Part shown: positions 1 to 64,000 of the stretch, in pieces
How the letters are laid out: each line of letters begins with the position of its first letter
How positions within the stretch are numbered: position 1 is the first letter of the stretch
Source: Candidatus Eisenbacteria bacterium
GTDB lineage: Bacteria > Eisenbacteria > RBG-16-71-46 > JAFGJU01
Reading direction: 5' to 3'
Length of the DNA: 64,000 bases
NCBI GenBank assembly: GCA_026388185.1
Contig: JAPLKG010000017.1
Coordinates: 62,001-126,000, forward strand
Position numbers and translations under genes: made by a program
The notes under the pieces: generated by a model
Database searches by the model: none
Told to the model about the DNA's origin: nothing
The model's input: the letters and a program-made list of their open reading frames with translations, nothing else

Positions 1-1603
1 CCATCTCCCCCACCGTCCTTCCGGTCACGTCCACAAGGACAAGCCTGAAGGGGGTCTTGTCCTTCTCCGCAGCGAAGGTCACGCTGATCGCTCCCCTCGA
101 AGGATTGGGCCAGACTGCCAGGCGCGGTGAGGTCGCCGCGGAAGGAGGAAGATACCGAATGCTGACCGGCCCGTAAAGAACCTGCTCATCACCTTCCAGG
201 ATCCCGAGAAAATACTGATACGTGACGCCTGCGCTCACGTGAGTGTCCAGAAACTTCTCCTCCCCGAACAAAGACTCTTGAGTGATTTTTGTGAGCAAAC
301 TTCCGGTATCGTCTTCTCTGTATATGTCAAAGAATGCGATGCTGCCTTGGGAGTCCATTACCCAACTCACCAATATGCCCTCGGCGGTACACTCGGCATC
401 GAGAGCAAGAAGCTCCATTCCCACGAGCACGGGCTGTATGCCCAGCTTGTAGTAGATCTCAAAATTCAGATCCCTGTTGTCGGCCCAGACCACGTGCACG
501 TTGCCCGAGCGGTCCGCGACCACGGAGGGATTCCACGAGGTTGAAGCGTCGCTCGTCAGCCTTGTCTCGACGGGATCCCAACCGGGCCCCTCGGAGCTGC
601 TGACCCTGCGATAGTAGATCTCGTCGTTGCCGTTTCTGAAGTCCTCCCACACGATGTGCAGGCTTCCCTCGCGGTCTACAGTCACGGACGGATTCGACGA
701 GATGCCAGGATTATAGCTGAGTCGCTTCTCGTCTCCCCAACCGATCCCGTTCAGATAGCGCCGGAAGTATATCTCAAAGTTGCCGTTTCTCTTGTCAGAC
801 CACACGACGTAGGCATCTCCATCTGCGTCGGCACCAACCGAGGGGCTCCACGCCAGCTGACCGCCCGTGCTGACTTGGAAGACACTGCTCCAGCCGGAGC
901 CGGGTGCATATGTCGTGTGGTAAATCTCGTAGTTGCCGAGGACGTTGTTGGCCCACACCACGTGAACATTGCCGAGGTCGTCTGAAGCCACCGAGGCACT
1001 CGCACACGTCCCGGAACCGGAGACGAGATCGAGCGGGTCACCGATCCAGCCGTTCTTCCACTCTCTGTAGAAAACGTCGGATGCCTGACCATTGCTCTGG
1101 GTCCAGGTGACGTGGACCGAGCTATCACCGGCGAGTGCAACGCAGGGGCTCGAACACGCGAGCGTTCCCGTGCTCACAAGACCCGAATCAAGAAGAGCAT
1201 CTGCGTGGGGATAGAATCTGGCGAAACTGACGGAGAAAGCGGATCCGTCCGAATCATCAATCCAAACCACGAACACGCTGGTATCCGGCATGACTACAAG
1301 GGACGGGTCGCGTGAAATTCCGGAGTTGGTCGTGAGCCTTCGCGGCTGAGGAGGCCACGCGGAGAGCGAGTCGAACATGACGTATTCAATCTCGTAGTTT
1401 CCCGGCTCGTCGTCGTGCCAGACGACGTGGATATTTCCGAGGCTGTCAGCCGCGACACAGTGTGCGTTGCCTGTCGAGAGACCGGATCTACCGGGGTCAA
1501 AAGTGAGACGCCTGTCGGATTGCCAAGAGGCGTGAGTGCTCGAGGTCAGCGAGACAAACAGAAGCACACCCAGGGCCGAGGAAAGGAATTTACCCGGTTT
1601 CAT
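1..1603 (-). CDS. Secreted beta-propeller-like protein with C-terminal sorting domain (3' end cut by window)
   Basis: An open frame of 534 codons runs from ATG at 1603 off the left edge with no stop. The N-terminus (MKPGKFLSSALGVLLFVS) is a signal peptide ending near 'STHA'. The body contains about five repeats of the type 'GNVHVVWADNRD.NFEIYY' (for example HVVWHDDEPGNYEIEY, HIVWEDFRNGNDEIYY), spaced roughly 50-60 residues apart, as in BNR/sialidase-like propeller blades. A fibronectin-like stretch follows, then 'LAVWPNPSRGAISVTF…LVLVDVTGR', the start of the FlgD-like/T9SS type A C-terminal domain. No catalytic residues can be named, so the ligand is unknown. Export to the cell surface is inferred from the two end signals. 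Repeats and ends are seen directly; function is not. Confidence 0.8.
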   Translation of the reverse strand, partial: MKPGKFLSSALGVLLFVSLTSSTHASWQSDRRLTFDPGRSGLSTGNAHCVAADSLGNIHVVWHDDEPGNYEIEYVMFDSLSAWPPQPRRLTTNSGISRDPSLVVMPDTSVFVVWIDDSDGSAFSVSFARFYPHADALLDSGLVSTGTLACSSPCVALAGDSSVHVTWTQSNGQASDVFYREWKNGWIGDPLDLVSGSGTCASASVASDDLGNVHVVWANNVLGNYEIYHTTYAPGSGWSSVFQVSTGGQLAWSPSVGADADGDAYVVWSDKRNGNFEIYFRRYLNGIGWGDEKRLSYNPGISSNPSVTVDREGSLHIVWEDFRNGNDEIYYRRVSSSEGPGWDPVETRLTSDASTSWNPSVVADRSGNVHVVWADNRDLNFEIYYKLGIQPVLVGMELLALDAECTAEGILVSWVMDSQGSIAFFDIYREDDTGSLLTKITQESLFGEEKFLDTHVSAGVTYQYFLGILEGDEQVLYGPVSIRYLPPSAATSPRLAVWPNPSRGAISVTFAAEKDKTPFRLVLVDVTGRTVGEM

Positions 1604-1760
1604 CGTGAGCGTCTTCCCCTCGCCCAGAACCCCGGCAGAGATTCGCCAAAAAGCCCTCACAGACGTAAAACACCCCCCTTCCGCACAAAACCTCAAGTCT
1701 GCTAGGGACCACAGGCTCCAGCAATATCGTACAGCCGCACGAGGAGAAAAGTCAAGGAGA

Positions 1761-3236
1761 TTACGGGAACCTAACGATCCTTCCCAGGGCGACCCGGATT
1801 TTCTGCTTCTCGTCCTGAGACGGAAAACGCAAGAGCCAGAGAAGAAGGAGAAAAACGAGCGATCCAGCCGTCTTCACGCCAACGGCCCCCAAACCGGTCA
1901 GGGGTATGATCGCAAGGCACAGATAAGAGACGAGACCGGCGAGCACGATTTTCAGAATCCTGATGAGCTCGTAGGCCACGGGAAAAAGCCTTCTCAACAC
2001 GAGCAAGAAATACGTCACAACGACGCCGAAGGCAGCCACGGTGGCAAGAGCCACTCCGAGAACGCCCATGTAGGGAATCACGAGCACGCTGAGCGTGATC
2101 TTGACGATCGCCCCGCAGATCATTGCCAGCGACACGTGATACGTTCTTTCGCGAAGATATATGCCTACCACGACCACGCTTGCCACGCCGTACAGAACAA
2201 AGCCCATCGCGACAAAGGGAACGACAGGTGCCGCATCCGCGTACGAGGCTCCTGCGACAAACCGTATGATGTCTCCTATCGTGGCCGAGAGAAGCACAAG
2301 GATGCCTACGCTCAAGAGCGCGAAATATGTGAGCGTCCTCGAGTAGAGCTGTTTTGCGTTTTCCTGAGTGGAGACCCTGAACATGAAAGGCGACCAGGCG
2401 GTGAGAAATGGGGTCACGAGAAACAGATTCACCGCCGACGCAAACTTGAAACCCACGCCGTATACTGCCACCATCGTGAGATCACCGAATTGCCTTAACA
2501 AATACCTGTCCGACTGATTCAGGGCCCAGAGGGCCAAACCGCCGGGCACCAGAAAGGCGCCAAACCTGAGGGCCTTCTTCAAGATCGGAAGCTCCATTGT
2601 AGGCTTCCAGCGTCTAAGAATGACGGGCGCAAGCATGACGAATCCCACTGCCGTTCCGACGAGCGTGCCCTCAAGCACTCCCATCACGCCTCGCCGTGCG
2701 TACACGACGAGGTAGAGGGAAGTCAGAAAAGTGGCCGCAAGCCTGCAGCAGGAGATGAATACAAAGAGCGCCGCCCTGCGATTCATCCTCAGCAAGTCGA
2801 GGGGCATTCTGGAGAGAATCGTGAGAAGGTTGGTGACGCACACGATGAGAAACGCGCTCCTCCAGGCAGACGTCCCGAACACAATGCTCGAGAGTCTCCC
2901 GGAAAAGAGAACGCACACGAGTGTGACGGCGAGGCACTCCAAGAGGAGGAAATTGAAGATGGAATAGATCAGCGACCGCCGGGCCGCTTCTTCCCTTTCC
3001 TCTCCATAAAACCTGAAGAACGCCGAGGTGAGTCCCAGCTCAATGACGGCAAACATCAAGAGCCCGAGCATTTCGGCAAGGAACACTATCCCGTACTCGG
3101 CAGGCGTGAGGACTCTTGCGAGAATCGGGAGAAGAAAAACGCCCGCCAGTTGAGTCGCGAGGGCGCCTACTCCATATACGGCGGACTGTCTTATTAGATC
3201 TGCTATTCTCTCGCGCGGCTCTTCGAGAAGACTCAC
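1761..3236 (-). CDS. Polysaccharide/oligosaccharide flippase (Wzx/MATE-like, MOP superfamily)
   Basis: 491 aa with about 14 hydrophobic segments. The N-terminal 'GVGALATQLAGVFLLPILARVLTPAEYG' region is the classic start of polysaccharide biosynthesis (RfbX/Wzx) flippases, which move lipid-linked sugar repeats across the inner membrane. The start is GTG at 3236, preceded by AAGGG. The gene lies 44 bp downstream of the SpoIIE phosphatase gene and may be cotranscribed with it. No glycosyltransferases are in view, so the substrate (O-antigen, capsule or other) cannot be set. Length and membrane pattern are normal for the family. Confidence 0.85.
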   Translation of the reverse strand: MSLLEEPRERIADLIRQSAVYGVGALATQLAGVFLLPILARVLTPAEYGIVFLAEMLGLLMFAVIELGLTSAFFRFYGEEREEAARRSLIYSIFNFLLLECLAVTLVCVLFSGRLSSIVFGTSAWRSAFLIVCVTNLLTILSRMPLDLLRMNRRAALFVFISCCRLAATFLTSLYLVVYARRGVMGVLEGTLVGTAVGFVMLAPVILRRWKPTMELPILKKALRFGAFLVPGGLALWALNQSDRYLLRQFGDLTMVAVYGVGFKFASAVNLFLVTPFLTAWSPFMFRVSTQENAKQLYSRTLTYFALLSVGILVLLSATIGDIIRFVAGASYADAAPVVPFVAMGFVLYGVASVVVVGIYLRERTYHVSLAMICGAIVKITLSVLVIPYMGVLGVALATVAAFGVVVTYFLLVLRRLFPVAYELIRILKIVLAGLVSYLCLAIIPLTGLGAVGVKTAGSLVFLLLLWLLRFPSQDEKQKIRVALGRIVRFP

Positions 3237-3280
3237 AATTACCCTTACGCTCTCATTCTCGCGCCATCATCCCCACGACA

Positions 3281-5500
3281 TCATTCCCGCATCCTGAGGG
3301 CGAGTATGGTCATGTCGTCGGAAACGTCGTTACTACCGATGAAGTCGAGCACCGTTTTCTCGACCTGTGTCACAATTTCCTTAGCGCTGAGGGAGGAAGG
3401 AACGTTGCTCAGGAGCTTCATGAGACGCTCCTCTCCGAACTCCTCTCTCCCGGCTCCGGAGGCCTCCGTGACTCCGTCGGTGTAGAGCACGAGGATCTCT
3501 CCCGGCGAGAGCTTCACTGTATGCTCGTTGTAGGAAGCCTCTCTCAGGACGCCAAGCACCAGGTCCCCCTTGCTCAGAAGCTTCGCCCCTCCGTCTCCCC
3601 CCACCAGGATGGGATAGCAGTGGCCTGCGTTGCAGTATTTGAGCGTCATCTTCCTCGTATCGATCTCTCCCAGGAACAATGTCGCAAATTGTTCGGGTCC
3701 GGTCATCTCCGCTATCAGCGAATTGAGCGTCATGACTACCTGCTTGACTGGCTTTGCTTCCATGATCTGGGTCCTGAGCGAAGCCTGTAGCATCGACGTC
3801 AGAAGAGCAGCCGCCACGCCTTTGCCGGCAACGTCGGCAATGACTATCAAACAAGTGCCGTCGCCGGCTTCGATAAAGTCGAAGTAGTCACCTCCCACGA
3901 ATCTGCTCGGTACGTTCTTCCCGTAGATCTCCAGTCTCTCCAAAACGGGAAATTCCCTGGGCAAGAACGCCGATTGAATCTTCCTCGCGAAGAGAAGCTC
4001 CTCTTCCATGAGCTTCTTGCCGAGGGTCTCCTTGTAGAGAAAAGAATTCTTGAGAGCAACCGAGAGCTGGCTCCCGAGGGTTTCGAGAAGCTGTCTGTCT
4101 TCAGAATGAAAGCGAGTCGGAAGAACCTTCTCGCCGAGGGTGAGAACGCCCATGATGTCTTGGTGGTGCACCAGAGGCATCACCCACGATGCCGACGCCG
4201 CGGCCAGGTACTGCTGCATCATCTCTCGCTCTTTCTCACCCGTGAACAGAGCAAGAGCCTCGTCTCTTGACAACAGTGTTGTCTGCGAAGCTATGTCCGT
4301 CAGAATTGTCGCAGGAGGCTCTTTCTCCAGGGACATCTTGTCGATCCCGAATGAATCAACCAACCTGAGAGTCTGTGTCTTCTTGTCGACTACGGCCAAC
4401 ATGCCACAGTTCGCCATGAGCGCTTCTCTCAAGGAATCCAGAAGCCGTCTCGAAAGCTCGTCGGTGTCCAGGACGGTCACTATGTCCCTGCTCAGGCGGC
4501 GTAGCACGTTTCTATAATCGCTCCGATGCCTCATAAGGTATTCTTCCAGGTAAGTCTCGAGCCTTCCGATGATGGGCTGAAACATGATAAGCGCAAGCAC
4601 GAGGAACACGGTCTCAAACACGGCCGTGTCAGTGCCCGTAAATCCCCTCAGGGCTCTGTCCAGCTGCTGGATTATTGTGAGGTATGCTCCGATAAAAACT
4701 GCGGAGACGATACCGTAGAGCACGCTTCGCCTGGCGATGAGTCTCACGTCAAGAAACTTGTACCGGACGACCGAATAGGCGATGGCGGAACTTCCTATGG
4801 TGAGAGAGAGCACCATGAGTGTCGATCTCAGGGCCAGGGGAACGGCTTTGCCGAAAGTCTCCGGAATGAGGACCGCGACACCGTAGAGCCCCAGGCACAC
4901 CGCAATGCCGGAGAATACGACGAGAACCTGCTGTCTCAGCGTGACGGTTTTTGCCCGCACAAACCCGCGCCACAGCAGCGATATGGAAGAGGCCGCAAAT
5001 GCCAGGTTGACGAAAGAGAAAAGGCTCGTGTGCCAGCGATAAATGAGCTTCCAGAATAGAGCAACTAGCTCCAGGAGAGGGCGAGAATACGGAATTCTGA
5101 CGCCAACGGAGGCGAACTCCAGCTGACCTCCCGCTTGTGAGCTTACGAGTGCAAAGAAAAAGTGAAACGTGTGGGGTATGAAAATGATGAGTCCGATGCT
5201 CGGCATTCTCGCAAGAAGCCTGTTCTCTCTCGGGTAGAGCAGAGCAAATAGAAGCAGGCAGGGAAAGAAGAACTCCCAGAGATAGGCAAACGTGTGCACA
5301 AAATACGCATACGCCCTGCTGTCGAGCGATTGTCTCTCCGCAAGAAGGCCGGACGCGCCAAGAACTGCTCCGAAACCTGCAAAGAAGAGCATCATTGACA
5401 CGACGAGGTTGACCTTTTGACGCGGGGCTTCCCTGAATATCAGAACACCGAGGAGAAAGATGAGAGCCCCGAGCAAGAAGAAAATTGTTGAGAGTACCAT
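3281..5500 (-). CDS. Membrane-anchored GAF-domain PP2C/SpoIIE-type serine phosphatase
   Basis: 739 aa. Residues ~1-250 form seven or eight membrane segments of the histidine-kinase N-terminal 7TM type. A linker is followed by a GAF domain (~355-500) and a SpoIIE/RsbU phosphatase domain (~535-737). Phosphatase metal-site motifs are visible: 'VGGDYFDF', 'VIADVAGKGVAAALLTS', 'LYTDGVTEA' and the final 'SDDMTILAL'. Such proteins dephosphorylate anti-anti-sigma factors (RsbV/SpoIIAA type) in response to a signal sensed by the membrane or GAF part. No anti-sigma factor or STAS gene is adjacent, so the partner is elsewhere. The family assignment is firm; signal and partner are unknown. Confidence 0.9.
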   Translation of the reverse strand: MVLSTIFFLLGALIFLLGVLIFREAPRQKVNLVVSMMLFFAGFGAVLGASGLLAERQSLDSRAYAYFVHTFAYLWEFFFPCLLLFALLYPRENRLLARMPSIGLIIFIPHTFHFFFALVSSQAGGQLEFASVGVRIPYSRPLLELVALFWKLIYRWHTSLFSFVNLAFAASSISLLWRGFVRAKTVTLRQQVLVVFSGIAVCLGLYGVAVLIPETFGKAVPLALRSTLMVLSLTIGSSAIAYSVVRYKFLDVRLIARRSVLYGIVSAVFIGAYLTIIQQLDRALRGFTGTDTAVFETVFLVLALIMFQPIIGRLETYLEEYLMRHRSDYRNVLRRLSRDIVTVLDTDELSRRLLDSLREALMANCGMLAVVDKKTQTLRLVDSFGIDKMSLEKEPPATILTDIASQTTLLSRDEALALFTGEKEREMMQQYLAAASASWVMPLVHHQDIMGVLTLGEKVLPTRFHSEDRQLLETLGSQLSVALKNSFLYKETLGKKLMEEELLFARKIQSAFLPREFPVLERLEIYGKNVPSRFVGGDYFDFIEAGDGTCLIVIADVAGKGVAAALLTSMLQASLRTQIMEAKPVKQVVMTLNSLIAEMTGPEQFATLFLGEIDTRKMTLKYCNAGHCYPILVGGDGGAKLLSKGDLVLGVLREASYNEHTVKLSPGEILVLYTDGVTEASGAGREEFGEERLMKLLSNVPSSLSAKEIVTQVEKTVLDFIGSNDVSDDMTILALRMRE

Positions 5501-5697
5501 TGGTCCTGCCTAACCCTGGAACCTGCTTATTCTCAATCGAAACTACGATGACAGGCACGAGGTTGTTGCGAGAAAGGGCCGGGCCCCAGGTATGCTTCGG
5601 CCTCTGCCCTTCCCTGTCGGGCTATCGTAGCACCAGGTCCATGAAGCGTCAATGCCGCGTCCTTGCCACAGATGTGGCCCCTACTCAGTGTTAGGCA

Positions 5698-5726
5698 TTG
5701 CCCGGAGCGCGAGTTTTTGCTAGTTT
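5698..5726 (+). promoter_or_regulatory. Possible sigma70-type promoter for the buk-ptb operon
   Basis: TTGCCC at 5698-5703 and TAGTTT at 5721-5726 are separated by 17 bp, ending 44 bp before the butyrate kinase ATG. The -10 match is poor, so this is a weak prediction. The rest of the 270-bp divergent region (5501-5770) shows no clear operator. Confidence 0.3.
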
Positions 5727-5770
5727 CTTTCTGTCTCAAGACGTGCCTTTATCGGCGGAGGAGGTTTCTA

Positions 5771-6871
5771 ATGAGTTTTCCGGACAGCGTGAGTTCTCCA
5801 GTCAGGAAGGAAGTTCTGCTTGTCATCAACCCTGGCTCCACTTCCACCAAGGTCGCGATCTATTCGAAGGACGGTCCTGTTTTTGAGAGCACGGTAAAGC
5901 ACGACGCCGCCGAGCTCGCCAAGTTTGACCTGGTCACCGAGCAGTTCGACCTGCGCTGGGACGTCATATCAAAATGCATCTCCGAAAACCTCTCCGACTC
6001 CGTCAAGGTGGTCGCGGTCGTGGGAAGGGGCGGTCCACTTCGCCCCCTGGAAGAAGGAACATATAAGATCTCTCCGCTGATGCTCGAAGAGCTCCGCTCG
6101 TGCAAGTATGCCAACCACGTCAGCAATCTGGGCGCAATTATCGCGGATAGGTTCGCGAAGCAATTCAATGTGCCGGGATTCATCGTGGATCCTGTCACCG
6201 TGGACGACTTGATACCCGAGGCGAGAATCTCGGGTCACCCACTCATAGAAAGGAAGAGCCTCTCCCACGCGCTGAACATTCGTTCGACGACGATCGCGGC
6301 CGCGGCCAGGATAGGAAAACCTCCGTCCGAGCTCAATTTCGTCGTCGCGCACATGGGAGGGGGAATCTCTGTCTGTGCCGTCAGGGGCGGGAAGCTTACA
6401 GATCTCAACAACGCCCTTCTGGGCCAGGGACCCTTCACTCCGAACAGGGCGGGCAGTCTTCCGATCGGCCCGTTGGTAAGACTGTGTTTTTCGGGAAAGT
6501 TCACCGAGAAAGAACTCATCAATGTCTTCTCGAAGGAGAGTGGACTCAAGGCATACTTGGGAACCGCGGACGTCGAGGAAGTTCTAGCACGCATAGCTTC
6601 AGGCGACGAGAGGGCCGGGCTCATCTTCGGGGCAATGATCTATCAGATTGCAAAGGAAATCGGAGCAATGGCTGCTGCCCTCAAGGGCAGGGTGGACGGG
6701 ATCATACTCACGGGGGGCATGTCGCACTCCAAGGAACTCACGGACAGCATCACTGATTACGTGAAATTTCTCGGCCCGGTCTACGTCTTCCCCGGAGAGA
6801 AAGAAATGGAGGCCCTCGCTCAGGGAGCCTTCAGAGTGATGGAAGGAAAAGAGAAAGCGAAGGAATACTGA
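5771..6871 (+). CDS. buk: Butyrate kinase
   Basis: 366 aa from ATG 5771, preceded by GGAGGAGG; longer upstream starts lack a ribosome site. The enzyme interconverts butyryl phosphate + ADP and butyrate + ATP (acetokinase family, ASKHA fold). Family motifs are clear: 'LVINPGSTSTKVAIY' (phosphate-1), 'VVAHMGGGISVCAV' (phosphate-2) and 'GIILTGGMSHSKEL' (adenosine). It may also act on isobutyryl- or isovaleryl-phosphate, as branched-chain kinases of this group do. The next two genes are phosphate acyltransferases, forming a substrate-level phosphorylation unit. Family is certain; chain-length preference is not readable. Confidence 0.95.
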   Translation: MSFPDSVSSPVRKEVLLVINPGSTSTKVAIYSKDGPVFESTVKHDAAELAKFDLVTEQFDLRWDVISKCISENLSDSVKVVAVVGRGGPLRPLEEGTYKISPLMLEELRSCKYANHVSNLGAIIADRFAKQFNVPGFIVDPVTVDDLIPEARISGHPLIERKSLSHALNIRSTTIAAAARIGKPPSELNFVVAHMGGGISVCAVRGGKLTDLNNALLGQGPFTPNRAGSLPIGPLVRLCFSGKFTEKELINVFSKESGLKAYLGTADVEEVLARIASGDERAGLIFGAMIYQIAKEIGAMAAALKGRVDGIILTGGMSHSKELTDSITDYVKFLGPVYVFPGEKEMEALAQGAFRVMEGKEKAKEY

Positions 6872-6967
6872 GACCGGGCGAAGTCAACGAGCGCCGAACG
6901 CCGGCGGGAAAAGCTCCCCACGCGGTCTGCCTGGTCAACACATGCACTGGGAAAGAAAGATAAAGGG

Positions 6968-7942
6968 ATGAGAGAATCAACTCGAAGCGCGTCCGCGTCA
7001 CCGATTCGCAGAGCCTCCGACCTCATCGAGAGAGCCCGCGCACTGGCCGGCACGGGAAGGCGGCACAGAATAGCGGTTGCCGCCGCCCAGGACCCAGATG
7101 TGCTGGACGCACTCAACGAGGCCCTCGAAGAAGGAATCGCGGAGCCACATCTTTTCGGGGACAGAGAGAAGATTCTCGCGATTTGCAGAGAGCTTTCCCT
7201 CGATGCTTCCAGATTCCACATCTATCATGTTCCCGACCCCGGCGAGGCGGCCAGGCAAGCGGTTGCTTTTGCAGACGCCGGCGAAGCAGAGATCATAATG
7301 AAGGGGTTTGTCAGCAGCTCCGTCATCATGAAGGCCGTGCTTTCCAAGGAATTCAACCTGCGCCGTTCAGACACGTTAAGCCACGTTGCGGTGCTGGACG
7401 TGCCGGGATATCACAAACTACTGAGCTTCACCGACGGCGGAGTGGTCGTGAGACCCGACTTCGAGCAGAAGAAAGGCATCCTCAGAAACTACCTGAGCGT
7501 CGCGGCGGCTCTGTGTATCGATCATCCGAAGATCGCGCTTCTCGGCACGCCGATCTCTGCCACCCTCACTCCGGACGCTCATGCCGAGAACTCGAAATTG
7601 GTGAGCATGTTCACGACCGGAGAAATGCTGGGGGCGACAGTTGACGGTCCCATGAGCCTCGATTGCGCGCTCTCGGAAAGAATAGCAGGTCGCTACGGCA
7701 TGAAAAGCCCCGTGAGTGGCGACGTGGACGCCATTCTGGTCAACGCGATAGAAGAATGCAACATCGTCGCCAAGTCCTTGATTGTGCTCGCCGGGGCCAT
7801 CTTCGCCGGAGTCGTGGTAGGTGCGAGACTTCCGGTAAGCCTTGTTTCGAGGACGGACACGAGAGAGAACAAGAAGGCTTCAATCGCTCTTGCTTCCCTC
7901 GTTGCGGCTTTGGGAGACGGGGACATTCCCGGGAAATCTTGA
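6968..7942 (+). CDS. ptb: Phosphate butyryltransferase (phosphate acyltransferase family)
   Basis: 324 aa; ATG at 6968 after a weak AAAGGG. It converts butyryl-CoA (or branched acyl-CoA) + Pi to acyl-phosphate + CoA, the step before butyrate kinase. The PTA/PTB fold is shown by 'MKGFVSSSVIMKAVL', 'LSHVAVLDVPGYHKLLSFTD', 'TVDGPMSLDCAL' and the C-terminal 'VSRTDTRENKKASIALA' phosphate/CoA-site motif. It lies 96 bp after buk and 10 bp before a second homolog. All expected motifs are intact, so this is probably the active acyltransferase of the operon. Confidence 0.92.
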   Translation: MRESTRSASASPIRRASDLIERARALAGTGRRHRIAVAAAQDPDVLDALNEALEEGIAEPHLFGDREKILAICRELSLDASRFHIYHVPDPGEAARQAVAFADAGEAEIIMKGFVSSSVIMKAVLSKEFNLRRSDTLSHVAVLDVPGYHKLLSFTDGGVVVRPDFEQKKGILRNYLSVAAALCIDHPKIALLGTPISATLTPDAHAENSKLVSMFTTGEMLGATVDGPMSLDCALSERIAGRYGMKSPVSGDVDAILVNAIEECNIVAKSLIVLAGAIFAGVVVGARLPVSLVSRTDTRENKKASIALASLVAALGDGDIPGKS

Positions 7943-7952
7943 GGATCGGTAC

Positions 7953-8894
7953 GTGAAGACTCTCAACGAAGTTACAGTTCTGCTTTCAAGCGGAAAGAAG
8001 AAGGACAGACTTCGCGGTGCGGTTTTCTCACCCGGAGAAGACACCCTTCTGGCTCTCAAGGCAGCGGCCGCGCTCTTGCCGGTTGAATTCCGCGTCTATG
8101 GCGGCGGAGCAGCCGTCGACACAATCGAGTCTCTCCTCGGGGACACGTGCTACGAATTCGTCCGGACAGACGATCCTGTCCGAGAACTCTCACAGTGTCT
8201 TTGTGGAGAAAAGCCGGGAGGCGAGACGCCCTTCCATTTTGTTGTTCGCGGCGATCTACTCTCGCTCGAGGACACACATCGAGCAATCTCGCTTGCCGGC
8301 TCAGGCGAAAACGTTTCGGATCTATCACAAGTGGCCGTGCTTGACGCGACGTCTCTGGGGCGAATTCTCGTCGTCTCTGACGGGTTCGTGAATCCGAGGC
8401 CCGACATCAGGACGAGGCTCGCGATCATCAGAAACGGTCTCAGAGTATGCCGGGCCCTTGGGATGAGCTACCCTCGGGTCGCCCTTTTGGCAGCCGTGGA
8501 GCAGGTGTACCCGGGCATGTCCGTGACGGTGGAGAGTGCGGAGATTGCGAAGCTGGCCGGGGCAGGAGAGATAACGGGAGCCGACGTGGACGGACCGCTC
8601 TCCTTTGACGTGGCGCTCGTCGAGCAGGTGGCAAGGGAAAAGGGGGCGACCGGAAAGGTGGCCGGCAAGGCAGAGTTGCTCGTAGCCAGCTCGATCGAAG
8701 TGGCCAACGGCATTTACATGGCTCAGACGGTGCTTGCCCGCGCCAACGCCGCAAGCGTGGTGGTGGGAGGAAAGGCGCCGCTCGCCCTACCCTTCCCGTC
8801 CGACTGCATTGACAACATAATCTTTTCCATTTGCCTCGCCTGCCTCCTGTCAAGCGACGACCTTCCCGAGCGTTCGCCCGTCTCGACTCGCTAG
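7953..8894 (+). CDS. Divergent second phosphate butyryltransferase-like protein
   Basis: 313 aa. The GTG at 7953 has a GAGGAT Shine-Dalgarno that overlaps the ptb stop codon, so translation is probably coupled; the longer frame back to 7842 would overlap ptb by 100 bp. It aligns with the upstream Ptb along its length ('LSQVAVLDATSLGRILVVSD', 'DVDGPLSFDVAL'). The C-terminal 'SRTDT..NKK' motif of Ptb is replaced by 'PFPSDCIDN', and the 'MKGFVSS' segment by 'VRGDLLSLED'. Loss of these residues suggests altered substrate use or a non-catalytic partner subunit. The stop codon shares the tetranucleotide CTAG with the convergent GH57 gene. Confidence 0.8.
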   Translation: MKTLNEVTVLLSSGKKKDRLRGAVFSPGEDTLLALKAAAALLPVEFRVYGGGAAVDTIESLLGDTCYEFVRTDDPVRELSQCLCGEKPGGETPFHFVVRGDLLSLEDTHRAISLAGSGENVSDLSQVAVLDATSLGRILVVSDGFVNPRPDIRTRLAIIRNGLRVCRALGMSYPRVALLAAVEQVYPGMSVTVESAEIAKLAGAGEITGADVDGPLSFDVALVEQVAREKGATGKVAGKAELLVASSIEVANGIYMAQTVLARANAASVVVGGKAPLALPFPSDCIDNIIFSICLACLLSSDDLPERSPVSTR

Positions 8895-11800
8895 TCGAGT
8901 TTCACCAATTTGGCATTCACGGTCTCGCCGTCTCCCTCGAGACGCAGGAAATAGATGCCGGAGGGAACCTCTTTCCCTTTTTCGTTCGTTCCGTTCCACG
9001 TGACGCCGTAAGTGCCGGACGGCAAGTTCCCTTCAAAAAGCGTCGCAACAAACCTCGAGGTCACGTCAAACACTCTGAGTGACACGTGAGGTGGACGGTC
9101 TGGAGAATCGTCACCAGGGCCGACGAGAAAACTCACTTCTGTCGAAGCAACAAAGGGGTTGGGTACGCACGCCGTGAGGAAGATCCCTGCAGGCACACGA
9201 GGACTCTCGTGCGATACGTGAACATTCTGACGGCTTCTTGTCACTTTGAAACTGAATATCGCCTGGTCCTGACCGGCAATGGTGGCGCTGAACTCGGGGG
9301 TCAACTCGAGTCCGAAGACGCAATCTTCGCCCCGAATACTCTCAGGCTGCGAGACAAACTCGAAACTCATCGCGTCGTCGGTCGAAGTGTTCATTACGCC
9401 TATCACGTCTGGATCCACATAGGACACGGTATCGCTGCCCGTCCAGTACTTGAGAGCGTCCACACCTGTGTCCATGGCCTCGAGACACGCCGGACAGAAC
9501 GCAGTCTCCACGTGCAGGTCGAACACTCTCGCATACGCTCGCTTGTTGAAGATCTTGTAGGCCACCTGAAGAGTGCTGTCGTCAAGAGAAAAGGACTTTG
9601 TCAGGCTGAAATCCGAACATTCGTAACCCAAGTCGACTGCCCCCTCGGCAAGAGAAGCGGAGAACTCGGCATCTCGTATGTCCCCGGCGTAGGCAGCGTC
9701 AACGAGAATCGAATCTTCGAAAGCACGGCGCCTGACTTCGAATTCCCAGTCGAACACCTCAGGAAAGATGTTGTTCCCCGAAAGCCAGGCATAAACGTCC
9801 TTACCGCCAACAAGCCTGGGAACGTAGTGCGCTTCGTCCACAAAGGGCTCGTTGTAGTAAAGGAAGTTCTCGTCTCCGATCTCCTCCACCCCTTCCGCCA
9901 GATCAAACCAGTAAAGAAGCTTGCCGCCCTTCCGTGAGAACACGAGCATTTGCGTGCCGCTCGTGACGACGACTTCATCGACTCCGTCCCGGTTCAGATC
10001 CTCTACGTATTCCTCGCTTCGATTGAGAAGCGCCTCCCGCGCGGCCCTGGCCGCAACGTAGGCCGACCGCGCCATGTCCCAGTCGACGTAGCCGGTGTGG
10101 GTCGCTTCGCCGTGAACGAGAAACTCGTATTGGTGCGCTATCAAGTCAAACCATGCGTGCGAGAGAAGCTCGGAGGCCGAAGCGGTATCGGGCGCCGCCG
10201 AGGCAATCTCCTGCCTCACGACGTTCAGCGTATCTCTAATCTGGTCAAAAAACGCCCTGTACGCATTCCCCGTCGCGCCGGCGTTTTCCGCGAACCAGGC
10301 CGAGCCGCCCATCCATTCGGCGGCGCCGTCCACAATCCTCGCGACGGAAGAAGACGCTCCGTTGCTACTCACAAACTCCGAATACGTGGTCACCTTGACC
10401 TCGGCATCCGATTCAAGGGCCGTGAGCAGCGCGTCGAGATTGGCCCAGTCGACGGAGGGATCTTCGCCGTTCTCGTAATCCCAGAGACCCGTGGCCTCTG
10501 CGTCTTCGTGATAGCACACGGCGAACCTGTCGTTGACGTCTTCGTCGTAGCGGTCGTGGAGGAAATCCAACACGGCCTGGTAGTTCCCGCTGTCTATCGC
10601 GTAGTTGACGGTCCCCTCGAAAGACTTGTCGTCATCGAACACGTTCACGCTCCTTCCCTCGTACGACGTGCTCCTGACGAGATATTCGCTCCCACTAATC
10701 CCGCTGTCGAAGAGTATGTGGTCCTCCACCTGAACGTTCTCGTATCCGTTGTCGGCGAGAAGACGAACGAAGTTCTGCGTCCAGGTACGCTCGGGATTCC
10801 AGAAGCTCACGGGAGAAACGCCGAAGATCTTCTCAATCAGCCTCTTGTGAGTCCTTATCTGCTCGTCGTTGAATTGAAAATCGGTCGAATCGCTCCGCGT
10901 GGAATACATAATGTTCTGCGCGTACGTGCTCCCCACGATCTCAAATTGACCTTCCTCGACCCCGTCCTTGATGAGATCAATCACCCTGTCGTCGAGCCGA
11001 AGAAGACTGTGCAGCAGGCAACCCGACACGTGGATCATGAATTTCAGAGTGGGGTGGGCCCTCAGCGTCTCAAGAAGACCGACGTAGCAGGCCGTCGAGG
11101 CCACCTTCGAGTACGGGACGAGATTCTGGTTCAAGTGAAAAAGAAAGATGGCGTCCACTTGTTTCGGAGGGGTAGTACCAGTGTCGGGACTCACTGTGAT
11201 TGTAAAAGGGTGAAGTGTGTCGGCGGGCAAGGTGGAAGAAAAGAGCCCGTCTGAGGCGAACAGATAGTATTCGACAGTACCCTCTTGAACGGCCTCGCCC
11301 GGGATGCTTCCCTCCCAGTATTGGAGCCCGCCCCTCGCGAGCTCGCTTCGATTGAACAGCGTCTCACCTGCCCGTCTATAGCGGACCTCCACGCTTGCCA
11401 CAACGCTGTCGATGACCGTCGCCTCCATCACGACCGGATGGTTCGCCACGGCCTCTGCCACGGGCGTGTGGACTATGGAAGGGATCACACTGTCGGGTTC
11501 AGCGAACAGCACGCACACCTGGGACGTGGCAGCGTCGTAGCCGGAGAGCATGCCTTCCTGTGAAAGCCCTTGCACGGTCACCACGTCGATTATGTTCGAA
11601 TCGCTGTCTCCGTCGTCCCCTCCACCGAAGTTCCACTCATCCCGCGTGCGTCTCACTTGCCGCACCCTGCCGGTCTCGTACCCGTTCTGGCCCAGCATGA
11701 GCACAACGTAACGCCACGCCGAAGTCGGCGTCCCGATCGTCTGCTTCGGGACGGTCAACGTGATCTCACCGTCACTCTGATTCACGGCGACCCTCACGCC

Positions 11801-12265
11801 CGTTGTGTCAGTGCCGCCGCCCGGGTAAACGATCATGCTGCGGAAGTCGTCGAAAGGCGGCGCGCACCAGAGCATGACTTCCCACGCATTGACCGGAGAG
11901 ATACGCGCGTTCCTGCCTGCAAGAGTCCACGTGGCGCCCGAGCCTTCAATCCCATCCTTGTCAATGTAGATATCAATATTCTGTAAGCTAAAGCCTGCGC
12001 CGGAATTCCATGGATCGCTGACCGCCGCCGCCACCTTCACGACGAAGTACACCTGACTGGCGCCGGTGCTCACCTGGAACCTGGTGACGTCAAAGGAACT
12101 CGAGGTGAATGCGCTGTTCGAGGGGTAAACGTAGGTTCCCGGGCCGTGGTCGTCGCCGGTCGGGTCAAACAGGTCGGTGATAACCGCGCCGGCCAACCGA
12201 TCCGGACAAAGACAGACGCCGGCAAGCAGAATCACTAATGCTGTCGACAGGATGGAAGCTTTCAC
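8891..12265 (-). CDS. Secreted GH57-family alpha-glucan enzyme with glucodextranase-C/DOMON-like module and sorting domain
   Basis: 1124 aa from GTG 12265. The longer frame starts at a TTG (12331) that lies inside the predicted promoter, so it is rejected. Order of parts: signal peptide (1-~27); glucodextranase C-terminal/DOMON-like sugar-binding module (~30-235; 'FDPTGDDHGPGTYVYPSN'); Ig-like segment (~265-360); GH57 barrel (~370-640) with 'FLFHLNQN', the nucleophile motif 'FWNPERTW' (E492) and candidate acid D588 in 'YHEDAE'; a beta-sandwich resembling the C-terminal domain of GH57 glucanotransferases (~700-1000); FlgD-like/T9SS domain ('VPNPFVASTEVSF…VPSGIYFLRL'). GH57 enzymes cleave or transfer alpha-1,4/1,6-glucans. 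Probably surface-exposed. Amylase, transferase or branching activity cannot be separated by eye. Confidence 0.88.
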   Translation of the reverse strand: MKASILSTALVILLAGVCLCPDRLAGAVITDLFDPTGDDHGPGTYVYPSNSAFTSSSFDVTRFQVSTGASQVYFVVKVAAAVSDPWNSGAGFSLQNIDIYIDKDGIEGSGATWTLAGRNARISPVNAWEVMLWCAPPFDDFRSMIVYPGGGTDTTGVRVAVNQSDGEITLTVPKQTIGTPTSAWRYVVLMLGQNGYETGRVRQVRRTRDEWNFGGGDDGDSDSNIIDVVTVQGLSQEGMLSGYDAATSQVCVLFAEPDSVIPSIVHTPVAEAVANHPVVMEATVIDSVVASVEVRYRRAGETLFNRSELARGGLQYWEGSIPGEAVQEGTVEYYLFASDGLFSSTLPADTLHPFTITVSPDTGTTPPKQVDAIFLFHLNQNLVPYSKVASTACYVGLLETLRAHPTLKFMIHVSGCLLHSLLRLDDRVIDLIKDGVEEGQFEIVGSTYAQNIMYSTRSDSTDFQFNDEQIRTHKRLIEKIFGVSPVSFWNPERTWTQNFVRLLADNGYENVQVEDHILFDSGISGSEYLVRSTSYEGRSVNVFDDDKSFEGTVNYAIDSGNYQAVLDFLHDRYDEDVNDRFAVCYHEDAEATGLWDYENGEDPSVDWANLDALLTALESDAEVKVTTYSEFVSSNGASSSVARIVDGAAEWMGGSAWFAENAGATGNAYRAFFDQIRDTLNVVRQEIASAAPDTASASELLSHAWFDLIAHQYEFLVHGEATHTGYVDWDMARSAYVAARAAREALLNRSEEYVEDLNRDGVDEVVVTSGTQMLVFSRKGGKLLYWFDLAEGVEEIGDENFLYYNEPFVDEAHYVPRLVGGKDVYAWLSGNNIFPEVFDWEFEVRRRAFEDSILVDAAYAGDIRDAEFSASLAEGAVDLGYECSDFSLTKSFSLDDSTLQVAYKIFNKRAYARVFDLHVETAFCPACLEAMDTGVDALKYWTGSDTVSYVDPDVIGVMNTSTDDAMSFEFVSQPESIRGEDCVFGLELTPEFSATIAGQDQAIFSFKVTRSRQNVHVSHESPRVPAGIFLTACVPNPFVASTEVSFLVGPGDDSPDRPPHVSLRVFDVTSRFVATLFEGNLPSGTYGVTWNGTNEKGKEVPSGIYFLRLEGDGETVNAKLVKLD

Positions 12266-12330
12266 GACCGGCCGGACTCCCGCGATGTGGGACAGACGCT
12301 GGCCAAGAGCTTTCGATGTGTTCTGCAACA

Positions 12331-12359
12331 ATTATACCGCGAGAATCGGGTCCTGTCAC
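12331..12359 (-). promoter_or_regulatory. Sigma70-type promoter of the GH57 gene
   Basis: On the minus strand GTGACA (12354-12359) and a perfect TATAAT (12331-12336) are separated by 17 bp. Transcription would begin near 12324, about 60 nt before the GTG start at 12265. The promoter fixes the start choice, since the longer frame would begin upstream of the transcript. It sits in the 174-bp gap after the UPF0182 gene, so the GH57 gene can be expressed independently. Confidence 0.65.
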
Positions 12360-12439
12360 CTTCGTAGAATTCTCGGCGTCTCTCCGCGACGTCAGCGCTC
12401 CGTCACTTCTCTCGACGTCTTCGAGTACTCGCAAGAAGC

Positions 12440-15271
12440 TCAGCGTCCGGTCGTCTTCTGTAGGCCTTCCAGAATCGTTCTCATGCGCTCTAGCTCGGCG
12501 CCCGCTTCCGTGATCTTCCCCTGCCCTGTCAGCTGCTGATACTTCCTGAAGTGCTCCAGTGCGCTGCGGGCCTGCTCACTCAGCGTCAGGGGTTCGAGGC
12601 GACCACTCGCGTCAGGAGCGGCGCCTTCGGGGCGCTGCAAGAGCTGGTCGATGGCGGCGCCGAACGAAGTAGCGTAGGCAAGATTCTCTCCGGAGGCCAC
12701 CACGACACGCTTGAGCTCGGGCATCTTGCCCACCGTGGCCTGGAGGTAGATGGGCTGTACGTACAGCAACCTGTGGTCTGAAAGCGGTATCACAAGAAGG
12801 TTCCCCTGAATCACCCGAGACCCCTGTTGGTTCCAGAGAGTGAAGTCCTTGCTTATCGTGTCATTCTGATTGAGGCGTATCTCGATCTGCATCGGCCCGT
12901 AAACAAGCCTGTCCTTCGGAAACTCGTAGACGACAATCTGACCGTACTCGTCGCCGTCGCACCGTCCTGCCAGCCACGCGACCATGTTGTTCTTGGGGTT
13001 ACTCGGATCCGTTGTGAGAGGCGTGAACGGAATCATCTGAATGAACTCCTGCCTCTTCTCCCCCGGAACCGTGATGACCACGTAGTACGGAAGCATTTCT
13101 CTGGTGTCTCCCTGATGAGTCTCCTGCGCGATCTCCCACGCGTCTTCCCTGTTGTAGAAGACGTTGGGGTCATTCATGTGATACGTTGCGTAGATGTCCG
13201 CCTGTATCTTGAGGAGGTCCTCCGGGTAGCGAACGTGGGCCTTGAGGGATTGCGGCATCTCTTCCCGTGACTTGAAGAGTCCGGGAAACGCTCTCGCGTA
13301 GGCGCGAATCACAGGATCAGAATCCTCAAAAACGTAGAAGTCGACCGTTCCGTCGTAGCTGTTGATGACGGCCTTCACCGAATTCCTGATATAGTTTACG
13401 CTGCCCGCACTTGATCCAGCCAACAAGTGGCGCTCGGCGTACGGATAGTGGTCGGACACGGTGTACGCGTCCCACATGAACCAGATCTTGCCGTCCGCCA
13501 TCACCTGGTATGGGTCGTGATCGTATTCCAGGAAGGGCGCCAACGCCGGGATTCTCTCCTGTATGCACCTTCTGAACATGATTCTGCTCTCGGGGCCAAG
13601 CTCCTTTGCCGTCAAGAGCCGCAGTCCATCAAACCGCAAGGCAAACGCCAATTTCCTGAGACCACTCCCGATCGACACGCCACCCTTGCCTTTGTAAAAA
13701 GTGGTGACGTTCTCGGCCCCACGCGGGTAGTCAAACTCGGGATGGCTGGTCTTGACGAAGACGTGCGAGTTGGGAGCTTCGCCGAAATATATCTCGGGCC
13801 TGTCGAGTGAGAGCTCTGGAGTCTTGCCCACCGGTGGGATGTCCTTTGCCCAGTATTCCGGAAGCCCTTCGGGCGTGAAGATGTTGACCGGATTTAGGCA
13901 ACCGCCGTAGCCGTGAGTGTATACGAGCCTCAGGTTCTGCCACGTCTTTGATTGCTCGGCAAGCCTCCTCTGGTCCAACTCCCTGGCGGAAAGCATGACC
14001 TGAACCGGAATCCCGCCTATTTGATAGCGATCTATGTCAACGTCAAGGAATCTGTAGTAAAGCCGAAACGACTGGTTTTGATTGTACGTAGCCTCAAGCA
14101 CTCTCCAGTCCCACAGCCTGATGCTCTGCAGAGTGGCGGCGTCGTCCACAAGATTGGCCGGCGTGATGCCGTCCTTGACTGGAAACTGCGCCACCTTTGT
14201 CCTCGTGCTATCGAGGCCGTAGGCCTTTCTCGTGTATGCTATGTTGTACTCGATGTACGGCCTCTCCTTGTCCAACTCGTTCGGACTCACCGAGTAATGC
14301 TGGACGATGGCCGGAACGGCGTTCACTCCGATCAGCCATGTGAGAATGAGTACTCCAAACGCAAGCCCCGCGCCCGCAAACGTCTTGCGATGGGAGCGGC
14401 TCGCGGCAGACACAATGAAAGCGACTCCCACCAGAATCAGGGCGGCGATGAAGAACTTGTAAGCGCCCACCTGGAAATGAACGTCCGTGAAACCGGCACC
14501 GAACACGGCCCCTCTTCTTGAGTACACAAGATTCCATATGGCGAGCACGGTCTGGAATATGAACAAGCACACGAATAGAACGCCTTGGATGGAGAGATGC
14601 GTGACGAGTCGGAACAGTGTATCCCGGCGTCGAACCGGAGCCTGGTCCTCAAAGACAAGGCTGGCCCTTCTGCCGATACCCACTGCTCTCAGGCCCAACT
14701 GAATGGCGTAGAGCCCGAGAACGCCGAGCGTGGAGAAGATCAGCAGGCTCAGGACGTAGGAACTCAACCTGGAGTAGAAAGGCAGTGCGAAAACGAAAAA
14801 CGACACGTCCTTTCCGAAAATCGGATCGCTCACTCCGAACGGAACTTGATTCCGGTAGAGAAGTACTTTCTCCCACCATGCCGCGCTCGAACTGCCGAGC
14901 GAGATTGAGACGAGAGCGGCGTACAAGAGGTAGATTCCGTGAGCGACTCTCATCCTCTGACCTATCTCGGGAGCAAGACCCGCTCTGGTCAGCCGCATTT
15001 GTGCATGGAGGAACAGAATGCTCACAAGGAAGCCCGCCACAAACAAGAGGAGTCTCGTCCAAAAGACGGTCCAGTATCTTTGCGCCTGGCCCAGTTCTTG
15101 AAACCACAAGACCTCGGTGTAGATGCGCAGTGAGACGAGAAAAATGGTCAGCGCGCCGGCAAGCAGCGCAGAGGCTGCAACGTGGCCCCGCGCGACGCTC
15201 CCTTTTTTTGCCGAAACCAACACGGGAATAAGACAGGCCACGTACGCAAGGAGTATGAAGAAGGAAAGCAT
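12440..15271 (-). CDS. UPF0182 family large membrane protein
   Basis: 943 aa from ATG 15271, preceded by GGGGAGGG; the 26 extra codons upstream have no ribosome site. Residues ~1-310 hold about seven membrane helices, and the remaining ~600 residues form a large extracytoplasmic domain with the hallmark block 'LDVDRYQIGGIPVQVMLSARELD'-like text and 'TYHMNDPNVFYNREDAWEIA'. This matches the UPF0182 (COG1615) family, whose biochemical role is not established. It is divergent from the GH13 amylase gene across a 206-bp region rich in inverted repeats. Family call is confident; function unknown. Confidence 0.9.
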   Translation of the reverse strand: MLSFFILLAYVACLIPVLVSAKKGSVARGHVAASALLAGALTIFLVSLRIYTEVLWFQELGQAQRYWTVFWTRLLLFVAGFLVSILFLHAQMRLTRAGLAPEIGQRMRVAHGIYLLYAALVSISLGSSSAAWWEKVLLYRNQVPFGVSDPIFGKDVSFFVFALPFYSRLSSYVLSLLIFSTLGVLGLYAIQLGLRAVGIGRRASLVFEDQAPVRRRDTLFRLVTHLSIQGVLFVCLFIFQTVLAIWNLVYSRRGAVFGAGFTDVHFQVGAYKFFIAALILVGVAFIVSAASRSHRKTFAGAGLAFGVLILTWLIGVNAVPAIVQHYSVSPNELDKERPYIEYNIAYTRKAYGLDSTRTKVAQFPVKDGITPANLVDDAATLQSIRLWDWRVLEATYNQNQSFRLYYRFLDVDIDRYQIGGIPVQVMLSARELDQRRLAEQSKTWQNLRLVYTHGYGGCLNPVNIFTPEGLPEYWAKDIPPVGKTPELSLDRPEIYFGEAPNSHVFVKTSHPEFDYPRGAENVTTFYKGKGGVSIGSGLRKLAFALRFDGLRLLTAKELGPESRIMFRRCIQERIPALAPFLEYDHDPYQVMADGKIWFMWDAYTVSDHYPYAERHLLAGSSAGSVNYIRNSVKAVINSYDGTVDFYVFEDSDPVIRAYARAFPGLFKSREEMPQSLKAHVRYPEDLLKIQADIYATYHMNDPNVFYNREDAWEIAQETHQGDTREMLPYYVVITVPGEKRQEFIQMIPFTPLTTDPSNPKNNMVAWLAGRCDGDEYGQIVVYEFPKDRLVYGPMQIEIRLNQNDTISKDFTLWNQQGSRVIQGNLLVIPLSDHRLLYVQPIYLQATVGKMPELKRVVVASGENLAYATSFGAAIDQLLQRPEGAAPDASGRLEPLTLSEQARSALEHFRKYQQLTGQGKITEAGAELERMRTILEGLQKTTGR

Positions 15272-15320
15272 ATACCCTCCCCGACAAGGATTCTCCAAGT
15301 GATGCGTCAAGAACGGACAG

Positions 15321-15349
15321 ATTGGAACAAAGAACGCCACCACAGTCAA
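15321..15349 (-). promoter_or_regulatory. Possible sigma70-type promoter for the UPF0182 gene
   Basis: On the minus strand TTGACT (15344-15349) and TCCAAT (15321-15326) are 17 bp apart, 50 bp upstream of the ATG at 15271. The -35 is good and the -10 moderate. Confidence 0.4.
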
Positions 15350-15357
15350 GAGAAAAC

Positions 15358-15378
15358 GGCCTCAACATTGTTGTGGCC
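15358..15378. promoter_or_regulatory. Inverted repeat, candidate operator upstream of the GH13 amylase gene
   Basis: Arms GGCCTCAACA and TGTTGTGGCC flank a central T; 9 of 10 base pairs match. It lies in the divergent region between the UPF0182 and GH13 genes, nine bp upstream of the candidate -35 of UPF0182. A dimeric repressor or activator site is plausible, but no regulator can be assigned. Confidence 0.45.
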
Positions 15379-15411
15379 ACAAGCGTGCCGTGTGTGGCAG
15401 AATTGGCGTTC

Positions 15412-15430
15412 GGGCGTGCGACGCACGCCC
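15412..15430. promoter_or_regulatory. Perfect inverted repeat, second candidate operator upstream of GH13
   Basis: GGGCGTGCG, a single A, then CGCACGCCC: a perfect 9+1+9 dyad, 48 bp before the GTG start of the amylase gene. Its centre is 53 bp (about five helical turns) from the centre of the dyad at 15358-15378, so both would face the same side of DNA. A hairpin in the mRNA leader is an alternative reading. Confidence 0.45.
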
Positions 15431-15477
15431 CGTCACACTGTGAGAGAACAACTCTCAAAACGCACAGGGAGGTACAG

Positions 15478-17628
15478 GTGAAGACAAATCGAATCGTGTT
15501 GGCCCTATTCGTGGCGCTATTATTCGCAACGATCGCGTCGTCCTCGGATGCTGCCAGGAGATTCCCGGTCGCTTTCTCTTTTTCGCCCCCGGTCTCTGCG
15601 AAGACTGTCACTCTCGCCGGTAGTTTCAATAATTGGAGCCGCACCGCCCAACCCATGGAGTTTGACGCGACCAAGGGCGCCTGGACTGCGACCATCGAAC
15701 TACTCGAGGGAGAGTATCACTACAAGTTTGTGGTCGACGACGAGAACTGGTTCAGTGACCCCAACCAGCAGCTCAAATCACCGGACGGTTTCGGGGGCTT
15801 CAATTCTGTGCTCAAAGTGGGCGACTACGAGCGCTTCAGGCAATCCGCCGGCAAGGGTGACAGCAGGATACTCGTAGAAGCCGTCTATCATGCAACGGAA
15901 CTCCCCTACGCACAGTGGACTGACAGCACCACGATTTCTCTGAGACTCAGAGTCAAGAAGGGCGACCTCGAGTACTGCTCCGTGCTTCTCTCGCCCGGAA
16001 AAGGCGTTCGCGAAGTTCCGATGAAATGGTTCGCTCAGGATGGGATTTTCGAGTACTTCAGAGCGTGGATACCGAGTGTCTCCTCTCCAGCGGAATACGC
16101 CTTCAAGCTGCGCGACGGTTCGTGTGAACTCTACTATTCCTCGAGCGACTCCTGTTCGTCCAATCTTGACGACTGCCGGCCCTTCGTCATGAACTTTGCG
16201 GATTCTCTTACCTTCTTCACACCAACTTGGGCGGTCGGTCGAGTCTTCTATCAGATATTCCCCGAACGATTCAGAAACGGAGACTCCACCAACGACCCTC
16301 CGGGGGTGGAAACGTGGGACGCGGCGCCGGCAAACTTCAATTTCTTCGGTGGAGATCTCCAGGGCGTCATGGACGGCCTTGGCTACCTGGACAGTCTGGG
16401 AATAGGAGCGATCTACTTCAATCCGATATTCGAGGCCACTTCCAACCACAAGTACAACACTTCGGACTACATGAAGATCGACCCGCACTTCGGTACGGTC
16501 GAGACGCTCAGAAACCTCCTGGAGCAAGCTCACAAGAGAGACATCAGGATCATACTGGACGGCGTCTTCAATCACTCCGGGTACGAGTTCTGGGCCTTCC
16601 AGGACGTCGTTAAGAATGGGCCTGCCTCCAAATACGTGAATTGGTACACGTTCCACGGATTCCCAGTCGTCAAGGACCCCAAACCGAACTACGAATGCTG
16701 GTGGGGCTACGGGGACTTGCCCAAATTGAACACCAACAGCCCGGAGGTTAGAAAATACATCTTCGGCGTGGACGACTTCTGGGCGCGCCAAGTCGGAATC
16801 GACGGCTGGAGGCTCGATGTTCCGAACGAAGTTCCTCACGACTTCTGGAAGGAATTCCGGAAGGTGACCAAGTCTATTGATAAAGACAAGTACATAGTGG
16901 GCGAGATCTGGGACAACGGGGCTCCGTGGCTCAAGGGTGACGAATTCGACGCGGTGATGAATTACAGATTCAGGACGGCTCTCATTGATTTCTTTGCGAC
17001 CGCGGAGACTGATCCGGAGCGCTTCGACGAAGTCCTGGGAATTCTGAGAATGGACTATCCGGACGCAGCGAATGGCGTCATGTTGAATCTGATCGGGAGC
17101 CACGATACGGAGCGATTCCTTACGCTCTGCGGCGGCGACGCGAGGAAGATGAAACTGGCGGTTCTTTTTCAGATGACCTACCCCGGTTCTCCCTGCATCT
17201 ACTACGGCGACGAGATAGGACTCACCGGGGAAAAGGACCCGGGTTGCCGGAAGACTTTCAAGTGGGACCCGCAGAAACAGAACAGAAAGCTTCTCGAAAC
17301 CTATAGGAAGCTCGTGGCGTTGAGAGACAATCATCCCAGCTTGCGCTACGGTGACTACCTCACGCTGCTTGCGGACAGGAACCGAAAGCTCTATGCGTTT
17401 GCGAGAGATAATGGAACTGAATTGGCCGTCGTCGTGATAAACAACGACGTTTCCAAACAACCCGTGGAAATCGACCTGTCGAAGCTCAAGGCTTTCGAGC
17501 CGGCAGACGCTCCCGGGTCGAGACTCCTCAGAGACGCTCTGACAGACAGATCATTCAGGATCGAAAAGGCAAAGCTCACGGTTCCTGCCCTGGAGCCCAA
17601 GAGCGGCCTGGTGTTGTTTCTTGAGTAG
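15478..17628 (+). CDS. Secreted GH13 alpha-amylase/neopullulanase-like enzyme with N-terminal CBM48-like domain
   Basis: 716 aa. GTG 15478 is preceded by AGGGAGG at good spacing; the in-frame extension to 15322 runs through the inverted repeats and is rejected. A signal peptide (VKTNRIVLALFVALLFATIA) is followed by a CBM48/AMPK-beta-like module (~20-105; 'VTLAGSFNNWS', 'YHYKFVVDDENW'), a linker beta-domain, and the GH13 barrel from 'VFYQIFPERFRNGD'. Catalytic residues are visible: nucleophile D447 in 'GWRLDVPNEV', acid/base E476 in 'IVGEIWD', and D543 in 'GSHDTERF'. The 'YQIFPERF' entry resembles the cyclomaltodextrinase/neopullulanase group. It hydrolyses alpha-1,4-glucans or maltodextrins outside the cytoplasm. 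No sorting domain is present, so it may be periplasmic. Confidence 0.93.
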   Translation: MKTNRIVLALFVALLFATIASSSDAARRFPVAFSFSPPVSAKTVTLAGSFNNWSRTAQPMEFDATKGAWTATIELLEGEYHYKFVVDDENWFSDPNQQLKSPDGFGGFNSVLKVGDYERFRQSAGKGDSRILVEAVYHATELPYAQWTDSTTISLRLRVKKGDLEYCSVLLSPGKGVREVPMKWFAQDGIFEYFRAWIPSVSSPAEYAFKLRDGSCELYYSSSDSCSSNLDDCRPFVMNFADSLTFFTPTWAVGRVFYQIFPERFRNGDSTNDPPGVETWDAAPANFNFFGGDLQGVMDGLGYLDSLGIGAIYFNPIFEATSNHKYNTSDYMKIDPHFGTVETLRNLLEQAHKRDIRIILDGVFNHSGYEFWAFQDVVKNGPASKYVNWYTFHGFPVVKDPKPNYECWWGYGDLPKLNTNSPEVRKYIFGVDDFWARQVGIDGWRLDVPNEVPHDFWKEFRKVTKSIDKDKYIVGEIWDNGAPWLKGDEFDAVMNYRFRTALIDFFATAETDPERFDEVLGILRMDYPDAANGVMLNLIGSHDTERFLTLCGGDARKMKLAVLFQMTYPGSPCIYYGDEIGLTGEKDPGCRKTFKWDPQKQNRKLLETYRKLVALRDNHPSLRYGDYLTLLADRNRKLYAFARDNGTELAVVVINNDVSKQPVEIDLSKLKAFEPADAPGSRLLRDALTDRSFRIEKAKLTVPALEPKSGLVLFLE

Positions 17629-17761
17629 CAGATGGGGCGGGCAGTGAGAGCCCTCGCGGAAAAGTGATGTTTAGGAGGGTTTCGCAGTCATTGGGCAAGG
17701 ACCGGCGGCGGACGAAACGAGACCGTTTGCGGAAAAGCGGCTGCAAGAGGGCCTGACAATG

Positions 17762-17797
17762 AAAGATGGGACCGGCTGTTCAACCGGTCCCATCTTT
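17762..17797. terminator. Bidirectional hairpin terminator between convergent genes
   Basis: A perfect 14-bp stem (AAAGATGGGACCGG / CCGGTCCCATCTTT) with an 8-nt loop. Stem ends give three T residues on either strand. It lies between the convergent amylase gene (stop 17628) and the 678-aa protein gene (stop 17869), so it can end both transcripts. The rest of 17629-17868 shows nothing coding. Confidence 0.75.
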
Positions 17798-17868
17798 GGC
17801 CTCGGGAAACTGAAAAACCGGCCCCTGGACCAAGTTCTCGCAGGCTTGTCTTTCGTGCAAGCCTGCTT

Positions 17869-19905
17869 TCAGTAGACAATCACAAGCTTCTTGGATGTCT
17901 GTAGGCCCTCTGACTTCAGTTCATAGAAATATACACCGCTCGGGACTCTTGTCCCCTTCGAGTCAGTGCCGTCCCAGATTGCCTTTTGCAGACCCGCATC
18001 CAATCTGCCGTCAACGAGTATCTTCACTGCCCTCCCGGCAGCATCGTATACCGTAAGAGTCGCGCGTCCTGCTTTCGGAAGTGTGAACTGGAAAGCAGTC
18101 ACAGGGTTGAACGGGTTCGGCACGTTCTGCTCAAGCCTGAGCACGCGTCCCTCGGGAACTCCACTTACTCCGACCGGCACGCAGTAGTCACCCCACGAGA
18201 CCACCGGCAGAATCAATGGGTTCACGCCCACGGTGTCGTATACGGCGTCGTTCAGGAAAACGTCTCTATTCCCGGACAACGAGCATTCGTATGCGCTGTT
18301 GAAAAGATACTTGTACTGAACGGTCTTCCAGGTGTTCACGGGGAAGCGCACTTGGACGGAATAGATCTCGTCCCCGGACAGAGAATCAGGCGACACGCCG
18401 TCATCCTTCATGAAGGTGGTTGGCGGTACACTCCAATTGAGCGGATACTCGCTCCCGTCGACACCCACCGTGTCCTGCGAAGCGGGGTTCTTGGAACTCA
18501 TGTCCACACGGAAAATCACGTCGATCGGCTTGGAAGTATAGTTGTCGGGAGCGACGTCCGCCCACCACACCGAGAAGGTATCGATGGCGGTCGAGCACGT
18601 GAGACCCGGATTAGAGTAGTAATGGTGATGCCCCTCCCATTCCGAGCACAGGTGTGTAAACTCGAATTCCACCCACGTTGTGTCAACGCCGGTCGTGCAG
18701 TCAGAAGGACGGGAGAAATCCACGGCCACCGTGTATAGGCTATCGCCGGACACGGCGTCCGGCGACACGCCGTCATCCTTTGCGAGGATGTCGCACGTGG
18801 GAGACCAGTTGAGCGGATAAATGTTGCCTTCTATGCCAAGCGTGTCCGGCGGAACCGAATGCGAACGCAGATGCAGGTTCATGTGAACTTCGAAGACCAT
18901 CCGAGACAGGCAGAAACAGGCCTTGTTGGTCGTCCCATTGTTGACGATCGGATTGCCTGCGACGTCTTTCACGTTCGTCACAAGCACGTCATTGCTCCCG
19001 CCATACGAAAGGTTCGAGCTGAGCGCGAGCGTGACCTTCGAGAAATCCACCGCGTCTCTGGTGGCCGTAAGAACGTTCACGGCCCCGGAATTTACGGTGT
19101 AATTGCCCGCAGTCTGCGAAGTAGTGAGATCGACAGGCTCACTAAACTCTACCAGGATCGAATTGTGAGGAGCGACGTAGCTCGAAGCGCCGACGACGGT
19201 CGGAGGAGTTACATCACCGCCGGCTGCCCGCGCCACGTGAGTGGAGCAAAGCAACACGGCCGTGGTGCTCCAGTCTGTCGCATTCCAATCCTCCGGAGGA
19301 TCGTTGGACGTGTCCTGCGCGTTGTCACCTGTACCTCCGCCAGTAGACCAGGCCTCGCACCAGATCTCGGAAGGATCCCCGAGCTTGGACTTCGCGATCT
19401 TCCATTCGAGGGCCGACGTAGATCCCACGCCTCTGGCTGCTCCGTCCAGCGTACCGATCTGGCTCCAGCTCGTGCCTCCCCACTGCCACGCCTGCGTGTT
19501 GCCGGTACCGTAGGGCACGACGTCCACCCACGTATAAAAGCCAAATTCAGGTTTGTGTGGAGCCGAGACTACTACGTTGCGACCCCACGCGTCGGATGTC
19601 GCGCCGTTAGTATCATTTGTCGTGTCTATGTAGATTACGTACTTCCCCCATCTGGTGACATCAATGTTGCCATTGATCGTAAAATAGAAATACCAGTAAG
19701 TGGCGTCGTTACAGACGTACAGCTGGACGAGATCCATGACGGCATTCCCGTTGCCGTCTCCAGTCTGATCGGTGGCCGCCGCCGTTCCGTAGCAGGCGTC
19801 GAGGGAACCGTCAATCACGGGCGTCCCGAATCCGTATCCGAGAACCTGCGGGGCAAAGACCAAAGCAAGGCCCAGACACAAGAAGCCTACGAGCATTCCC
19901 TTCAT
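17869..19905 (-). CDS. Secreted modular protein with tandem binding-like modules and C-terminal sorting domain
   Basis: 678 aa from ATG 19905 with GGAGGTGAT seven bases upstream. Signal peptide (MKGMLVGFLCLGLALVFAPQVLG); a CBM9/DOMON-like domain (~30-220; 'VIDGSLDACYG', 'WGKYVIYIDTTND'); a SbsA-like Ig domain (~235-330; 'APHNSILVEFSEPVD'); two tandem ~110-residue modules (~337-455 and ~463-570) sharing 'F.V.M', 'YPLNWS' and 'KDDGVSPD..SGD..Y.V.V'; and a T9SS/FlgD-like domain ('NVPNPFNPVTAFQFTLP…VPSGVYFYEL'). The second module has 'VQYKYLFNSAYE', recalling the starch-binding CBM20/48 strand pattern. No catalytic domain. A surface glucan-binding or sensing role is inferred from neighbours. Confidence 0.8.
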   Translation of the reverse strand: MKGMLVGFLCLGLALVFAPQVLGYGFGTPVIDGSLDACYGTAAATDQTGDGNGNAVMDLVQLYVCNDATYWYFYFTINGNIDVTRWGKYVIYIDTTNDTNGATSDAWGRNVVVSAPHKPEFGFYTWVDVVPYGTGNTQAWQWGGTSWSQIGTLDGAARGVGSTSALEWKIAKSKLGDPSEIWCEAWSTGGGTGDNAQDTSNDPPEDWNATDWSTTAVLLCSTHVARAAGGDVTPPTVVGASSYVAPHNSILVEFSEPVDLTTSQTAGNYTVNSGAVNVLTATRDAVDFSKVTLALSSNLSYGGSNDVLVTNVKDVAGNPIVNNGTTNKACFCLSRMVFEVHMNLHLRSHSVPPDTLGIEGNIYPLNWSPTCDILAKDDGVSPDAVSGDSLYTVAVDFSRPSDCTTGVDTTWVEFEFTHLCSEWEGHHHYYSNPGLTCSTAIDTFSVWWADVAPDNYTSKPIDVIFRVDMSSKNPASQDTVGVDGSEYPLNWSVPPTTFMKDDGVSPDSLSGDEIYSVQVRFPVNTWKTVQYKYLFNSAYECSLSGNRDVFLNDAVYDTVGVNPLILPVVSWGDYCVPVGVSGVPEGRVLRLEQNVPNPFNPVTAFQFTLPKAGRATLTVYDAAGRAVKILVDGRLDAGLQKAIWDGTDSKGTRVPSGVYFYELKSEGLQTSKKLVIVY

Positions 19906-19937
19906 CAACCATCACCTCCGTGTGAACGTTTGACCAA

Positions 19938-19970
19938 GAGCTGCGGAGGGTGCATCACTCTCCGCAGCTC
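19938..19970. other. Strong intercistronic hairpin
   Basis: A 15-bp stem with one G-U pair and a CAT loop, built on GAGCTGCGGAG / CTCCGCAGCTC. It lies between the CBM20-like gene and the 678-aa gene, 33 nt before the latter's start on the minus strand. No U-tract follows, so it is more likely an mRNA stabiliser or partial attenuator than a full terminator. I see no separate promoter in 19906-20073. Confidence 0.5.
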
Positions 19971-20073
19971 CAAACTTCGCCGGCGCCAGTTCGGCCGGCC
20001 ATTTCAATTGTGGAGACCAGTGCCGGTCCTGTCCGCGGTCTCGGCCCAGGCATGCGCTCGCGACGAGCAAACG

Positions 20074-20922
20074 CTACCTGTAGAGGGCCTTTATCTTGCC
20101 CCAGGTCGTGGTGTTGACGTCCGTAGGGCAAGTCGGACAGTCAGGGGCTACGTACTCCCAGCCGTCCATCGGAAGCAGTTGATAGGAGCTGGAATCGTCA
20201 ATGACAAACGTGTGATTACCCGTGCCCTCCCATGTGCTGCAGTTGTCTTTCTTGTACTTGTACAGGACGGAAGGATTGCTGCCCGCCGGGAACATTACTT
20301 CAACCTCGTAGTACTTCGGGCTTGGTCCAGGGCAAGGCGCGTACATGAAGACGTTGCCTCCCCAATTGGTGAGCTCCGTGTGGTCACCAGTCACGCATAC
20401 GTCGCCCGTCGTCTCGGCGCCGTCAGACAGACAGAGTCTGAACTTCACGGTGACGTCGACACGCGTGGCGGCCGTAATATTGAGATAGAACGGAGGCTGG
20501 TTGCTGCACTGATCGCCACCGCAACCGTAAAGACTGTTGGGGGGACACGTGGTATTGTCACTCTCGTCGAGGACCACGCACTCAAAGACTTCCCGGACAC
20601 CACCCTGCAGAGCGGAACTCGGGATCGTGCCCTTGTATTCGTCGTTGTCTCCTATGTCAGTGTTGTAAGCCATCGCCACACTTTCGTAGCTCACGGCGCC
20701 TTCCTGCTTGTAGTAGAGCGTGACGCTGATGCCGGCGCCCTGCCCGGTCGCGTCCGTCACACCTGCCTTATAGACCTGGATGTACACGTCGATGTTCCCG
20801 TTCTCGGCGTACGTACCATTGTTGCAAGGCCACACGTTCCCGCTCCACCCTATTACGGCGTACGCAGCAGAGGCAGACAGCAACAACGTGACCATTACCA
20901 GCAAGACTACTTTAGCCTTCAT
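20074..20922 (-). CDS. Secreted CBM20-like starch-binding protein
   Basis: 282 aa from ATG 20922 with AAGGAG at nine-base spacing; 11 codons further upstream are excluded. Signal peptide (MKAKVVLLVMVTLLLSASAAYA); a beta-sandwich (~25-140) with Cys pairs; then a CBM20-like domain (~150-265): 'VTVKFRLCLSDG', 'VCVTGDHTELTNWGG', 'YYEVEVMFPAG', 'VLYKYKKDNCSTWEGTGNHTF'. The conserved Trp, Lys and 'WE.G.N' pattern is typical of starch-binding CBM20 modules. About a dozen cysteines suggest disulfides in an oxidising compartment. There is no enzyme domain or sorting domain. It is followed on the same strand by the 678-aa modular protein. A periplasmic or secreted glucan-binding role is inferred. Confidence 0.75.
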   Translation of the reverse strand: MKAKVVLLVMVTLLLSASAAYAVIGWSGNVWPCNNGTYAENGNIDVYIQVYKAGVTDATGQGAGISVTLYYKQEGAVSYESVAMAYNTDIGDNDEYKGTIPSSALQGGVREVFECVVLDESDNTTCPPNSLYGCGGDQCSNQPPFYLNITAATRVDVTVKFRLCLSDGAETTGDVCVTGDHTELTNWGGNVFMYAPCPGPSPKYYEVEVMFPAGSNPSVLYKYKKDNCSTWEGTGNHTFVIDDSSSYQLLPMDGWEYVAPDCPTCPTDVNTTTWGKIKALYR

Positions 20923-21150
20923 TGCATGTAACTCCTTCCCCGTGCAAGACTGCACAATCTACGCAAAGTCCCCGGCGCAACCCAGACGGTCGCACGGCGT
21001 CACGAACGCATCGGCATCGCCGCTTCACCATGTCCCGTATGACACCCAAAGCCAAAAAACCCCGGCAAGAGCTCTCTTCAATATCCGTTGAGTCGGATTC
21101 CTCACCTCCTCAGGCAAATCTAAAGTATCAATAGTTTGAAATAGAACTGG

Positions 21151-21164
21151 TTAGACCGGTCCAA
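21151..21164. promoter_or_regulatory. Candidate LacI-type operator
   Basis: TTAGACCGGTCCAA is a 14-bp dyad with six of seven pairs matching and a central CG, the form typical of LacI/GalR-family operators. It begins ~37 nt downstream of the predicted start of transcription of the CBM20-like gene, where a repressor could block elongation. The LacI-type protein encoded at 57.1-58.2 kb is a candidate binder; no proof. Confidence 0.4.
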
Positions 21165-21207
21165 TCAAGACAAAACTTAAAAGCCTCGGTCTTCTCCAAG
21201 CTGGCCA

Positions 21208-21236
21208 ATAATAGCACGAAACTTCAGGAAAGTCAA
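21208..21236 (-). promoter_or_regulatory. Sigma70-type promoter of the CBM20-like gene
   Basis: On the minus strand TTGACT (21231-21236) and TATTAT (21208-21213) with an exact 17-bp spacer, each with one mismatch to consensus. Predicted start of transcription is near 21201. Confidence 0.65.
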
Positions 21237-21281
21237 CAGGAAACGGCCTCGTTGGAGCGGTGCGAACTCGAGCATCTGCAC

Positions 21282-22541
21282 CTACTTGAGACGGCCGTTC
21301 CGAGCGCTTCCCTCGCGAAGCGTCTCCTCGGGAGGCCTTATCCTTCCGAAACTGCGATACAACAGCAGGTCGTAGATAATCTTCAGACCGCCCGCCAGGA
21401 AAAACGGTACATTCATGAGCAGCGGGTTCGCAAGAAGAACTCCGCTCAGGGCCGGCGACAGCGACGCGCCCACCGAACGGGCGATGGTCGTCACGCCTGA
21501 CGCGGCAGAGCGCTCATCCGGGGCAACAACGGCCATCGTGTAAGACTGGCGCGTGGGCACGTCCATCTGTGAAATGCTGAAGCGCAGCAGGAGCACAACC
21601 ACGGCCGCTGGCAAGGTTGGCATCAGAGGAACAAGAATCAGCAGTATGTTGGAAGGAATGTGTGTGAAAACCATCGTGTTTACGAGGCCTATCCGGGCCG
21701 CGATCCGCGCCGCAAGCAAGGCCGACACGCCTGCGAGGATGTTCGCACCAAAGAAGATGCCGCCCAGCACCCCAATACCGACACCGAATCTGACGTGGAA
21801 CCAATACACCATGATGCTCTGAACGATCAACCCCCCTCCGAAGGCATCGAGGCCGAAGAGTGAACTCAGCCTGATCACTATCTTTCGCGAACGATGCAGA
21901 CCGAGGAGGCATTTGACGGGCAGGCCGGCCGCAGGATTGCTGATCTCGGTCGAAGGAGAGAGACGGAGAAAGAGCAAAGCGAGTACCGCACCGCAGAGCG
22001 CATAGCCTATGAGAACCGCACGATATGATTCCAGTTGTGTGAAACCTGAAGTTTGCAGAATCTGAGCCAACAACCCGCCGAAGAACGCCCCGAGTGCGGT
22101 GGCAAAGGAACCCACCAGGTTGTACCAAGCGAAGACCTGCGTGCGCCTCTCGTTCGACACAAGTTGCGAGAGTGATGCCTGTTCAATCGAAAGAAAGGGC
22201 CCGATTTCGTTTCCACTCGGACTGATGACACCCACAATCGCGGCGGCGATGAGCAATACGGGATTGCGTGTCAGCGCAAATACCACGCCCGCCAAGACCA
22301 TCAGCACCGCACCGAAAACGAGCATCCGACGTCGTCCAAGCCGATCGGCGGACGTCGTTATCCACAGGGAAATGGCTGCATCCCCGGCAAGCGCAAAGGT
22401 CAGCAACAAGCCTATCTTCTGCGTCGTCAGGCCGACTTGCGCCAAGTACAAGACGAGCGCGATGGACAAGAACCCGTATGCGAAAAGGCGGACAATGCGC
22501 GTGGCAAATAGGAGGAAAGTGTCATTTCTTGAACGCGCCAT
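21282..22541 (-). CDS. Major facilitator superfamily transporter
   Basis: 419 aa with about 12 membrane helices. The loop between helices 2 and 3 carries 'TTSADRLGRRRMLVFG', the MFS signature (D-R-x-G-R-R). ATG 22541 is preceded by AGGGA. It lies 19 bp downstream of the PAS kinase gene and is probably cotranscribed. The substrate cannot be inferred; sugar, drug and metabolite exporters share this architecture. The second half includes 'RSVGASLSPALSG', typical of drug/metabolite MFS members. Confidence 0.85.
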   Translation of the reverse strand: MARSRNDTFLLFATRIVRLFAYGFLSIALVLYLAQVGLTTQKIGLLLTFALAGDAAISLWITTSADRLGRRRMLVFGAVLMVLAGVVFALTRNPVLLIAAAIVGVISPSGNEIGPFLSIEQASLSQLVSNERRTQVFAWYNLVGSFATALGAFFGGLLAQILQTSGFTQLESYRAVLIGYALCGAVLALLFLRLSPSTEISNPAAGLPVKCLLGLHRSRKIVIRLSSLFGLDAFGGGLIVQSIMVYWFHVRFGVGIGVLGGIFFGANILAGVSALLAARIAARIGLVNTMVFTHIPSNILLILVPLMPTLPAAVVVLLLRFSISQMDVPTRQSYTMAVVAPDERSAASGVTTIARSVGASLSPALSGVLLANPLLMNVPFFLAGGLKIIYDLLLYRSFGRIRPPEETLREGSARNGRLK

Positions 22542-22560
22542 GGAGTCTTCCCTGGAATAG

Positions 22561-23688
22561 TTAAAGGGGCAGGCGAAGGCGGAACACGGTGCCTTCCGAT
22601 TGTGATGTCGTGAAACTCACCTTGCCTCCCAGATAAAGCTCGCCGAACAATTTCATACCGTAGGTTCCAAACCCTCTCCCAGGGTCCTCTTTGGTGCTGA
22701 AGTGACGCTGGAAGACTCTCAGCGATACGTCTTCCGGAATCGCCTGTCTGTTCCAGACGCAGAAGGTGATCGCTTCCTCATCTACCTCGACCCAGAACCT
22801 CACTTCCCCACCCACTTCTGTTGCCTCGAGAGCGTTCATCAGCATGTTGGTCAGAATTCGTAGGAGGAGCGAGAGGTCGGTGACGAAACGCTGGTGGAGA
22901 CCGGTCTGTCCCAGATTGAGAGATTTTCCGCTCGCCACCGGGTGGCCGGTGAAAAACCCACGCAGTTCGCGCACTACGTGCTCCGCCGTGATGTCTTGAA
23001 GCTTGAGTTCATACTCAGAGATGTCGTCCTTCGAGAGGGCCCTTTGGATTGCGACTTCCCCGGCCAACCGCGAGGACGTCGTGTAAACGACTTCCGCCAA
23101 CTCGCGCATCCCCTTTTCGTCTGCCAGGCTCATGAGTTCGGACGCACCCTGCACTCCCATGATCAGGTTACTGATGTCGTGGAAGAAAAGGCGCTCGACC
23201 GCCGCCCAACGCTGCGAGGCTGTGATGTCCTGAAGAAGGAGTAGAATCAGCAGGCGCCCCTCAAACGTGATCAGGGATGAACGCACACGAAAGTAGAGGT
23301 CGAATTTCTTGCCGTTCTTCTCAATGGTCGTCGCGCACTTCCTTTCTTCGGGTTGCTCACTGGCCAAGCAGGCAACTATGGCTATCGCCGTTCCGCACGT
23401 GGAGCAGAACTTGCTCGTGCCACACCCGCCGGCGAGCTCGTGCGCGTGAACGCAGTTGATGGCTTCTCCCGGGCGAAGTCCTAACACTCTCGTGGCATCT
23501 TCAGCGCCCATCGTCTTGAGAAAGGCGTCGTTGACTGCCAGGATTTGACGCTGCGGATTCAACACCGCCAGCAATCCGCCGGCCGTTCTGAGCAGCCCGT
23601 TGACCATGGGATTCTTGCTGGCGAGGACGATGTCGCGCTGCAATTCGCCGTGGTCCGCGCGTCCGGCAGGAGCAAAATAGGTGTCCAT
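22561..23688 (-). CDS. Soluble PAS-domain sensor histidine kinase with cysteine cluster
   Basis: 375 aa, no membrane segment. A PAS domain (~28-155) contains C79, C89, C95, C98, C107 and C118, including 'GGCGTSKFCSTCG', a cysteine-rich PAS type that could bind metal or sense redox state. The phospho-acceptor region is 'FFHDISNLIMG' (H170). The ATPase domain (~250-375) has the N-box 'NMLMNALEAT' and G-box 'GRGFGTYGMKL'. No response regulator is adjacent. ATG 23688 has AGGAG upstream. It is followed by an MFS transporter gene that may be its target. The signal is unknown. Confidence 0.85.
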   Translation of the reverse strand: MDTYFAPAGRADHGELQRDIVLASKNPMVNGLLRTAGGLLAVLNPQRQILAVNDAFLKTMGAEDATRVLGLRPGEAINCVHAHELAGGCGTSKFCSTCGTAIAIVACLASEQPEERKCATTIEKNGKKFDLYFRVRSSLITFEGRLLILLLLQDITASQRWAAVERLFFHDISNLIMGVQGASELMSLADEKGMRELAEVVYTTSSRLAGEVAIQRALSKDDISEYELKLQDITAEHVVRELRGFFTGHPVASGKSLNLGQTGLHQRFVTDLSLLLRILTNMLMNALEATEVGGEVRFWVEVDEEAITFCVWNRQAIPEDVSLRVFQRHFSTKEDPGRGFGTYGMKLFGELYLGGKVSFTTSQSEGTVFRLRLPL

Positions 23689-23814
23689 ACATCACTCCTC
23701 GCGTGTGTGAGCGGAGTTTCCCTTGAGCGCCATGTTCGCCAAGCCCTCGCCAATGCTAGAGTGCTCCGAGCCCCTCTTCAAGTGCGGTCTTGCACGACGG
23801 GATCCGCGCGGCGC

Positions 23815-25971
23815 CTACCGCTTGTCAGACCGATACTTCATCCCGAGCTGCTCAAAAAGAAACGAATACACGTCCGTCTCTTCCGCCACTCGCAGGTCCA
23901 GCGAGGTTCCGATACCGTGACCTGCGTGAGGATTTGTCCGCAGCAACACCGGTAGTTTGGAGCTCGTGGCTGCCTGAAGCCTCGCGGTCATCTTCCGAGA
24001 TTGGAGCGGATCGACGCGAGCGTCGTTGTCACCACTCGTCATCAGGACGGCGGGATAGGCCGTGCCATCCATCACATTGTGATAGGGTGAGTAAGTGTAC
24101 AGGGCCTTGAATTGTTCCCGATCCTTCACAGTTCCGAATTCCGTGACATTGAATTGCCCGTTCGGACTTAGTTCCACGCGGAGCATGTCGTAGATGCCAA
24201 CCTCGCTGACCACGGCTCGAAACATCTCGGGATGCTGCGTCACGGCCGCGCCCATCAGCAGTCCGCCATTGCTTCCGCCTTCGATGGCCAGTCGTGACGG
24301 GTTCGTGTACTTGTTTTCGATGAGGTATCTAGCGCACGCGACAAAGTCATCAAAGACGTTCTGTTTTTTCGTGAGCTTGCCGGCCGAGTGCCATTCTTCA
24401 CCATACTCGTCGCCGCCGCGAAGGTTCGCAACTACGTAGACGCCTCCTTGTTCGAGCCACAGACACCGCGAGTCCGAGAAGGAAGGCCTCTCGCTTACGG
24501 CAAAACCTCCGTAACCGGTGAGAAGCACCGGATTCTGTCCGTCGAGTCTGATGCCCTTTGGACGAATGATGCTCATGGGCACTCTCGTTCCGTCGTTTGA
24601 CGTAGCAAACTCCCTCACCACTTCCATGTCGCTCAGGTTCGCGGGCGTCGTCACCGTCAGATCCGTCTCTGTGGATGTCCTCGTGGCCGGATCGAAACGG
24701 TAGTAGGTGGCAGGCCGTATGTAGGTCTGGCTACTGTAAAGAATCTCATTATTCTCGAGCGGCACGATTTCTCCCACGGACGAAACGGGTCTCACGGGGA
24801 TGCTACCCGTTGCTTTGCCGGACAAATCAAACGTACGAATCTGACTCGGCCCACCCAGAACGTCTACGACGTACAGCCCATCGCCCGTCACGCCGAAGAA
24901 GTCAATCACGGGATCACCGGCAGGGACTATGGTCCGGGCTCTTGAGAGCTCCGGATTCGTGAGTGGCAAGGCGAGAATCTTGCCCCTGGGGGCATCTTTG
25001 AGCGACAGCAAGTACAGAGTGCCGTCTTTCCCAAGAACTGCGGAGATTACCCCGTCCGAAAACCGAGTGACTTGAGTCCACCTGCCTCGATTGTTCATCA
25101 CGAAATGCGCGTACTCGCCGCCGTCCCCGTTGGCGACAGAGACAAGGAGGTAGCTCCCGTCGTCGCTAGTCTTGAGCTCGATCTCGGCTATTCTTGGAAA
25201 TTCTTTCCCAACGACGTAGGTGTCAGTACTGGGCGGCGTCCCAAGCTTGTGAAAGTAAACCTGCTGATAGAAATTGGAGTCCACGGCAGGACGTTCATTG
25301 TCTCGCGGGTAGCGAGTGTAGTAGAAACCTGTGGCGCCCCGATTCCAGGCAACGTCTCCCCCGGCGGTAGCATACTGCACCCGAGGCACAACGTCGGGAA
25401 GCTTCTTGCCGGTTGCCGTTTCGAAAACGTAGACCGTGCCGTCTTCACTTCCGTTCTCTGAGAGCGACACTGCAATCAGCCCTCCGTCCAGCGAAGGGAC
25501 GTACCAGTCTATGGCGGTCGACACCTTGGAATTGACGGCATCGGGGTCCACCAGCACGCGCTCGGACTTCGAACCGTCCGCGGATTTCATCACAACCAAC
25601 ATCGGATGGTTCTTCGGCGGCTGATTCTTCATCGCGAAAAGCAGACCGCCGCGCTCTCTGAGCGCGTAGTGCGACGCTGACCTGTTTTCAAGCTCTTTCA
25701 GACGATCAAAGATGGCCTTACGCGATGGAGTTCTGTCCAGATAGGCTCGACTGTAGCGATTTTGTTCCTCCAGCCACCTCTTGACTGCAGGAGCGTTGAA
25801 GTCCTCGAGCCAACGATAGTCCTCGCTCACGCTGATCCCGTGATATTTGTCGGTCACGGGCCTCTTCTGTGACTCTGGTGGTGCGGAGACCGCGACCGTC
25901 CCTTGAGTTCTGCCGCAGGAACAGCAACTAACTGCGGCGGCAGCCATCACGAACATGAGAAACCACCTCAC
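23815..25971 (-). CDS. Prolyl oligopeptidase family (S9A) lipoprotein
   Basis: 718 aa; GTG 25971 is preceded by AAGGAGG. The N-terminus 'MAAAAVSCCSC' carries a lipobox, so it is probably a periplasmic or surface lipoprotein. The N-terminal beta-propeller (~60-430) starts with 'KYHGISVSEDYRWLED', diagnostic for S9A. The alpha/beta-hydrolase domain shows Ser in 'IEGGSNGGLLMG', Asp in 'SGDNDARVDP' and His in 'NPHAGHGIG', the complete catalytic triad. It cleaves short peptides after proline. The upstream M24 gene ends 88 bp away, and the two could form a proline-peptide degradation pair. Confidence 0.93.
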   Translation of the reverse strand: MRWFLMFVMAAAAVSCCSCGRTQGTVAVSAPPESQKRPVTDKYHGISVSEDYRWLEDFNAPAVKRWLEEQNRYSRAYLDRTPSRKAIFDRLKELENRSASHYALRERGGLLFAMKNQPPKNHPMLVVMKSADGSKSERVLVDPDAVNSKVSTAIDWYVPSLDGGLIAVSLSENGSEDGTVYVFETATGKKLPDVVPRVQYATAGGDVAWNRGATGFYYTRYPRDNERPAVDSNFYQQVYFHKLGTPPSTDTYVVGKEFPRIAEIELKTSDDGSYLLVSVANGDGGEYAHFVMNNRGRWTQVTRFSDGVISAVLGKDGTLYLLSLKDAPRGKILALPLTNPELSRARTIVPAGDPVIDFFGVTGDGLYVVDVLGGPSQIRTFDLSGKATGSIPVRPVSSVGEIVPLENNEILYSSQTYIRPATYYRFDPATRTSTETDLTVTTPANLSDMEVVREFATSNDGTRVPMSIIRPKGIRLDGQNPVLLTGYGGFAVSERPSFSDSRCLWLEQGGVYVVANLRGGDEYGEEWHSAGKLTKKQNVFDDFVACARYLIENKYTNPSRLAIEGGSNGGLLMGAAVTQHPEMFRAVVSEVGIYDMLRVELSPNGQFNVTEFGTVKDREQFKALYTYSPYHNVMDGTAYPAVLMTSGDNDARVDPLQSRKMTARLQAATSSKLPVLLRTNPHAGHGIGTSLDLRVAEETDVYSFLFEQLGMKYRSDKR

Positions 25972-26059
25972 GTTTGCCTCCTTCTCTGAGGACCGCGGAA
26001 ACCTCTCTTTACCTGCCGGCGACGTCGTGCGTGACGACGAGCCGAACGGGCCACCGGCG

Positions 26060-27424
26060 CTAGACCGGAATTATCAAGCTATCCAGATCGCGCGGGTAGT
26101 AAGTGAGAATCTCTATGCCGTCTCCGGTTACTACGACTGTGTCGGAGTGGCGAAAGCCCCCCATTTCACTTGCGTACAGTCCCGGTTCCACGGTGAAGAC
26201 CATGCCGGGTTTGATCACTGTCTTGTCGCCAATATCAAGGAACGGTCCTTCGTGATAGCGGAGACCGATTGCATGGCCGGTGTGATGCTTCCAGAAACGC
26301 ATCAACCCCTCCGGAGCTTTGCCACGGCTACTGACGGCGGGATTGGGCGTGGCCTCCTCAGACGTTCGTCTGCTTTTCTTGGGTGAAACATGCCTGGCGG
26401 CCGGGACTCTGGTACCGGACAGGAGCTTCTTGTTGCTCGCGGCGTTATCTCCCGGCGCGTCCTCGCTGAATCCGACGTCGTTGCTCTCGTAATACTTCCG
26501 CACGGCCGCGTCAACGTCGGAGCATCTGGCCCCGGGCCTGAGCGCATCGAATGCGACCTCCTGCACCTTTTTCATGTGCTCGAACATTCGGCGCTGATTG
26601 TCCGAGGGGCGGCCCACTATCATCGTCCGTTCCAACTCCGAACCGTATCCCCACATCGGCACTCCCGCTCCGGTGACAAGCACGTCGCCGGGTTGAAAGG
26701 TGATGTTGTTGGCCAGCGCGTGCGGGATGGCCGCGTTGCGCCCTATCTGGCCCCGATAGCCGGCGCCGGCCCCTTCCGAAAACACACTCTGCGCGCGATA
26801 GAGCGGTCCAAGCGTGTCCAGCATCGCCACGGTCGCTTCGTTACTTGCGCGCATACTGACTTCCGTCTCCGTGGCGCCGACTTTCGTGTATCGCTGGAGC
26901 AGTCGATGGGCGAGGTTGCCCCATTTGACGCTCTCGCGAATGAGGGCGATTTCCGCCTCGCTCTTGATCATCATCATGTCCTCGACAAAACCGGTGACCC
27001 GCACAAACGTACCACCGGTCAGCTCGGTGAGCGACGGTCCACGATAACCCAGAATCCACGGGTAGCCGTCGCTATCCGAGGCGATTCTGCCTCCGACGCC
27101 CATCTCGCGCAAGATCCTCTTCAGAACTTGCGCGGGATGCGGGTCACAGGGATACTCGACGTAGTAGTCCACTCGCTCGAATCCAGTCTCCGATTTCGCG
27201 TGTTCGACCTCGAGGCGTGGCACAAACATCGCCTGTTCGCCCTTCGCGTTCATGACGAACGCAACGGGTCGCTCGGTCGGGATGAAGGCAAAGCCGGTGA
27301 AATAGAGGATGTAGTAGTTGTCGAATAGAACCACGCCACCCATCCGCTCGGCCCGGACATGATGGAGCAGCCTGGAGACGCGGGCCTGAAACTCTGAGGA
27401 TCTGATGTTGATCGCCGAAACCAT
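26060..27424 (-). CDS. M24 family (Xaa-Pro peptidase-like) protein with degenerate metal site
   Basis: 454 aa from ATG 27424, which has AGGAGA at good spacing. The N-terminal creatinase-like domain (~20-150) is followed by a pita-bread M24 fold. Of the five usual metal ligands, the first Asp is Gly ('LVTGAG', G252), the second is Glu ('GSELERT', E263), the His is kept ('HHTGHAIG', H384), the first Glu is kept ('TVEPGLY', E413), and the last Glu is Ser ('GGFRHSD', S427). Residues ~315-374 are a hydrophilic insertion between the barrel halves. It may act without metal, like creatinase, or on a non-peptide substrate. The Xaa-Pro peptidase name is by fold only. Confidence 0.8.
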   Translation of the reverse strand: MVSAINIRSSEFQARVSRLLHHVRAERMGGVVLFDNYYILYFTGFAFIPTERPVAFVMNAKGEQAMFVPRLEVEHAKSETGFERVDYYVEYPCDPHPAQVLKRILREMGVGGRIASDSDGYPWILGYRGPSLTELTGGTFVRVTGFVEDMMMIKSEAEIALIRESVKWGNLAHRLLQRYTKVGATETEVSMRASNEATVAMLDTLGPLYRAQSVFSEGAGAGYRGQIGRNAAIPHALANNITFQPGDVLVTGAGVPMWGYGSELERTMIVGRPSDNQRRMFEHMKKVQEVAFDALRPGARCSDVDAAVRKYYESNDVGFSEDAPGDNAASNKKLLSGTRVPAARHVSPKKSRRTSEEATPNPAVSSRGKAPEGLMRFWKHHTGHAIGLRYHEGPFLDIGDKTVIKPGMVFTVEPGLYASEMGGFRHSDTVVVTGDGIEILTYYPRDLDSLIIPV

Positions 27425-27683
27425 GTCCATTCTCCTGTGTCTTGCCCTGTAGGCGTGCAAACATGCGTTCGTGTCAAGTCTTGCCGACTTAGGAGTCTCG
27501 CCACCCCGGAAAGAAAATCGCGCGCTATGGAACTCTTCTCCACGGTGTGCTAGAGTCTATCACAGTGAGCGACGAGGGGAAAGACGTTGCAGGAAAGCAG
27601 ACCTCACGCAAACCTCTTGACGCTCCCTCAGTGACAAAGGAACGTTGCAACTCGACGGAGACCGAAGTCAGAAGGAGGCAAGA

Positions 27684-28208
27684 ATGAACTGGCCGGAGCT
27701 TCTCAAGGAAGAGATCGAACACGCTTACAGAGTTACGGAACGACTGACGGATCTAGTGGACGACAAAGAGCTTGACTGGAAGCCTTCCACCGGAACCAAC
27801 TGGATGACGATCGGCCAGTTGCTCATGCACGCGACGAGCGCGTGCGGCGCCTGTTGTCGCGGTTTTGTCACCGGTGATTGGGGCATGCCGGACGGCGTGG
27901 ACCTCAGCAACATGCCGCCCGAAGACATGCTGCCGCCGGCCGACAAACTCCCGTCCGTGAAGAGCGTCGCGGAGGCAAAGAGGCTTCTGAGGGAGGACAA
28001 GAAGGTGGCGCTCGACATGCTGGCGATGACCAGCGAGCACGATCTAGTGCACAAGATAGCCACCGCTCCCTGGGACAAGACTGAGATGATCCTCGGTCAT
28101 CGCCTGCTCGAGATGGTGGGTCACCTGAATTCGCACAAGACCCAGCTTTTCTACTATCTCAAATTGCAGGGAAAGCCCGTCAATACGGGTCACCTCTGGG
28201 GCGCGTAG
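27684..28208 (+). CDS. DinB-like four-helix protein
   Basis: 174 aa; ATG 27684 follows GAAGGAGG. The sequence has the DinB/YfiT-like pattern: 'MTIGQLLMHAT' (first His), a central long helix, and 'EMVGHLNSHKTQLFYYLKLQG' (later His residues), which together usually bind a metal. The family includes thiol transferases and stress-induced proteins, but most members are uncharacterised. The 259-bp divergent gap before it (27425-27683) shows no convincing promoter pair. It converges on the msrC-like gene, 24 bp apart. Confidence 0.8.
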   Translation: MNWPELLKEEIEHAYRVTERLTDLVDDKELDWKPSTGTNWMTIGQLLMHATSACGACCRGFVTGDWGMPDGVDLSNMPPEDMLPPADKLPSVKSVAEAKRLLREDKKVALDMLAMTSEHDLVHKIATAPWDKTEMILGHRLLEMVGHLNSHKTQLFYYLKLQGKPVNTGHLWGA

Positions 28209-28232
28209 GCGAAAACCGCCGGCAGGACAGAA

Positions 28233-28733
28233 TCAAGTGAGCTGAGCGGCGGCGTTGCCGCCGGCGCGTTCGGCGACCATCTCGCAGATCATTTCCAAGT
28301 ACTTTCTATCGACGGAGTCGAACGCACTGAACTTGTGGGAATCAATGTCCAGCACGCCGATCACTTTTCTCCCTCGAAGAAGCGGAACTACAATCTCGGA
28401 TTTCGTCTTGGGGGAACAAGCGATGTGGTGGGGTATCTTGGACACATCCGCGACCGACTGGGTGGTTTTTTTCCTCGCCGCAGCGCCGCAAATTCCCCTG
28501 TCAAACGGAATCGCCAGGCAGCCGTGCTCGCCCTGGTACGGCCCGATCTTCAGAAGATCCTTTTCCGTGACCCGGTAGAACCCCACCCAATTGAAGTCCT
28601 TGAAGGAATGGTACACTTCGCAGGCAACCGCGGCCATTATGGAGACGAGGTCAGTCTCGTTACCGATCAATCTCTCCAGATGAAGCAGAAGTCTCAGGTA
28701 TTTCTGCTCCTTCTTGTTCGTCCTTGTGGCCAC
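28233..28733 (-). CDS. msrC: Free methionine-(R)-sulfoxide reductase (GAF-type fRMsr)
   Basis: 166 aa from GTG 28733. A single GAF domain. The three cysteines of fRMsr enzymes are in place: 'GEHGCLAIPFDRGICG' and 'HHIACSPKTKSEIVVPL', followed by 'VIGVLDIDS'. The enzyme reduces free methionine-R-sulfoxide in the cytoplasm using thioredoxin. It lies 15 bp after the small DUF2892 membrane gene and may be cotranscribed. The match in length and all cysteine positions makes the assignment strong. Confidence 0.92.
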   Translation of the reverse strand: MATRTNKKEQKYLRLLLHLERLIGNETDLVSIMAAVACEVYHSFKDFNWVGFYRVTEKDLLKIGPYQGEHGCLAIPFDRGICGAAARKKTTQSVADVSKIPHHIACSPKTKSEIVVPLLRGRKVIGVLDIDSHKFSAFDSVDRKYLEMICEMVAERAGGNAAAQLT

Positions 28734-28748
28734 ACGTTACCCCAGCTC

Positions 28749-28958
28749 CTACTCTTTCTTCTTGTTGGTAGAGATCTTCAGCGGCACGTAGAGTGGACAG
28801 AAACCAATCAAGCTCGTCAGCAGGAAGATTACGGCAATGATCCCCAGAACAATGCTGGCGACGCCGGATAATACTCGAGCCGCAAGCAATATGGCCACCG
28901 CTACGGCGACAATAAGTCTGACACCCCGATCGATCGCACCCATGTTCTTTTTCATCAT
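28749..28958 (-). CDS. Small DUF2892-type inner membrane protein
   Basis: 69 aa. 'NMGAIDRGVRLIVAVAVAI' is the characteristic start of the DUF2892 (YgaP transmembrane-like) family, followed by a second helix and 'LIGFCPLYVPLKIST' with the conserved CPLY motif. In other bacteria this hairpin is sometimes fused to rhodanese domains, but here it stands alone. GGAGGTGT precedes the ATGATG start. Function unknown. Confidence 0.85.
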   Translation of the reverse strand: MMKKNMGAIDRGVRLIVAVAVAILLAARVLSGVASIVLGIIAVIFLLTSLIGFCPLYVPLKISTNKKKE

Positions 28959-29070
28959 ACACCTCCGCGTGTGATACGTGTGATAGAAGGTTCATGATCG
29001 TTGATAGACACGATATCTCATAGGTTCTGCAGATCCGGTCTCTCGTTGAGCGTGCTAAGGCCGGTCCCGC

Positions 29071-29445
29071 TCAATGCCAACCGCTCAGGAGACCGAATAT
29101 GGCTCCAAGTACTCCCATCGAGAATGCGACGACGACGACTATCAGACTGACCAAAGTCAGTATCCCTTGAATCGCGAAGTAAGTCCTGAGTTTGTCGAGT
29201 GCTCTGACGAGCGACGCCTTGTCGCCGCTGGTCCTCGCGCGCTCGATTGAGGAGGCGCACTGCATCAAGAGCACCCCCACCCAGATGGGGAGCCAGGCGA
29301 TGACGATCCCGACCACAGTGAGAGCGGCGGCAAGCCCCTGGATAATCGAAAGAACTCCAATGAACTTGATCCAACCCTTGCTCTCATAAATGGGCAGGCT
29401 GATCTCACGAACACTGACTGCGCCGTCCTGCAGATTCTCTTCCAT
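29071..29445 (-). CDS. Four-helix membrane protein, DUF5362-like
   Basis: 124 aa from ATG 29445 (AGGAGGG upstream; the 17-codon extension is unsupported). A short acidic N-tail, then 'WIKFIGVLSIIQGLAAALTVVGIVIAWLPIWVGVLLMQCA', a charged loop ('ERARTSGDKASLVRALDKLRTYF') and two more helices. This matches the DUF5362 family, common in FCB-group genomes. No role is known, and the neighbours do not suggest one. Confidence 0.7.
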   Translation of the reverse strand: MEENLQDGAVSVREISLPIYESKGWIKFIGVLSIIQGLAAALTVVGIVIAWLPIWVGVLLMQCASSIERARTSGDKASLVRALDKLRTYFAIQGILTLVSLIVVVVAFSMGVLGAIFGLLSGWH

Positions 29446-29511
29446 CCGTCCCTCCTCATCAAGTTCCTGATCGTCGCGGCCGGAGACATTTTGCACGAGC
29501 TACTGTCTACA

Positions 29512-29877
29512 CTAAGACTGCTTTCGTTTCAACCAGAAATCAAACGACCGGCCGGGCACAAAAATGTCCAGTCCGACCGAGGGCGTATCAAGCGGATTTG
29601 TGACAACGTGCGACTCATTGCCCTCGATGTAGGCCGCGTCTCCTTCGCCAAGCAGTCTTTCGTCGCGCCTCTCTCCGTCCTTGTCGATCGTGACTGCCAG
29701 CTTGCCCTTCAGTACCACCAGCACCTGGGCGTAGGGATGTTCATGGCGTGGAGACGAGTGCTTGGGCGGTTTGACAATGTGTTCGATGGAGATGTCCTTC
29801 TCAGAACAGATGCTGACACGTCTCCAGTCCTTCTCAGGTTCGTAACGCTCGGCGTCCTTGAAGTGAATGACTTTCAT
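29512..29877 (-). CDS. Cupin-domain protein
   Basis: 121 aa from ATG 29877, preceded by GGAGG at seven-base spacing; the longer frame includes the upstream gap. One cupin barrel: 'PRHEHPYAQVLVVLKGKLAVTID' (motif 1, with two His and a Gln in place of the usual Glu region) and 'GEGDAAYIEGNESHVVTN' (motif 2 His). It probably binds a metal. Small cupins act as isomerases, dioxygenases or sensors; no substrate is indicated. Confidence 0.8.
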   Translation of the reverse strand: MKVIHFKDAERYEPEKDWRRVSICSEKDISIEHIVKPPKHSSPRHEHPYAQVLVVLKGKLAVTIDKDGERRDERLLGEGDAAYIEGNESHVVTNPLDTPSVGLDIFVPGRSFDFWLKRKQS

Positions 29878-29947
29878 CGACTTTCCTCCGTTCGTGCGGT
29901 CAACGCGACTGATGCTCCCCAGGCCCACGCCCTGGCCAGTCCCACTC

Positions 29948-30622
29948 TCAAGCCACAGTAATCTCGCAGAACAGGCTTGAGTTGTCCACCTCCATGATGT
30001 TTGCCCTCTGACCGACACTCACCGCCAGGGTCTCGAATTCAGCGTCACCAACGGCCGTTCCAGTGAAACCGTCCTTGGCGACGATGACGCCGTTGCCGGT
30101 CCTTTGGCAGTCAATCTCACCCACGAGACCGTGGGCGGCCTGAATTTCGAACCACTCCAACCTGTGATTCCAGAATTTTGGCGAATAACTTGAGAACAGC
30201 ACGGTGCCACCCGGTTTCGTCACGCGAACCGCCTCCGCAAAGAGCTTCCGTCTGTCGACGTGGAACGCCGAGATTCCGTTCTGGATGCAGATTGTGATGT
30301 CGAACGCGCGACCGCCCAATCCCATGCCGGCGGCATTCATGGCCGCAAGGTGCAGGGACGGAAACGCACCCACAAAGTCCCGAGCCATTTGCAGACTCGT
30401 GACCGAAGTGTCGATCCCCACTGCGACGCGCACCTTGTCGACGAGTCGCTTGAGAACTCTGCCGTACCCGCACCCAAGCTCCAAGGCGATCATACCCGGA
30501 GAAATCCTTTCAAGAACAAGGTCTATCTCGGCCTCCAGATACGCCTTGGTTCTGGGTGGCGCAAGATCGTACACCGCTCGCAGGCGCTCGGCAGACAGCT
30601 TCTCGGAGTAGTAGTCGGTCAC
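29948..30622 (-). CDS. Class I SAM-dependent methyltransferase
   Basis: 224 aa from GTG 30622, after a G-rich stretch. The SAM-binding motif is 'ALELGCGYGRVLKRL' with the acidic ribose contact in 'VAVGIDTS'. Post-motif 'FDITICIQNGISAF' and 'GGTVLFSSYSPKF' fit the UbiE/Methyltransf_11 fold. Substrate unknown. It lies 70 bp upstream of the cupin gene, same strand. Confidence 0.85.
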   Translation of the reverse strand: MTDYYSEKLSAERLRAVYDLAPPRTKAYLEAEIDLVLERISPGMIALELGCGYGRVLKRLVDKVRVAVGIDTSVTSLQMARDFVGAFPSLHLAAMNAAGMGLGGRAFDITICIQNGISAFHVDRRKLFAEAVRVTKPGGTVLFSSYSPKFWNHRLEWFEIQAAHGLVGEIDCQRTGNGVIVAKDGFTGTAVGDAEFETLAVSVGQRANIMEVDNSSLFCEITVA

Positions 30623-30797
30623 TGTTGCACCCCCCCCACGCCGGCGGCTTTGGATCGAATGATGTCACAGTTCCTGCAGACAGCAAACGCTGTCGGGACG
30701 AGGACGGCGGCAATTTGCACGGAGGCGTTTTTCCTGTGACGCTGACTTCATTTATCGCTTCCGTCTTTCATTGTCGCCGATATAGAATGGATTCGCA

Positions 30798-31592
30798 ATG
30801 TTTGAAACCAGGAAAAAACGACGAGAACGACTGCTGAGAACGCCTCTTTCCCCCGAGTGGCTCGCGATTGTGGAACGGCGCGTCCCGTACTATCGAATAC
30901 TCCCTCCGCGGGACCGGCTCGAGCTTCAAGGGCTAGTCCAGGTCTTTCTGGCCGAGAAGCACTTCGAGGGATGCGAAGGTCTCGATATAACGGACGAGAT
31001 CCGCCTTACAATCGCGGCTCAGGCATGCATCCTTCTGCTCAGACGAAAGACTGCTTTCTATCCGTCACTAATCTCTATTCTTGTATACCCGCGCGCATAC
31101 GTTGCGCCCATGCGCAGGCGCGGACCGGGAGGAATCGTGTCGGAGGGCCTCGACACTCTCGCAGGTCAGACGTGGGACAAGGGGTCTCTGGTTCTTTCGT
31201 GGGACGACGTCGTACGAGGCGCTTCAGACATCCACGACGGCCGCAACGTTGTGTTTCACGAGTTTGCACACCAGCTCGATAACGAGGCGGGCGTGGCAGA
31301 CGGGGCGCCTCTCCTGCCGGCTCCTTCCATGTATGCGGCGTGGGCGCGCATTCTGGGGAAGGAGTACGGGGCGCTCGTGGACAACATTGAACAGGACAGG
31401 CCGACGCTGCTCGACAGCTATGCGGCGACGAGTCCGGCCGAGTTCTTCGCGGTGGCTACTGAATTCTTCTTTGAAAAGTCTGTCGAGCTCAAGACGAGAC
31501 ATCCGCGACTGTACGCGGAGCTCAAGATTTTCTATGAGCAGGATCCGGCGTCGCTCGCCGCGGCCGCTCAACAAAACGAAGCCGACCCTTGA
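30798..31592 (+). CDS. mtfA: MtfA-like zinc peptidase (M90 family)
   Basis: 264 aa. 'NVVFHEFAHQLD' is the zinc-binding HExxH motif of the MtfA/M90 family, and the third ligand region 'SPAEFFAVATEFFFE' follows. The N-terminal 'LSPEWLAIVERRVPYYRILPP' is also family-typical. In E. coli MtfA binds the Mlc repressor and affects glucose PTS expression; whether that applies here is unknown, as no PTS gene is in view. Converges on a DinB-like gene. A GGCGCT-CGT-AGCGCC hairpin lies at 31681-31695 in the gap. Confidence 0.88.
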   Translation: MFETRKKRRERLLRTPLSPEWLAIVERRVPYYRILPPRDRLELQGLVQVFLAEKHFEGCEGLDITDEIRLTIAAQACILLLRRKTAFYPSLISILVYPRAYVAPMRRRGPGGIVSEGLDTLAGQTWDKGSLVLSWDDVVRGASDIHDGRNVVFHEFAHQLDNEAGVADGAPLLPAPSMYAAWARILGKEYGALVDNIEQDRPTLLDSYAATSPAEFFAVATEFFFEKSVELKTRHPRLYAELKIFYEQDPASLAAAAQQNEADP

Positions 31593-31731
31593 GTGGCGAA
31601 GTTCGCATCGAGCCCGGCAAGGCGTCGCTCGTCCGAACTCAAGCCGCAGAATGGTGCCCACAGTAACGTTGCCGGTTTTCGGCGCTCGTAGCGCCTGCCA
31701 CCGTCCTTTCGCCGCGGCTGAGACTGCCGTC

Positions 31732-32199
31732 TTAACGTTCCATCAACTCACGAAGTTGTAGAGTGTGCCTCACCGGATGCATTACGGCGTGCTCGAGCAT
31801 GGCGTCAACGCAGTACTGAACATTCCATCTCGAAGGGTAAGTACGATCGCCGAACGCCTCCTCGGGTACCTCCGCCAGGCGCGCTCTCCATCTGTCCAGC
31901 AGATGCTCGAGATAGGCCGCCGACTCGGCCTCAATCACGGCCTGTTCCGGAGCCGGCGATATTTCCGGATCGGAGAGCTCGAGCTTTTCGCAACTCCAGA
32001 CCATGTATGATCTCGCACACCCCAGGACGTGCCTCAGCACGGCATCCGGGGAGGAATAGTCCGGGTCGGAAGTCTCCGGGAGCGCCGTCCCCGAGGACTT
32101 GAAAAGTCGCCAGGTCTCCAAAAATTCGCGCAAGTGTCGCTCGTGCAGCAATACGAGGGCGCGTGCTCCGCGATATCGATATTCGTTTTGTTCTAGCAT
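31732..32199 (-). CDS. DinB superfamily protein
   Basis: 155 aa. Helices carry 'DAVLRHVLGCARSY' and 'DAMLEHAVMHPVRHTLQLREL', with His residues placed as in the DinB/YfiT metal site. It is not obviously close to the DinB-like protein at 27.7 kb. ATG 32199 follows GAGGGGAG. Function unknown; such proteins often transfer low-molecular-weight thiols or are stress-induced. Confidence 0.7.
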   Translation of the reverse strand: MLEQNEYRYRGARALVLLHERHLREFLETWRLFKSSGTALPETSDPDYSSPDAVLRHVLGCARSYMVWSCEKLELSDPEISPAPEQAVIEAESAAYLEHLLDRWRARLAEVPEEAFGDRTYPSRWNVQYCVDAMLEHAVMHPVRHTLQLRELMER

Positions 32200-32360
32200 G
32201 AGATCTACTCCCCTCCCGAGAGAATATACTCTGCGTTTCTGCCGAAACGGTGATTGATGTCGCCTAGGATAATTGATAGTCTACAAGATAGTATACAAGA
32301 AAGAGGTCGCACCGGGGAACCGGTGGACTCCGAGGACATTCCGGACGAGTGGAGAAACGC

Positions 32361-33758
32361 ATGAAGATAAAATTCCTGGGTGCGACGCGTCAAGTAACCG
32401 GATCATGTCACTTCTTGGACGTCGAGGGAGTCAAGATCCTCATCGATTGCGGAATGTTCCAGGAGCGGGACTATTCGTACAGAAACTGGGAGCGCTTTCC
32501 AGTACCTCCCGAGCAGATCGAGTACGTTCTCCTGACTCACGTTCACCTGGACCATTCCGGCCTTGTGCCGAAGCTCGTCAGGGAAGGCTTTGCCGGCAAG
32601 ATTCTTCTGACCTCCGCCTCCGGAGAGATGCTTCCGATCGTACTGATGGACTCCGCCAGGATTCAGGAAGAAGACGCCGCATTCAAGAAGAAACGGCATG
32701 CGAAAGAGAGTAGAAAAGGCCCCTACCCGGAAATTCCTCTATACACCGTCCACGACGTCGACAAGTGTCTTCCCCTGCTCAGGCCGGTTTCCTACGGAGA
32801 TTACGTTCCGCTCAACGACAGGGTCAAGGTCTGTTTCCACGACGCCGGCCACATTCTCGGCTCGGCCATGATCGAAGTAGTCGCACAAAACGAGAACGGG
32901 GCGCGGAGCATCGTCTTTTCCGGGGACGTCGGCCAGTACGACAAACCTCTCCTCAACGATCCCACCACATTCAAGCGAGCCGACTACGTTGTGATGGAGT
33001 CCACTTACGGAAATCGTGACCACGAAGACCCGCAACACGTGGACAAGAAACTGTGTGACATCGTTGTCGACACGGTGAAGACAGGCGGAAACGTTCTCAT
33101 TCCCACTTTTGCCATCGAGCGCGCCCAGGAGCTTCTCTACTACTTCGGCCGCTTGGCGCGCGAGCACTGCATGCCTTACATCCGAATCTTCCTCGATAGC
33201 CCCATGGCCGTGGAAATCACCAGGGTCTTCGAGCACTACGAGAAATGTCTCGACGAGGAGACACGTGCGCTCTTCAAGAACGGTGGGTCTCCCTTCGAGT
33301 TTCCCGAGCTGAGGCTCGTTGAATCGACGGAAGAATCGAAGGCCATAGACCAGTTCAAGAAGCCGGCGGTCATCATGTCCGGCTCGGGAATGATCACGGG
33401 CGGTCGCATCAAGCATCACCTCGCAAGAAACATCACCAATCCCAAAGCCACGTTGCTCTTCGTTGGATACCAGGCCGCGGGAACGCTCGGGCGCATGTTA
33501 CTTGACGGCGTCTCGCCGGTGCGGATACACGGACAATCCTATCCTGTCCGCGTCAGGATAGAAAAGATCGAAGGATTCTCTGCTCACGCGGGCATGAGTG
33601 ACTTCAAGCGCTGGCTGGACGGCTTCGCGTCTCCGCCGCGGCGTGTCTTCCTGGTCCATGGTGAAGACGACGCCATCTCGAGCCTGGCGCACGGCATCGG
33701 TACGAGAGAAGGCTGGCAAGTAAGTATTCCGCAGTACCTGGAAGAGTACGAGATATAG
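32361..33758 (+). CDS. MBL-fold/beta-CASP metallo-hydrolase with RNA-specificity domain
   Basis: 465 aa from ATG 32361 with GGAG at six-base spacing. Metallo-beta-lactamase core: 'HVHLDHSGLVPKL' (HxHxDH), 'HDAGHILGSAMIEV' and 'VVFSGDVGQYDKPLLNDP'-type metal motif. The beta-CASP insert ('IFLDSPMAVEIT', 'MSGSGMITGGRIKHHL') and C-terminal 'GFSAHAGMSDFKRWL' RNA-specificity (RMMBL) region follow. Relatives include CPSF73/Ysh1-like ribonucleases and bacterial homologs of uncertain substrate. A role in RNA processing or decay is the likely one. Confidence 0.9.
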   Translation: MKIKFLGATRQVTGSCHFLDVEGVKILIDCGMFQERDYSYRNWERFPVPPEQIEYVLLTHVHLDHSGLVPKLVREGFAGKILLTSASGEMLPIVLMDSARIQEEDAAFKKKRHAKESRKGPYPEIPLYTVHDVDKCLPLLRPVSYGDYVPLNDRVKVCFHDAGHILGSAMIEVVAQNENGARSIVFSGDVGQYDKPLLNDPTTFKRADYVVMESTYGNRDHEDPQHVDKKLCDIVVDTVKTGGNVLIPTFAIERAQELLYYFGRLAREHCMPYIRIFLDSPMAVEITRVFEHYEKCLDEETRALFKNGGSPFEFPELRLVESTEESKAIDQFKKPAVIMSGSGMITGGRIKHHLARNITNPKATLLFVGYQAAGTLGRMLLDGVSPVRIHGQSYPVRVRIEKIEGFSAHAGMSDFKRWLDGFASPPRRVFLVHGEDDAISSLAHGIGTREGWQVSIPQYLEEYEI

Positions 33759-33817
33759 GTAGGCGCGCCCGCGGCGTGCCGTGCAGGCCGGAGCCACTCT
33801 CCGCATTCGTCGGCTCC

Positions 33818-34600
33818 CTACGGCTTCTCGTCCGTTCTCTCGCGACCCGGGATGTTGAAACCACGCTTCGACAATTGCTCCAACACTTCCTTGGACGACG
33901 GGTGCCACTGCCCCCATTTCCGTGATACATGCTCCGTCCACCCGTAGTTGTCAAAGGTGTACGTTTCCTCGCGGTTTCCCTCCAGTGGCAGCATGTTCTT
34001 GCCCCCGCGGTAGTAGTCTTGCGCCAGATATCCCTCATCCATTTCCTTCATTGCCCGCCCAATCACTTCGTCGCTGAGTTCGGGGTAGGCGTCCTCGAAG
34101 AGAACGAAGTCCATCGGGTATCGCGGCCGGGGCGTCGGGTCTTCCGCGGGATAACCCATCGTGAGCTGCACAAGCGGAAACACTCGTTTGGGCAGGCGGT
34201 AATCTCTGGCGATTCGATCCGCCATGTGCGGGGCCGCCCCCAGAAAGCAACTCCCCAACCCGAGGCTCTCCGCAGCAATGACCATGTTTTCGGCCATCAG
34301 AGCCGCGTCTTGAATCCCCAGTATCAAGACGTCCGCGTCATTCATCACAAATCGCCAGTTGCGACGGGCCATGATGAGCTCGAGCTTGTGAACGTCGAGG
34401 CAAATCGTGAATAGCAAAGGCGCGCCCAACGGAATTCCCTTCTTTCGCGACAACAGGACGCTGTAGAGTTGAGAGGCAAAGGGGGCCTGTTGCCCTGCGC
34501 GCACGATCGCCTCTATCTTCTCATCGGACGGTGCCTCGTCCTTGTAGCTACGAATAGATTTCCGGTTGAGCATCGTTTCAATCACTGAGTTCCTTGCCAC
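33818..34600 (-). CDS. Nitroreductase family FMN oxidoreductase
   Basis: 260 aa from GTG 34600 after GAGGAGG. 'MLNRKSIRSYKDEAPSDEKIEAIVRAGQQAPFAS' is the FMN-phosphate-binding start of the family; 'AALMAENMVIAAESLGLGSCFLG' is the second signature. It reduces quinones, nitroaromatics or related compounds with NAD(P)H. The C-terminal ~80 residues ('YYRGGKNMLPLEGNREETYTFDNYGWTEHVSRKWG') form the extension seen in larger NfsA-like members. Substrate not predictable. Confidence 0.88.
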   Translation of the reverse strand: MARNSVIETMLNRKSIRSYKDEAPSDEKIEAIVRAGQQAPFASQLYSVLLSRKKGIPLGAPLLFTICLDVHKLELIMARRNWRFVMNDADVLILGIQDAALMAENMVIAAESLGLGSCFLGAAPHMADRIARDYRLPKRVFPLVQLTMGYPAEDPTPRPRYPMDFVLFEDAYPELSDEVIGRAMKEMDEGYLAQDYYRGGKNMLPLEGNREETYTFDNYGWTEHVSRKWGQWHPSSKEVLEQLSKRGFNIPGRERTDEKP

Positions 34601-34662
34601 TGTGGTTCCTCCTCAAGAGCGAGAGCGGTTTGGCAGCAAGTCGCCCTTTGCCTTTCCGGTGA

Positions 34663-35232
34663 CTACCATAACCCGGGGATCAATCTCTTGGTCCGTGCAC
34701 AGTAAGCCGAATATGAAGGGCCCAGCGCCTCGCGGAGTGCCTTTTCTTCCTTGACGATTCGATTCAATATTGCGAACGTGATTGGTACCACGAGGAACAA
34801 GATGCTGAGCCAATTCGCAAAGAAAACGCCCAGGCCGACGAATGCTATTAGCAGACCCGTATAGGATGGGTGTCGAACATATTTGTATGGTCCTCTCTCT
34901 ATCAGTTCGTGATTTCTCTGGATAGCCACGTCAACGGTGAATAGGCGACCCAGTGTGATAATGGAATACCAGCGAATCGTCAGCCCCACGATTGTGAGAC
35001 CTATTGTAAGCGCATAGTACAACAGTGCCGTGATATGCATACGCGCGACCGTCACCCACTCGGACCCGATGGCCAGCATCAGAGACAAGACTATTACAAT
35101 CCAGAGCAGAGGCATTGATCCTCGATCCTTCACTTCTGCTTCTTTTCGATTTGCGCGCTTCAAGAATGCCATGGTCATTTCCGAGGCACCGAATAGAATG
35201 ACCACCACCCATCTGATGACACTCAGGCCCAT
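34663..35232 (-). CDS. Isoprenylcysteine carboxyl methyltransferase-like membrane protein
   Basis: 189 aa with about five hydrophobic segments. The C-terminal 'LIERGPYKYVRHPSYTGLLIAFVGLGVFF' is the SAM-binding signature of ICMT/PEMT-like integral membrane methyltransferases. GGGAGG precedes the ATG. Bacterial members may methylate lipids or other carboxylates. It lies 40 bp downstream of the malG-like gene start-side neighbour on the other side of the operon end, so it could be read through from the importer operon. Confidence 0.82.
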   Translation of the reverse strand: MGLSVIRWVVVILFGASEMTMAFLKRANRKEAEVKDRGSMPLLWIVIVLSLMLAIGSEWVTVARMHITALLYYALTIGLTIVGLTIRWYSIITLGRLFTVDVAIQRNHELIERGPYKYVRHPSYTGLLIAFVGLGVFFANWLSILFLVVPITFAILNRIVKEEKALREALGPSYSAYCARTKRLIPGLW

Positions 35233-35272
35233 TTGTACCTCCCGTGAATGAGGACGGATCCGTCTACCCTGC

Positions 35273-36139
35273 CTACTGCTTCACCCCGCCCAACGTCAGG
35301 CCGGAGACGAAGTATCGGTTGAGGAAGAGAAACAGTATAACCACCGGCAGGGACACGAGCACGCTTCCCGCGGCATAATTGGCCCACTCTGTCTGGAAGG
35401 TGCTGCTTAGGCTTTCGAGTCCAAGAGGAAGCGTATAGAGAGTTCTCGTGTTGATGATGACCCTGGCCACCATGAACTCCGACCAGGCCGCCATGAAGGA
35501 GAAGATTGCCGTTATCGCCAGGGCAGGCGCCGCGAGCGGAAGAACCACCGTTCGGAAGGCTCTCCAGTACGAGGCTCCGTCTATGAGAGCGGCTTCCTCG
35601 AGTTCCTTCGGAATTGTGTCATAGTAGCCTTTCATGGTCCACACGCAGAAAGGAAGTGCCGTGACCACGTAGGCGATCGCAAGGCCCCCCAGCGAGTCAA
35701 GAAGTTGAAGTCCCTTCATGAGGACGTAAAGGGGAAGAAGCAACATTGTTGCCGGAAACATCTGGGCAATGAGAAGCGAGTAAAGGCCGGACTTTCTCGC
35801 GACGAACTTGAAGCGAGAAAAGGCGTACCCCGCCGTAGCCGCGAGGAAAACACCGATCAGAGTCACAATGCCCGAGACGATGGCGCTGTTTCTGAGCCAC
35901 AGAGGAAATTCCTTCTCAAAGAGAATGGAATAGTAGGCATGGCCCGTGGCGTCCTCAGGGATCAACCGAAGCGACGTGGAGTAAAGTCTGTCAGCAGGCC
36001 GCAAGGAGATCCCGACTATCTGAAGTATCGGATAAAGCGTCGCAAGAGTAATGCAAACAAGCACGACGTGCGCGACGATCGTCTTTATCCTCGCTCCGCT
36101 TGATGCAGACCTTCTCCTGGTAATTCGCGTGGATTTCAT
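35273..36139 (-). CDS. malG: ABC sugar importer permease, MalG type
   Basis: 288 aa, six membrane helices. The EAA loop 'EEAALIDGASYWRAFRTVVLPLAAP' that contacts the ATPase is intact. MalG pairs with MalF to form the membrane channel for maltodextrin-type sugars. Its ATG overlaps the malF stop by four bases, showing tight coupling. Last gene of the ~23 kb glucan operon. No ATPase gene follows, so a shared MalK/MsmX-like ATPase must be encoded elsewhere. Confidence 0.92.
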   Translation of the reverse strand: MKSTRITRRRSASSGARIKTIVAHVVLVCITLATLYPILQIVGISLRPADRLYSTSLRLIPEDATGHAYYSILFEKEFPLWLRNSAIVSGIVTLIGVFLAATAGYAFSRFKFVARKSGLYSLLIAQMFPATMLLLPLYVLMKGLQLLDSLGGLAIAYVVTALPFCVWTMKGYYDTIPKELEEAALIDGASYWRAFRTVVLPLAAPALAITAIFSFMAAWSEFMVARVIINTRTLYTLPLGLESLSSTFQTEWANYAAGSVLVSLPVVILFLFLNRYFVSGLTLGGVKQ

Positions 36140-37035
36140 TCGAACGCCGACTCCGTTATCTTGAAATATCTCATGGAGGCAAACACAAACCCAAGAAGCA
36201 GGAAGAACACAATTACCGAGAAGGCCGCGGCGTAGCTGTACCGGTAATAGGTGAAAGCGGCCTTGTAGATGTACGTCACAAGTATGTGAGTCTTATCGGC
36301 CGGCAGGCCGCCGCCCGTCACCAACCAGATGACGTTCATGTTGTTGAACGTCCAGATGGTTCCAAGGACGACCGCGGGTGCGAGAATCGGTCTGAGCAGG
36401 GGAATCGTCACGTTCCTAAGTTTTCCCAGGGCCCCCGCTCCGTCAAGGTCCGCGGCTTCGTAGAGTTCGTGCGGAATGCTCTGCAGTCCACCCAGCGCCA
36501 CGATCATCATGAACGGAAAACCCAACCACACGTTTGTGATAATCGGCGCGACGAAGGCCCACGTGGCGTCGGAAAACCATGGAATCGGAGCGTGATGAAA
36601 CACCTTCATCAAGATAAGGTTGACCGACCCGTACTCGTGGTTGAACATCCCCTTCCACGTGAGTGCGCTTATGTACTGCGGGACCGCCCACGGAAGAATG
36701 AGAAGCGAACGGAAAATTCCACCACCGTAAATTCTCCCGTTGAGAATCAAAGCAATGGTGACTCCGATGGTCACGTGGAAGAACACGTTCACGACGGTCC
36801 ACACGACAGTTTTGCCGAATACCCAGTACAGTTCTCTCTGGCCGAAGACTTCGGCGAATTGTCGAAATCCTACAAACGTGGAATCCTGGAAGTGGTACAT
36901 GCTCATGTTCTTGAAAGCGAGGATGAAGTTGTAGATGAGCGGGTAAAGTACCACTATGAGCATCACAATAGCGGTGGGTAGAACGAGCGTGTAGGGAAAA
37001 AGCCTTCTGTCGCTGGTAAAGCGTGACAGGAACAC
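36136..37035 (-). CDS. malF: ABC sugar importer permease, MalF type
   Basis: 299 aa; GTG 37035 uses an AAGGAG lying inside the end of the malE-like gene. Six to seven helices, with the EAA motif 'YEAADLDGAGALGKLRNVTIPLLRP'. It lacks the long periplasmic loop of enteric MalF, like most Gram-positive-type and candidate-phylum homologs. Works with the MalG and MalE partners on either side. Confidence 0.92.
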   Translation of the reverse strand: MFLSRFTSDRRLFPYTLVLPTAIVMLIVVLYPLIYNFILAFKNMSMYHFQDSTFVGFRQFAEVFGQRELYWVFGKTVVWTVVNVFFHVTIGVTIALILNGRIYGGGIFRSLLILPWAVPQYISALTWKGMFNHEYGSVNLILMKVFHHAPIPWFSDATWAFVAPIITNVWLGFPFMMIVALGGLQSIPHELYEAADLDGAGALGKLRNVTIPLLRPILAPAVVLGTIWTFNNMNVIWLVTGGGLPADKTHILVTYIYKAAFTYYRYSYAAAFSVIVFFLLLGFVFASMRYFKITESAFE

Positions 37036-37039
37036 GCCC

Positions 37040-38302
37040 CTACTCCTTCATCTTGGTGATCGCCTCGACTGCGGCCTTCTGCATCTTGTTCGCGGCCTCT
37101 TGCGGCGTTATCTCGTTGTTCAGGACATTCTGATACGAGGGACGCATGCTGTCCCAGATCGCTCTCATCTCGGGCACCACGGGCATCCTGCGGCCCAGTT
37201 TGACCTGAGCCAGAGACGTTTCAAGAAACGGATCGCCCCTGGCGAGCAGGCTTTCAGCCGCCGCCTTCCTCGCGGGCAGCATCTTGATCTTCGTCGCGCT
37301 TTCGACCTGATTCTCGGTGGACGTAAGAAAATCGACGAGCTCTTTCACAATTGGAAGCTTCTTCTCGGGACAGTTCACATTCACGGAGTATCCTTTTGAC
37401 GAGACCATAGGCGTCGGCCAGAGTCCTGTCTCCGACATCCTGGGTATCGGCGTCAGCCCTACGTCAATACCTGCGGAGATGTACCCTCCCCAGGACCACG
37501 GGCCGTTTATTATCATTGCAGCTTTCCCCTCTTTGAAAAGCGTTTCGGCCTGCTGGTAGTCGCATTCTGTAGGCATGACGCGGTACTTTATCCGCAAGTC
37601 TCTCACGAACGCGAGCGCCTTTGTCATGGCAGGAGAATCAAGCGTCGGATTGTTGTTCTTGTCCATTACCCAACCGCCGAAGCCACCAAGGAAAGGCACC
37701 AGCCAGAAGGGTTCGACAGCGTTAAATACGAGGCCGTACCTATCAGTGACGCCGTCGTGATTCTCGTCAACAGTGTTCTGCTTGGCGAAGGCGATGAGCT
37801 CATCGCTGGTAGCAGGCGGTCTCTTCACAAATTTCTTGTTGTACGCGAGGGCAAGATGATTGCCAACCTGGTCTGGAACGGCGTAGATGTGCCCGTCCAG
37901 GGTGTCCAGGCTCCCCTCTATGAACTGGGCGAAAAAGGCGGCGCCGAAGAGTTCGTCCAGCGGGCGGACTAGTTTCATGACTGAGAACGGCCCGATCTGA
38001 TCCGACGGGCCAAAGACAAGGGCGGGGCCACCGCCGGCCAAGGCCGCCGTCTGATACTGCGTTCTGAGTAGCTCGGTCTCGAAATGGAGTCTTGTGATGG
38101 GCACATCGGGGTGAGTTTTCTGGAAAACCGCGATCCTGGCGTCTAGAAGCTTCTGCTCCTCGGGGTCCATCTGCTCCCAGACCGCTATTCCCTTTTCCTC
38201 TTTCTTGGCACAGCCGCCCGCGAGGTAAAGCACGGCCGGCACGGCAAGAACAGCCGCAAGAACGCACAAGAATACGCGGAGAAATCGCACGGACTTCATC
38301 AT
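37040..38302 (-). CDS. malE: Sugar-binding lipoprotein of ABC importer, MalE type
   Basis: 420 aa. Signal with lipobox 'LYLAGGC' near residue 31, so a membrane-anchored periplasmic binding protein. 'IAVWEQMDPEEQKLLDARIAVFQKTHPDVPIT' and 'AMIINGPWSWGGYISAGIDVGLTPIP' are typical of family-1 solute-binding proteins for maltose/maltodextrin. Gene context (amylases, CBM48 proteins, MalF, MalG) supports malto-oligosaccharide as ligand. AAGGAG precedes ATGATG; only 13 bp separate it from the amylase gene upstream. Confidence 0.92.
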   Translation of the reverse strand: MMKSVRFLRVFLCVLAAVLAVPAVLYLAGGCAKKEEKGIAVWEQMDPEEQKLLDARIAVFQKTHPDVPITRLHFETELLRTQYQTAALAGGGPALVFGPSDQIGPFSVMKLVRPLDELFGAAFFAQFIEGSLDTLDGHIYAVPDQVGNHLALAYNKKFVKRPPATSDELIAFAKQNTVDENHDGVTDRYGLVFNAVEPFWLVPFLGGFGGWVMDKNNNPTLDSPAMTKALAFVRDLRIKYRVMPTECDYQQAETLFKEGKAAMIINGPWSWGGYISAGIDVGLTPIPRMSETGLWPTPMVSSKGYSVNVNCPEKKLPIVKELVDFLTSTENQVESATKIKMLPARKAAAESLLARGDPFLETSLAQVKLGRRMPVVPEMRAIWDSMRPSYQNVLNNEITPQEAANKMQKAAVEAITKMKE

Positions 38303-38315
38303 CGACTCCTTACTC

Positions 38316-41255
38316 CTACTTCCCCATAATCTTAACGCCCGGTATCTCTACGAGTTTCCCCGTCGCCTTGAAGGCACCGAGAATGTCCTTCTGACTCTGA
38401 CCCGGCGGTACGATCAGGTCGATTATCCCTGGCTCGAGCGAGGAATTGACGCTCCCGCCGAAGCTCCATTCTTGTGACGTTGTCGTGATCGGCCTCACGC
38501 GTCCGGGGCTATAGCCGTCGTGCCCGACCACGAACGCAATTACCTTCCAATTCCGGTCGGGCTTGCCGACGAATTCCACGGGGACTTTCACGGTAATCGT
38601 GCGCGTAAGCGGGTCACCCCACGCCGCAACCCGTGCGCGGGGAATACGTTTCAAATCCACATCGTACAAGCCCACTTCGTCCATGTTCGCCATGACGTAG
38701 TATTCCCATTCCGACCCGGACCCCGCGTTGGCGTTTCTCGCAGTGTAGAGCTGTTTTGCGCCGCTGCCGGGTTTTCCGTCCGTGTCGATATAAAGATCAA
38801 TACCCTGGAGACAGAAGGCAACGTCGCCGCCCCAGGGGTCCGTCAGGTCGCCCGCGATCGACACTCTGAAGAATATGTCGGTGCTGTCCATAGAGACCTC
38901 GAAGTGCTTGGCGTCGTATGCCCCACCTACAAAGACAGCGTTCGTGGGGTACGTGTAGCTGCCTGGGCCGTTGTCGTCGCCGAGAGGGTCGTCCATGGAA
39001 AGGAGAGTCTTCTCTGTACCGCCCGGGAGAGGACCTTTCCCGGCGGCGGACACAGTCGCGGCCCTCGCACCGACTCCAATTATGGATTCCGACAGGTATT
39101 CCGGCGGCTCTTTTCCCATGAGAACGTATGCCTGCTTGAGAGTGTTCCTGAAGGCTTCGTCAAAGCGCTCGTCGTTACCTGAATCCTTGTCTTTTCCGTA
39201 CCACCAGAACCAGTCGCTTCCCTCCGCAGCAAGAAGGAGCTCGTAAACCTGTGCCACCAAGCGTGCGTCAGGCGCCTTCACGGCAGCACCGGCGGCCTTG
39301 CCCCGGTCACCGACCTCCTCCCCTTCGCCGGCGGCCGCGCCAGCCTTCCATTCCTCGAACGCGCGTCTCGCAAGAGTCAGGTCGTCCCAGGCCGCGTCTT
39401 CGTCCGGTTCACCAATCCACGTCGCGAAGGAATGTCCGTCCCACGAACCCGCCCAGAGCTTGTCTACCACCGGGAGGGTCTCGAGAGGGTGGGTTCTCAG
39501 AAACTCGCTGATGGTCGTCGTCTTAACCCAGGATGCCTTCGCAAGTTGAGAATAGAGTGCGCGCAGAAAATCTTTCCCGTCGTTCTCGTAGTTCTGCCAG
39601 GGGTTCTCCCCGTCGAGGATCACAACAACTATGTGATCTTTGTCGGAGTCTGCAAGGTCCCGCTGGATGTTGGAAAGGTTCTTGATAAAATCGTTGGCGG
39701 CCTCGACCGGGTCCACGCGGGCGAACTTGAAGCCTATGTCGTTGGAAAAGCCCGTGTCCCTGAAGACCAGACCAAGCGATGCTCCGTTCTGAGTGCCCCT
39801 GTAAATCGAGAATTTCTCTTCGTCCGTCAGGTTGGTCTTCCCGAGAGACTGGGCGAGATTCTCCATGTCGGTGGCGAACCACTTGAAACCTTGCGAGGCA
39901 ACGACGTCGATTATTTCCTGCGCAACCGCTCCTTCTCCCGGCCACATTCCTTCCGGTTTTCTGCCGAACCTCTGTTCGTAGAACGCAGAGGCCCTCCTCA
40001 CCTGCTCGGTGGCGTCTCCAGGAAAACTGAACCGCTCGGAGGGCAGCACCACGTTAGGCATCGCGACCTGCGCGAGGTCTGTGTCATAAATGAGAGGGAG
40101 AATGGGGTGATAGAAGGGCGTCGTCGTGACCTCGATCCGGCCCGCGTCTTGGAGTTTCTTGTGAATCGGAATCACGTTCCGCATGATTTCAATCTGCGCG
40201 TCAAGAAGTCTCTTCTTCTCGGCCTCGGTAAAACCCTGCCCCTTCTTGACCAAATCAGAGAGATCAATCTTCAAGCCCGAGGGAAGCTCGACCCCACCCT
40301 TGAGGAAATCGGGGTCCATCCAGGCCAGATTGAACCAGACCTGCAGGTCGAGAAAGTCTTGGGCCGAATATCGCGGCACGCTCTCGAGCAGCTTCTCGGG
40401 GCTAAAGCCGACCCGCCTGTCTCTGAGCTCCCGGTAGCGAGGAAAAGGGTCTATCTGGTTGGACCAGTTTGCGTCAAAGAATCTCGCGAGCAAGAACACC
40501 TTGTCGTCCTGCGTAAGCGCACTCGCCGGCCTGGCGCTCAGTCTGAGCATCTTGTCTGTGGGACCGTTTGTCTCGTAACCTCGGACTATTTCCTCCATTT
40601 GAGTGAGAAGAACCGGCGTGAGGTTGACAGAGTACTTGAGTCCTTCGAACTCCTGGACCATCGCCGCCATGTCGTAGTAGTCTTTCGCGCAGTGAAGCCT
40701 GACCCACGGGTCGAGGTATTCCCCGCTGACCGAATCTCGTTCGTAACGAGGCTGATGCTGATGCCACAAGATCGCGAAGTAGATGGGTCTGCCCGACGCA
40801 GTAATCTGTCCCACTATCGGAGCCGGAGATGGTTTCTTTGCAACTTCCATTGAGACCTCACCGTTCTCGAGGACCACGATCACCGAGTTGGATCCGCCGT
40901 AGGGATCCGGCGCCTTTGCCGGATTCGCAGGATCTTCCTTCCACGTTCCATCTATGACGAACTTATATTCGTAACGGCGAGGGCTTAGCCTCTTCGTGAG
41001 CCTGAAGATTCCGTCTTCGTCCTTCGTCATGAGGTCGGCCTCCGGAGCCCAGTCGTTGAACTCTCCTGACAGATAGACGGCCTTCGCGTCGGGAGCATAG
41101 AATTGGAATTCAATTCCCTCCCCCGTCTTCTGAGGTGGCCCCGCAAATGCAGGCGGCGCTTGGAACGGTGCCGTGGCGGCAAACGCGGCGAGAAATACCA
41201 CGAGAAATGCAGTCCCCAGCAAGACCAGGTTTGGCCGTGACTGTGTCTCTTTCAT
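38316..41255 (-). CDS. Secreted GH57 alpha-amylase/pullulanase-like enzyme with CBM48 and glucodextranase-C-like modules
   Basis: 979 aa from ATG 41255 with AAGGAGGG four bases upstream; the 13-codon extension is dropped. Signal peptide (to ~38); CBM48-like module (~38-135; 'AVYLSGEFNDWAPEADLM', 'YEYKFVIDGTWKEDP'); GH57 domain (~155-590) starting 'FAILWHQHQPRYERD' with nucleophile motif 'EGMWPGEGAVAQEI' and 'VILDGENPWQNY'; helical region; glucodextranase-C/DOMON-like module (~765-965; 'DDPLGDDNGPGSYTYPTN'). The 'HQHQP' plus 'MWPGEG' pattern fits the larger amylopullulanase-type GH57 group acting on starch or glycogen. No sorting domain, so probably periplasmic, just upstream of the importer genes it would feed. 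Confidence 0.92.
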   Translation of the reverse strand: MKETQSRPNLVLLGTAFLVVFLAAFAATAPFQAPPAFAGPPQKTGEGIEFQFYAPDAKAVYLSGEFNDWAPEADLMTKDEDGIFRLTKRLSPRRYEYKFVIDGTWKEDPANPAKAPDPYGGSNSVIVVLENGEVSMEVAKKPSPAPIVGQITASGRPIYFAILWHQHQPRYERDSVSGEYLDPWVRLHCAKDYYDMAAMVQEFEGLKYSVNLTPVLLTQMEEIVRGYETNGPTDKMLRLSARPASALTQDDKVFLLARFFDANWSNQIDPFPRYRELRDRRVGFSPEKLLESVPRYSAQDFLDLQVWFNLAWMDPDFLKGGVELPSGLKIDLSDLVKKGQGFTEAEKKRLLDAQIEIMRNVIPIHKKLQDAGRIEVTTTPFYHPILPLIYDTDLAQVAMPNVVLPSERFSFPGDATEQVRRASAFYEQRFGRKPEGMWPGEGAVAQEIIDVVASQGFKWFATDMENLAQSLGKTNLTDEEKFSIYRGTQNGASLGLVFRDTGFSNDIGFKFARVDPVEAANDFIKNLSNIQRDLADSDKDHIVVVILDGENPWQNYENDGKDFLRALYSQLAKASWVKTTTISEFLRTHPLETLPVVDKLWAGSWDGHSFATWIGEPDEDAAWDDLTLARRAFEEWKAGAAAGEGEEVGDRGKAAGAAVKAPDARLVAQVYELLLAAEGSDWFWWYGKDKDSGNDERFDEAFRNTLKQAYVLMGKEPPEYLSESIIGVGARAATVSAAGKGPLPGGTEKTLLSMDDPLGDDNGPGSYTYPTNAVFVGGAYDAKHFEVSMDSTDIFFRVSIAGDLTDPWGGDVAFCLQGIDLYIDTDGKPGSGAKQLYTARNANAGSGSEWEYYVMANMDEVGLYDVDLKRIPRARVAAWGDPLTRTITVKVPVEFVGKPDRNWKVIAFVVGHDGYSPGRVRPITTTSQEWSFGGSVNSSLEPGIIDLIVPPGQSQKDILGAFKATGKLVEIPGVKIMGK

Positions 41256-41330
41256 CAGGCCCTCCTTCGGCGCACAAGGTGAGTCCTCATCCATGCCGAC
41301 TTCTAAGACACTATTTCCGAGAGAAAACGG

Positions 41331-42098
41331 TTACTCGCTGACATCTATGACGGAGTTGAAGCCGCCGTACGGGTCGGCAACCTTGTTGGGGTTATCGGGA
41401 TCCACGTTCCACTGCCCGTCCACAACAAACTTGTACTCATGCTTTCCCGCAGGGATGGCGATCTTGATTCTCCAGATTCCGTCTTGGCCCTTCTTCATCC
41501 CGTCCTTGTCACCAGCCCAATTATTGAAATCACCGGCCAAATACACGGATTTGGCGTCCGGCGCGCTCAAGGTGAATTCAACTTCACTTCCCTTAGGCGC
41601 GGCTCTCGTCCCAGCGTTCTCGAGAGAGGCAGCGAGAGAAAGGTAGGGCACGTCGTACTTGATGCCTTCGGGCACCACAAGGAACGTGTTCTGATAACCA
41701 GTTTCATTCTCTATGTCTGGATTGTTTGGATCCTTCTCCCATCTCACCTGATCTACTACAAACTTGTACTGATACCTTCCCGGTGGAAGAGGAACGTAGA
41801 TGCTCCAGATTCCCTTTTCGTCCGACGACATCGGGTCAATGTTGGGATCAAACCTGCCGCCACCCTGCGTCCCTCCCCAGTTGTTGAAGCTTCCGGCAAG
41901 ATTGACCTGGCGCGCGGCGGGCGCCTCGTACTGAAAGATGACTCCCGTGGGAGTGGGGTGCGGCTTGGGTATCCTGGTTCTTATTGCTCTCATCACGGCG
42001 CAGCCGGAGACAAGAAGAACCAGGCAGAAGACGAACAGAACGACGGGGCGATAAGAACCGAGAGCAGGCGCGTGGATTCCAAAGCTACTTCTCTTCAC
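41331..42098 (-). CDS. Lipoprotein with two tandem CBM48-like glucan-binding domains
   Basis: 255 aa taking GTG 42098 as start (AGAGG ten bases upstream); the frame is open to 42140. After the lipobox 'LVLLVSGC' come two domains of about 95 residues with little else: domain 1 has 'VNLAGSFNNWGG' and 'YQYKFVVDQVRWEKDPNNPD'; domain 2 has 'VYLAGDFNNWAGDKDGM' and 'HEYKFVVDGQWNVDPDNPN'. The fold is that of CBM48/AMPK-beta glycogen-binding domains. With no catalytic domain, it is best read as a glucan-binding surface or periplasmic lipoprotein, a functional analogue of SusE/SusF. Binding is inferred; domains and lipobox are seen. Confidence 0.85.
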   Translation of the reverse strand: MKRSSFGIHAPALGSYRPVVLFVFCLVLLVSGCAVMRAIRTRIPKPHPTPTGVIFQYEAPAARQVNLAGSFNNWGGTQGGGRFDPNIDPMSSDEKGIWSIYVPLPPGRYQYKFVVDQVRWEKDPNNPDIENETGYQNTFLVVPEGIKYDVPYLSLAASLENAGTRAAPKGSEVEFTLSAPDAKSVYLAGDFNNWAGDKDGMKKGQDGIWRIKIAIPAGKHEYKFVVDGQWNVDPDNPNKVADPYGGFNSVIDVSE

Positions 42099-42188
42099 GA
42101 AATTCACACCTCTCTTGATGACCGGAGAGCCCTCGCTCACTCGGCGACAGAGAGCTCTCGCCGACGAGATCGCCGCGGAGCCGGGTTG

Positions 42189-44408
42189 CTAGAAGTTTAT
42201 GACACCCATGAGGGTTATCATTGTGACGTCGCTCAAGGCTCGCTCGGCGGCAAACACGTCCACGCCATGCTCCCACATGTAAGCGTCACGCCAGATCTGT
42301 CTGCCGTTTCCGCGGCCCTCCAGAGGAGCGTCCTTATAGTAGACCGGATTCACGTGGTATCCCAATCGCAGCTCTATGCTGGGGCTCGGAGCGTAGACCA
42401 AAGCCACGTATGGGGAAACATAGGAATCCTCCGGCGACGGCTCTTGGCCTTTGTTCGCCGCGTAGACCATCCTCCTCACATCCCACACCGTCGCCACACG
42501 CTGCGTCAGTTCCAATTTTCCCGAGACGATGAGCTCTCGAGTATCATAGCATTGTGACGCATACAATTGGTCCGAGATGGAAAAGCTCGAGAAGAACTGC
42601 CCCTCCGGATTATTCTGGATGTATTCGTAGTCGAGTCCCAGGGTGAGCCTCCCGCCCAAAAGCCCGAGAGAAAACCCCGGCGCCACTCTCCATCGCTCGT
42701 TGGTCTGAGTGGAAGGAACCGTCGGAGAAACCGAATCTGCCACGGAATAGGCGCGCTCCATCCTGGTTCTATCAACCTCTATCAGGCCGCTGAGATTCTT
42801 GAACACGAAGCCAAGATCCAGCTCGGTAATGTCGTTGTTTCTCTCGGGCAAAAGCGGAAGCTCTGCGACCGAGAAACCGGAAATCGAGCCGATTCCTGTG
42901 AACGTATTCACGGAGGGATCCGCGAACGGCGCGCGACGAAAGTCAACGTAGAGATCGCCCGCCTTCATCGCCTTGTATCGTTGGATCTCGTGGCTGATCG
43001 AGAGCTTGAGATTGTCGTTGACGTCTCTCTCGAGAAGCGCCTTGACCCGGTGGCCCGAGTCTTCGCCGATCGGAACGTCGATGGAGCCGTTGGCCGTGCT
43101 TGTTCCCTCGAGCCTCTCCTTGTTTCCCACGTCCCATGCGGCGCTCCAACTCCAGTAGGCATATTCGACGGTGCAACGCAGCTTTCTGGGCAGCATGAAT
43201 CGAACGTCGGTGGCGAGTGTCTGATCGGCGGTGCCGAGTTCGAACCAGTCACTGGAGGAACCGGTCGCCAGTTTGAAAGAATCTATGTCCGCGCTGCCGT
43301 TGGCACCGCTCACAAAATCCACCCACCAGCCGTTCTGTAGGCGAAGCCAGCTCAGACCAGCGCGAACCAGGCCGGATCTCAGCTCCTTCGTCAACCTCGC
43401 GCCCATAACGTCCGTGCCGGTGTCGTCGTACGTAGAAGGATTGTTGAATCGGTCAAAATCGTAAACGTCGGTGTACATCATGGTGCCTTCGACACCCAAT
43501 CCGTGCGCCGTGAAAACGGCGCCCTGAGTGCCGCGGCCGTAGTCCAAGTGCTCCTCCCTGATCGTTCCCCTCAGGTCCTCGTGGCCCAGCAGCTCGAGAG
43601 GTTCATCAAAGCTGAGAAGTTCCTCGTTGTAGTATCCCTTGATGTCGAAGGCAGAGGTCAGAAGATTCAGGTGGCCGGAATAGATGCTTCCCTGCGTTTC
43701 CTGGAGTGTTCCCGTGCCCGTGTCGAATTGGATTCGCACCGACCCGCCGACGTTGTCACTCGCTTTCACGTTGACGTCCATGTTGAACTCGTGCTCCGGC
43801 CTCGTGAGTCTGAGTCGTTCATCGCCGGCAACATCAGATTGCGCGGGATATGTAGCTCTGAAGTAACCGTTTATTGCAACTCTTGACCCCAACGAGGTGT
43901 TCGAGAACTTGCGCACGGTGGGTTTCTCGACCAGGTTGCCTTCCGCGTCTATTTCGATTTGAGAGTTCCCGTTGTCTCCAACCACGATGGGATTGTCGGG
44001 ATCTGCTATCCAGCTACTGCCGTTGACGACGAACTTGTACTCGTACTTGCCGGGACCCAGAGCCATGGCGACCCCCCAGACTCCCTTGCCGTCCTTCGTC
44101 ATGGGATTGGTGGTGGTACTCCAATTGTTGAATCCGCCGGCCACACTGACGCTTGCCGCACCCGGGTCTTCGTACGTGAACTCGTACCCGAGCGCCGTCT
44201 TCTGGACGGCGGCGGTACAGTAAGGGACCACCGCAAGGACGATGACCAAAGCGAGAAGAAAACCTACGGGAAAGGGTCCTCCGGGCATGGGGCTTCCTGG
44301 CAACTCCCCGCCCGACCTCATCCCGGACTTTCTATGCGGTTTCTTGCCCCTCGTTTTGCCGGACCTCTTGTTCGCCTTTTCTCTTGACCGCCGTGTCCGC
44401 TTCTTCAT
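42189..44408 (-). CDS. Outer-membrane beta-barrel protein with N-terminal CBM48-like domain
   Basis: 739 aa. ATG 44408 has GAGAGGGG seven bases upstream. An unusually basic N-tail (about 30 residues, 'KKRTRRSREKANKRSGKTRG') precedes the hydrophobic signal (~48-66). CBM48-like domain (~70-160; 'VSVAGGFNNWSTTTNPM', 'YEYKFVVNGSSWIADPDNP'). The rest (~165-739) is alternating beta-strand sequence with many aromatic girdles, ending '…TLMGVINF'; the final Phe is the outer-membrane barrel signature. Likely a glucan-capturing porin that brings malto-oligosaccharides across the outer membrane. I do not know a named family with this fusion. Function is inferred from architecture and operon. Confidence 0.8.
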   Translation of the reverse strand: MKKRTRRSREKANKRSGKTRGKKPHRKSGMRSGGELPGSPMPGGPFPVGFLLALVIVLAVVPYCTAAVQKTALGYEFTYEDPGAASVSVAGGFNNWSTTTNPMTKDGKGVWGVAMALGPGKYEYKFVVNGSSWIADPDNPIVVGDNGNSQIEIDAEGNLVEKPTVRKFSNTSLGSRVAINGYFRATYPAQSDVAGDERLRLTRPEHEFNMDVNVKASDNVGGSVRIQFDTGTGTLQETQGSIYSGHLNLLTSAFDIKGYYNEELLSFDEPLELLGHEDLRGTIREEHLDYGRGTQGAVFTAHGLGVEGTMMYTDVYDFDRFNNPSTYDDTGTDVMGARLTKELRSGLVRAGLSWLRLQNGWWVDFVSGANGSADIDSFKLATGSSSDWFELGTADQTLATDVRFMLPRKLRCTVEYAYWSWSAAWDVGNKERLEGTSTANGSIDVPIGEDSGHRVKALLERDVNDNLKLSISHEIQRYKAMKAGDLYVDFRRAPFADPSVNTFTGIGSISGFSVAELPLLPERNNDITELDLGFVFKNLSGLIEVDRTRMERAYSVADSVSPTVPSTQTNERWRVAPGFSLGLLGGRLTLGLDYEYIQNNPEGQFFSSFSISDQLYASQCYDTRELIVSGKLELTQRVATVWDVRRMVYAANKGQEPSPEDSYVSPYVALVYAPSPSIELRLGYHVNPVYYKDAPLEGRGNGRQIWRDAYMWEHGVDVFAAERALSDVTMITLMGVINF

Positions 44409-44476
44409 TGCGCTTCCCCTCTCACGTCTCCGTAATATGTCTTCATCTTGCTGGCGTGCTTCTCCCTGGTGGCACG

Positions 44477-45988
44477 TCAGTAGTACATCTTGAGGAAGAG
44501 TTTGACGTATCTCTGCGTGCTGGCGTTACTATCCCATTGCACGAAATCATCGTCGTTGACGAGGTCGTTACTCTGGTCCGGATTTCCGAATTCGACGAAG
44601 CCTTCTCCGCTCGTCCAGCCGGTGTACCTCAGTTGCAGGAACACCGTCTGGCGGGACTGCGTCGGCACATTGACGTTCATCACCCTCGAGTAGAACTTCC
44701 ACTTGTCGGAAAGGTTAACGCTCATCTCGAAGCCGTAGGCTTCAAGTTGGTATATTGTGTTGATGTCCTTCACTCTGAGCTGCGTGCGAATCCTGGCGAG
44801 TCTGTTCTCTCCCGCCACTTCGAAGAGGAAATTCGGGTAGATTCCATTGTTGTCCCTGTAATATCTGTACTCGGCCCTGGACGTGAAGCCTCTCACAAAC
44901 TCGACGTAGACTTCACCGACGCTCTGACTCTTACCCCACAATTGCCCCTTCGAATCCCTGAGCCGGAAGGCTCTGTAGTCATATCTGGACGCCTTGAGAT
45001 TGACCGCCTTGGTCGGAATACGATAATTCGTCTCTACGTAGTATCCCTTGTAATCGTCGTCCGACTCGCGATTTGACATGCCGGTGTAGAAGTTGGTCTC
45101 GTAGTATTGATAGGAAGCCACGTTGTAGAAGTCGCCCACACTGAAATCTCTTATTTCAGTCTTGAACCCGTTCGTGAGAGGGTTCTCAATCGCGTCGAGC
45201 CACCTGCCCGAGATGTTCCTCCCGACCTCGGTCGCCAACGTGACTCGTCCGAAACGCGACAAAGTTGGAACAAGGTGTCCCAGCGCCAGCTCTATGTCCG
45301 CGGCGACGACCCTGTCGTAGTCGTGTACGTCGGAGCCGAAGTTGTGATTTGCCAGGGTGGCGCCGATCACAAGTTTGTCGTGGAGAAAAGGTCTCTTGCC
45401 CCTGAACGCGACGTTGTCCTCGCCGCTCCTCTTCTGACTGTAGTAGCTCACTCCGTTGAAGTTCTTGAGTCCCCAGAAGTCAAGCCGAATCCCCTGGGCG
45501 CGCGGGCCGTAGTCGTCGTCCTTCACCCTGTCGGGATTCACGATTTCAAGAAGTGGCTCGGAGAACCAGAATCTGTTTTCCTGAGAGAAAAGAACGGCCT
45601 CGGCGTTTTTCCATTTCGTCCTGATGTGCCCCTCTTTGGCGAAGATAAGATTGTATCGTTTGTAGTCCTTCCACCTGTTGGACTCGGCGCTGAATCTTAA
45701 GAATCCTTCTACGTCTGGCATCGGGGTCGTCCTGAGGGCGAGCTCCAGATAGTGCCGCGGCTCATTGATGCCCCAGGAGCGATCCTCGCCGTTCAGCTCT
45801 GTCTGAGCCTCGTAATACCATTCCAAGGTGGAGACGGCGAACAGAGGGACCACCGCCGACAGGAGGAACGCCGTCGTCAGCAACGTGACCAGCGTGACTG
45901 TGTGACCAAGCTTCATGATCCTTAAAGTGACTCCATCGGAGCGCTTGTTCATGCTCTCGTTCTCTCGCTCTCGCGCCGGCGCACTCAT
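44477..45988 (-). CDS. Outer-membrane beta-barrel protein (unnamed family)
   Basis: 503 aa from ATG 45988, with AGGAGT five bases upstream and seven bases after the PorV-like stop; the longer frame overlaps that gene and is rejected. Signal peptide at ~26-50 ('LGHTVTLVTLLTTAFLLSAVVPLFA'). The rest is amphipathic beta-strand, rich in Tyr/Arg/Asp, with 'LRYTGWTSGEGFVEFGN' and a terminal aromatic ('LFLKMYY'). Probably a barrel pore or scaffold working with the CBM48-barrel protein encoded next. No family name can be given. Confidence 0.72.
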   Translation of the reverse strand: MSAPARERENESMNKRSDGVTLRIMKLGHTVTLVTLLTTAFLLSAVVPLFAVSTLEWYYEAQTELNGEDRSWGINEPRHYLELALRTTPMPDVEGFLRFSAESNRWKDYKRYNLIFAKEGHIRTKWKNAEAVLFSQENRFWFSEPLLEIVNPDRVKDDDYGPRAQGIRLDFWGLKNFNGVSYYSQKRSGEDNVAFRGKRPFLHDKLVIGATLANHNFGSDVHDYDRVVAADIELALGHLVPTLSRFGRVTLATEVGRNISGRWLDAIENPLTNGFKTEIRDFSVGDFYNVASYQYYETNFYTGMSNRESDDDYKGYYVETNYRIPTKAVNLKASRYDYRAFRLRDSKGQLWGKSQSVGEVYVEFVRGFTSRAEYRYYRDNNGIYPNFLFEVAGENRLARIRTQLRVKDINTIYQLEAYGFEMSVNLSDKWKFYSRVMNVNVPTQSRQTVFLQLRYTGWTSGEGFVEFGNPDQSNDLVNDDDFVQWDSNASTQRYVKLFLKMYY

Positions 45989-45995
45989 GTTACTC

Positions 45996-46952
45996 CTAGA
46001 ATCTGAGAGACGCCGAGAGTCTGTAGATGTTTCCGATTCTCCTCGTAGAAAGCAACGATATGTCAACCCCGACCGGATCCACGAAGAGCCCCCATCCCAC
46101 TGTGGCGTGCCCCCCGTCGTAACCCGCTCGCAGTGCGAATACGTCGTAAAACCAGACCTCCGTTCCACCGTGAAGCGTGAATTTAGAATCGTAATAGTCG
46201 GGGACAAAACTCCTTCGCCTCACCTCGCCGGTCAAGAGCATCGTGCCTCTGAACAGATACGACGCGCCGAGAGAAAACTCGCGCGGCACCTTGTCCGGGG
46301 CGGACGTCGTGGAAATGAGCTTGATCTCAGGTTCGACAATGTTCCTGACCGAGAAGCCGCCCCTCATGTTTCCCCTCTTATAGAAGAGCGAGGCGTCCGC
46401 GCTCCACGAATTGTCAGCGCCCTTGAAATTAGGATCGTTGTAATATTCGTAGCCCGGAGCCGAGACCGAGAAGCGCTTGAGAGTGACTCCGGCAGAGACT
46501 CCGTTCCTGATTTCGTGAGCAACGGAGATCAAGATGTTGTCCTCGCTGTAGACGTCCGTGAGTTCCGTTCTCATCCAGGCGAATCCCAGACCCATCTTGC
46601 CGGCCCGGACTGTCTTGGAGACGGCAAAATAGTCGTTTCGCAAGCCGTCGACGGAGTAGATTCTGTTTATCATACCCGTCATCTCGAAAGAAATCTTCTG
46701 GGTGAGACCCGCAGGGTTCCAGACGACGGCATTTGCATCGTCGGCCACACCCACGAAGGCACCGCCTATTGCGAGAGGTCTTGCACCCACGTCCGGGTTC
46801 ACAAAATCTGCGCGCGCCGCGGAGAAAACAAAGGCCGACGACAGAAGAGTCACCAGCAAGATCACAGGCACACCGCAACCCACCGTGCCACGTCTCGCTC
46901 CGACTCGCACTATTGCCTCACGAATATCTTCGACTCCGGTGCGACGCCTCAT
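45996..46952 (-). CDS. PorV/PorQ-like outer-membrane protein (FadL-type barrel)
   Basis: 318 aa; its ATG overlaps the upstream stop by four bases. Signal peptide ('VPVILLVTLLSSAFVFSAARA') then 'DFVNPDVGARPLAIGGAFVGVADDANAVVWNPAGL', the hallmark of the PorV/PorQ/UPF0164 group, and a barrel ending '…YRLSASLRF'. In T9SS bacteria PorV shuttles secreted cargo to the attachment complex. Here the preceding gene encodes a protein with a C-terminal sorting-type domain, so PorV-like may help deliver or anchor the glucan proteins. That role is inference. Confidence 0.85.
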   Translation of the reverse strand: MRRRTGVEDIREAIVRVGARRGTVGCGVPVILLVTLLSSAFVFSAARADFVNPDVGARPLAIGGAFVGVADDANAVVWNPAGLTQKISFEMTGMINRIYSVDGLRNDYFAVSKTVRAGKMGLGFAWMRTELTDVYSEDNILISVAHEIRNGVSAGVTLKRFSVSAPGYEYYNDPNFKGADNSWSADASLFYKRGNMRGGFSVRNIVEPEIKLISTTSAPDKVPREFSLGASYLFRGTMLLTGEVRRRSFVPDYYDSKFTLHGGTEVWFYDVFALRAGYDGGHATVGWGLFVDPVGVDISLLSTRRIGNIYRLSASLRF

Positions 46953-49900
46953 TTGATCACCACGACTGCCTTGTTGAGTCTCTCCGCTCTGTTGTATTCC
47001 TGGTCAATGGCTTCAAAACGGACTATGTATATTCCATACGGAACCGTTGTTCCCTCTCCGTCCTTCCCGTCCCAGGATTCACCTTCGATTCTCCCAGGCT
47101 CACTGTAGCTCTTGCGGTCGTATCTTCGCACAAGTTGCCCTCTCATGTCGTATATCTCGATGAGCACACTGGCGGCCTTACTCAGATAAAACGATATCTG
47201 TGTTTCCTCGTAGAGGCCGTCACCGTTCGGCGAGAAGGGGTTCGGTGAGATCGCGACTGAGGAGAGGGTCTTGTCCAGATCGATGCTGAAACGATCTGCG
47301 AAGATCCCGTAGGTTCCCGGCGTTCGAGTCGCGACGCTTACGAGGCCCGGCCTCGACGTCGCATTTCCACCAAAGAGAACCCATCTGGAGGTCTCTTCCT
47401 GCCACCCGTAGATGGCAAGGCCTCTGGCATCGCCGGCTCCAACAGCGTATGCAGGATAGTGAAGGAGAACCGTGAACGGTTCGACAAAATCCGTCAGGGA
47501 CGTGCCGCTTCCCGCCGTGGAGTCCGCCTCTCTCCCGACAATCTCAAAGCTTCTCGCAACGCCCGTGAAGCTACCCATTCCCTGGGGCTTGTGCGACAAG
47601 TCCACGCCGGAAAGCGACGTGAAGACGAGGTCGTACACCTTGGACGTGTCCGGGAGCAGACCGGCGGGTATGACGAGAGCCGAGCCATCCGGTACGACGA
47701 AAGGCACTCCTTGCAGAATGATTTCGCCGGTGAGAGGATCGGCGTATTGTTCAATGTCCGTGAGCAAGTACTGTTCCGGTCGCTCCGTACTCACCTCGGC
47801 CGTGAAGAGCCGGCTTTCGGCAGTGTTCCCGGAACGGTCCGTGGCACTGACCTGCAATTCAAAGTAGAGCTTTCCTTCCACGGAATTCACGACAGAAGTC
47901 ACGTCGGAGAAATCAATGTCGGCGACCCAGAGGTCCTCAAGCAGGTGCGACATCCTGATGGGGCTCGAGAAAGAACCCCTGAGCGGCCTCCACTTGAGGA
48001 AAGCTTCCGCCACCTCGTCGTCATCAGTGACGACGGTCCCGATGACCAGCGGTGCGTTTTCCATCGCAAACCACCTGGTGACGGCAGTGCCGTTCGTCGG
48101 AAAGGCCGATATTGCGGGCGGTGCGTAGTCTTCAAATCGCGTCGCCTCGAGAACGACTGCGACCTGCCCGGCGTTGAATCTTGCCTTGGCGGCATCCGTC
48201 GTGTAGTCGAGCATCTCCCCTTGCGTCTTGCCGGCGAGTTTCCCCTCGCCCGACGAGGTCGCAACATCAATTATGTTTGCGTCCCGCTCCCGGCTGGACT
48301 CCCCGCTCAACCCCCCTCCGAAGTTCCACTCGGTTGCCGAGCCCTCGTTTATCCATCGCACCATCCCGAAATTCTCATCCGTGGACGCTCCGTCGTGCGA
48401 AGACATGACTGCAATAATGTCCCACTTGCTCACGTCTTCGACGGAAGGGTTGCCAAGAATCTCCTTGTTCACGTGCATGTCCATTGTGTTGTCTGCGTAG
48501 TTGGTGCAGAACCAGTAGTCCGCGTCGGACTTGTACTTGGTCCACGAATAGGAATCGTTGCTGCCGTTCGAGGCCAGAGCACCCTTCCACCAGCCGTCCG
48601 CCACAATTGCAAACTCCCACGCATCCCATGCCGCCACGTCGGCCCACCTGTTGGGCAACGCAGTCGTTGCGCCACCCTTCTCGCTGTCGATGAAGATGAC
48701 GGCGTTCTGAAGGTTGAGAGGAACCCATCCGGGGTTCGTACAGGTCGTCGCGGAAGGATATATCGCGTTCCAGTTCGCGGCATTCGGTTCGCTGGGACTC
48801 GTCAAATCGCCGATCGTCACTCTGAAATCGAGCCAGTCTCCCTCGTCTATGATCTCCACGTTTCTCAAGTCGAAAGAGCCGGCGTAAAAGACGGGGTTGG
48901 TGGGATACAGATAGTACAGGCCCGCCTTCCCGTATTGATTGGGACCGTGGTCGTCGTCGCTCGGATCCTCAAAGGACCGGATCAACACCCGCTCCACGGC
49001 AATCTCGAGAAGAATCGACGCCGTGCTCTTTGAACGATTGGAATCGTCCCTCGCCGTGATTGTGAGAGTGTGAACCCCGCCGGGCACGGAGTCGGAGACG
49101 GTGAACGCGTAGGAGTAGACCGCGTCGCCCGTCGTCGCGTCTCCGTTTGTGCCGTCGTCGTAAAGACGCTGGACCGAACTGCCCCCGATTGCACTCAGGT
49201 CGACCGTGACGTCTCCGACGCCATCATCTCTCGGGGTGATCGAGGCCAGTACGCGGACTACTTCTCCGGTCGACGCGGGCGAAGGTGCGACAGCGGCTCC
49301 GGAGATGACGGGCGCCTGCGGCAACGCCGCGAGTTTCAAAGAACCGTAGTTGTGTAACCTCACAGTATCAATAGCGGTTTCCCACCAGTTGCCCGTCATG
49401 TCGTGCGTGCTGTCTTGAGGGCAGGAATCAAGAGCGGTCCTCTTCGCGCTTGGCTCGTCCATGCAATAGGCCTCGACTCTGAGCGAATCTCCGACGGCTA
49501 GACCCATGACCTGACGCGGCACCGATATGTGCACACCTGTGCCGTCGTGTCGAGTCCAGGAGGCGGCATTCTTGTTCGAGTTCGACGCATCCGTCGTCCA
49601 GGTTTGAGCGGCCAGGTCCCAGAAGCTGTCGATTCCCGGGCCCGCCCATCTGCGGAAATCGGCGTAATCGTTCCCCGGATCGCCGTCAGAATTCGCCTGA
49701 AACTTGTCCGTGAAGATGAAGTCCGGCTTCAGAGTATGGTAAAACGCGATCGGGAACTTGAAGGTATCGTTAAGCAATCCTTGTTCGTCGCCTTCGGTCT
49801 CGAATATCACGGCCACGTGCGCGCCGGTCCAATCCGACTCGAACGGAACGTAAACTTTGAGAGTATCGTCTTCCAGCCGAACATAGACGCCCGTAAGATC

Positions 49901-52381
49901 CATTCCCACGATGCTGTGGTGCAACGGGTCACTTTCGGGAGCCGACTCGTCCACGGCAACGAGATCCGCCTCAATTGATAGAGTCACTGGTTGGACCGCA
50001 TACGGGGAGTTACCGGAGATTTCGACCGCACCGTACGATTGAGCGGCCGTGGCGAAACCCGAAGCGTGGCCGTTGCCGTCGGTCACGAGAGGACTAGAGA
50101 GCTCCGAGAGCCTTCCGGAGGGTGAAGAGAAAAGTGATATGGAAACTCCGGGTTCTGCAACCTCGTTTCCGAAAGCGTCGGTAATCTGGGCGCCGATCGT
50201 GAAACGCAGTTCCGCGTACACAACCTCGTACTGCGGTTTGAGCTCTACGTAGGTCCCCGGCCCCGGAATTACGGTCACGGACACAGAATTCGTACTGAGC
50301 TTCTGCCCGTTGTAAAGGACGGAATCCGAGACGACGACAAGGCCGGCCTTGCTGGAATAAAACTCAACCTCAAACTGGCCGTTCGTGTCGGTGGTCGTGG
50401 ACGCCGGCGCGAGGGTACCCTCGCCGGAAAGCAGCTTCAGGTCGACCGAAACGCCGCTTTCCGTCGAATTGCTGCCGACCGCGTCCTTGAGCTGCCCCCT
50501 CACTGTCGCCTTTTCCACTCCGCCGGCCTCGATCGCGTCCGGCTCAATCGTGAGTTCGACGCTCACGGGATTTCGCGGGAGAAAACCGACCCTCACGGTT
50601 CCGGGGCTTCCGTATCCGAGGCTCACGGCTGGTGACGCCTTGATGAGGAGGACCTCCACAACGTCGTCGGCCGCGAGCAGCGTGGCCCTCCCACTTTGGA
50701 ACGAGGCCGCAGTGAGAAGCCCCCCGGGAAGTTCCAGGGTGTCTCCGTCGGCCACAATCACGTGACCCAGCGGAGCGAGCGAAGGATCGAGCAGGCTGCA
50801 AGATATGTAGACACTGTCGCTGAAGTGGCTCAGATTGAAGATGTCGAGCTGCCCAAGCGAATCCCTGGCCTCAACGTAGACCGAGACGTAAAGATAGATT
50901 CCGGCGGCCGGCAGGCTTACCGTGCCCAGAACATCGCACGAATCCGGCACCGACTTCGCAAAAACGAATTTCGTCCCTCGGACGGCGTGGAGCGCGATGG
51001 CGCCAGCGTCCGTCGTTCCTCCTCCCGACACGGTGACGGGCAGGGTGACCCTCTGGTATCCCGGTGCAGTAACAACGAGGTCGTACCCGGCGTCAGGCAA
51101 TAGCGAGATCGTAAAGCTTGCGCCTGGAGGCCCCACGCTCACGGGACTCGTCCCGGCCGCGGTCGTAGTGCCGCTCACGTAGGCCGTGATGACGGCCAGC
51201 GCGCCCGGACCATCGGCGAAGCTCAGAGTTCCCGTGATCTTTCCACTCACGTATTGAAGTGTGACATCGTTGCCGACGGATTCGCCTCCTCCCGAGACCG
51301 CGATGTTCTGGAGCGTGCGGCTCACGTAGGAAGAAGCCTCAAATGTGAGGTCATAGTTGCCGTCAGGCAGGTTGCCGATCCGGTAGGCTCCGCCTCCTGC
51401 GGGCGCAGTCGCCTTGCCGGCGACATCGGTCGTGCCCGCACGGAAGGCCGTCACGATCACGACGGTGGTGAGGTCGTCGGCGTTGCTCAAAGTGACGGTT
51501 CCGCCGATTGCGCCCGAGGGCGGAAAACCTTCGTCGGGAATTCCGTCGCCGTTTCTGTCACAGAAGGCGAGGAAAAGGTTGCTGAGAATAACCGGCCCCG
51601 CCCCACCGTCCACACCGGGGTTGTCGGGCGCCGAGTCGCATCCTCCGTAGTTGTCGCCGCCGGCCACGAACCCGACAATCCTCAGAATGGCGCCCGGCTT
51701 GATTCTACCCGCTCCCAGTTCGTAGATGGCACGCCACGGAATGGCAATCTCGACCGCACCCTTCACACCGCTTTGCGCGCTGTTCGTGATGCGGCACGAG
51801 GCGCTCATGTCTTGCGTCTGACCGTCTCCGGTTATCCGCCTCACACCCGGCATTCCCGCGTTCCAGCCGGCAATAATGACCTCGGCCTTCCCTTCGCTGA
51901 GCCTGAAATTGCGAGGATACCAGTTGAGATTATTGATGTCGGAATCACCGACGCCGGTGCCGGCGTCTATCAAGACGACCATCGCGTTGTTGTTGACGAC
52001 GTAGATGTAACCGACGTAGAGACTGTCCGCGTCCCACGTGACAAGGATGCTGTCGATTTCGTTCCCCGGCCACTTGGAATCGCTTGGCGAATCCGGGATG
52101 GCCACTTCGTTGCTGTCCCAATCCGCAGAGGTGAAATTGATGTAACCATCGATTTGCGGTGAGTTGTAGCTGGTGGCGTAGGAAACTCGAGGAAGCGAAA
52201 GAGTAAACAGAAGAGCCAACAGAGAAGCGAGCAGAACCGCCGGCAGGGCGGACTGCGCCCGGGAAAGGACTCGATCACGTGTCCCGTCCCGGAGAGTCTT
52301 CCATAGGGACCCCACATCCACGAAGTCGTTCACGAACTCGCGTTCATTCTGCGGAAGAGACGTTCCGATAGAACCCATCAT
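46949..52381 (-). CDS. 1810-aa modular surface protein with sugar-binding-like and Ig-like domains and sorting domain
   Basis: Start at ATG 52381 (the frame opens one codon earlier at TTG); ribosome site weak. Order: signal (~40-70); CBM9/DOMON-like 'IDGYINFTSADWDSNEV' (~72-275); two carboxypeptidase-regulatory-like repeats (~290-465; 'LPDGNYDLTFEASSYVS', 'LLPDAGYDLVVTAPGYQ'); invasin-type Ig domains (~615-830; 'TDTNGQFEVEFYSSKAG'); choice-of-anchor-like Ig (~1030-1130); glucodextranase-C/DOMON-like module (~1135-1420; 'DHGPNQYGKAGLYYLYPTN'); beta domains; FlgD-like C-terminus ('ISPNPFSPNGDGLYEETQIS', 'VPYGIYIVRF'). No catalytic domain seen. Likely a surface scaffold or glucan-capture protein. 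Its stop overlaps the PorV-like start. Confidence 0.8.
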   Translation of the reverse strand: MMGSIGTSLPQNEREFVNDFVDVGSLWKTLRDGTRDRVLSRAQSALPAVLLASLLALLFTLSLPRVSYATSYNSPQIDGYINFTSADWDSNEVAIPDSPSDSKWPGNEIDSILVTWDADSLYVGYIYVVNNNAMVVLIDAGTGVGDSDINNLNWYPRNFRLSEGKAEVIIAGWNAGMPGVRRITGDGQTQDMSASCRITNSAQSGVKGAVEIAIPWRAIYELGAGRIKPGAILRIVGFVAGGDNYGGCDSAPDNPGVDGGAGPVILSNLFLAFCDRNGDGIPDEGFPPSGAIGGTVTLSNADDLTTVVIVTAFRAGTTDVAGKATAPAGGGAYRIGNLPDGNYDLTFEASSYVSRTLQNIAVSGGGESVGNDVTLQYVSGKITGTLSFADGPGALAVITAYVSGTTTAAGTSPVSVGPPGASFTISLLPDAGYDLVVTAPGYQRVTLPVTVSGGGTTDAGAIALHAVRGTKFVFAKSVPDSCDVLGTVSLPAAGIYLYVSVYVEARDSLGQLDIFNLSHFSDSVYISCSLLDPSLAPLGHVIVADGDTLELPGGLLTAASFQSGRATLLAADDVVEVLLIKASPAVSLGYGSPGTVRVGFLPRNPVSVELTIEPDAIEAGGVEKATVRGQLKDAVGSNSTESGVSVDLKLLSGEGTLAPASTTTDTNGQFEVEFYSSKAGLVVVSDSVLYNGQKLSTNSVSVTVIPGPGTYVELKPQYEVVYAELRFTIGAQITDAFGNEVAEPGVSISLFSSPSGRLSELSSPLVTDGNGHASGFATAAQSYGAVEISGNSPYAVQPVTLSIEADLVAVDESAPESDPLHHSIVGMDLTGVYVRLEDDTLKVYVPFESDWTGAHVAVIFETEGDEQGLLNDTFKFPIAFYHTLKPDFIFTDKFQANSDGDPGNDYADFRRWAGPGIDSFWDLAAQTWTTDASNSNKNAASWTRHDGTGVHISVPRQVMGLAVGDSLRVEAYCMDEPSAKRTALDSCPQDSTHDMTGNWWETAIDTVRLHNYGSLKLAALPQAPVISGAAVAPSPASTGEVVRVLASITPRDDGVGDVTVDLSAIGGSSVQRLYDDGTNGDATTGDAVYSYAFTVSDSVPGGVHTLTITARDDSNRSKSTASILLEIAVERVLIRSFEDPSDDDHGPNQYGKAGLYYLYPTNPVFYAGSFDLRNVEIIDEGDWLDFRVTIGDLTSPSEPNAANWNAIYPSATTCTNPGWVPLNLQNAVIFIDSEKGGATTALPNRWADVAAWDAWEFAIVADGWWKGALASNGSNDSYSWTKYKSDADYWFCTNYADNTMDMHVNKEILGNPSVEDVSKWDIIAVMSSHDGASTDENFGMVRWINEGSATEWNFGGGLSGESSRERDANIIDVATSSGEGKLAGKTQGEMLDYTTDAAKARFNAGQVAVVLEATRFEDYAPPAISAFPTNGTAVTRWFAMENAPLVIGTVVTDDDEVAEAFLKWRPLRGSFSSPIRMSHLLEDLWVADIDFSDVTSVVNSVEGKLYFELQVSATDRSGNTAESRLFTAEVSTERPEQYLLTDIEQYADPLTGEIILQGVPFVVPDGSALVIPAGLLPDTSKVYDLVFTSLSGVDLSHKPQGMGSFTGVARSFEIVGREADSTAGSGTSLTDFVEPFTVLLHYPAYAVGAGDARGLAIYGWQEETSRWVLFGGNATSRPGLVSVATRTPGTYGIFADRFSIDLDKTLSSVAISPNPFSPNGDGLYEETQISFYLSKAASVLIEIYDMRGQLVRRYDRKSYSEPGRIEGESWDGKDGEGTTVPYGIYIVRFEAIDQEYNRAERLNKAVVVIK

Positions 52382-52752
52382 CAAACCGAAGTGACCCCTT
52401 ACCCCTCTTTACGAAGTCCCGACCTTCCTTCACACCCCTCGGATGTTCGTGTCCAAATGCTGCTGATTCCCTGGAGGCATTCCAAATGTTGGATACGGCA
52501 CAAGTCGCCCGATTCTCGCGCCCTCATCACTTACCGAAGAACCACAGGCGCCGGATGCCGAAGAGTCATTCTACATCCAGAGCGATCGTCTTGAAACCTC
52601 TTTCTTACCCGAATTCAAGCACCTCGAGAACCGTCCCGGCGAGACTCCACTTTCTGCCGGTCTGCCGTCGAAACCGGCGCAGCGGTTACTTGACGCTGCC
52701 CGCACCGCGAGACGACACTCAGAAACGATCCTCACCGCAGAGTCAGTTCGTA
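52382..52752. other. Gene-free stretch inside the glucan operon
   Basis: About 370 bp between the giant GH57-like gene and the 1810-aa protein gene. No open frame of note, no convincing promoter, and no terminator with a U-tract. A weak GCCGGT/ACCGGC stem lies near 52656-52680. Transcripts may pass through, or a promoter not of sigma70 type may be present. Confidence 0.4.
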
Positions 52753-55700
52753 CTACTTCAGAAGTATCATTTTCCTGGTCTCTCTGATTCTATCAGACTC
52801 GACGCTATAGAAATAGACGCCGGAGCCGCAGACTCTACCGTCCTCCGAGACGCCGTTCCACACAAATCTCCACACGCCGGGGCCGAGATTGGCGTCGGCA
52901 AGGGTCCGCACGACCCGACCCTGCGAGTCGAATATCCTGAGCCGAACATGCGCGCTGCCTGCCAGACTCAGCTCCACGGTCGTTGCGGGATTGAACGGAT
53001 TGGGGAAGTTCTGGTGGAGAATGTCAACGGTGGGTCTGGGCTCACCGGGCACAGACGTAGTCTCTCCGTCAAACTCGACGCTGCTGTTGGCCTCGATTTC
53101 ATTCTTGTAGCACGATGTATCCTGAACGCCGCTCACCTGAACCGTGTAAGAAAGGGGAAGTTGCTGGCCGGTCTTGAGCACCACCGTCTTACCGTCTCCC
53201 TGAAGGGTTGCATCAAGAATGGGAAGCTGATTACCGGGCACAAGAGTTTCGTAAGCACTGTAGTTGCCGATTTCCTCGGCCGTGGCCGCGGTCACACACT
53301 CGCTAAAGACCACGGAGACGAGCGTGTCTCCCAGCGATTGAGCCGAGGCCAGTGTAGGCGGCGTTCCGTCAGGCAAATCAGGGCGGCCGTCGCCGTCGGC
53401 GTCCACGACAAACGTGAACACCCTGTCAATGGTAGGCAGGACGGCGCTGACATTGCTGGGCGCGCTGTCTCCGCCCAGGACTCCGCTTGGCTCCGGATCC
53501 CAGCAAAGCGACGCCACCATTGATATGCTGCAGTGCTCGGGGACTCTCCCCTCTCCCAACCCGAACAATACGCTCCACGGAATCGCAAGCTCACTGCCCC
53601 CTACATCTCCGTAATAGTGCATCGAGTCGAAGGCGCTGAGGATCGAGTCGGAATATGCGACGCTCGTCGTGGGCGATGTTATTTTCCAGAAACTGTCACC
53701 GTCGGATTGTCCCTGATGCTGATAGCAACCGTACTCCCAATCGGCCTTGAAACCGGAGGCGGTGAACAAAGCGCCCCTCTCCCAGTGGTCGATGCCCGTG
53801 AGGTCGGTCTGACCGTTCGAGCCGCCCGGATCGGTGTCAAGATATACGATCCAGCTATTGGCGGTGACCTTCCCGTCAAGCGCCAGATACAGATATGTGC
53901 TGTCCATCGCCACGTAAAGCGCGTCTATCTCGTTGGATGAGCTCCACTGGGAATCGTTGGAATCTCTGACCGCCATGGCGCAGGCAGGCCACTCGTCCGA
54001 AGAGAGATGTCCATCGATCGCGATCATGGTAGGCAGTCCGTATGAAATCATCTTGTTGTCGGTGTTTCTCACGGCGAGGTTTCCGTTGCCGTGAACGTCG
54101 CAAACAGTGTTGACGGCGAGGAGCAGCCTGAGATTGGAAGTGTTGAGCGCCTCTATCTGGGCGGCCGTGGCTGCCGCTACCGAGATCACGATGGCGGGAC
54201 CGTTTGCAGTATTCGTCACGTGAGAACTGCTGTCGAGTGTGACCTCGGCCGCACCGTCGTTGTCATCGTCTATTGAGATCCCGGTGAGCGTGACCTGCTG
54301 ATAATTGATGTCCTCGGTGAACTCAATGGAAAGCTCGTCACGCCCGGGGAAATAAGTCGAAGTGACCACCTCGGGTTTCACCTTGTCGTAGAGTGAATCG
54401 GCAAGAACTTCGAGCTCCGCTACCCTCCCCTGTCCGTCCGGTGTAGATGTCTTTCCGGCGTAAAGGTACAGCTCGAACGCCTGTCTCCCTGTGATCTCGT
54501 CTCCCTTCATTATGGTGCCCGTGAAATCCCTGACGTGAGACGTCCCACCGGTTCCGACGACGTACGCGCCCGTAGCACCCGTATTGGGGTTCCTCTGCCC
54601 CACGTAGGCGATGTCGGAGACCCAGATGCGGTCCATGCTTGCGTTCCAGACAAGGTCAACCAAGTCCGGGGAAAAGCCGGTCTGAACGTAGGCCTGCGTC
54701 CCGCCCGTGTAGTAGATAACGTCCAGGTACGGTTGTCCGGCAATAAGCTTCACGATCTTCTTTACACCTTCGTGCTGGAACGTGGCCTGGACGGTGTCAC
54801 CGCTTGCTTGGTTGACTTCCATCGAGTAGAGGGAATGCTGATAGTTGGGGCCGACGTCGCTCAGCGCCCCGACGTGGTTGCCGTCGTTGTAGTCTGCGTC
54901 CGTGCCATACCAATAGGCGTTGTCAACGCCGACGACCGAAAAACTGTAGTCGGAGCCCTTTGCAAAAATGTTGACGGCCCGCCCGCCGATGGACTCAAAC
55001 ACGGCTAACACCCTGTCGTTGTACATCACAAGTTCCGAATAGCCGTCGTTGTCGATGTCGCTGAGATATGCGCCCGTGGAATTTGCGTAGAGGCCGGCCG
55101 CCCATCTGGAAGCCTCCGCGTACGTGTTAGCGTTCTTCATGTGGGAGGAGTATTTCTTCTCCCAATCGCTGATCGGTCCTCCCACGTAATCGTGCCAACC
55201 GGTCTCGTGGAGGTTGGTCATGAGAACGTACCATCCGGCCTGCGAGATGTTGTTGTTCGGCGCTGCCATGAGAGCATCGTAGGCGTCGTCCCAGAGCGTG
55301 CCGTAGTTCTTGCAGTTGCCGCCGGTGCCGGCACAGTTTCCGTAACCATCGCCTCCGTTGGCGTACGGAATGTAGCCGGCCCAGTGCGTGTACCACGCAT
55401 TGTTGCTGCCGCCATATCCGTCCGTCCCGCCTATGCCCCAGTAAGTACCATTCGTGACGCTCATCGCCGAAGAACCGTTGAAACTAGGATTGCTGAGTGC
55501 GTCCGCCAGCTTCCACGTGTGGAGCCACGAGCTCTCGGACACGCACTTGTCCATCATCCAGTCATACGTGCCCTTCGCGTACGGCATGGTCTGCGCCCAC
55601 TCACCCATCGCGGCGACCATCTCCCAGTCGTCTGCATATGTTACGATCCTGTAAGTGCCGTTGCCCGACGAAGCGAGATTCTGCAAGACGGCCAATGCGC

Positions 55701-57093
55701 CGGCGCCATCCCCGGAGTGCATCTTGCCGGTGAAATCGTGGTCTCTGAGAATCACCTTGAGCGAGCTCCCGCTCATCGTGTGAATCTGGTGATTGTCGTA
55801 GCCTATTCCGTGAACGTCGTCGTCGAGAATGACCGAATAGACCCCGTTGTTGGTCCAGTTGTCACCTATCCAATCTGAAACGCCGGCCGACGGATAGGAA
55901 GAGGAGCTGAGCCAGACCCGCTCGGGAACCCACGCCACGCGCGGGTAATAACCGTATCTTGTGTTGCCCATCTGGGTCTCGATGTTGACCGCCCAGTCGT
56001 TCATGCTGTTCTGCACAAACGGCATCATGTGCTGTCCGTAGGCCGACGAGACTATTCCGGCCCATCCCTCTGTCACGCCCGTCGCAAGCCACGTGTTGAA
56101 GTCCATTACGTCTCCGCAATTGTGATCCCAGAGTTGCGAGGTCTGAAGAAGAGGACAAAGCTGGAAGTTGCCGGGGATCCCCGTGGCCTCGTGCTTTTCG
56201 AGGGTTTCGTCGAAGCCGCTCTCCGCCTCGGCGCCGTAGCGACCGTGGAAGACGTCGGAGTGACCGAGACCCTGGTTACCGTGGTGAACGAAGGCGACGT
56301 TCGCCTCGTACGTGACGGGAGCCGGGTCAAAAGCCGTGAGCGTGTCCAAAACTGTGTTCCCTGATGCGGTAATGACAAAATACCCCGTGACGTTCTGCGC
56401 GACGGGGGCGGCCGAAACCCTTGCGCGGGGAATCGCCGCAAGGACGGCGTCGGAGGAACTGACCACGTTCATGAAGCGTTCGTCAAAGAGAGTCTCTCCG
56501 GCGGCCGAGTTGGTGCGGACGCGAAGACTACCGGGGACGTGAGCCGCTTGCGCGCCCGCGGGAGACTCACCTGCTCCTGTGCCTGCCGCACCGGGTCTGA
56601 TCTCGACGAGCTCGTCCCAGGCAAACGGCGCTCTGCCTGCCAGACCGTTCGGCAGAGCGGTCTCACCTCCGGGGGCATTGTCAATCAGGACATAGACGCG
56701 GATGCCTTTGCTGAAAAATATCTCTTTCCCGGTTCTCAGGTCCTTCATGCTTACGAGGCTCACTCGAAAGCTCTCGTATCCGTCCTGCTCGTGAACGTAG
56801 AGTGAGAGAATGTCTCCCGGCGAAACTGAACCGTCTTCACGCCGGATGACCTTGCCCACTCCCTTGAGCGAACCTGAAGGCCATGCGACGGGAGCCGCTA
56901 GAAGCCTGGCCGAGAATGTTCCAGGCGCGGGAGAAGCAGTGACGCCGGCGGGTAGACTCTGAGCGCCGATTCCCTGGCGACCATCGGCATCACCGCCCGG
57001 AACGGGCGCCGCCAGCGCGTACGCAAGAGACACCAACGTAAGCCCAAGGACGATTAGCGACGTGACAATAGTCGATTGCAGTGTGCGCTCCAT
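52753..57093 (-). CDS. Giant secreted GH57-like protein with DOMON-like and sorting domains
   Basis: 1446 aa from ATG 57093, six bases after the LacI-type gene. Signal peptide (~1-30); beta-rich N-region (~60-250); GH57-like barrel (~265-670) with 'ANVAFVHHGNQGLG', 'AYGQHMMPF', the nucleophile motif 'VAWVPERVW' (E391) and candidate acid in 'YADDWEM' (D488/D489); a Gly/Tyr/Asn-rich insertion ('GGDGYGNCAGTGGNCKNYG'); GH57-type C-terminal beta-sandwich ('SDIDNDGYSELVMYN', ~680-930); SbsA-like domain; CBM9/DOMON-like module (~1050-1260; 'IDGHLSSDEWPACAMA'); T9SS/FlgD-like domain ('NFPNPFNPATTVELSL'). Probably a surface-exposed alpha-glucan hydrolase or transferase. The barrel is divergent, so activity is less sure than for the other two GH57 proteins. 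Confidence 0.82.
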   Translation of the reverse strand: MERTLQSTIVTSLIVLGLTLVSLAYALAAPVPGGDADGRQGIGAQSLPAGVTASPAPGTFSARLLAAPVAWPSGSLKGVGKVIRREDGSVSPGDILSLYVHEQDGYESFRVSLVSMKDLRTGKEIFFSKGIRVYVLIDNAPGGETALPNGLAGRAPFAWDELVEIRPGAAGTGAGESPAGAQAAHVPGSLRVRTNSAAGETLFDERFMNVVSSSDAVLAAIPRARVSAAPVAQNVTGYFVITASGNTVLDTLTAFDPAPVTYEANVAFVHHGNQGLGHSDVFHGRYGAEAESGFDETLEKHEATGIPGNFQLCPLLQTSQLWDHNCGDVMDFNTWLATGVTEGWAGIVSSAYGQHMMPFVQNSMNDWAVNIETQMGNTRYGYYPRVAWVPERVWLSSSSYPSAGVSDWIGDNWTNNGVYSVILDDDVHGIGYDNHQIHTMSGSSLKVILRDHDFTGKMHSGDGAGALAVLQNLASSGNGTYRIVTYADDWEMVAAMGEWAQTMPYAKGTYDWMMDKCVSESSWLHTWKLADALSNPSFNGSSAMSVTNGTYWGIGGTDGYGGSNNAWYTHWAGYIPYANGGDGYGNCAGTGGNCKNYGTLWDDAYDALMAAPNNNISQAGWYVLMTNLHETGWHDYVGGPISDWEKKYSSHMKNANTYAEASRWAAGLYANSTGAYLSDIDNDGYSELVMYNDRVLAVFESIGGRAVNIFAKGSDYSFSVVGVDNAYWYGTDADYNDGNHVGALSDVGPNYQHSLYSMEVNQASGDTVQATFQHEGVKKIVKLIAGQPYLDVIYYTGGTQAYVQTGFSPDLVDLVWNASMDRIWVSDIAYVGQRNPNTGATGAYVVGTGGTSHVRDFTGTIMKGDEITGRQAFELYLYAGKTSTPDGQGRVAELEVLADSLYDKVKPEVVTSTYFPGRDELSIEFTEDINYQQVTLTGISIDDDNDGAAEVTLDSSSHVTNTANGPAIVISVAAATAAQIEALNTSNLRLLLAVNTVCDVHGNGNLAVRNTDNKMISYGLPTMIAIDGHLSSDEWPACAMAVRDSNDSQWSSSNEIDALYVAMDSTYLYLALDGKVTANSWIVYLDTDPGGSNGQTDLTGIDHWERGALFTASGFKADWEYGCYQHQGQSDGDSFWKITSPTTSVAYSDSILSAFDSMHYYGDVGGSELAIPWSVLFGLGEGRVPEHCSISMVASLCWDPEPSGVLGGDSAPSNVSAVLPTIDRVFTFVVDADGDGRPDLPDGTPPTLASAQSLGDTLVSVVFSECVTAATAEEIGNYSAYETLVPGNQLPILDATLQGDGKTVVLKTGQQLPLSYTVQVSGVQDTSCYKNEIEANSSVEFDGETTSVPGEPRPTVDILHQNFPNPFNPATTVELSLAGSAHVRLRIFDSQGRVVRTLADANLGPGVWRFVWNGVSEDGRVCGSGVYFYSVESDRIRETRKMILLK

Positions 57094-57098
57094 GTTCC

Positions 57099-58169
57099 TT
57101 AACCCTCTTTCCTGAGACTTGAGATCGCTCCTCTTGGTGTCTCCAAATGTGTCGTGACGTTGCAGCCGCAAGATTCGCGGACTATGAGCTCAGTAGCAAC
57201 CGTCTCCTCCACCGGCCATTCCCCGGAACCGGAGAGTTTCTTGAGCAAGAGACTGGTAGCGAGACAGCCTATTTCGAACATGGGTTGCCTGAGCGTGGTG
57301 AGTCGTGGTTCGACGTACGAACCCAGCGCTATGTCATCAGCTCCTACCACGGCCAGGTCACCCGGGACGGCCATCCCTGCCTGCCTCGCGTATTCGATGC
57401 ATCCGATCGCCATCATGTCGTTGCACGCAAAGACGGCACTCGGTCTATTCCTTCTGGAGAGAATTCTCCGGGCGGCCTCATACCCGCTCTGCTGCGAGAA
57501 GTCTCCGTACTCGACGTGGTTCCTTACGAACTGTAGACCGCAATCCGAGACGCCTCGTTTGTAACCTTGGTTTCTCCTGAGGCCCACGGTCGTGCTGTCC
57601 AGGCCACCGATGAACCCTATGCTTTTGTGACCCAGCGAGGCCAGATGAGACACGACGAGACGCGCACCGCCGAAGTTGTCCGCCACTACGCACGAGACCC
57701 CCGGGCGCCAACTATTGACGAGAACGGCGGTGCAGCCCCCTGCGAAAACCTCTCCGACGTAGGTGTCGGTGTCGAGCGTCCCAACCAGCAGCATCCCGTC
57801 AATCTGGCGCTCGCGAAAGAGTCTCACGTGCATCGAATCCTTGAGGAAGTTCTCGGTGACCATCTCTATGATCATGCGGTAGCCATTTGAACTGAGAACG
57901 TCGCTTATGCCGCTGATGGATTCGGAAAAGTAATAGTCGCTGAAAACGTGCGCGGATATCTTGGGGACCACGACCGCCACGATCATTGAACGCTTCCTCG
58001 CGAGACCCCTGGCCATGCAGTTGGGCTCGTAGCCCACCCTTTCAATAACCTCCCAGACCTTGGCCCGCGTAGAATGAGCTATGCGAGGGTCGCCGTTCAG
58101 CACCAGAGAAACCGTGGAGCGCGAGAATCCCGAGAGCCGTGCGATGTCCCTTATGGTGTGATGCGCCAT
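57099..58169 (-). CDS. LacI-family transcriptional regulator of the glucan operon
   Basis: 356 aa from ATG 58169, where the text becomes 'HHTIRDIARLSGFSRSTVSLVLNGDPRIAHSTRAKV', the normal LacI helix-turn-helix start. An ATG at 58259 would add 30 residues; neither has a strong ribosome site. The ligand domain is periplasmic-binding-like ('DGMLLVGTLDTDTYVGE', 'RRNRPSAVFACNDMMAIGCIEYARQAG', 'VVGADDIALGSYVEPRLTTLRQP'). It is the first gene of the operon, so autoregulation is likely; maltose or a malto-oligosaccharide is the expected inducer by context only. Confidence 0.9.
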   Translation of the reverse strand: MAHHTIRDIARLSGFSRSTVSLVLNGDPRIAHSTRAKVWEVIERVGYEPNCMARGLARKRSMIVAVVVPKISAHVFSDYYFSESISGISDVLSSNGYRMIIEMVTENFLKDSMHVRLFRERQIDGMLLVGTLDTDTYVGEVFAGGCTAVLVNSWRPGVSCVVADNFGGARLVVSHLASLGHKSIGFIGGLDSTTVGLRRNQGYKRGVSDCGLQFVRNHVEYGDFSQQSGYEAARRILSRRNRPSAVFACNDMMAIGCIEYARQAGMAVPGDLAVVGADDIALGSYVEPRLTTLRQPMFEIGCLATSLLLKKLSGSGEWPVEETVATELIVRESCGCNVTTHLETPRGAISSLRKEG

Positions 58170-58273
58170 GGGATCGTCAATCGCACGATTCCCTGCAACG
58201 GGCAGATTCCCAGACGAATTGGGACGGACGGAGACTGCGGAAGTGGAACGTCGAGACATGTTTGGTTTTCTCT

Positions 58274-58285
58274 GCTCTGCAGAGC
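58274..58285. promoter_or_regulatory. Candidate repressor operator (palindrome)
   Basis: GCTCTGCAGAGC is a perfect 12-bp palindrome, about 55-65 nt downstream of the predicted start of transcription of the LacI-glucan operon. It could be the site of autoregulation. It does not match the CG-centred dyad at 21151-21164, so both cannot simply be the same operator. Confidence 0.35.
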
Positions 58286-58345
58286 GAACGTCGTTGGAGC
58301 GGTCCAAAAGACAACAACAAAAAAAGACATCTCGCAAGCAGTGGA

Positions 58346-58374
58346 ATGATAGCACATTTGAGGCTTTTTTGCAA
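58346..58374 (-). promoter_or_regulatory. Sigma70-type promoter of the LacI-glucan operon
   Basis: On the minus strand TTGCAA (58369-58374) and TATCAT (58346-58351) with a 17-bp spacer. Transcription would start near 58339 and read LacI, then the giant GH57-like gene and on. It is the clearest promoter ahead of the operon. Confidence 0.6.
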
Positions 58375-58548
58375 GCACAATACGAAGCACCAAAGGGGTT
58401 TTTCGCCACGACCTTCCCGTTTCCGATTGACGGGTGTGAAGGCTTCCACTAGCATGGGCTTCCGGGCACATTCTACCGGACATGTCTATCGTGCCGGCTG
58501 AACGCAGCCCGGATTCATTGGAACCGGTTGAGAACTTGGGGGGGTCAC

Positions 58549-59043
58549 ATGGTACGCGAGGACTACACCGACGGCGGAAGGAATGATATCGCCGCCAAAG
58601 CTGTTTCGCTCTTCATGGACACAGACTTCAACTGCGCCGAGAGTGTTCTTCTGGCTGCTGCAGAGTGCCTGACGAAGCGCACTCCCTCGATACCTTGTGT
58701 CGCGACTGCGTTCGGCGGAGGGATGGGAAGAAAGGGTTCGGTGTGCGGGGCGCTGACAGGCGCCCTCATGGCACTCGGTCAGATCTACGGGAGAAGCGAG
58801 CCGAAGGACGACAAAGAGAAAATCTATGCCCTCACGTGCGAACTCTACGATGGCTTCTCAAAGAAATTCGGAAGCCCATTTTGTGCCGAGCTTCTCGAGT
58901 GTGACCTCGGCACCGCAGAGGGAATGGACAAATATCACAAGCTAGCATTGCGTAGATTCAAGTGCAAGAATTACGTGGCGTTTTGCGGAGAGACTCTGAC
59001 CCGCATGCTGAAACCTGCCGCGCCGAAGCCGAAAACTTCCTGA
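58549..59043 (+). CDS. C_GCAxxG_C_C family protein
   Basis: 164 aa from ATG 58549, preceded by a G-run ending GGGGTCAC; the TTG at 58528 is less likely. Cysteines are spaced as in the C_GCAxxG_C_C family: 'FNCAESVL', 'GGMGRKGSVCGALTGALMALG', then 'ALTCELYDGF', 'SPFCAELLECDLG', 'RRFKCKNYVAFCGE'. These proteins are often near redox or membrane-transport genes and may bind a metal or cluster. No proven function. Its neighbours do not help. Confidence 0.88.
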   Translation: MVREDYTDGGRNDIAAKAVSLFMDTDFNCAESVLLAAAECLTKRTPSIPCVATAFGGGMGRKGSVCGALTGALMALGQIYGRSEPKDDKEKIYALTCELYDGFSKKFGSPFCAELLECDLGTAEGMDKYHKLALRRFKCKNYVAFCGETLTRMLKPAAPKPKTS

Positions 59044-59097
59044 TTGTAACCCGGCCGGTCGGAGGCAAAGCGGCAAACCCACCTCATTGCCGGGCGA

Positions 59098-60549
59098 CTA
59101 TCCCCTCTTTTCCAGCAACGCGGCGGCGCCAGCGAGATTGTCCGCGAATGCTCTTGCGTAGTCAGACTCGCGCAGCAACGAAGCCAACACCCTCGCTGCA
59201 AGCGGGACGGTTTCCTCGACGGGCAGGCAGTACTGCATTTCCAGGAATTTCGACCTTTCCTTCTCAACGACTCTACCGACGTCCTTGTTGCGTATGACAA
59301 CGTCCGCCACCAGGCCGGCCAGCACCTCGAAGTCAGTCTCTCTCATTCCGAATCGCGTCATTTCCTGGACGCCGGTTCTGATTCCGCTCGAATTAATGAA
59401 GCTCTCGTCGTCAGGAAGAGCCTGGTAGTTGACGACGATGCCGTTTTGTTCGAGCCTTTGAGCGATTTCCTCACCCGTGCCGTACTTGCGCACCCTGACT
59501 ATCACCTGGTGGGTCTGCGTGTAACCGTATGCGGAGTTTCCTTCAACATCAAGTCCGTGTTTCTTGAGATGACCCGCGAATGCCTTCGCATTCTTGATGA
59601 CCTGCGCCTGGTACTCTTTCTTGAAGGCGTTCATCTCGTGGACGGCCAAGAGCAGCCCCAGAAGCGTTCCAAGATGATGATTGCTGGTCGAGCCGGGGAA
59701 AGCTCGACCCTTGATTTCCGTCCACAGACCGGCGTTGGGCGCGCCCTTTTCCATTGAACTCGCTATGACCCCTCTCTGCGGGCCGAAGAAGGTCTTGTGC
59801 GTGCTTCCTGTAACAAGCTCGGCTCCCTCGTCGAACGGCTTCTGGAACGCTCCGTACAGGCCCAGCACGTGAGCCATGTCGTACATCAGCGTCGGCCGAG
59901 GATTCATTCCTGTCGCTATCTGAGCGACTTCGCGCACGGGTTCGGGGTAGATGAACATGCTCTTTCCGAAGACAACAAGCTCCGGTTTTGCGGCCGTCAT
60001 CAGCTCTTCCAGCTTCGAGACGTCCGCGCGATAGAGGTCGCCCTCGAGCACGGGAAAATTGACCACCCTCTCCTTTCCCGTCGCAGGGTCAACCTCGACG
60101 TAATTGAACAGCGCTCCCATGGGCTGGCTGCTCAAGTGTCCGCCCTTCGTGAGCTCGTTGTTCATGACGGCTCTCATGCGGGTGAAGGGCTTTCCCTGTG
60201 TCGCGTCACGATTCAGGAACTTCAGCATTGCCTTGAAAACGACTTCGTTCGCCATCTGGCCGCTTATCGGCCTCAGTTCCACCCTCGTGCATCCGAAATA
60301 CTCGCACATGGCGGCCCTGGTTTCTTCTTCAACGTCGCGTATGAAATCCGTGCCCTGATAGAAATAGATCTCTTTGCCCTTGAGTGTTCTGTGCTCGGCG
60401 TATCTGCCCGCCGGGTCAGATATCTCGCACAACTTCACGAGGAGACTCGGGGTCGTCTCGGAGGGGATGAGGTTGAAGCACTTGTTCTGGCGCCAGAGAT
60501 TGTTTGCAATCACCCTGTCGATGACCGATTCGATCTTCTCTCTGAGCAT
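59098..60549 (-). CDS. Serine hydroxymethyltransferase-like PLP enzyme
   Basis: 483 aa from ATG 60549 (GGAAGGA upstream; an ATG at 60564 would add five residues). Fold type I PLP enzyme with SHMT-type residues: 'FNLIPSETTPS' (Ser/Glu), 'GRYAEHRT', 'LMYDMAHVLGLYGA' (PLP Asp and His), 'TGSTHKTFFGPQRG' (PLP Lys) and 'SGIRTGVQEMTRFG' (carboxylate Arg). It is longer than usual SHMT by ~60 residues and diverges in the folate region. It follows the biotin carrier gene by 30 bp, as last gene of a leucine-degradation-type operon, where an SHMT is unexpected. Serine/glycine, 2-methylserine or a threonine-aldolase-like reaction are options. Confidence 0.8.
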   Translation of the reverse strand: MLREKIESVIDRVIANNLWRQNKCFNLIPSETTPSLLVKLCEISDPAGRYAEHRTLKGKEIYFYQGTDFIRDVEEETRAAMCEYFGCTRVELRPISGQMANEVVFKAMLKFLNRDATQGKPFTRMRAVMNNELTKGGHLSSQPMGALFNYVEVDPATGKERVVNFPVLEGDLYRADVSKLEELMTAAKPELVVFGKSMFIYPEPVREVAQIATGMNPRPTLMYDMAHVLGLYGAFQKPFDEGAELVTGSTHKTFFGPQRGVIASSMEKGAPNAGLWTEIKGRAFPGSTSNHHLGTLLGLLLAVHEMNAFKKEYQAQVIKNAKAFAGHLKKHGLDVEGNSAYGYTQTHQVIVRVRKYGTGEEIAQRLEQNGIVVNYQALPDDESFINSSGIRTGVQEMTRFGMRETDFEVLAGLVADVVIRNKDVGRVVEKERSKFLEMQYCLPVEETVPLAARVLASLLRESDYARAFADNLAGAAALLEKRG

Positions 60550-60579
60550 GTCATTCCTTCCCATCAGGCAGAGACCGCC

Positions 60580-61095
60580 TCAAGTTCCGGCGGAGGAAAT
60601 CGGTTCCAGTTCCACGAGCGGCGAGCCGAAGTTCACAGAATCGCCCGCCCCGACGTTCACGCGCTTGACACGAGCTTCGCTGCCGGCGCGGATGTTGTTC
60701 TCCATTTTCATGGACTCGACGACCACCAAGACCTGGTTGGCCTTCACCACTTCCCCTTCGGCGACCGACACCTTCACTATGACACCGGGCATCGGAGCGC
60801 AGACGACTTCCTCTGCCTTTAACGTTCCGCCGATTTCGGATTTCCGCCTGGCTCCCGAGGCCGGTTTGGCAATGCAGTATTGTCGGCCTGCGACAAAAAC
60901 GTAGAATTTTCCGTCGCTCTCCGCGGCGTGGGTGACGAAGGACTTCCCGGAAGCACTAATCCAGAAAGTGCAGGGTCCGACGGGAAGAACGTCGGCCTCG
61001 ATGGTCTCGTCGCCGAACTTGACGAGCCAGAAACCGCCCTTCTCCTCTACGTTGAGTTTCTCTTCCCTTTCGCCTACGACGAACACGAACTCCAT
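60580..61095 (-). CDS. Biotin carboxyl carrier protein of an acyl-CoA carboxylase
   Basis: 171 aa. The C-terminal biotinyl domain has 'VVESMKMENNIRAG', with the biotin-accepting Lys in ESMKMEN, and 'VVCAPMPGVIVKVSVAEGEVV'. The N-terminal ~85 residues are a beta-rich region like the linker of propionyl/methylcrotonyl-CoA carboxylase alpha chains. Here it is a separate gene, 41 bp after biotin carboxylase, while in most MccA/PccA proteins the two are fused. It carries carboxybiotin between the carboxylase and carboxyltransferase. Confidence 0.92.
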   Translation of the reverse strand: MEFVFVVGEREEKLNVEEKGGFWLVKFGDETIEADVLPVGPCTFWISASGKSFVTHAAESDGKFYVFVAGRQYCIAKPASGARRKSEIGGTLKAEEVVCAPMPGVIVKVSVAEGEVVKANQVLVVVESMKMENNIRAGSEARVKRVNVGAGDSVNFGSPLVELEPISSAGT

Positions 61096-61136
61096 TTCTT
61101 GCCTTTCACCGTTTTCTCAAGGCTCGCCAAAGCTTC

Positions 61137-62633
61137 TCATCCGGTCCCGGCGATCCGCCACCTGTTGTTGGATTTCCAGGGAGAGAAGGTCTCTCTCGTC
61201 GCGACCCCTGTCTTGACAGTGGAGCTGCTCTTGCCAAGCGCCGCGGCCAAGAGTGCGATCTTGAGCTCCAAGGGATCTCCCTCGGCCGGTTTCCACTCCG
61301 AAAAGTACTCGGGAATGAACCCGGTGTGGGTCCTGCCTTCGGCGAAGGCGGGGTGTTCCATCACGTCTGCGAGGAAGGGGATCGTGGTCTTTATACCCAG
61401 AATCACGTATTGTCTCAGGGCGGATGCCATCCTCCGCCGCGCTTGCTCTCTCGTCTCGTCCCACACGACAAGCTTCGAGAGTATAGGATCGTAGTGAACC
61501 GAAACCTCGCAACCGCTCCAGATTCCGCTGTCGCATCGAATGCCCGGCCCCGCGGGTTCTTTCACGAAGAGAATCTTGCCCGCGCACGGGAGAAAACCGT
61601 TCTCCGGATCCTCTGCATAAATTCGACATTCGATGGCGTGCCCGCGCTGACGCAGGTCTTCTTGTTTGAGCGAAAGCCTCTCGCCGGAAGCAACACGGAT
61701 CTGTTGCTTCACCAAGTCCACCCCGACCACCGCCTCCGTTATGGGATGCTCAACCTGAACTCGCGCGTTCACCTCAAGGAAGTAGAACTTCCCCGCCTGA
61801 TCCAAAAGAAACTCTACCGTCCCTGCATTTGTGTAGCCCGCCGTTCTCGCCACTTGAACCGCGACGTTGCCCATCTTCTCTCTGAGCTCTCCGCCGAGGG
61901 CAACGGACGGGGTCTCTTCGACAATCTTCTGATAGCGCCGTTGTATGGAACACTCTCTTTCGAAAAGGTGAACGACGTTGCCTTGGGTGTCGGCCAGTAT
62001 TTGAAACTCGATGTGTCTCGGCCGCTCTATGTATTTCTCGAGATAAATGGTGTCGTCTCCGAAGGCCGACCTCGCTTCTCTCATGCACGCTGCGAGAGAG
62101 TCCTCGAGCTCCTTTGCGTCTCGAACTATCCGCATCCCCTTACCGCCACCGCCACCCGCAGCTTTCACGAGAACGGGATAACCCATCTGATTGGCCTCGC
62201 CCGCCAGCGAACCCGCGTCGTTACATCCGCCCATCATGCCAGGAATGACCGGAATGCCCGCCTTGACCATCGTCTTTCTGGATTCGACCTTGTTTCCGAG
62301 AAGCCTCATGGCCTCGTGGTTTGGCCCGATGAATGTGATGCCCTCTTCCGCGCAGCGCCGGGCGAAATCGGAGTTCTCGGCCAGAAACCCGTAGCCGGGA
62401 TGAACGGCGTCGGCTCCAGCCTGTTTCGCGGCGCCCATGATTTTTTCGATGTTGAGGTAGCTCTCGAGCGGCTGAGGGGGTCCGATGCAGATCGCCTCGT
62501 CCGCAAACTGAACGTGAAGGCTTCCTTTGTCCGAGGTCGAATAGACGGCAACGGTAGGTATGCCCATTTCGCGGCAGGCCTTCATGACCCTGAGAGCAAT
62601 CTCGCCCCTATTCGCAACAAGGATCTTGTTCAT
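61137..62633 (-). CDS. Biotin carboxylase subunit of an acyl-CoA carboxylase
   Basis: 498 aa. N-terminal 'KILVANRGEIALRVMKACREMG', ATP-grasp with glycine loop 'AAGGGGGKGMRIV', and 'EVNARVQVEHPITEAVVGVDLVKQQI' are diagnostic of AccC/PccA/MccA. It carboxylates biotin on the carrier protein using ATP and bicarbonate. Its ATG overlaps the hydratase stop by four bases. Context (methylglutaconyl-CoA hydratase and carboxyltransferase) points to methylcrotonyl-CoA carboxylase rather than fatty acid synthesis. Confidence 0.94.
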   Translation of the reverse strand: MNKILVANRGEIALRVMKACREMGIPTVAVYSTSDKGSLHVQFADEAICIGPPQPLESYLNIEKIMGAAKQAGADAVHPGYGFLAENSDFARRCAEEGITFIGPNHEAMRLLGNKVESRKTMVKAGIPVIPGMMGGCNDAGSLAGEANQMGYPVLVKAAGGGGGKGMRIVRDAKELEDSLAACMREARSAFGDDTIYLEKYIERPRHIEFQILADTQGNVVHLFERECSIQRRYQKIVEETPSVALGGELREKMGNVAVQVARTAGYTNAGTVEFLLDQAGKFYFLEVNARVQVEHPITEAVVGVDLVKQQIRVASGERLSLKQEDLRQRGHAIECRIYAEDPENGFLPCAGKILFVKEPAGPGIRCDSGIWSGCEVSVHYDPILSKLVVWDETREQARRRMASALRQYVILGIKTTIPFLADVMEHPAFAEGRTHTGFIPEYFSEWKPAEGDPLELKIALLAAALGKSSSTVKTGVATRETFSPWKSNNRWRIAGTG

Positions 62634-63421
62634 GTGGACCAGCGGGGTTTCCGTTTCTCCAGGAATGCCTTCATTCCTTCCTGACCTTCGTCGCTCACCC
62701 TCAAGTTCGCTATGGCCTCGGCCGTCATTTTCTTGGCCTCGTCAAGGCTCATGGCGGGGACCTTTCTCAGAAGTTCTTTACAGATGGCAATGGCTTTCGG
62801 CCCGCTCGAAATGAGCCTCTCGACAAGCGCTGAAACGGCGTTGTCCAGATCGCCTGGCTCAACAACTTCGTTCACGAGCCCAAGCCGCATGGCTTTTTCT
62901 GCGGTGAGTCTCTCTCCCGTCAACATGAATTCTCGGCAGGCGCCCTCCCCTGCCTTGCGGATGACGTACGGCGAGATGCACGCGGGTACAAGTCCGAGCT
63001 TCACTTCACTCAAGCTGAAACGCGCGTCGGACGCAGCCACGGCAATATCGCAAGCGGCCACGAAACCCATGCCGCCGCCGACGGCGGCTCCGTTCACCCT
63101 GGCAATCGTGGGGAGCGGCAGAGAATAAATGGAGTACATTAGTTCGGAAATGTCCAGGGACTCGCTCAAGTTTTCCTCGAAAGAGTAGTCCTTCACCCTC
63201 TTCATCCAGTTGAGGTCGGCTCCCGCACAAAAGCTCTTGCCGGCCCCCGTGAACACGACCACCCTCACGTCGCGAGCTTCGCGAAGCTTACGAAACACTT
63301 CAAGTAACTCCGTTATCATGCTGTCATTGAAAGCGTTATGTACCTCGGGCCTATTAAGGATGACCTTGACCACGAGCCCCTCGGCTTCGCAGCGGATGGT
63401 TCTGAAGTCCTCCTCAAACAT
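62630..63421 (-). CDS. liuC: Enoyl-CoA hydratase family, probable methylglutaconyl-CoA hydratase
   Basis: 263 aa. Crotonase fold: 'GKSFCAGADLNWMKRVKDYS' and 'RVNGAAVGGGMGFVAACDIAVA' (oxyanion hole). The 'CAGADLNWM' text is typical of AUH/LiuC, which hydrates 3-methylglutaconyl-CoA to HMG-CoA in leucine breakdown. GAGGAAG precedes the ATG; the carboxyltransferase stop is 9 bp upstream. The operon context supports this over a general enoyl-CoA hydratase. Confidence 0.88.
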   Translation of the reverse strand: MFEEDFRTIRCEAEGLVVKVILNRPEVHNAFNDSMITELLEVFRKLREARDVRVVVFTGAGKSFCAGADLNWMKRVKDYSFEENLSESLDISELMYSIYSLPLPTIARVNGAAVGGGMGFVAACDIAVAASDARFSLSEVKLGLVPACISPYVIRKAGEGACREFMLTGERLTAEKAMRLGLVNEVVEPGDLDNAVSALVERLISSGPKAIAICKELLRKVPAMSLDEAKKMTAEAIANLRVSDEGQEGMKAFLEKRKPRWST

Positions 63422-63430
63422 CTGTCTTCC

Positions 63431-64000
63431 TCACATCCTGAACACGCCGAACTTGTGTTCGGGGATCGGGGTGTTTAGAGCGGTAGAGATTCCAAGAGCA
63501 AGACACATGCGCGTATCGAGCGGATCTATTATCCCGTCGTCCCAGAGCCTTGCCGTGGAGTAATAGGCGCTGGACTCCTCTTCGTATTTCTTCAAGATCG
63601 GCTCCTTCATCCGCTCCTGCTCTTCCCCAGTCAGAGTCTTACCCTGCTTCCTAAGCGCGTCCACCTTCACTCTCACGAGCACGCTGGCTGCTTGCTCACC
63701 ACCCATCACACATATTTTCGCGGTGGGCCACATCCAGAGCAGCCTGGCGCCGTACGCTCTGCCGCACATGGCGTAGTTCCCGGCCCCGTACGATCCGCCC
63801 ACGATGACGGTGAACTTGGGGACGTCGGCGTTCGCCACTGCGTGGACAAGCTTGGCCCCGTCCCTCGCAATTCCGCCGTGCTCGTATTTCCTACCCACTA
63901 TGAAGCCCGTGATGTTCTGCAGAAAAACGAGAGGAATCTTTCTCACCGCGCACAGTTCTATGAAGTGTGCACCCTTCAAGGAACTTTCCGAGAAGAGCAC
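63431..64000 (-). CDS. Acyl-CoA carboxylase carboxyltransferase subunit, probable methylcrotonyl-CoA carboxylase beta (5' end cut by window)
   Basis: The C-terminal 189 residues are in view; the frame runs off the right edge. '[49 protein letters not shown]' and '[18 protein letters not shown]' match MCC-beta/propionyl-CoA carboxylase beta proteins. '[11 protein letters not shown]' and the end '[15 protein letters not shown]' are characteristic of methylcrotonyl-CoA carboxylase, which makes 3-methylglutaconyl-CoA, the substrate of the next enzyme. It partners with the biotin carboxylase and carrier encoded downstream. Confidence 0.92.

Follow-up and report, generated by a model that had tools for sequence, protein, structure and literature searches.

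Locus Organization

The window analyzed here is a stretch of 64,000 nucleotides (contig 17, positions 62001-126000) from a Candidatus Eisenbacteria-type MAG of 2.6 Mb that is 98% complete. It carries eleven open reading frames on the minus strand, running from a LacI-family regulator, whose start at 58169 reads MAHHTIRD, to a MalG-like permease gene that ends at 35273 (Table 1). A first-pass annotation of the same DNA had described eleven same-strand genes with mostly tiny gaps, and all of them were found where it had placed them. Counted from LacI, the gaps are approximately 5, 368, -4, 7, 68, 48-90, 36-75, 13, 4, and -4 bp, lengths that depend on the starts picked by ribosome-binding site; nine of the ten are about 90 bp or shorter, at two junctions the genes share 4 bp, and the sole long gap, of 368 bp, separates GH57A from the gene for the 1811-aa surface protein. 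A second promoter could lie inside this gap; promoter and terminator scans stayed near shuffled expectation, and a search for LacI-type palindromic operators, both in this gap and around the start of the operon, was negative. The gene content given by the annotation matched at the level of Pfam and NCBIfam families, and alpha-glucan genes also occur in the window beyond the coordinates of its operon, namely a third GH57 and a CBM48-GH13.

Table 1. Genes of the operon, in order from the regulator, followed by accessory glucan genes in the window.
Feature	Coordinates	Strand	Evidence
LacI-family regulator	57099..58169	-	Pfam LacI 2e-14, Peripla_BP_3 2.8e-34
GH57A, secreted divergent GH57-superfamily enzyme, T9SS-type C-terminal tail	52753..57093	-	Family invariants; PF03065 in homologs; 1K1W; Por_Secre_tail
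1811-aa surface protein (Glucodextran_C, Big_1, CarboxypepD_reg, CHU_C/FlgD tail), start uncertain	46949..52384	-	Pfam
PorV/PorQ-like outer-membrane protein	45996..46952	-	NCBIfam PorV_fam 1.1e-21; Pfam PorP_SprF
Barrel2, large outer-membrane barrel, no known family	44477..45988 (ORF to 46207)	-	AF2 model
CBM48-barrel, N-terminal CBM48 fused to large outer-membrane barrel	42189..44408	-	Pfam AMPK1_CBM 1.8e-11
Tandem CBM48 lipoprotein, likely start 42098	41331..42140	-	Pfam AMPK1_CBM 1.7e-29, two stretches
GH57B, secreted CBM48-GH57-Glucodextran_C enzyme	38316..41294	-	Pfam GH57 3.6e-59; PDB 9JLQ
MalE-like substrate-binding lipoprotein	37040..38302	-	Pfam SBP_bac_8 4.5e-35; NCBIfam MalE 137 bits (cut-off 291)
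MalF-like permease	36136..37035	-	NCBIfam MalF best match, 179 bits; Pfam BPD_transp_1
MalG-like permease	35273..36139	-	NCBIfam MalG best match, 189 bits; Pfam BPD_transp_1
Third GH57, N-terminal Glucodextran_C, C-terminal FlgD-type tail, outside operon	8891..12331	-	Pfam GH57 2.7e-25
CBM48-GH13 neopullulanase-like enzyme, accessory	15322..17628	+	Pfam Alpha-amylase 3.3e-77
Big_5/FlgD-tail surface protein, accessory	17869..19908	-	70% identity to L037, 47% to L056

Secreted Enzymes and Accessory Genes

GH57 enzymes have a catalytic layout of a Glu nucleophile and an Asp donor (PMC6037648). GH57B matches recently solved GH57 structures (PDB 9JLQ at 3.2e-73) and its signature is whole, with WHQHQP, the N..T motif, WPxE (E454), and LDGEN (D561) kept in homologs; E454 and D561, the predicted nucleophile and acid, are invariant. 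GH57A, at 1446 or 1472 aa, is more divergent. The window copy alone is too divergent to match GH57 in Pfam, a profile of three sequences showed no GH57 link, and hhalign of GH57A against GH57B was weak (17% probability). Among 20 homologs drawn from 385 genomes, 16 matched PF03065 (best 4.1e-11) and the GNQ, WxPER, and DWE motifs are invariant in all. The family profile matches the Thermococcus litoralis 4-alpha-glucanotransferase 1K1W at 3e-7, and the third GH57 of the window, a clear member approximately 23 kb away from the operon, aligns to GH57A at 5e-10 and so serves as a bridge. Because of the PF03065 matches in the family, the 1K1W match, and the alignment to the third GH57, GH57A is regarded as GH57-like, and the earlier description of two GH57-like secreted proteins stands, for GH57B by Pfam and for GH57A by family-level matches and motifs. 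Both are predicted to be enzymes acting on alpha-glucan. The tail of GH57A scores 27.8 bits against NCBIfam Por_Secre_tail, above the cut-off of 23.

GH57 also includes 4-alpha-glucanotransferases (PMC6037648), one of which is the closest match of the GH57A profile, and the GH57 of a Pontibacter PUL worked as a 4-alpha-glucanotransferase (PMC11206854). These observations would fit a locus by which the cell turns over alpha-glucan of its own, surface-bound or secreted, or remodels glucan by GH57 transferases, rather than using external starch. Such a role appears improbable, as the MalEFG-type ABC importer and the amylase-type GH13 partners found in the cassette point to uptake, and the locus is without a gene for glucan synthesis or export.

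The 1811-aa protein was ruled out as an enzyme, having no catalytic domain by Pfam; its N-terminal domain (BIGN) corresponds in most relatives to the conserved gene upstream of PorV. The accessory CBM48-GH13 is 66% identical to the L037 copy, and relatives of the Big_5/FlgD-tail surface protein flank the cassette in other genomes. Orthologs of both lie a few kb past MalG in one genome (G002), from which the glucan island looks to have been split in the genome of the window. The window also encodes a UPF0182 membrane protein (12440-15349, minus strand; full-length match). At another locus (L145:149-1747 and 7948-10641), a protein with an HAHLP motif, of the GH57 branching-enzyme type as judged by eye, is encoded in the vicinity of an OAR-type TonB receptor and of a PorV-like protein.

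Outer-Membrane Components

Barrel2 has no match in Pfam, NCBIfam, or PDB sequences. Its AlphaFold (AF2) model (pLDDT 81.6) has approximately 24 strands, and Foldseek searches of PDB and BFVD returned generic large outer-membrane barrels at low TM-score and no known channel family; no copy was found in viral contigs. The presumed lumen face is the more conserved (0.59 versus 0.47), 40% charged, and partly aromatic, the charge contrast being partly built in by the assignment of faces from hydrophobicity. The second barrel starts with a CBM48 of its own, which adds to its earlier description. Its model, like that of barrel2 of moderate confidence (pLDDT 75.9), has approximately 23 barrel strands, and conservation on its presumed lumen side does not exceed that on the lipid side. 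No Pfam plug-domain match was found in the CBM48-barrel, no TonB plug was found in either barrel, and no solved relatives of either were found. As candidates for known channels, a LamB-type porin was rejected since barrel2 had no Pfam, NCBIfam, or PDB sequence match and the folds matched were generic barrels, and a SusC-type receptor since no locus protein has a plug or TonB barrel match in Pfam.

Across 26 homologs, the CBM48 of the barrel always has W52, K81, and N104, and W89 occurs in at least 90% of them. W52, K81, and W89 align directly to glucan-contact positions of AMPK-beta; N104 is taken to be another such position by comparison with the AMPK motif. The domain has the CBM48/AMPK1 fold with its predicted glucan-contact residues. 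The tandem CBM48 protein carries the lipobox LLVSGC.

The small barrel beside these genes has PorV_fam as its best NCBIfam match, at 77.8 bits against a cut-off of 90, and matches Pfam PorP_SprF above cut-off (32 bits). PorV-family proteins serve the T9SS in Bacteroidota, SprA is encoded in the source genome, and the cassette gene beside PorV has CHU_C/FlgD tails; SprA and the tails suggest that the exported enzymes may take a T9SS route. The strongest rival to an uptake function extends this view to the barrels, which together with the PorV-like protein would form a platform for secretion or anchoring of the T9SS-tailed enzymes and CBM48 proteins, with short sugars entering through general porins. 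That pilus ushers are among the best Foldseek matches of barrel2 would agree with it, but these matches are weak (TM approximately 0.55, rmsd >10 A), and the charged and partly aromatic conserved face of barrel2 resembles that of sugar channels. Moreover, the T9SS requires shared machinery only, so that two extra barrels per locus would be left unexplained. We regard this explanation as unlikely, if a serious one.

SusC/SusD and TonB-Dependent Receptors

The first-pass annotation had called the operon Sus-independent, with no SusC/SusD pair and no TonB receptor in view. Domain searches of the locus confirmed this, and for SusD the same holds on a larger scale: neither the source genome nor any of the 47 genomes of the phylum sample has SusD (PF14322), while a Bacteroides control was positive. 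The genome encodes four TonB receptors, all outside the locus, and one of these might carry the glucan while the cassette just binds and cuts it. This is very improbable, since the four look like receptors of the B12/heme/siderophore or OAR types and all fail the SusC/RagA model, quite apart from the lack of a receptor in the locus and of SusD in the phylum.

Importer, ATPase, and Regulator

Maltose models are the best NCBIfam matches of MalE, MalF, and MalG, though below their equivalog cut-offs, and judged by sequence the binding protein and two permeases are of maltose type. The operon has no ATPase gene. An MsmX/UgpC-type multi-sugar ATPase gene lies at approximately 147 kb on the same contig (G000:C17; L083, L147), approximately 21 kb past the end of the window and adjoining a ROK glucokinase gene, and its product is likely the shared ATPase for MalFG. 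Orthologs of the LacI protein are encoded upstream of the cassette at L047 (57% identity) and at L053 and L054 (49%), and the protein probably regulates the locus.

Conservation and Modular Inheritance

Conservation in related genomes, the lack of which the first-pass annotation had said would count against its reading, is strong. Barrel2 and the CBM48-barrel are neighbors in 17 of 47 genomes of the phylum, namely those with the fusion. A profile search found barrel2 in 36 of 385 genomes, 19 of them outside the phylum, and in approximately 17 of these 19 the CBM48-barrel adjoins it. A pattern scan across genomes returned 29 loci, the named ones in Eisenbacteria, Effluviviaceae, or Gemmatimonadota-labelled MAGs; related named loci are from Candidatus Eisenbacteria MAGs, some labelled Effluviviaceae or Gemmatimonadota. 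The cassette BIGN-PorV-barrel2-CBM48-barrel-CBM48 lipoprotein occurs in Eisenbacteria, Effluviviacota-type, and other lineages, and in relatives GH57B or CBM48-GH13, plus MalEFG, lies near it, the enzyme partner varying by genome. At one locus from another phylum (L103), GH57A, BIGN, PorV, barrel2, CBM48-barrel, CBM48, GH57B, MalE, MalF, and MalG follow in the order of the window, with one extra FlgD-tail gene as the difference. GH57A was found in 31 of the 385 genomes and together with barrel2 in 22; outside the phylum the counts are 19 for barrel2, 18 for GH57A, and 10 for both. This co-occurrence is above expectation (Fisher 1.5e-19 overall and 7e-10 outside the phylum, values that serve as guides since genomes are not independent). 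The recurrence of order and partners in dozens of genomes is far beyond chance. Several cold-seep MAGs labelled Eisenbacteria (L072-L082) have cassettes that group with Effluviviaceae, and from this grouping their labels may be outdated.

Pairwise distances are correlated among barrel2, CBM48-barrel, and PorV (r 0.84-0.91) and among MalE, MalF, and MalG (r 0.98-0.99), and less so between the outer-membrane genes and MalEFG (r 0.64-0.72). Trees agree with these correlations. The window copy of barrel2 groups with Effluviviacota-type and cold-seep loci (17-row clade, 100/100), and that of MalF with Eisenbacteria (12-row clade, 100/100); the cold-seep loci carry a different MalFGE, approximately 25-30% identical. 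With the barrels of the window placed among the Effluviviacota type and its importer among Eisenbacteria, one outer-membrane module has been joined to two importers. The outer-membrane genes form one evolutionary unit and MalEFG a second, and the two have been re-paired between lineages; this re-pairing with two ABC importers shows that the outer-membrane module is a unit.

Proposed Function

The locus is probably a modular, SusCD-free system for alpha-glucan utilization in which an outer-membrane module of its own replaces SusCD, a proposal that builds on the gene families, the predicted catalytic and CBM48 glucan-contact residues, the conserved order, and the modular inheritance. In the best reading, the CBM48 surface proteins and the two barrels take the place of SusC-SusF. 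Jointly, the gene products would bind and cut glucan, carry malto-oligosaccharides across the outer membrane, and import them, with starch, glycogen, or maltodextrin as the presumed substrate. A LacI-type protein would control the locus. GH57A, GH57B, and the 1811-aa protein would be exported, two of these with T9SS-type tails, and would act on glucan at the outer membrane or outside it, by binding and by cutting or rearranging. Glucan would be retained on the cell surface by the CBM48 lipoproteins and by the barrel's own CBM48, which would stand in for SusE/SusF. Products would then pass the outer membrane through barrel2, the CBM48-barrel, or both, without TonB or SusD. MalE would bind malto-oligosaccharides and MalFG would import them, powered by the MsmX/UgpC-type multi-sugar ATPase encoded beyond the window.

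A bolder form of this proposal, for which we see about an even chance, is that barrel2 and the CBM48-barrel constitute an outer-membrane uptake complex specific for alpha-glucan and independent of TonB and SusD. It would add a third solution to SusCD and LamB, with a distribution that takes in Eisenbacteria, Effluviviacota, and further candidate lineages, and would have been exchanged as a module between different ABC importers.

Comparison With Known Systems

A glycan-utilization locus is of a known kind; its outer-membrane parts match no described family of the libraries searched, and no publication on them was found. Literature searches returned nothing on GH57 with Eisenbacteria or on AMPK1_CBM with the outer membrane, and a term search of the Effluviviacota paper, in which GH13 and GH57 are listed, revealed no locus of this kind. 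SusCD-free polysaccharide entry in candidate phyla has usually been passed over, and a Latescibacteria genome paper put it down to "non-specific porins" (PMC4454575). The locus provides concrete, expressible candidates for this step in the form of two barrel families, both conserved and one bearing a starch-binding domain; their genes are almost always linked to those of CBM48 proteins and mostly lie near amylolytic enzyme genes and MalEFG.

Like the SusCD PULs of Bacteroidota, including Sus itself, the locus groups a regulator and outer-membrane barrels with amylolytic enzymes that are secreted and lipoproteins that bind glucan at the surface, and the CBM protein of one relative weakly matches SusF_SusE, below cut-off. 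It differs in having no SusD, no TonB plug found in its barrels, and a CBM48 fused to a barrel; its enzymes are of the GH57 type, and the operon also encodes an ABC importer. Its enzymes resemble GH57 4-alpha-glucanotransferases and amylopullulanases, GH57A in its WxPE and DxE-type motifs and 1K1W match and GH57B in WPxE, LDGEN, and its match to 9JLQ-type structures; they differ in being secreted and built of several domains, among them CBM48, Glucodextran_C, Big, and T9SS-type tails. Among T9SS components, the small barrel of the cassette is nearest to PorV_fam but under cut-off, and differs from PorV/PorQ in being dedicated to an alpha-glucan cassette. With the LamB-MalEFGK system of Escherichia coli, the locus shares MalE, MalF, and MalG and the expectation of an outer-membrane channel, and LacI-like regulation also occurs in the E. 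coli maltose regulon (MalI). In contrast to that system, there is no LamB homolog, two unrelated larger barrels are present, the ATPase is encoded elsewhere, and the importer comes with CBM48 proteins at the surface and GH57 enzymes outside the cell.

Follow-up and report, generated by a model that had tools for sequence, protein, structure and literature searches.

Within the window (the whole 64,000-nucleotide stretch of Candidatus Eisenbacteria DNA that was analyzed), one gene encodes a protein in which a CBM48 domain sits between a signal peptide and an outer-membrane beta-barrel region of ~570 residues that ends in Phe. This arrangement had been proposed in a sequence-only reading of the DNA, and Pfam, AlphaFold2, and comparison with relatives all confirm it. 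Here, we will refer to the protein as the CBM48-barrel. The gene lies in a run on the minus strand together with a second barrel gene, BARREL2 (Table 1). From BARREL2 to the MalG-like permease, the successive intergenic gaps by ORF coordinates are 68, 48, 36, 13, and 4 bases, followed by a 4-base overlap.

Table 1. Features of the CBM48-barrel gene and its run in the window
Feature	Position	Strand	Basis or remark
LacI-type regulator, head of run	57099..58409	-	
1472-aa secreted FG-GAP/FlgD_ig protein, same run	52753..57171	-	
Large secreted protein with Glucodextran_C, Ig-like domains, and T9SS-type C-terminus (CHU_C, FlgD_ig)	46949..52384	-	
PorV/PorQ-family protein	45996..46952	-	NF033709, E 1.1e-21, under its cut-off
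BARREL2, second outer-membrane barrel, ~24 strands, no CBM48	44477..45952	-	Start estimated
CBM48-barrel gene	42189..44408	-	Intact; 739 aa in longest reading; candidate starts at ATG codons 1, 30, and 41
Signal peptide hydrophobic core and cleavage region (~aa 46-67)	44208..44273	-	Sequence reading and alignment with relatives
CBM48 domain (~aa 74-150) with W96, K125, and W133	43959..44189	-	Pfam and PDB sequence matches, alignment
Predicted outer-membrane barrel (aa 176-739), ~22 strands, C-terminal Phe	42192..43883	-	Alignment, AlphaFold2, Foldseek, hydropathy; closure inferred
Lipoprotein with two CBM48 domains	41331..42140	-	Pfam; family found downstream of barrel
CBM48-GH57-Glucodextran_C glucanase	38316..41294	-	Pfam
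MalE-like binding protein	37040..38302	-	Pfam, NCBIfam
MalF-like permease	36136..37035	-	Pfam, NCBIfam
MalG-like permease	35273..36139	-	

The large Glucodextran_C protein has 1811 aa and also carries Big_1 and carboxypeptidase-regulatory domains, with no catalytic domain among its Pfam matches.

A CBM48 domain joined to an unnamed barrel family

The same architecture is found in full-length relatives at 20-62% identity, and an origin by chance or frame artifact was therefore rejected. Less conserved is the very basic N-terminal tail of ~30 residues that the earlier reading had singled out. These residues (1 to 29) are present in the longest ORF but absent from the two closest relatives (identity 61% and 57%), whose n-regions are short and ordinary, and the tail was accordingly rejected as a functional feature of the family. 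Because in-frame ATGs also occur at codons 30 and 41, with AGGAAG ahead of the latter, several true starts are possible; a G-rich stretch lies ahead of ATG codon 1, and third-position GC does not discriminate among the candidates. Judged from sequence, the tail appears to be a question of start site and at most an unconserved long n-region.

A single CBM48/AMPK1_CBM match at ~aa 75-149 exceeds the curated Pfam cut-offs for both PF16561 (E 1.8e-11; 44.5 bits against 26.8) and PF02922 (E 5.9e-9; 36.6 bits against 22.4). The isolated domain matches AMPK beta chains in the PDB (E about 2e-8), and a profile of the whole protein family likewise finds CBM48-type chains there, with AMPK beta best (E 1.6e-16). 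Residues W96, K125, and W133 align with W100, K126, and W133 of AMPK beta1; those AMPK residues touch beta-cyclodextrin, and mutating them markedly weakens glycogen binding (PMC2642990). W96 and K125 are invariant in all 53 alignment rows, while the W133 position holds Trp in 47 and Tyr in the other 6. With its glucan-contact residues intact, the fused CBM48 looks functional. Two tandem CBM48 domains precede the barrel in 13/78 distinct relatives, one example being L200:5768-8491.

We modeled the protein with AlphaFold2 from a 53-sequence family alignment. The model (pLDDT 87.0, pTM 0.78) places an N-terminal beta-sandwich first, then a low-confidence linker, and then ~22 long strands, as counted on the DSSP line. 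In a Foldseek search, the best 50 PDB matches were all TonB-dependent receptors, which are outer-membrane barrels, with E values down to 5.8e-9. TM-scores reached no higher than 0.44, the mark of a barrel-like fold without close structural kin, so that the strand count and the closure of the barrel depend on the model's secondary structure, and the closed pore is a predicted one. Hydropathy alternation in the strands was 2.23, against 1.42 +/- 0.22 after shuffling, and only 1 of 2000 shuffles scored as high. A C-terminal Phe is kept in 75/78 relatives. The protein thus carries a signal peptide, amphipathic strands, a C-terminal aromatic residue, and a predicted barrel fold, as expected of an outer-membrane barrel.

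The sequence-only reading had offered no named family with this fusion, and for the barrel the libraries bear it out. The ~570 barrel residues of the protein itself belong to no Pfam or NCBIfam family; 36 barrel rows searched against both gave only a single weak, unrelated NCBIfam match in one row, so that the barrel part alone was recognized by no outer-membrane family in these libraries. The barrel profile had no match among PDB sequences at E<=10. Neither the TonB-receptor plug (PF07715) nor the TonB-receptor barrel (PF00593) matched the CBM48-barrel at E<=1 or any of the 36 rows. Elsewhere in the genome these two families do match, at four sites that correspond to four TonB receptors away from the cassette. 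Membership in the SusC/TonB-receptor family was rejected on these tests. The maltoporin family (LamB/ScrY) gave no Pfam or NCBIfam match either. A T9SS plug protein was also considered and rejected, as the CBM48-barrel has no match to NF052315; the neighboring CBM48 lipoprotein scores 22 bits against that model, whose cut-off is 100.

Profile-profile comparison of BARREL2 with the CBM48-barrel aligned the first parts of the two barrels over ~211 columns (97.4% probability, E 1.5e-11), and this sequence similarity identifies BARREL2 as a distant paralogue. Its model (pLDDT 90.3) has ~24 counted strands, and its best structural matches are the FimD/PapC usher pores (E 4e-9, TM 0.5-0.6), along with the export pore AlgE. 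A Pfam search with 47 BARREL2 rows recognized no family, with one weak Porin_4 match in 1/47.

Distribution of the fusion and its gene cassette

The fusion might have been peculiar to the source genome, a possibility rejected by searches of other genomes with a profile of the barrel alone. The fusion recurs in Eisenbacteria and in metagenome-assembled genomes (MAGs) labeled Latescibacterota, WOR-3, Cloacimonadota, and Elusimicrobia, these phylum names being the labels in MAG titles. In the home phylum, where relatives are labeled Candidatus Eisenbacteria, 17/47 genomes have exactly one copy. Sixteen of these copies are complete and all 16 have CBM48; the 17th begins at a contig end. Elsewhere, the profile matched in 55/80 genomes from the phylum of the Latescibacterota-labeled locus (a group that includes Krumholzibacteriota-labeled MAGs), 18/120 from that of the WOR-3 locus, 11/99 from that of the Cloacimonadota locus, and 4/100 from that of the Elusimicrobia locus. 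CBM48 was present in all 40 barrel-profile loci sampled outside the home phylum, weak matches included.

Loci L050 to L129 were gathered by CBM48 peptide patterns and for that reason cannot show the fusion to be universal; the barrel-only searches are the basis for that statement. Among barrel-profile matches in the gathered loci, duplicates included, 4/97 lack CBM48: BARREL2 twice (one locus, duplicated), a match at a contig end in L111, and a tandem second copy in L099. The last (L099:5151-7094) directly follows a copy with CBM48 and, BARREL2 aside, is the only clear member of the barrel family in which no CBM48 was detected. Four genomes reached solely via CBM48 matches, labeled Thermosipho, Deltaproteobacteria, Riflebacteria, and KSB1, yielded no barrel. 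The CBM48-barrel fusion is a fixed family architecture across several, mostly uncultured phyla.

The neighborhood is conserved as well, in the order Glucodextran_C surface protein, PorV-like protein, BARREL2, CBM48-barrel, and CBM48 lipoprotein. Of 79 distinct loci, 68 have BARREL2 immediately upstream of the CBM48-barrel, and 74 have a CBM48 protein immediately downstream of it. Ten of these 74 downstream proteins carried the label GH57+C2 or GH13+C2 at first, CBM48 being part of those profiles; they are really two-CBM48 proteins of 252-305 aa. A strict lipobox pattern occurs in 60/70 downstream CBM48 proteins, and most of the others have Cys at the same place. Twenty additional loci from three phyla gave the same picture, with the downstream CBM48 protein in 20/20 and BARREL2 in 18/20. 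Many relatives have mal or GH13/GH57 genes nearby. The choice between GH57 and GH13 and the position of the mal genes differ by lineage, mal genes are not adjacent to every relative, and some cassettes show no listed enzyme in view. No PorV-like gene was detected in the WOR-3 loci, which do have the barrel pair and the CBM48 lipoprotein; this indicates that PorV is not essential to the barrel pair.

Where the 1811-aa Glucodextran_C protein and the PorV-like protein both occur, the former lies on the PorV side in every case. The FG-GAP protein has strong relatives near the cassette in several lineages (for example, 1612 bits in L074 and 933 bits in L067).

A possible role in alpha-glucan uptake

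In outer-membrane barrels, an even number of strands together with a C-terminal Phe strand puts both termini in the periplasm. With both barrel ends facing that compartment, the N-terminal CBM48 would lie either at the mouth on the periplasmic side or within the lumen, so that it probably does not catch glucan at the surface as SusD/E/F do. A tether at the mouth is favored over a lumenal plug because of the tandem CBM48 domains and the low-confidence linker.

This placement bears on the earlier suggestion that one protein might do the whole job of SusCDEF. The fusion and the alpha-glucan context fit that suggestion, as does the lack of any SusD (PF07980) match in the whole genome, in a search whose Bacteroides control does match. 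The suggestion is only partly right, however, because the expected position of the CBM48 is on the periplasmic side or in the lumen and not at the surface. The CBM48-barrel is also one member of a multi-gene cassette, with a separate CBM48 lipoprotein, the paralogous BARREL2, the PorV-like protein, and the large Glucodextran_C protein beside it. The Glucodextran_C protein and the lipoproteins are better candidates for capture at the surface, leaving capture on entry to the fused CBM48.

Since MalEFG and a glucanase are encoded in the same run, passage of maltodextrins across the outer membrane is the simplest role. With moderate confidence, we propose that the CBM48-barrel, from an unnamed family, forms a beta-barrel channel in the outer membrane and serves a SusCD-independent uptake locus for alpha-glucans (starch, glycogen, maltodextrin); transport, its direction, and its substrate are what we infer. 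The polymer would be held by the Glucodextran_C surface protein, which may be exported by T9SS with the PorV-like partner, and by the CBM48 lipoproteins, and GH57 or GH13 enzymes would cut it. Maltodextrins would then cross the outer membrane via the CBM48-barrel, BARREL2, or both, and BARREL2 could be the actual pore. On its flexible linker at the periplasmic mouth, CBM48 may capture the entering chain and pass it to MalE, for import by MalFG.

One alternative places CBM48 within the barrel, where it would act as a plug or gate that responds to glucan, replacing the plug of TonB receptors in a gated 22-strand receptor-like transporter. The ~22 strands, the TonB-dependent receptors as nearest folds, and the ~90-residue globular domain immediately before the barrel fit this idea. 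We nevertheless consider it unlikely, given the two tandem CBM48s in some relatives, the linker modeled at low confidence between CBM48 and barrel, and the lack of a match to the plug or TonB-receptor barrel families in a genome whose four such receptors lie elsewhere. Flow might instead be outward, the cassette building or anchoring a surface structure, with the barrels as T9SS/PorV partners or export pores and CBM48 as the anchor for an alpha-glucan or for a surface protein coated with glucan. Because the best structural matches of BARREL2 include export pores (FimD, PapC, AlgE), an export direction is possible, and the cassette does contain a PorV-like protein and a T9SS-type Glucodextran_C protein. 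Against this stand the glucanases and the MalEFG importer, encoded in the run itself or close to it, and the WOR-3 barrel pair and lipoprotein, found with no PorV-like gene detected; we rate it as quite improbable.

CBM48-like folds that do not bind glucan exist, and an ordinary porin could carry a degenerate, non-binding domain of this kind in a context that is coincidental. The contact residues are kept, however, in relatives only 20-30% identical overall, and the CBM48-barrel has a fixed place in alpha-glucan loci, making this reading very hard to credit. Beyond the channel itself, we see about an even chance that the fixed cassette represents an undescribed, SusCD-independent mode of alpha-glucan uptake in several mostly uncultured phyla, in which the pore's own CBM48 at the inner mouth draws chains in.

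Comparison with known systems

Large fragments of polysaccharide have to get through the outer membrane, a problem whose familiar solutions are SusCD-type receptors and maltoporins. Like SusCDEF of Bacteroidota, the cassette combines an outer-membrane barrel, glucan-binding lipoproteins, and glucanases in one locus. Unlike that system, the genome lacks SusD, the barrel has no plug or TonB-receptor match, a CBM48 is fused at its N terminus, a second paralogous barrel is present, and import is via MalEFG. TonB-dependent receptors are the nearest folds of the CBM48-barrel and have about the same number of strands (22), but the protein has neither a plug nor a family match to them, and the TM-scores are low (<=0.44).

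In its proposed role, as an outer-membrane channel specific for sugars that supplies a periplasmic binding protein and an ABC importer, the CBM48-barrel resembles LamB with MalEFG in enterobacteria, and ScrY. An N-terminal extension into the periplasm is likewise known from the sucrose porin ScrY, where it has been described as a coiled coil (PMC10542722), whereas the extension here is a CBM48. LamB and ScrY have 18 strands (PMC3706956), compared with ~22 in the model of the CBM48-barrel, which matches no maltoporin family. Its N-terminal domain is a clear member of the CBM48 family with binding residues, as in AMPK beta, GlgB, and pullulanases, yet in those proteins CBM48 is joined to kinase-subunit or enzyme domains and not to an outer-membrane barrel. 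BARREL2, for its part, has the chaperone-usher pores FimD/PapC as its nearest folds, but it has no usher family match and the cassette has no chaperone or pilus genes.

The kinds of components are known: CBM48, outer-membrane barrels, and glycan-use loci. In the libraries searched, no entry names either barrel family, the fusion, or the cassette that recurs across phyla. In the literature covered, with subscription papers and preprints outside its scope, we found no description of CBM48 with PorV, of a glycogen-binding domain with a beta-barrel, or of AMPK1_CBM with the outer membrane. Papers that combine CBM48, outer membrane, and porin concern other subjects by their titles and abstracts; one of them, on Fibrobacter, places CBM48 on GH9 enzymes. 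The recurrence of the fusion and its neighbors across uncultured phyla points to an undescribed way to take up starch fragments. If true, this would be a third arrangement for glycan entry, with two unnamed barrel families, one of them with a fused binding domain, and it would help to explain starch and glycogen feeding by uncultured phyla. In genomes where SusD searches come up empty, the cassette can serve as a genomic marker of alpha-glucan use.

Elsewhere in the window is a second alpha-glucan area, with a CBM48-GH13 amylase (15322-17628, plus strand) and a secreted Glucodextran_C-GH57 protein with a FlgD_ig end (8891-12331, minus strand). On the plus strand at 5663-8894, an acetate/butyrate-kinase-type gene is followed by two phosphate acetyl/butyryl-transferase-type genes.
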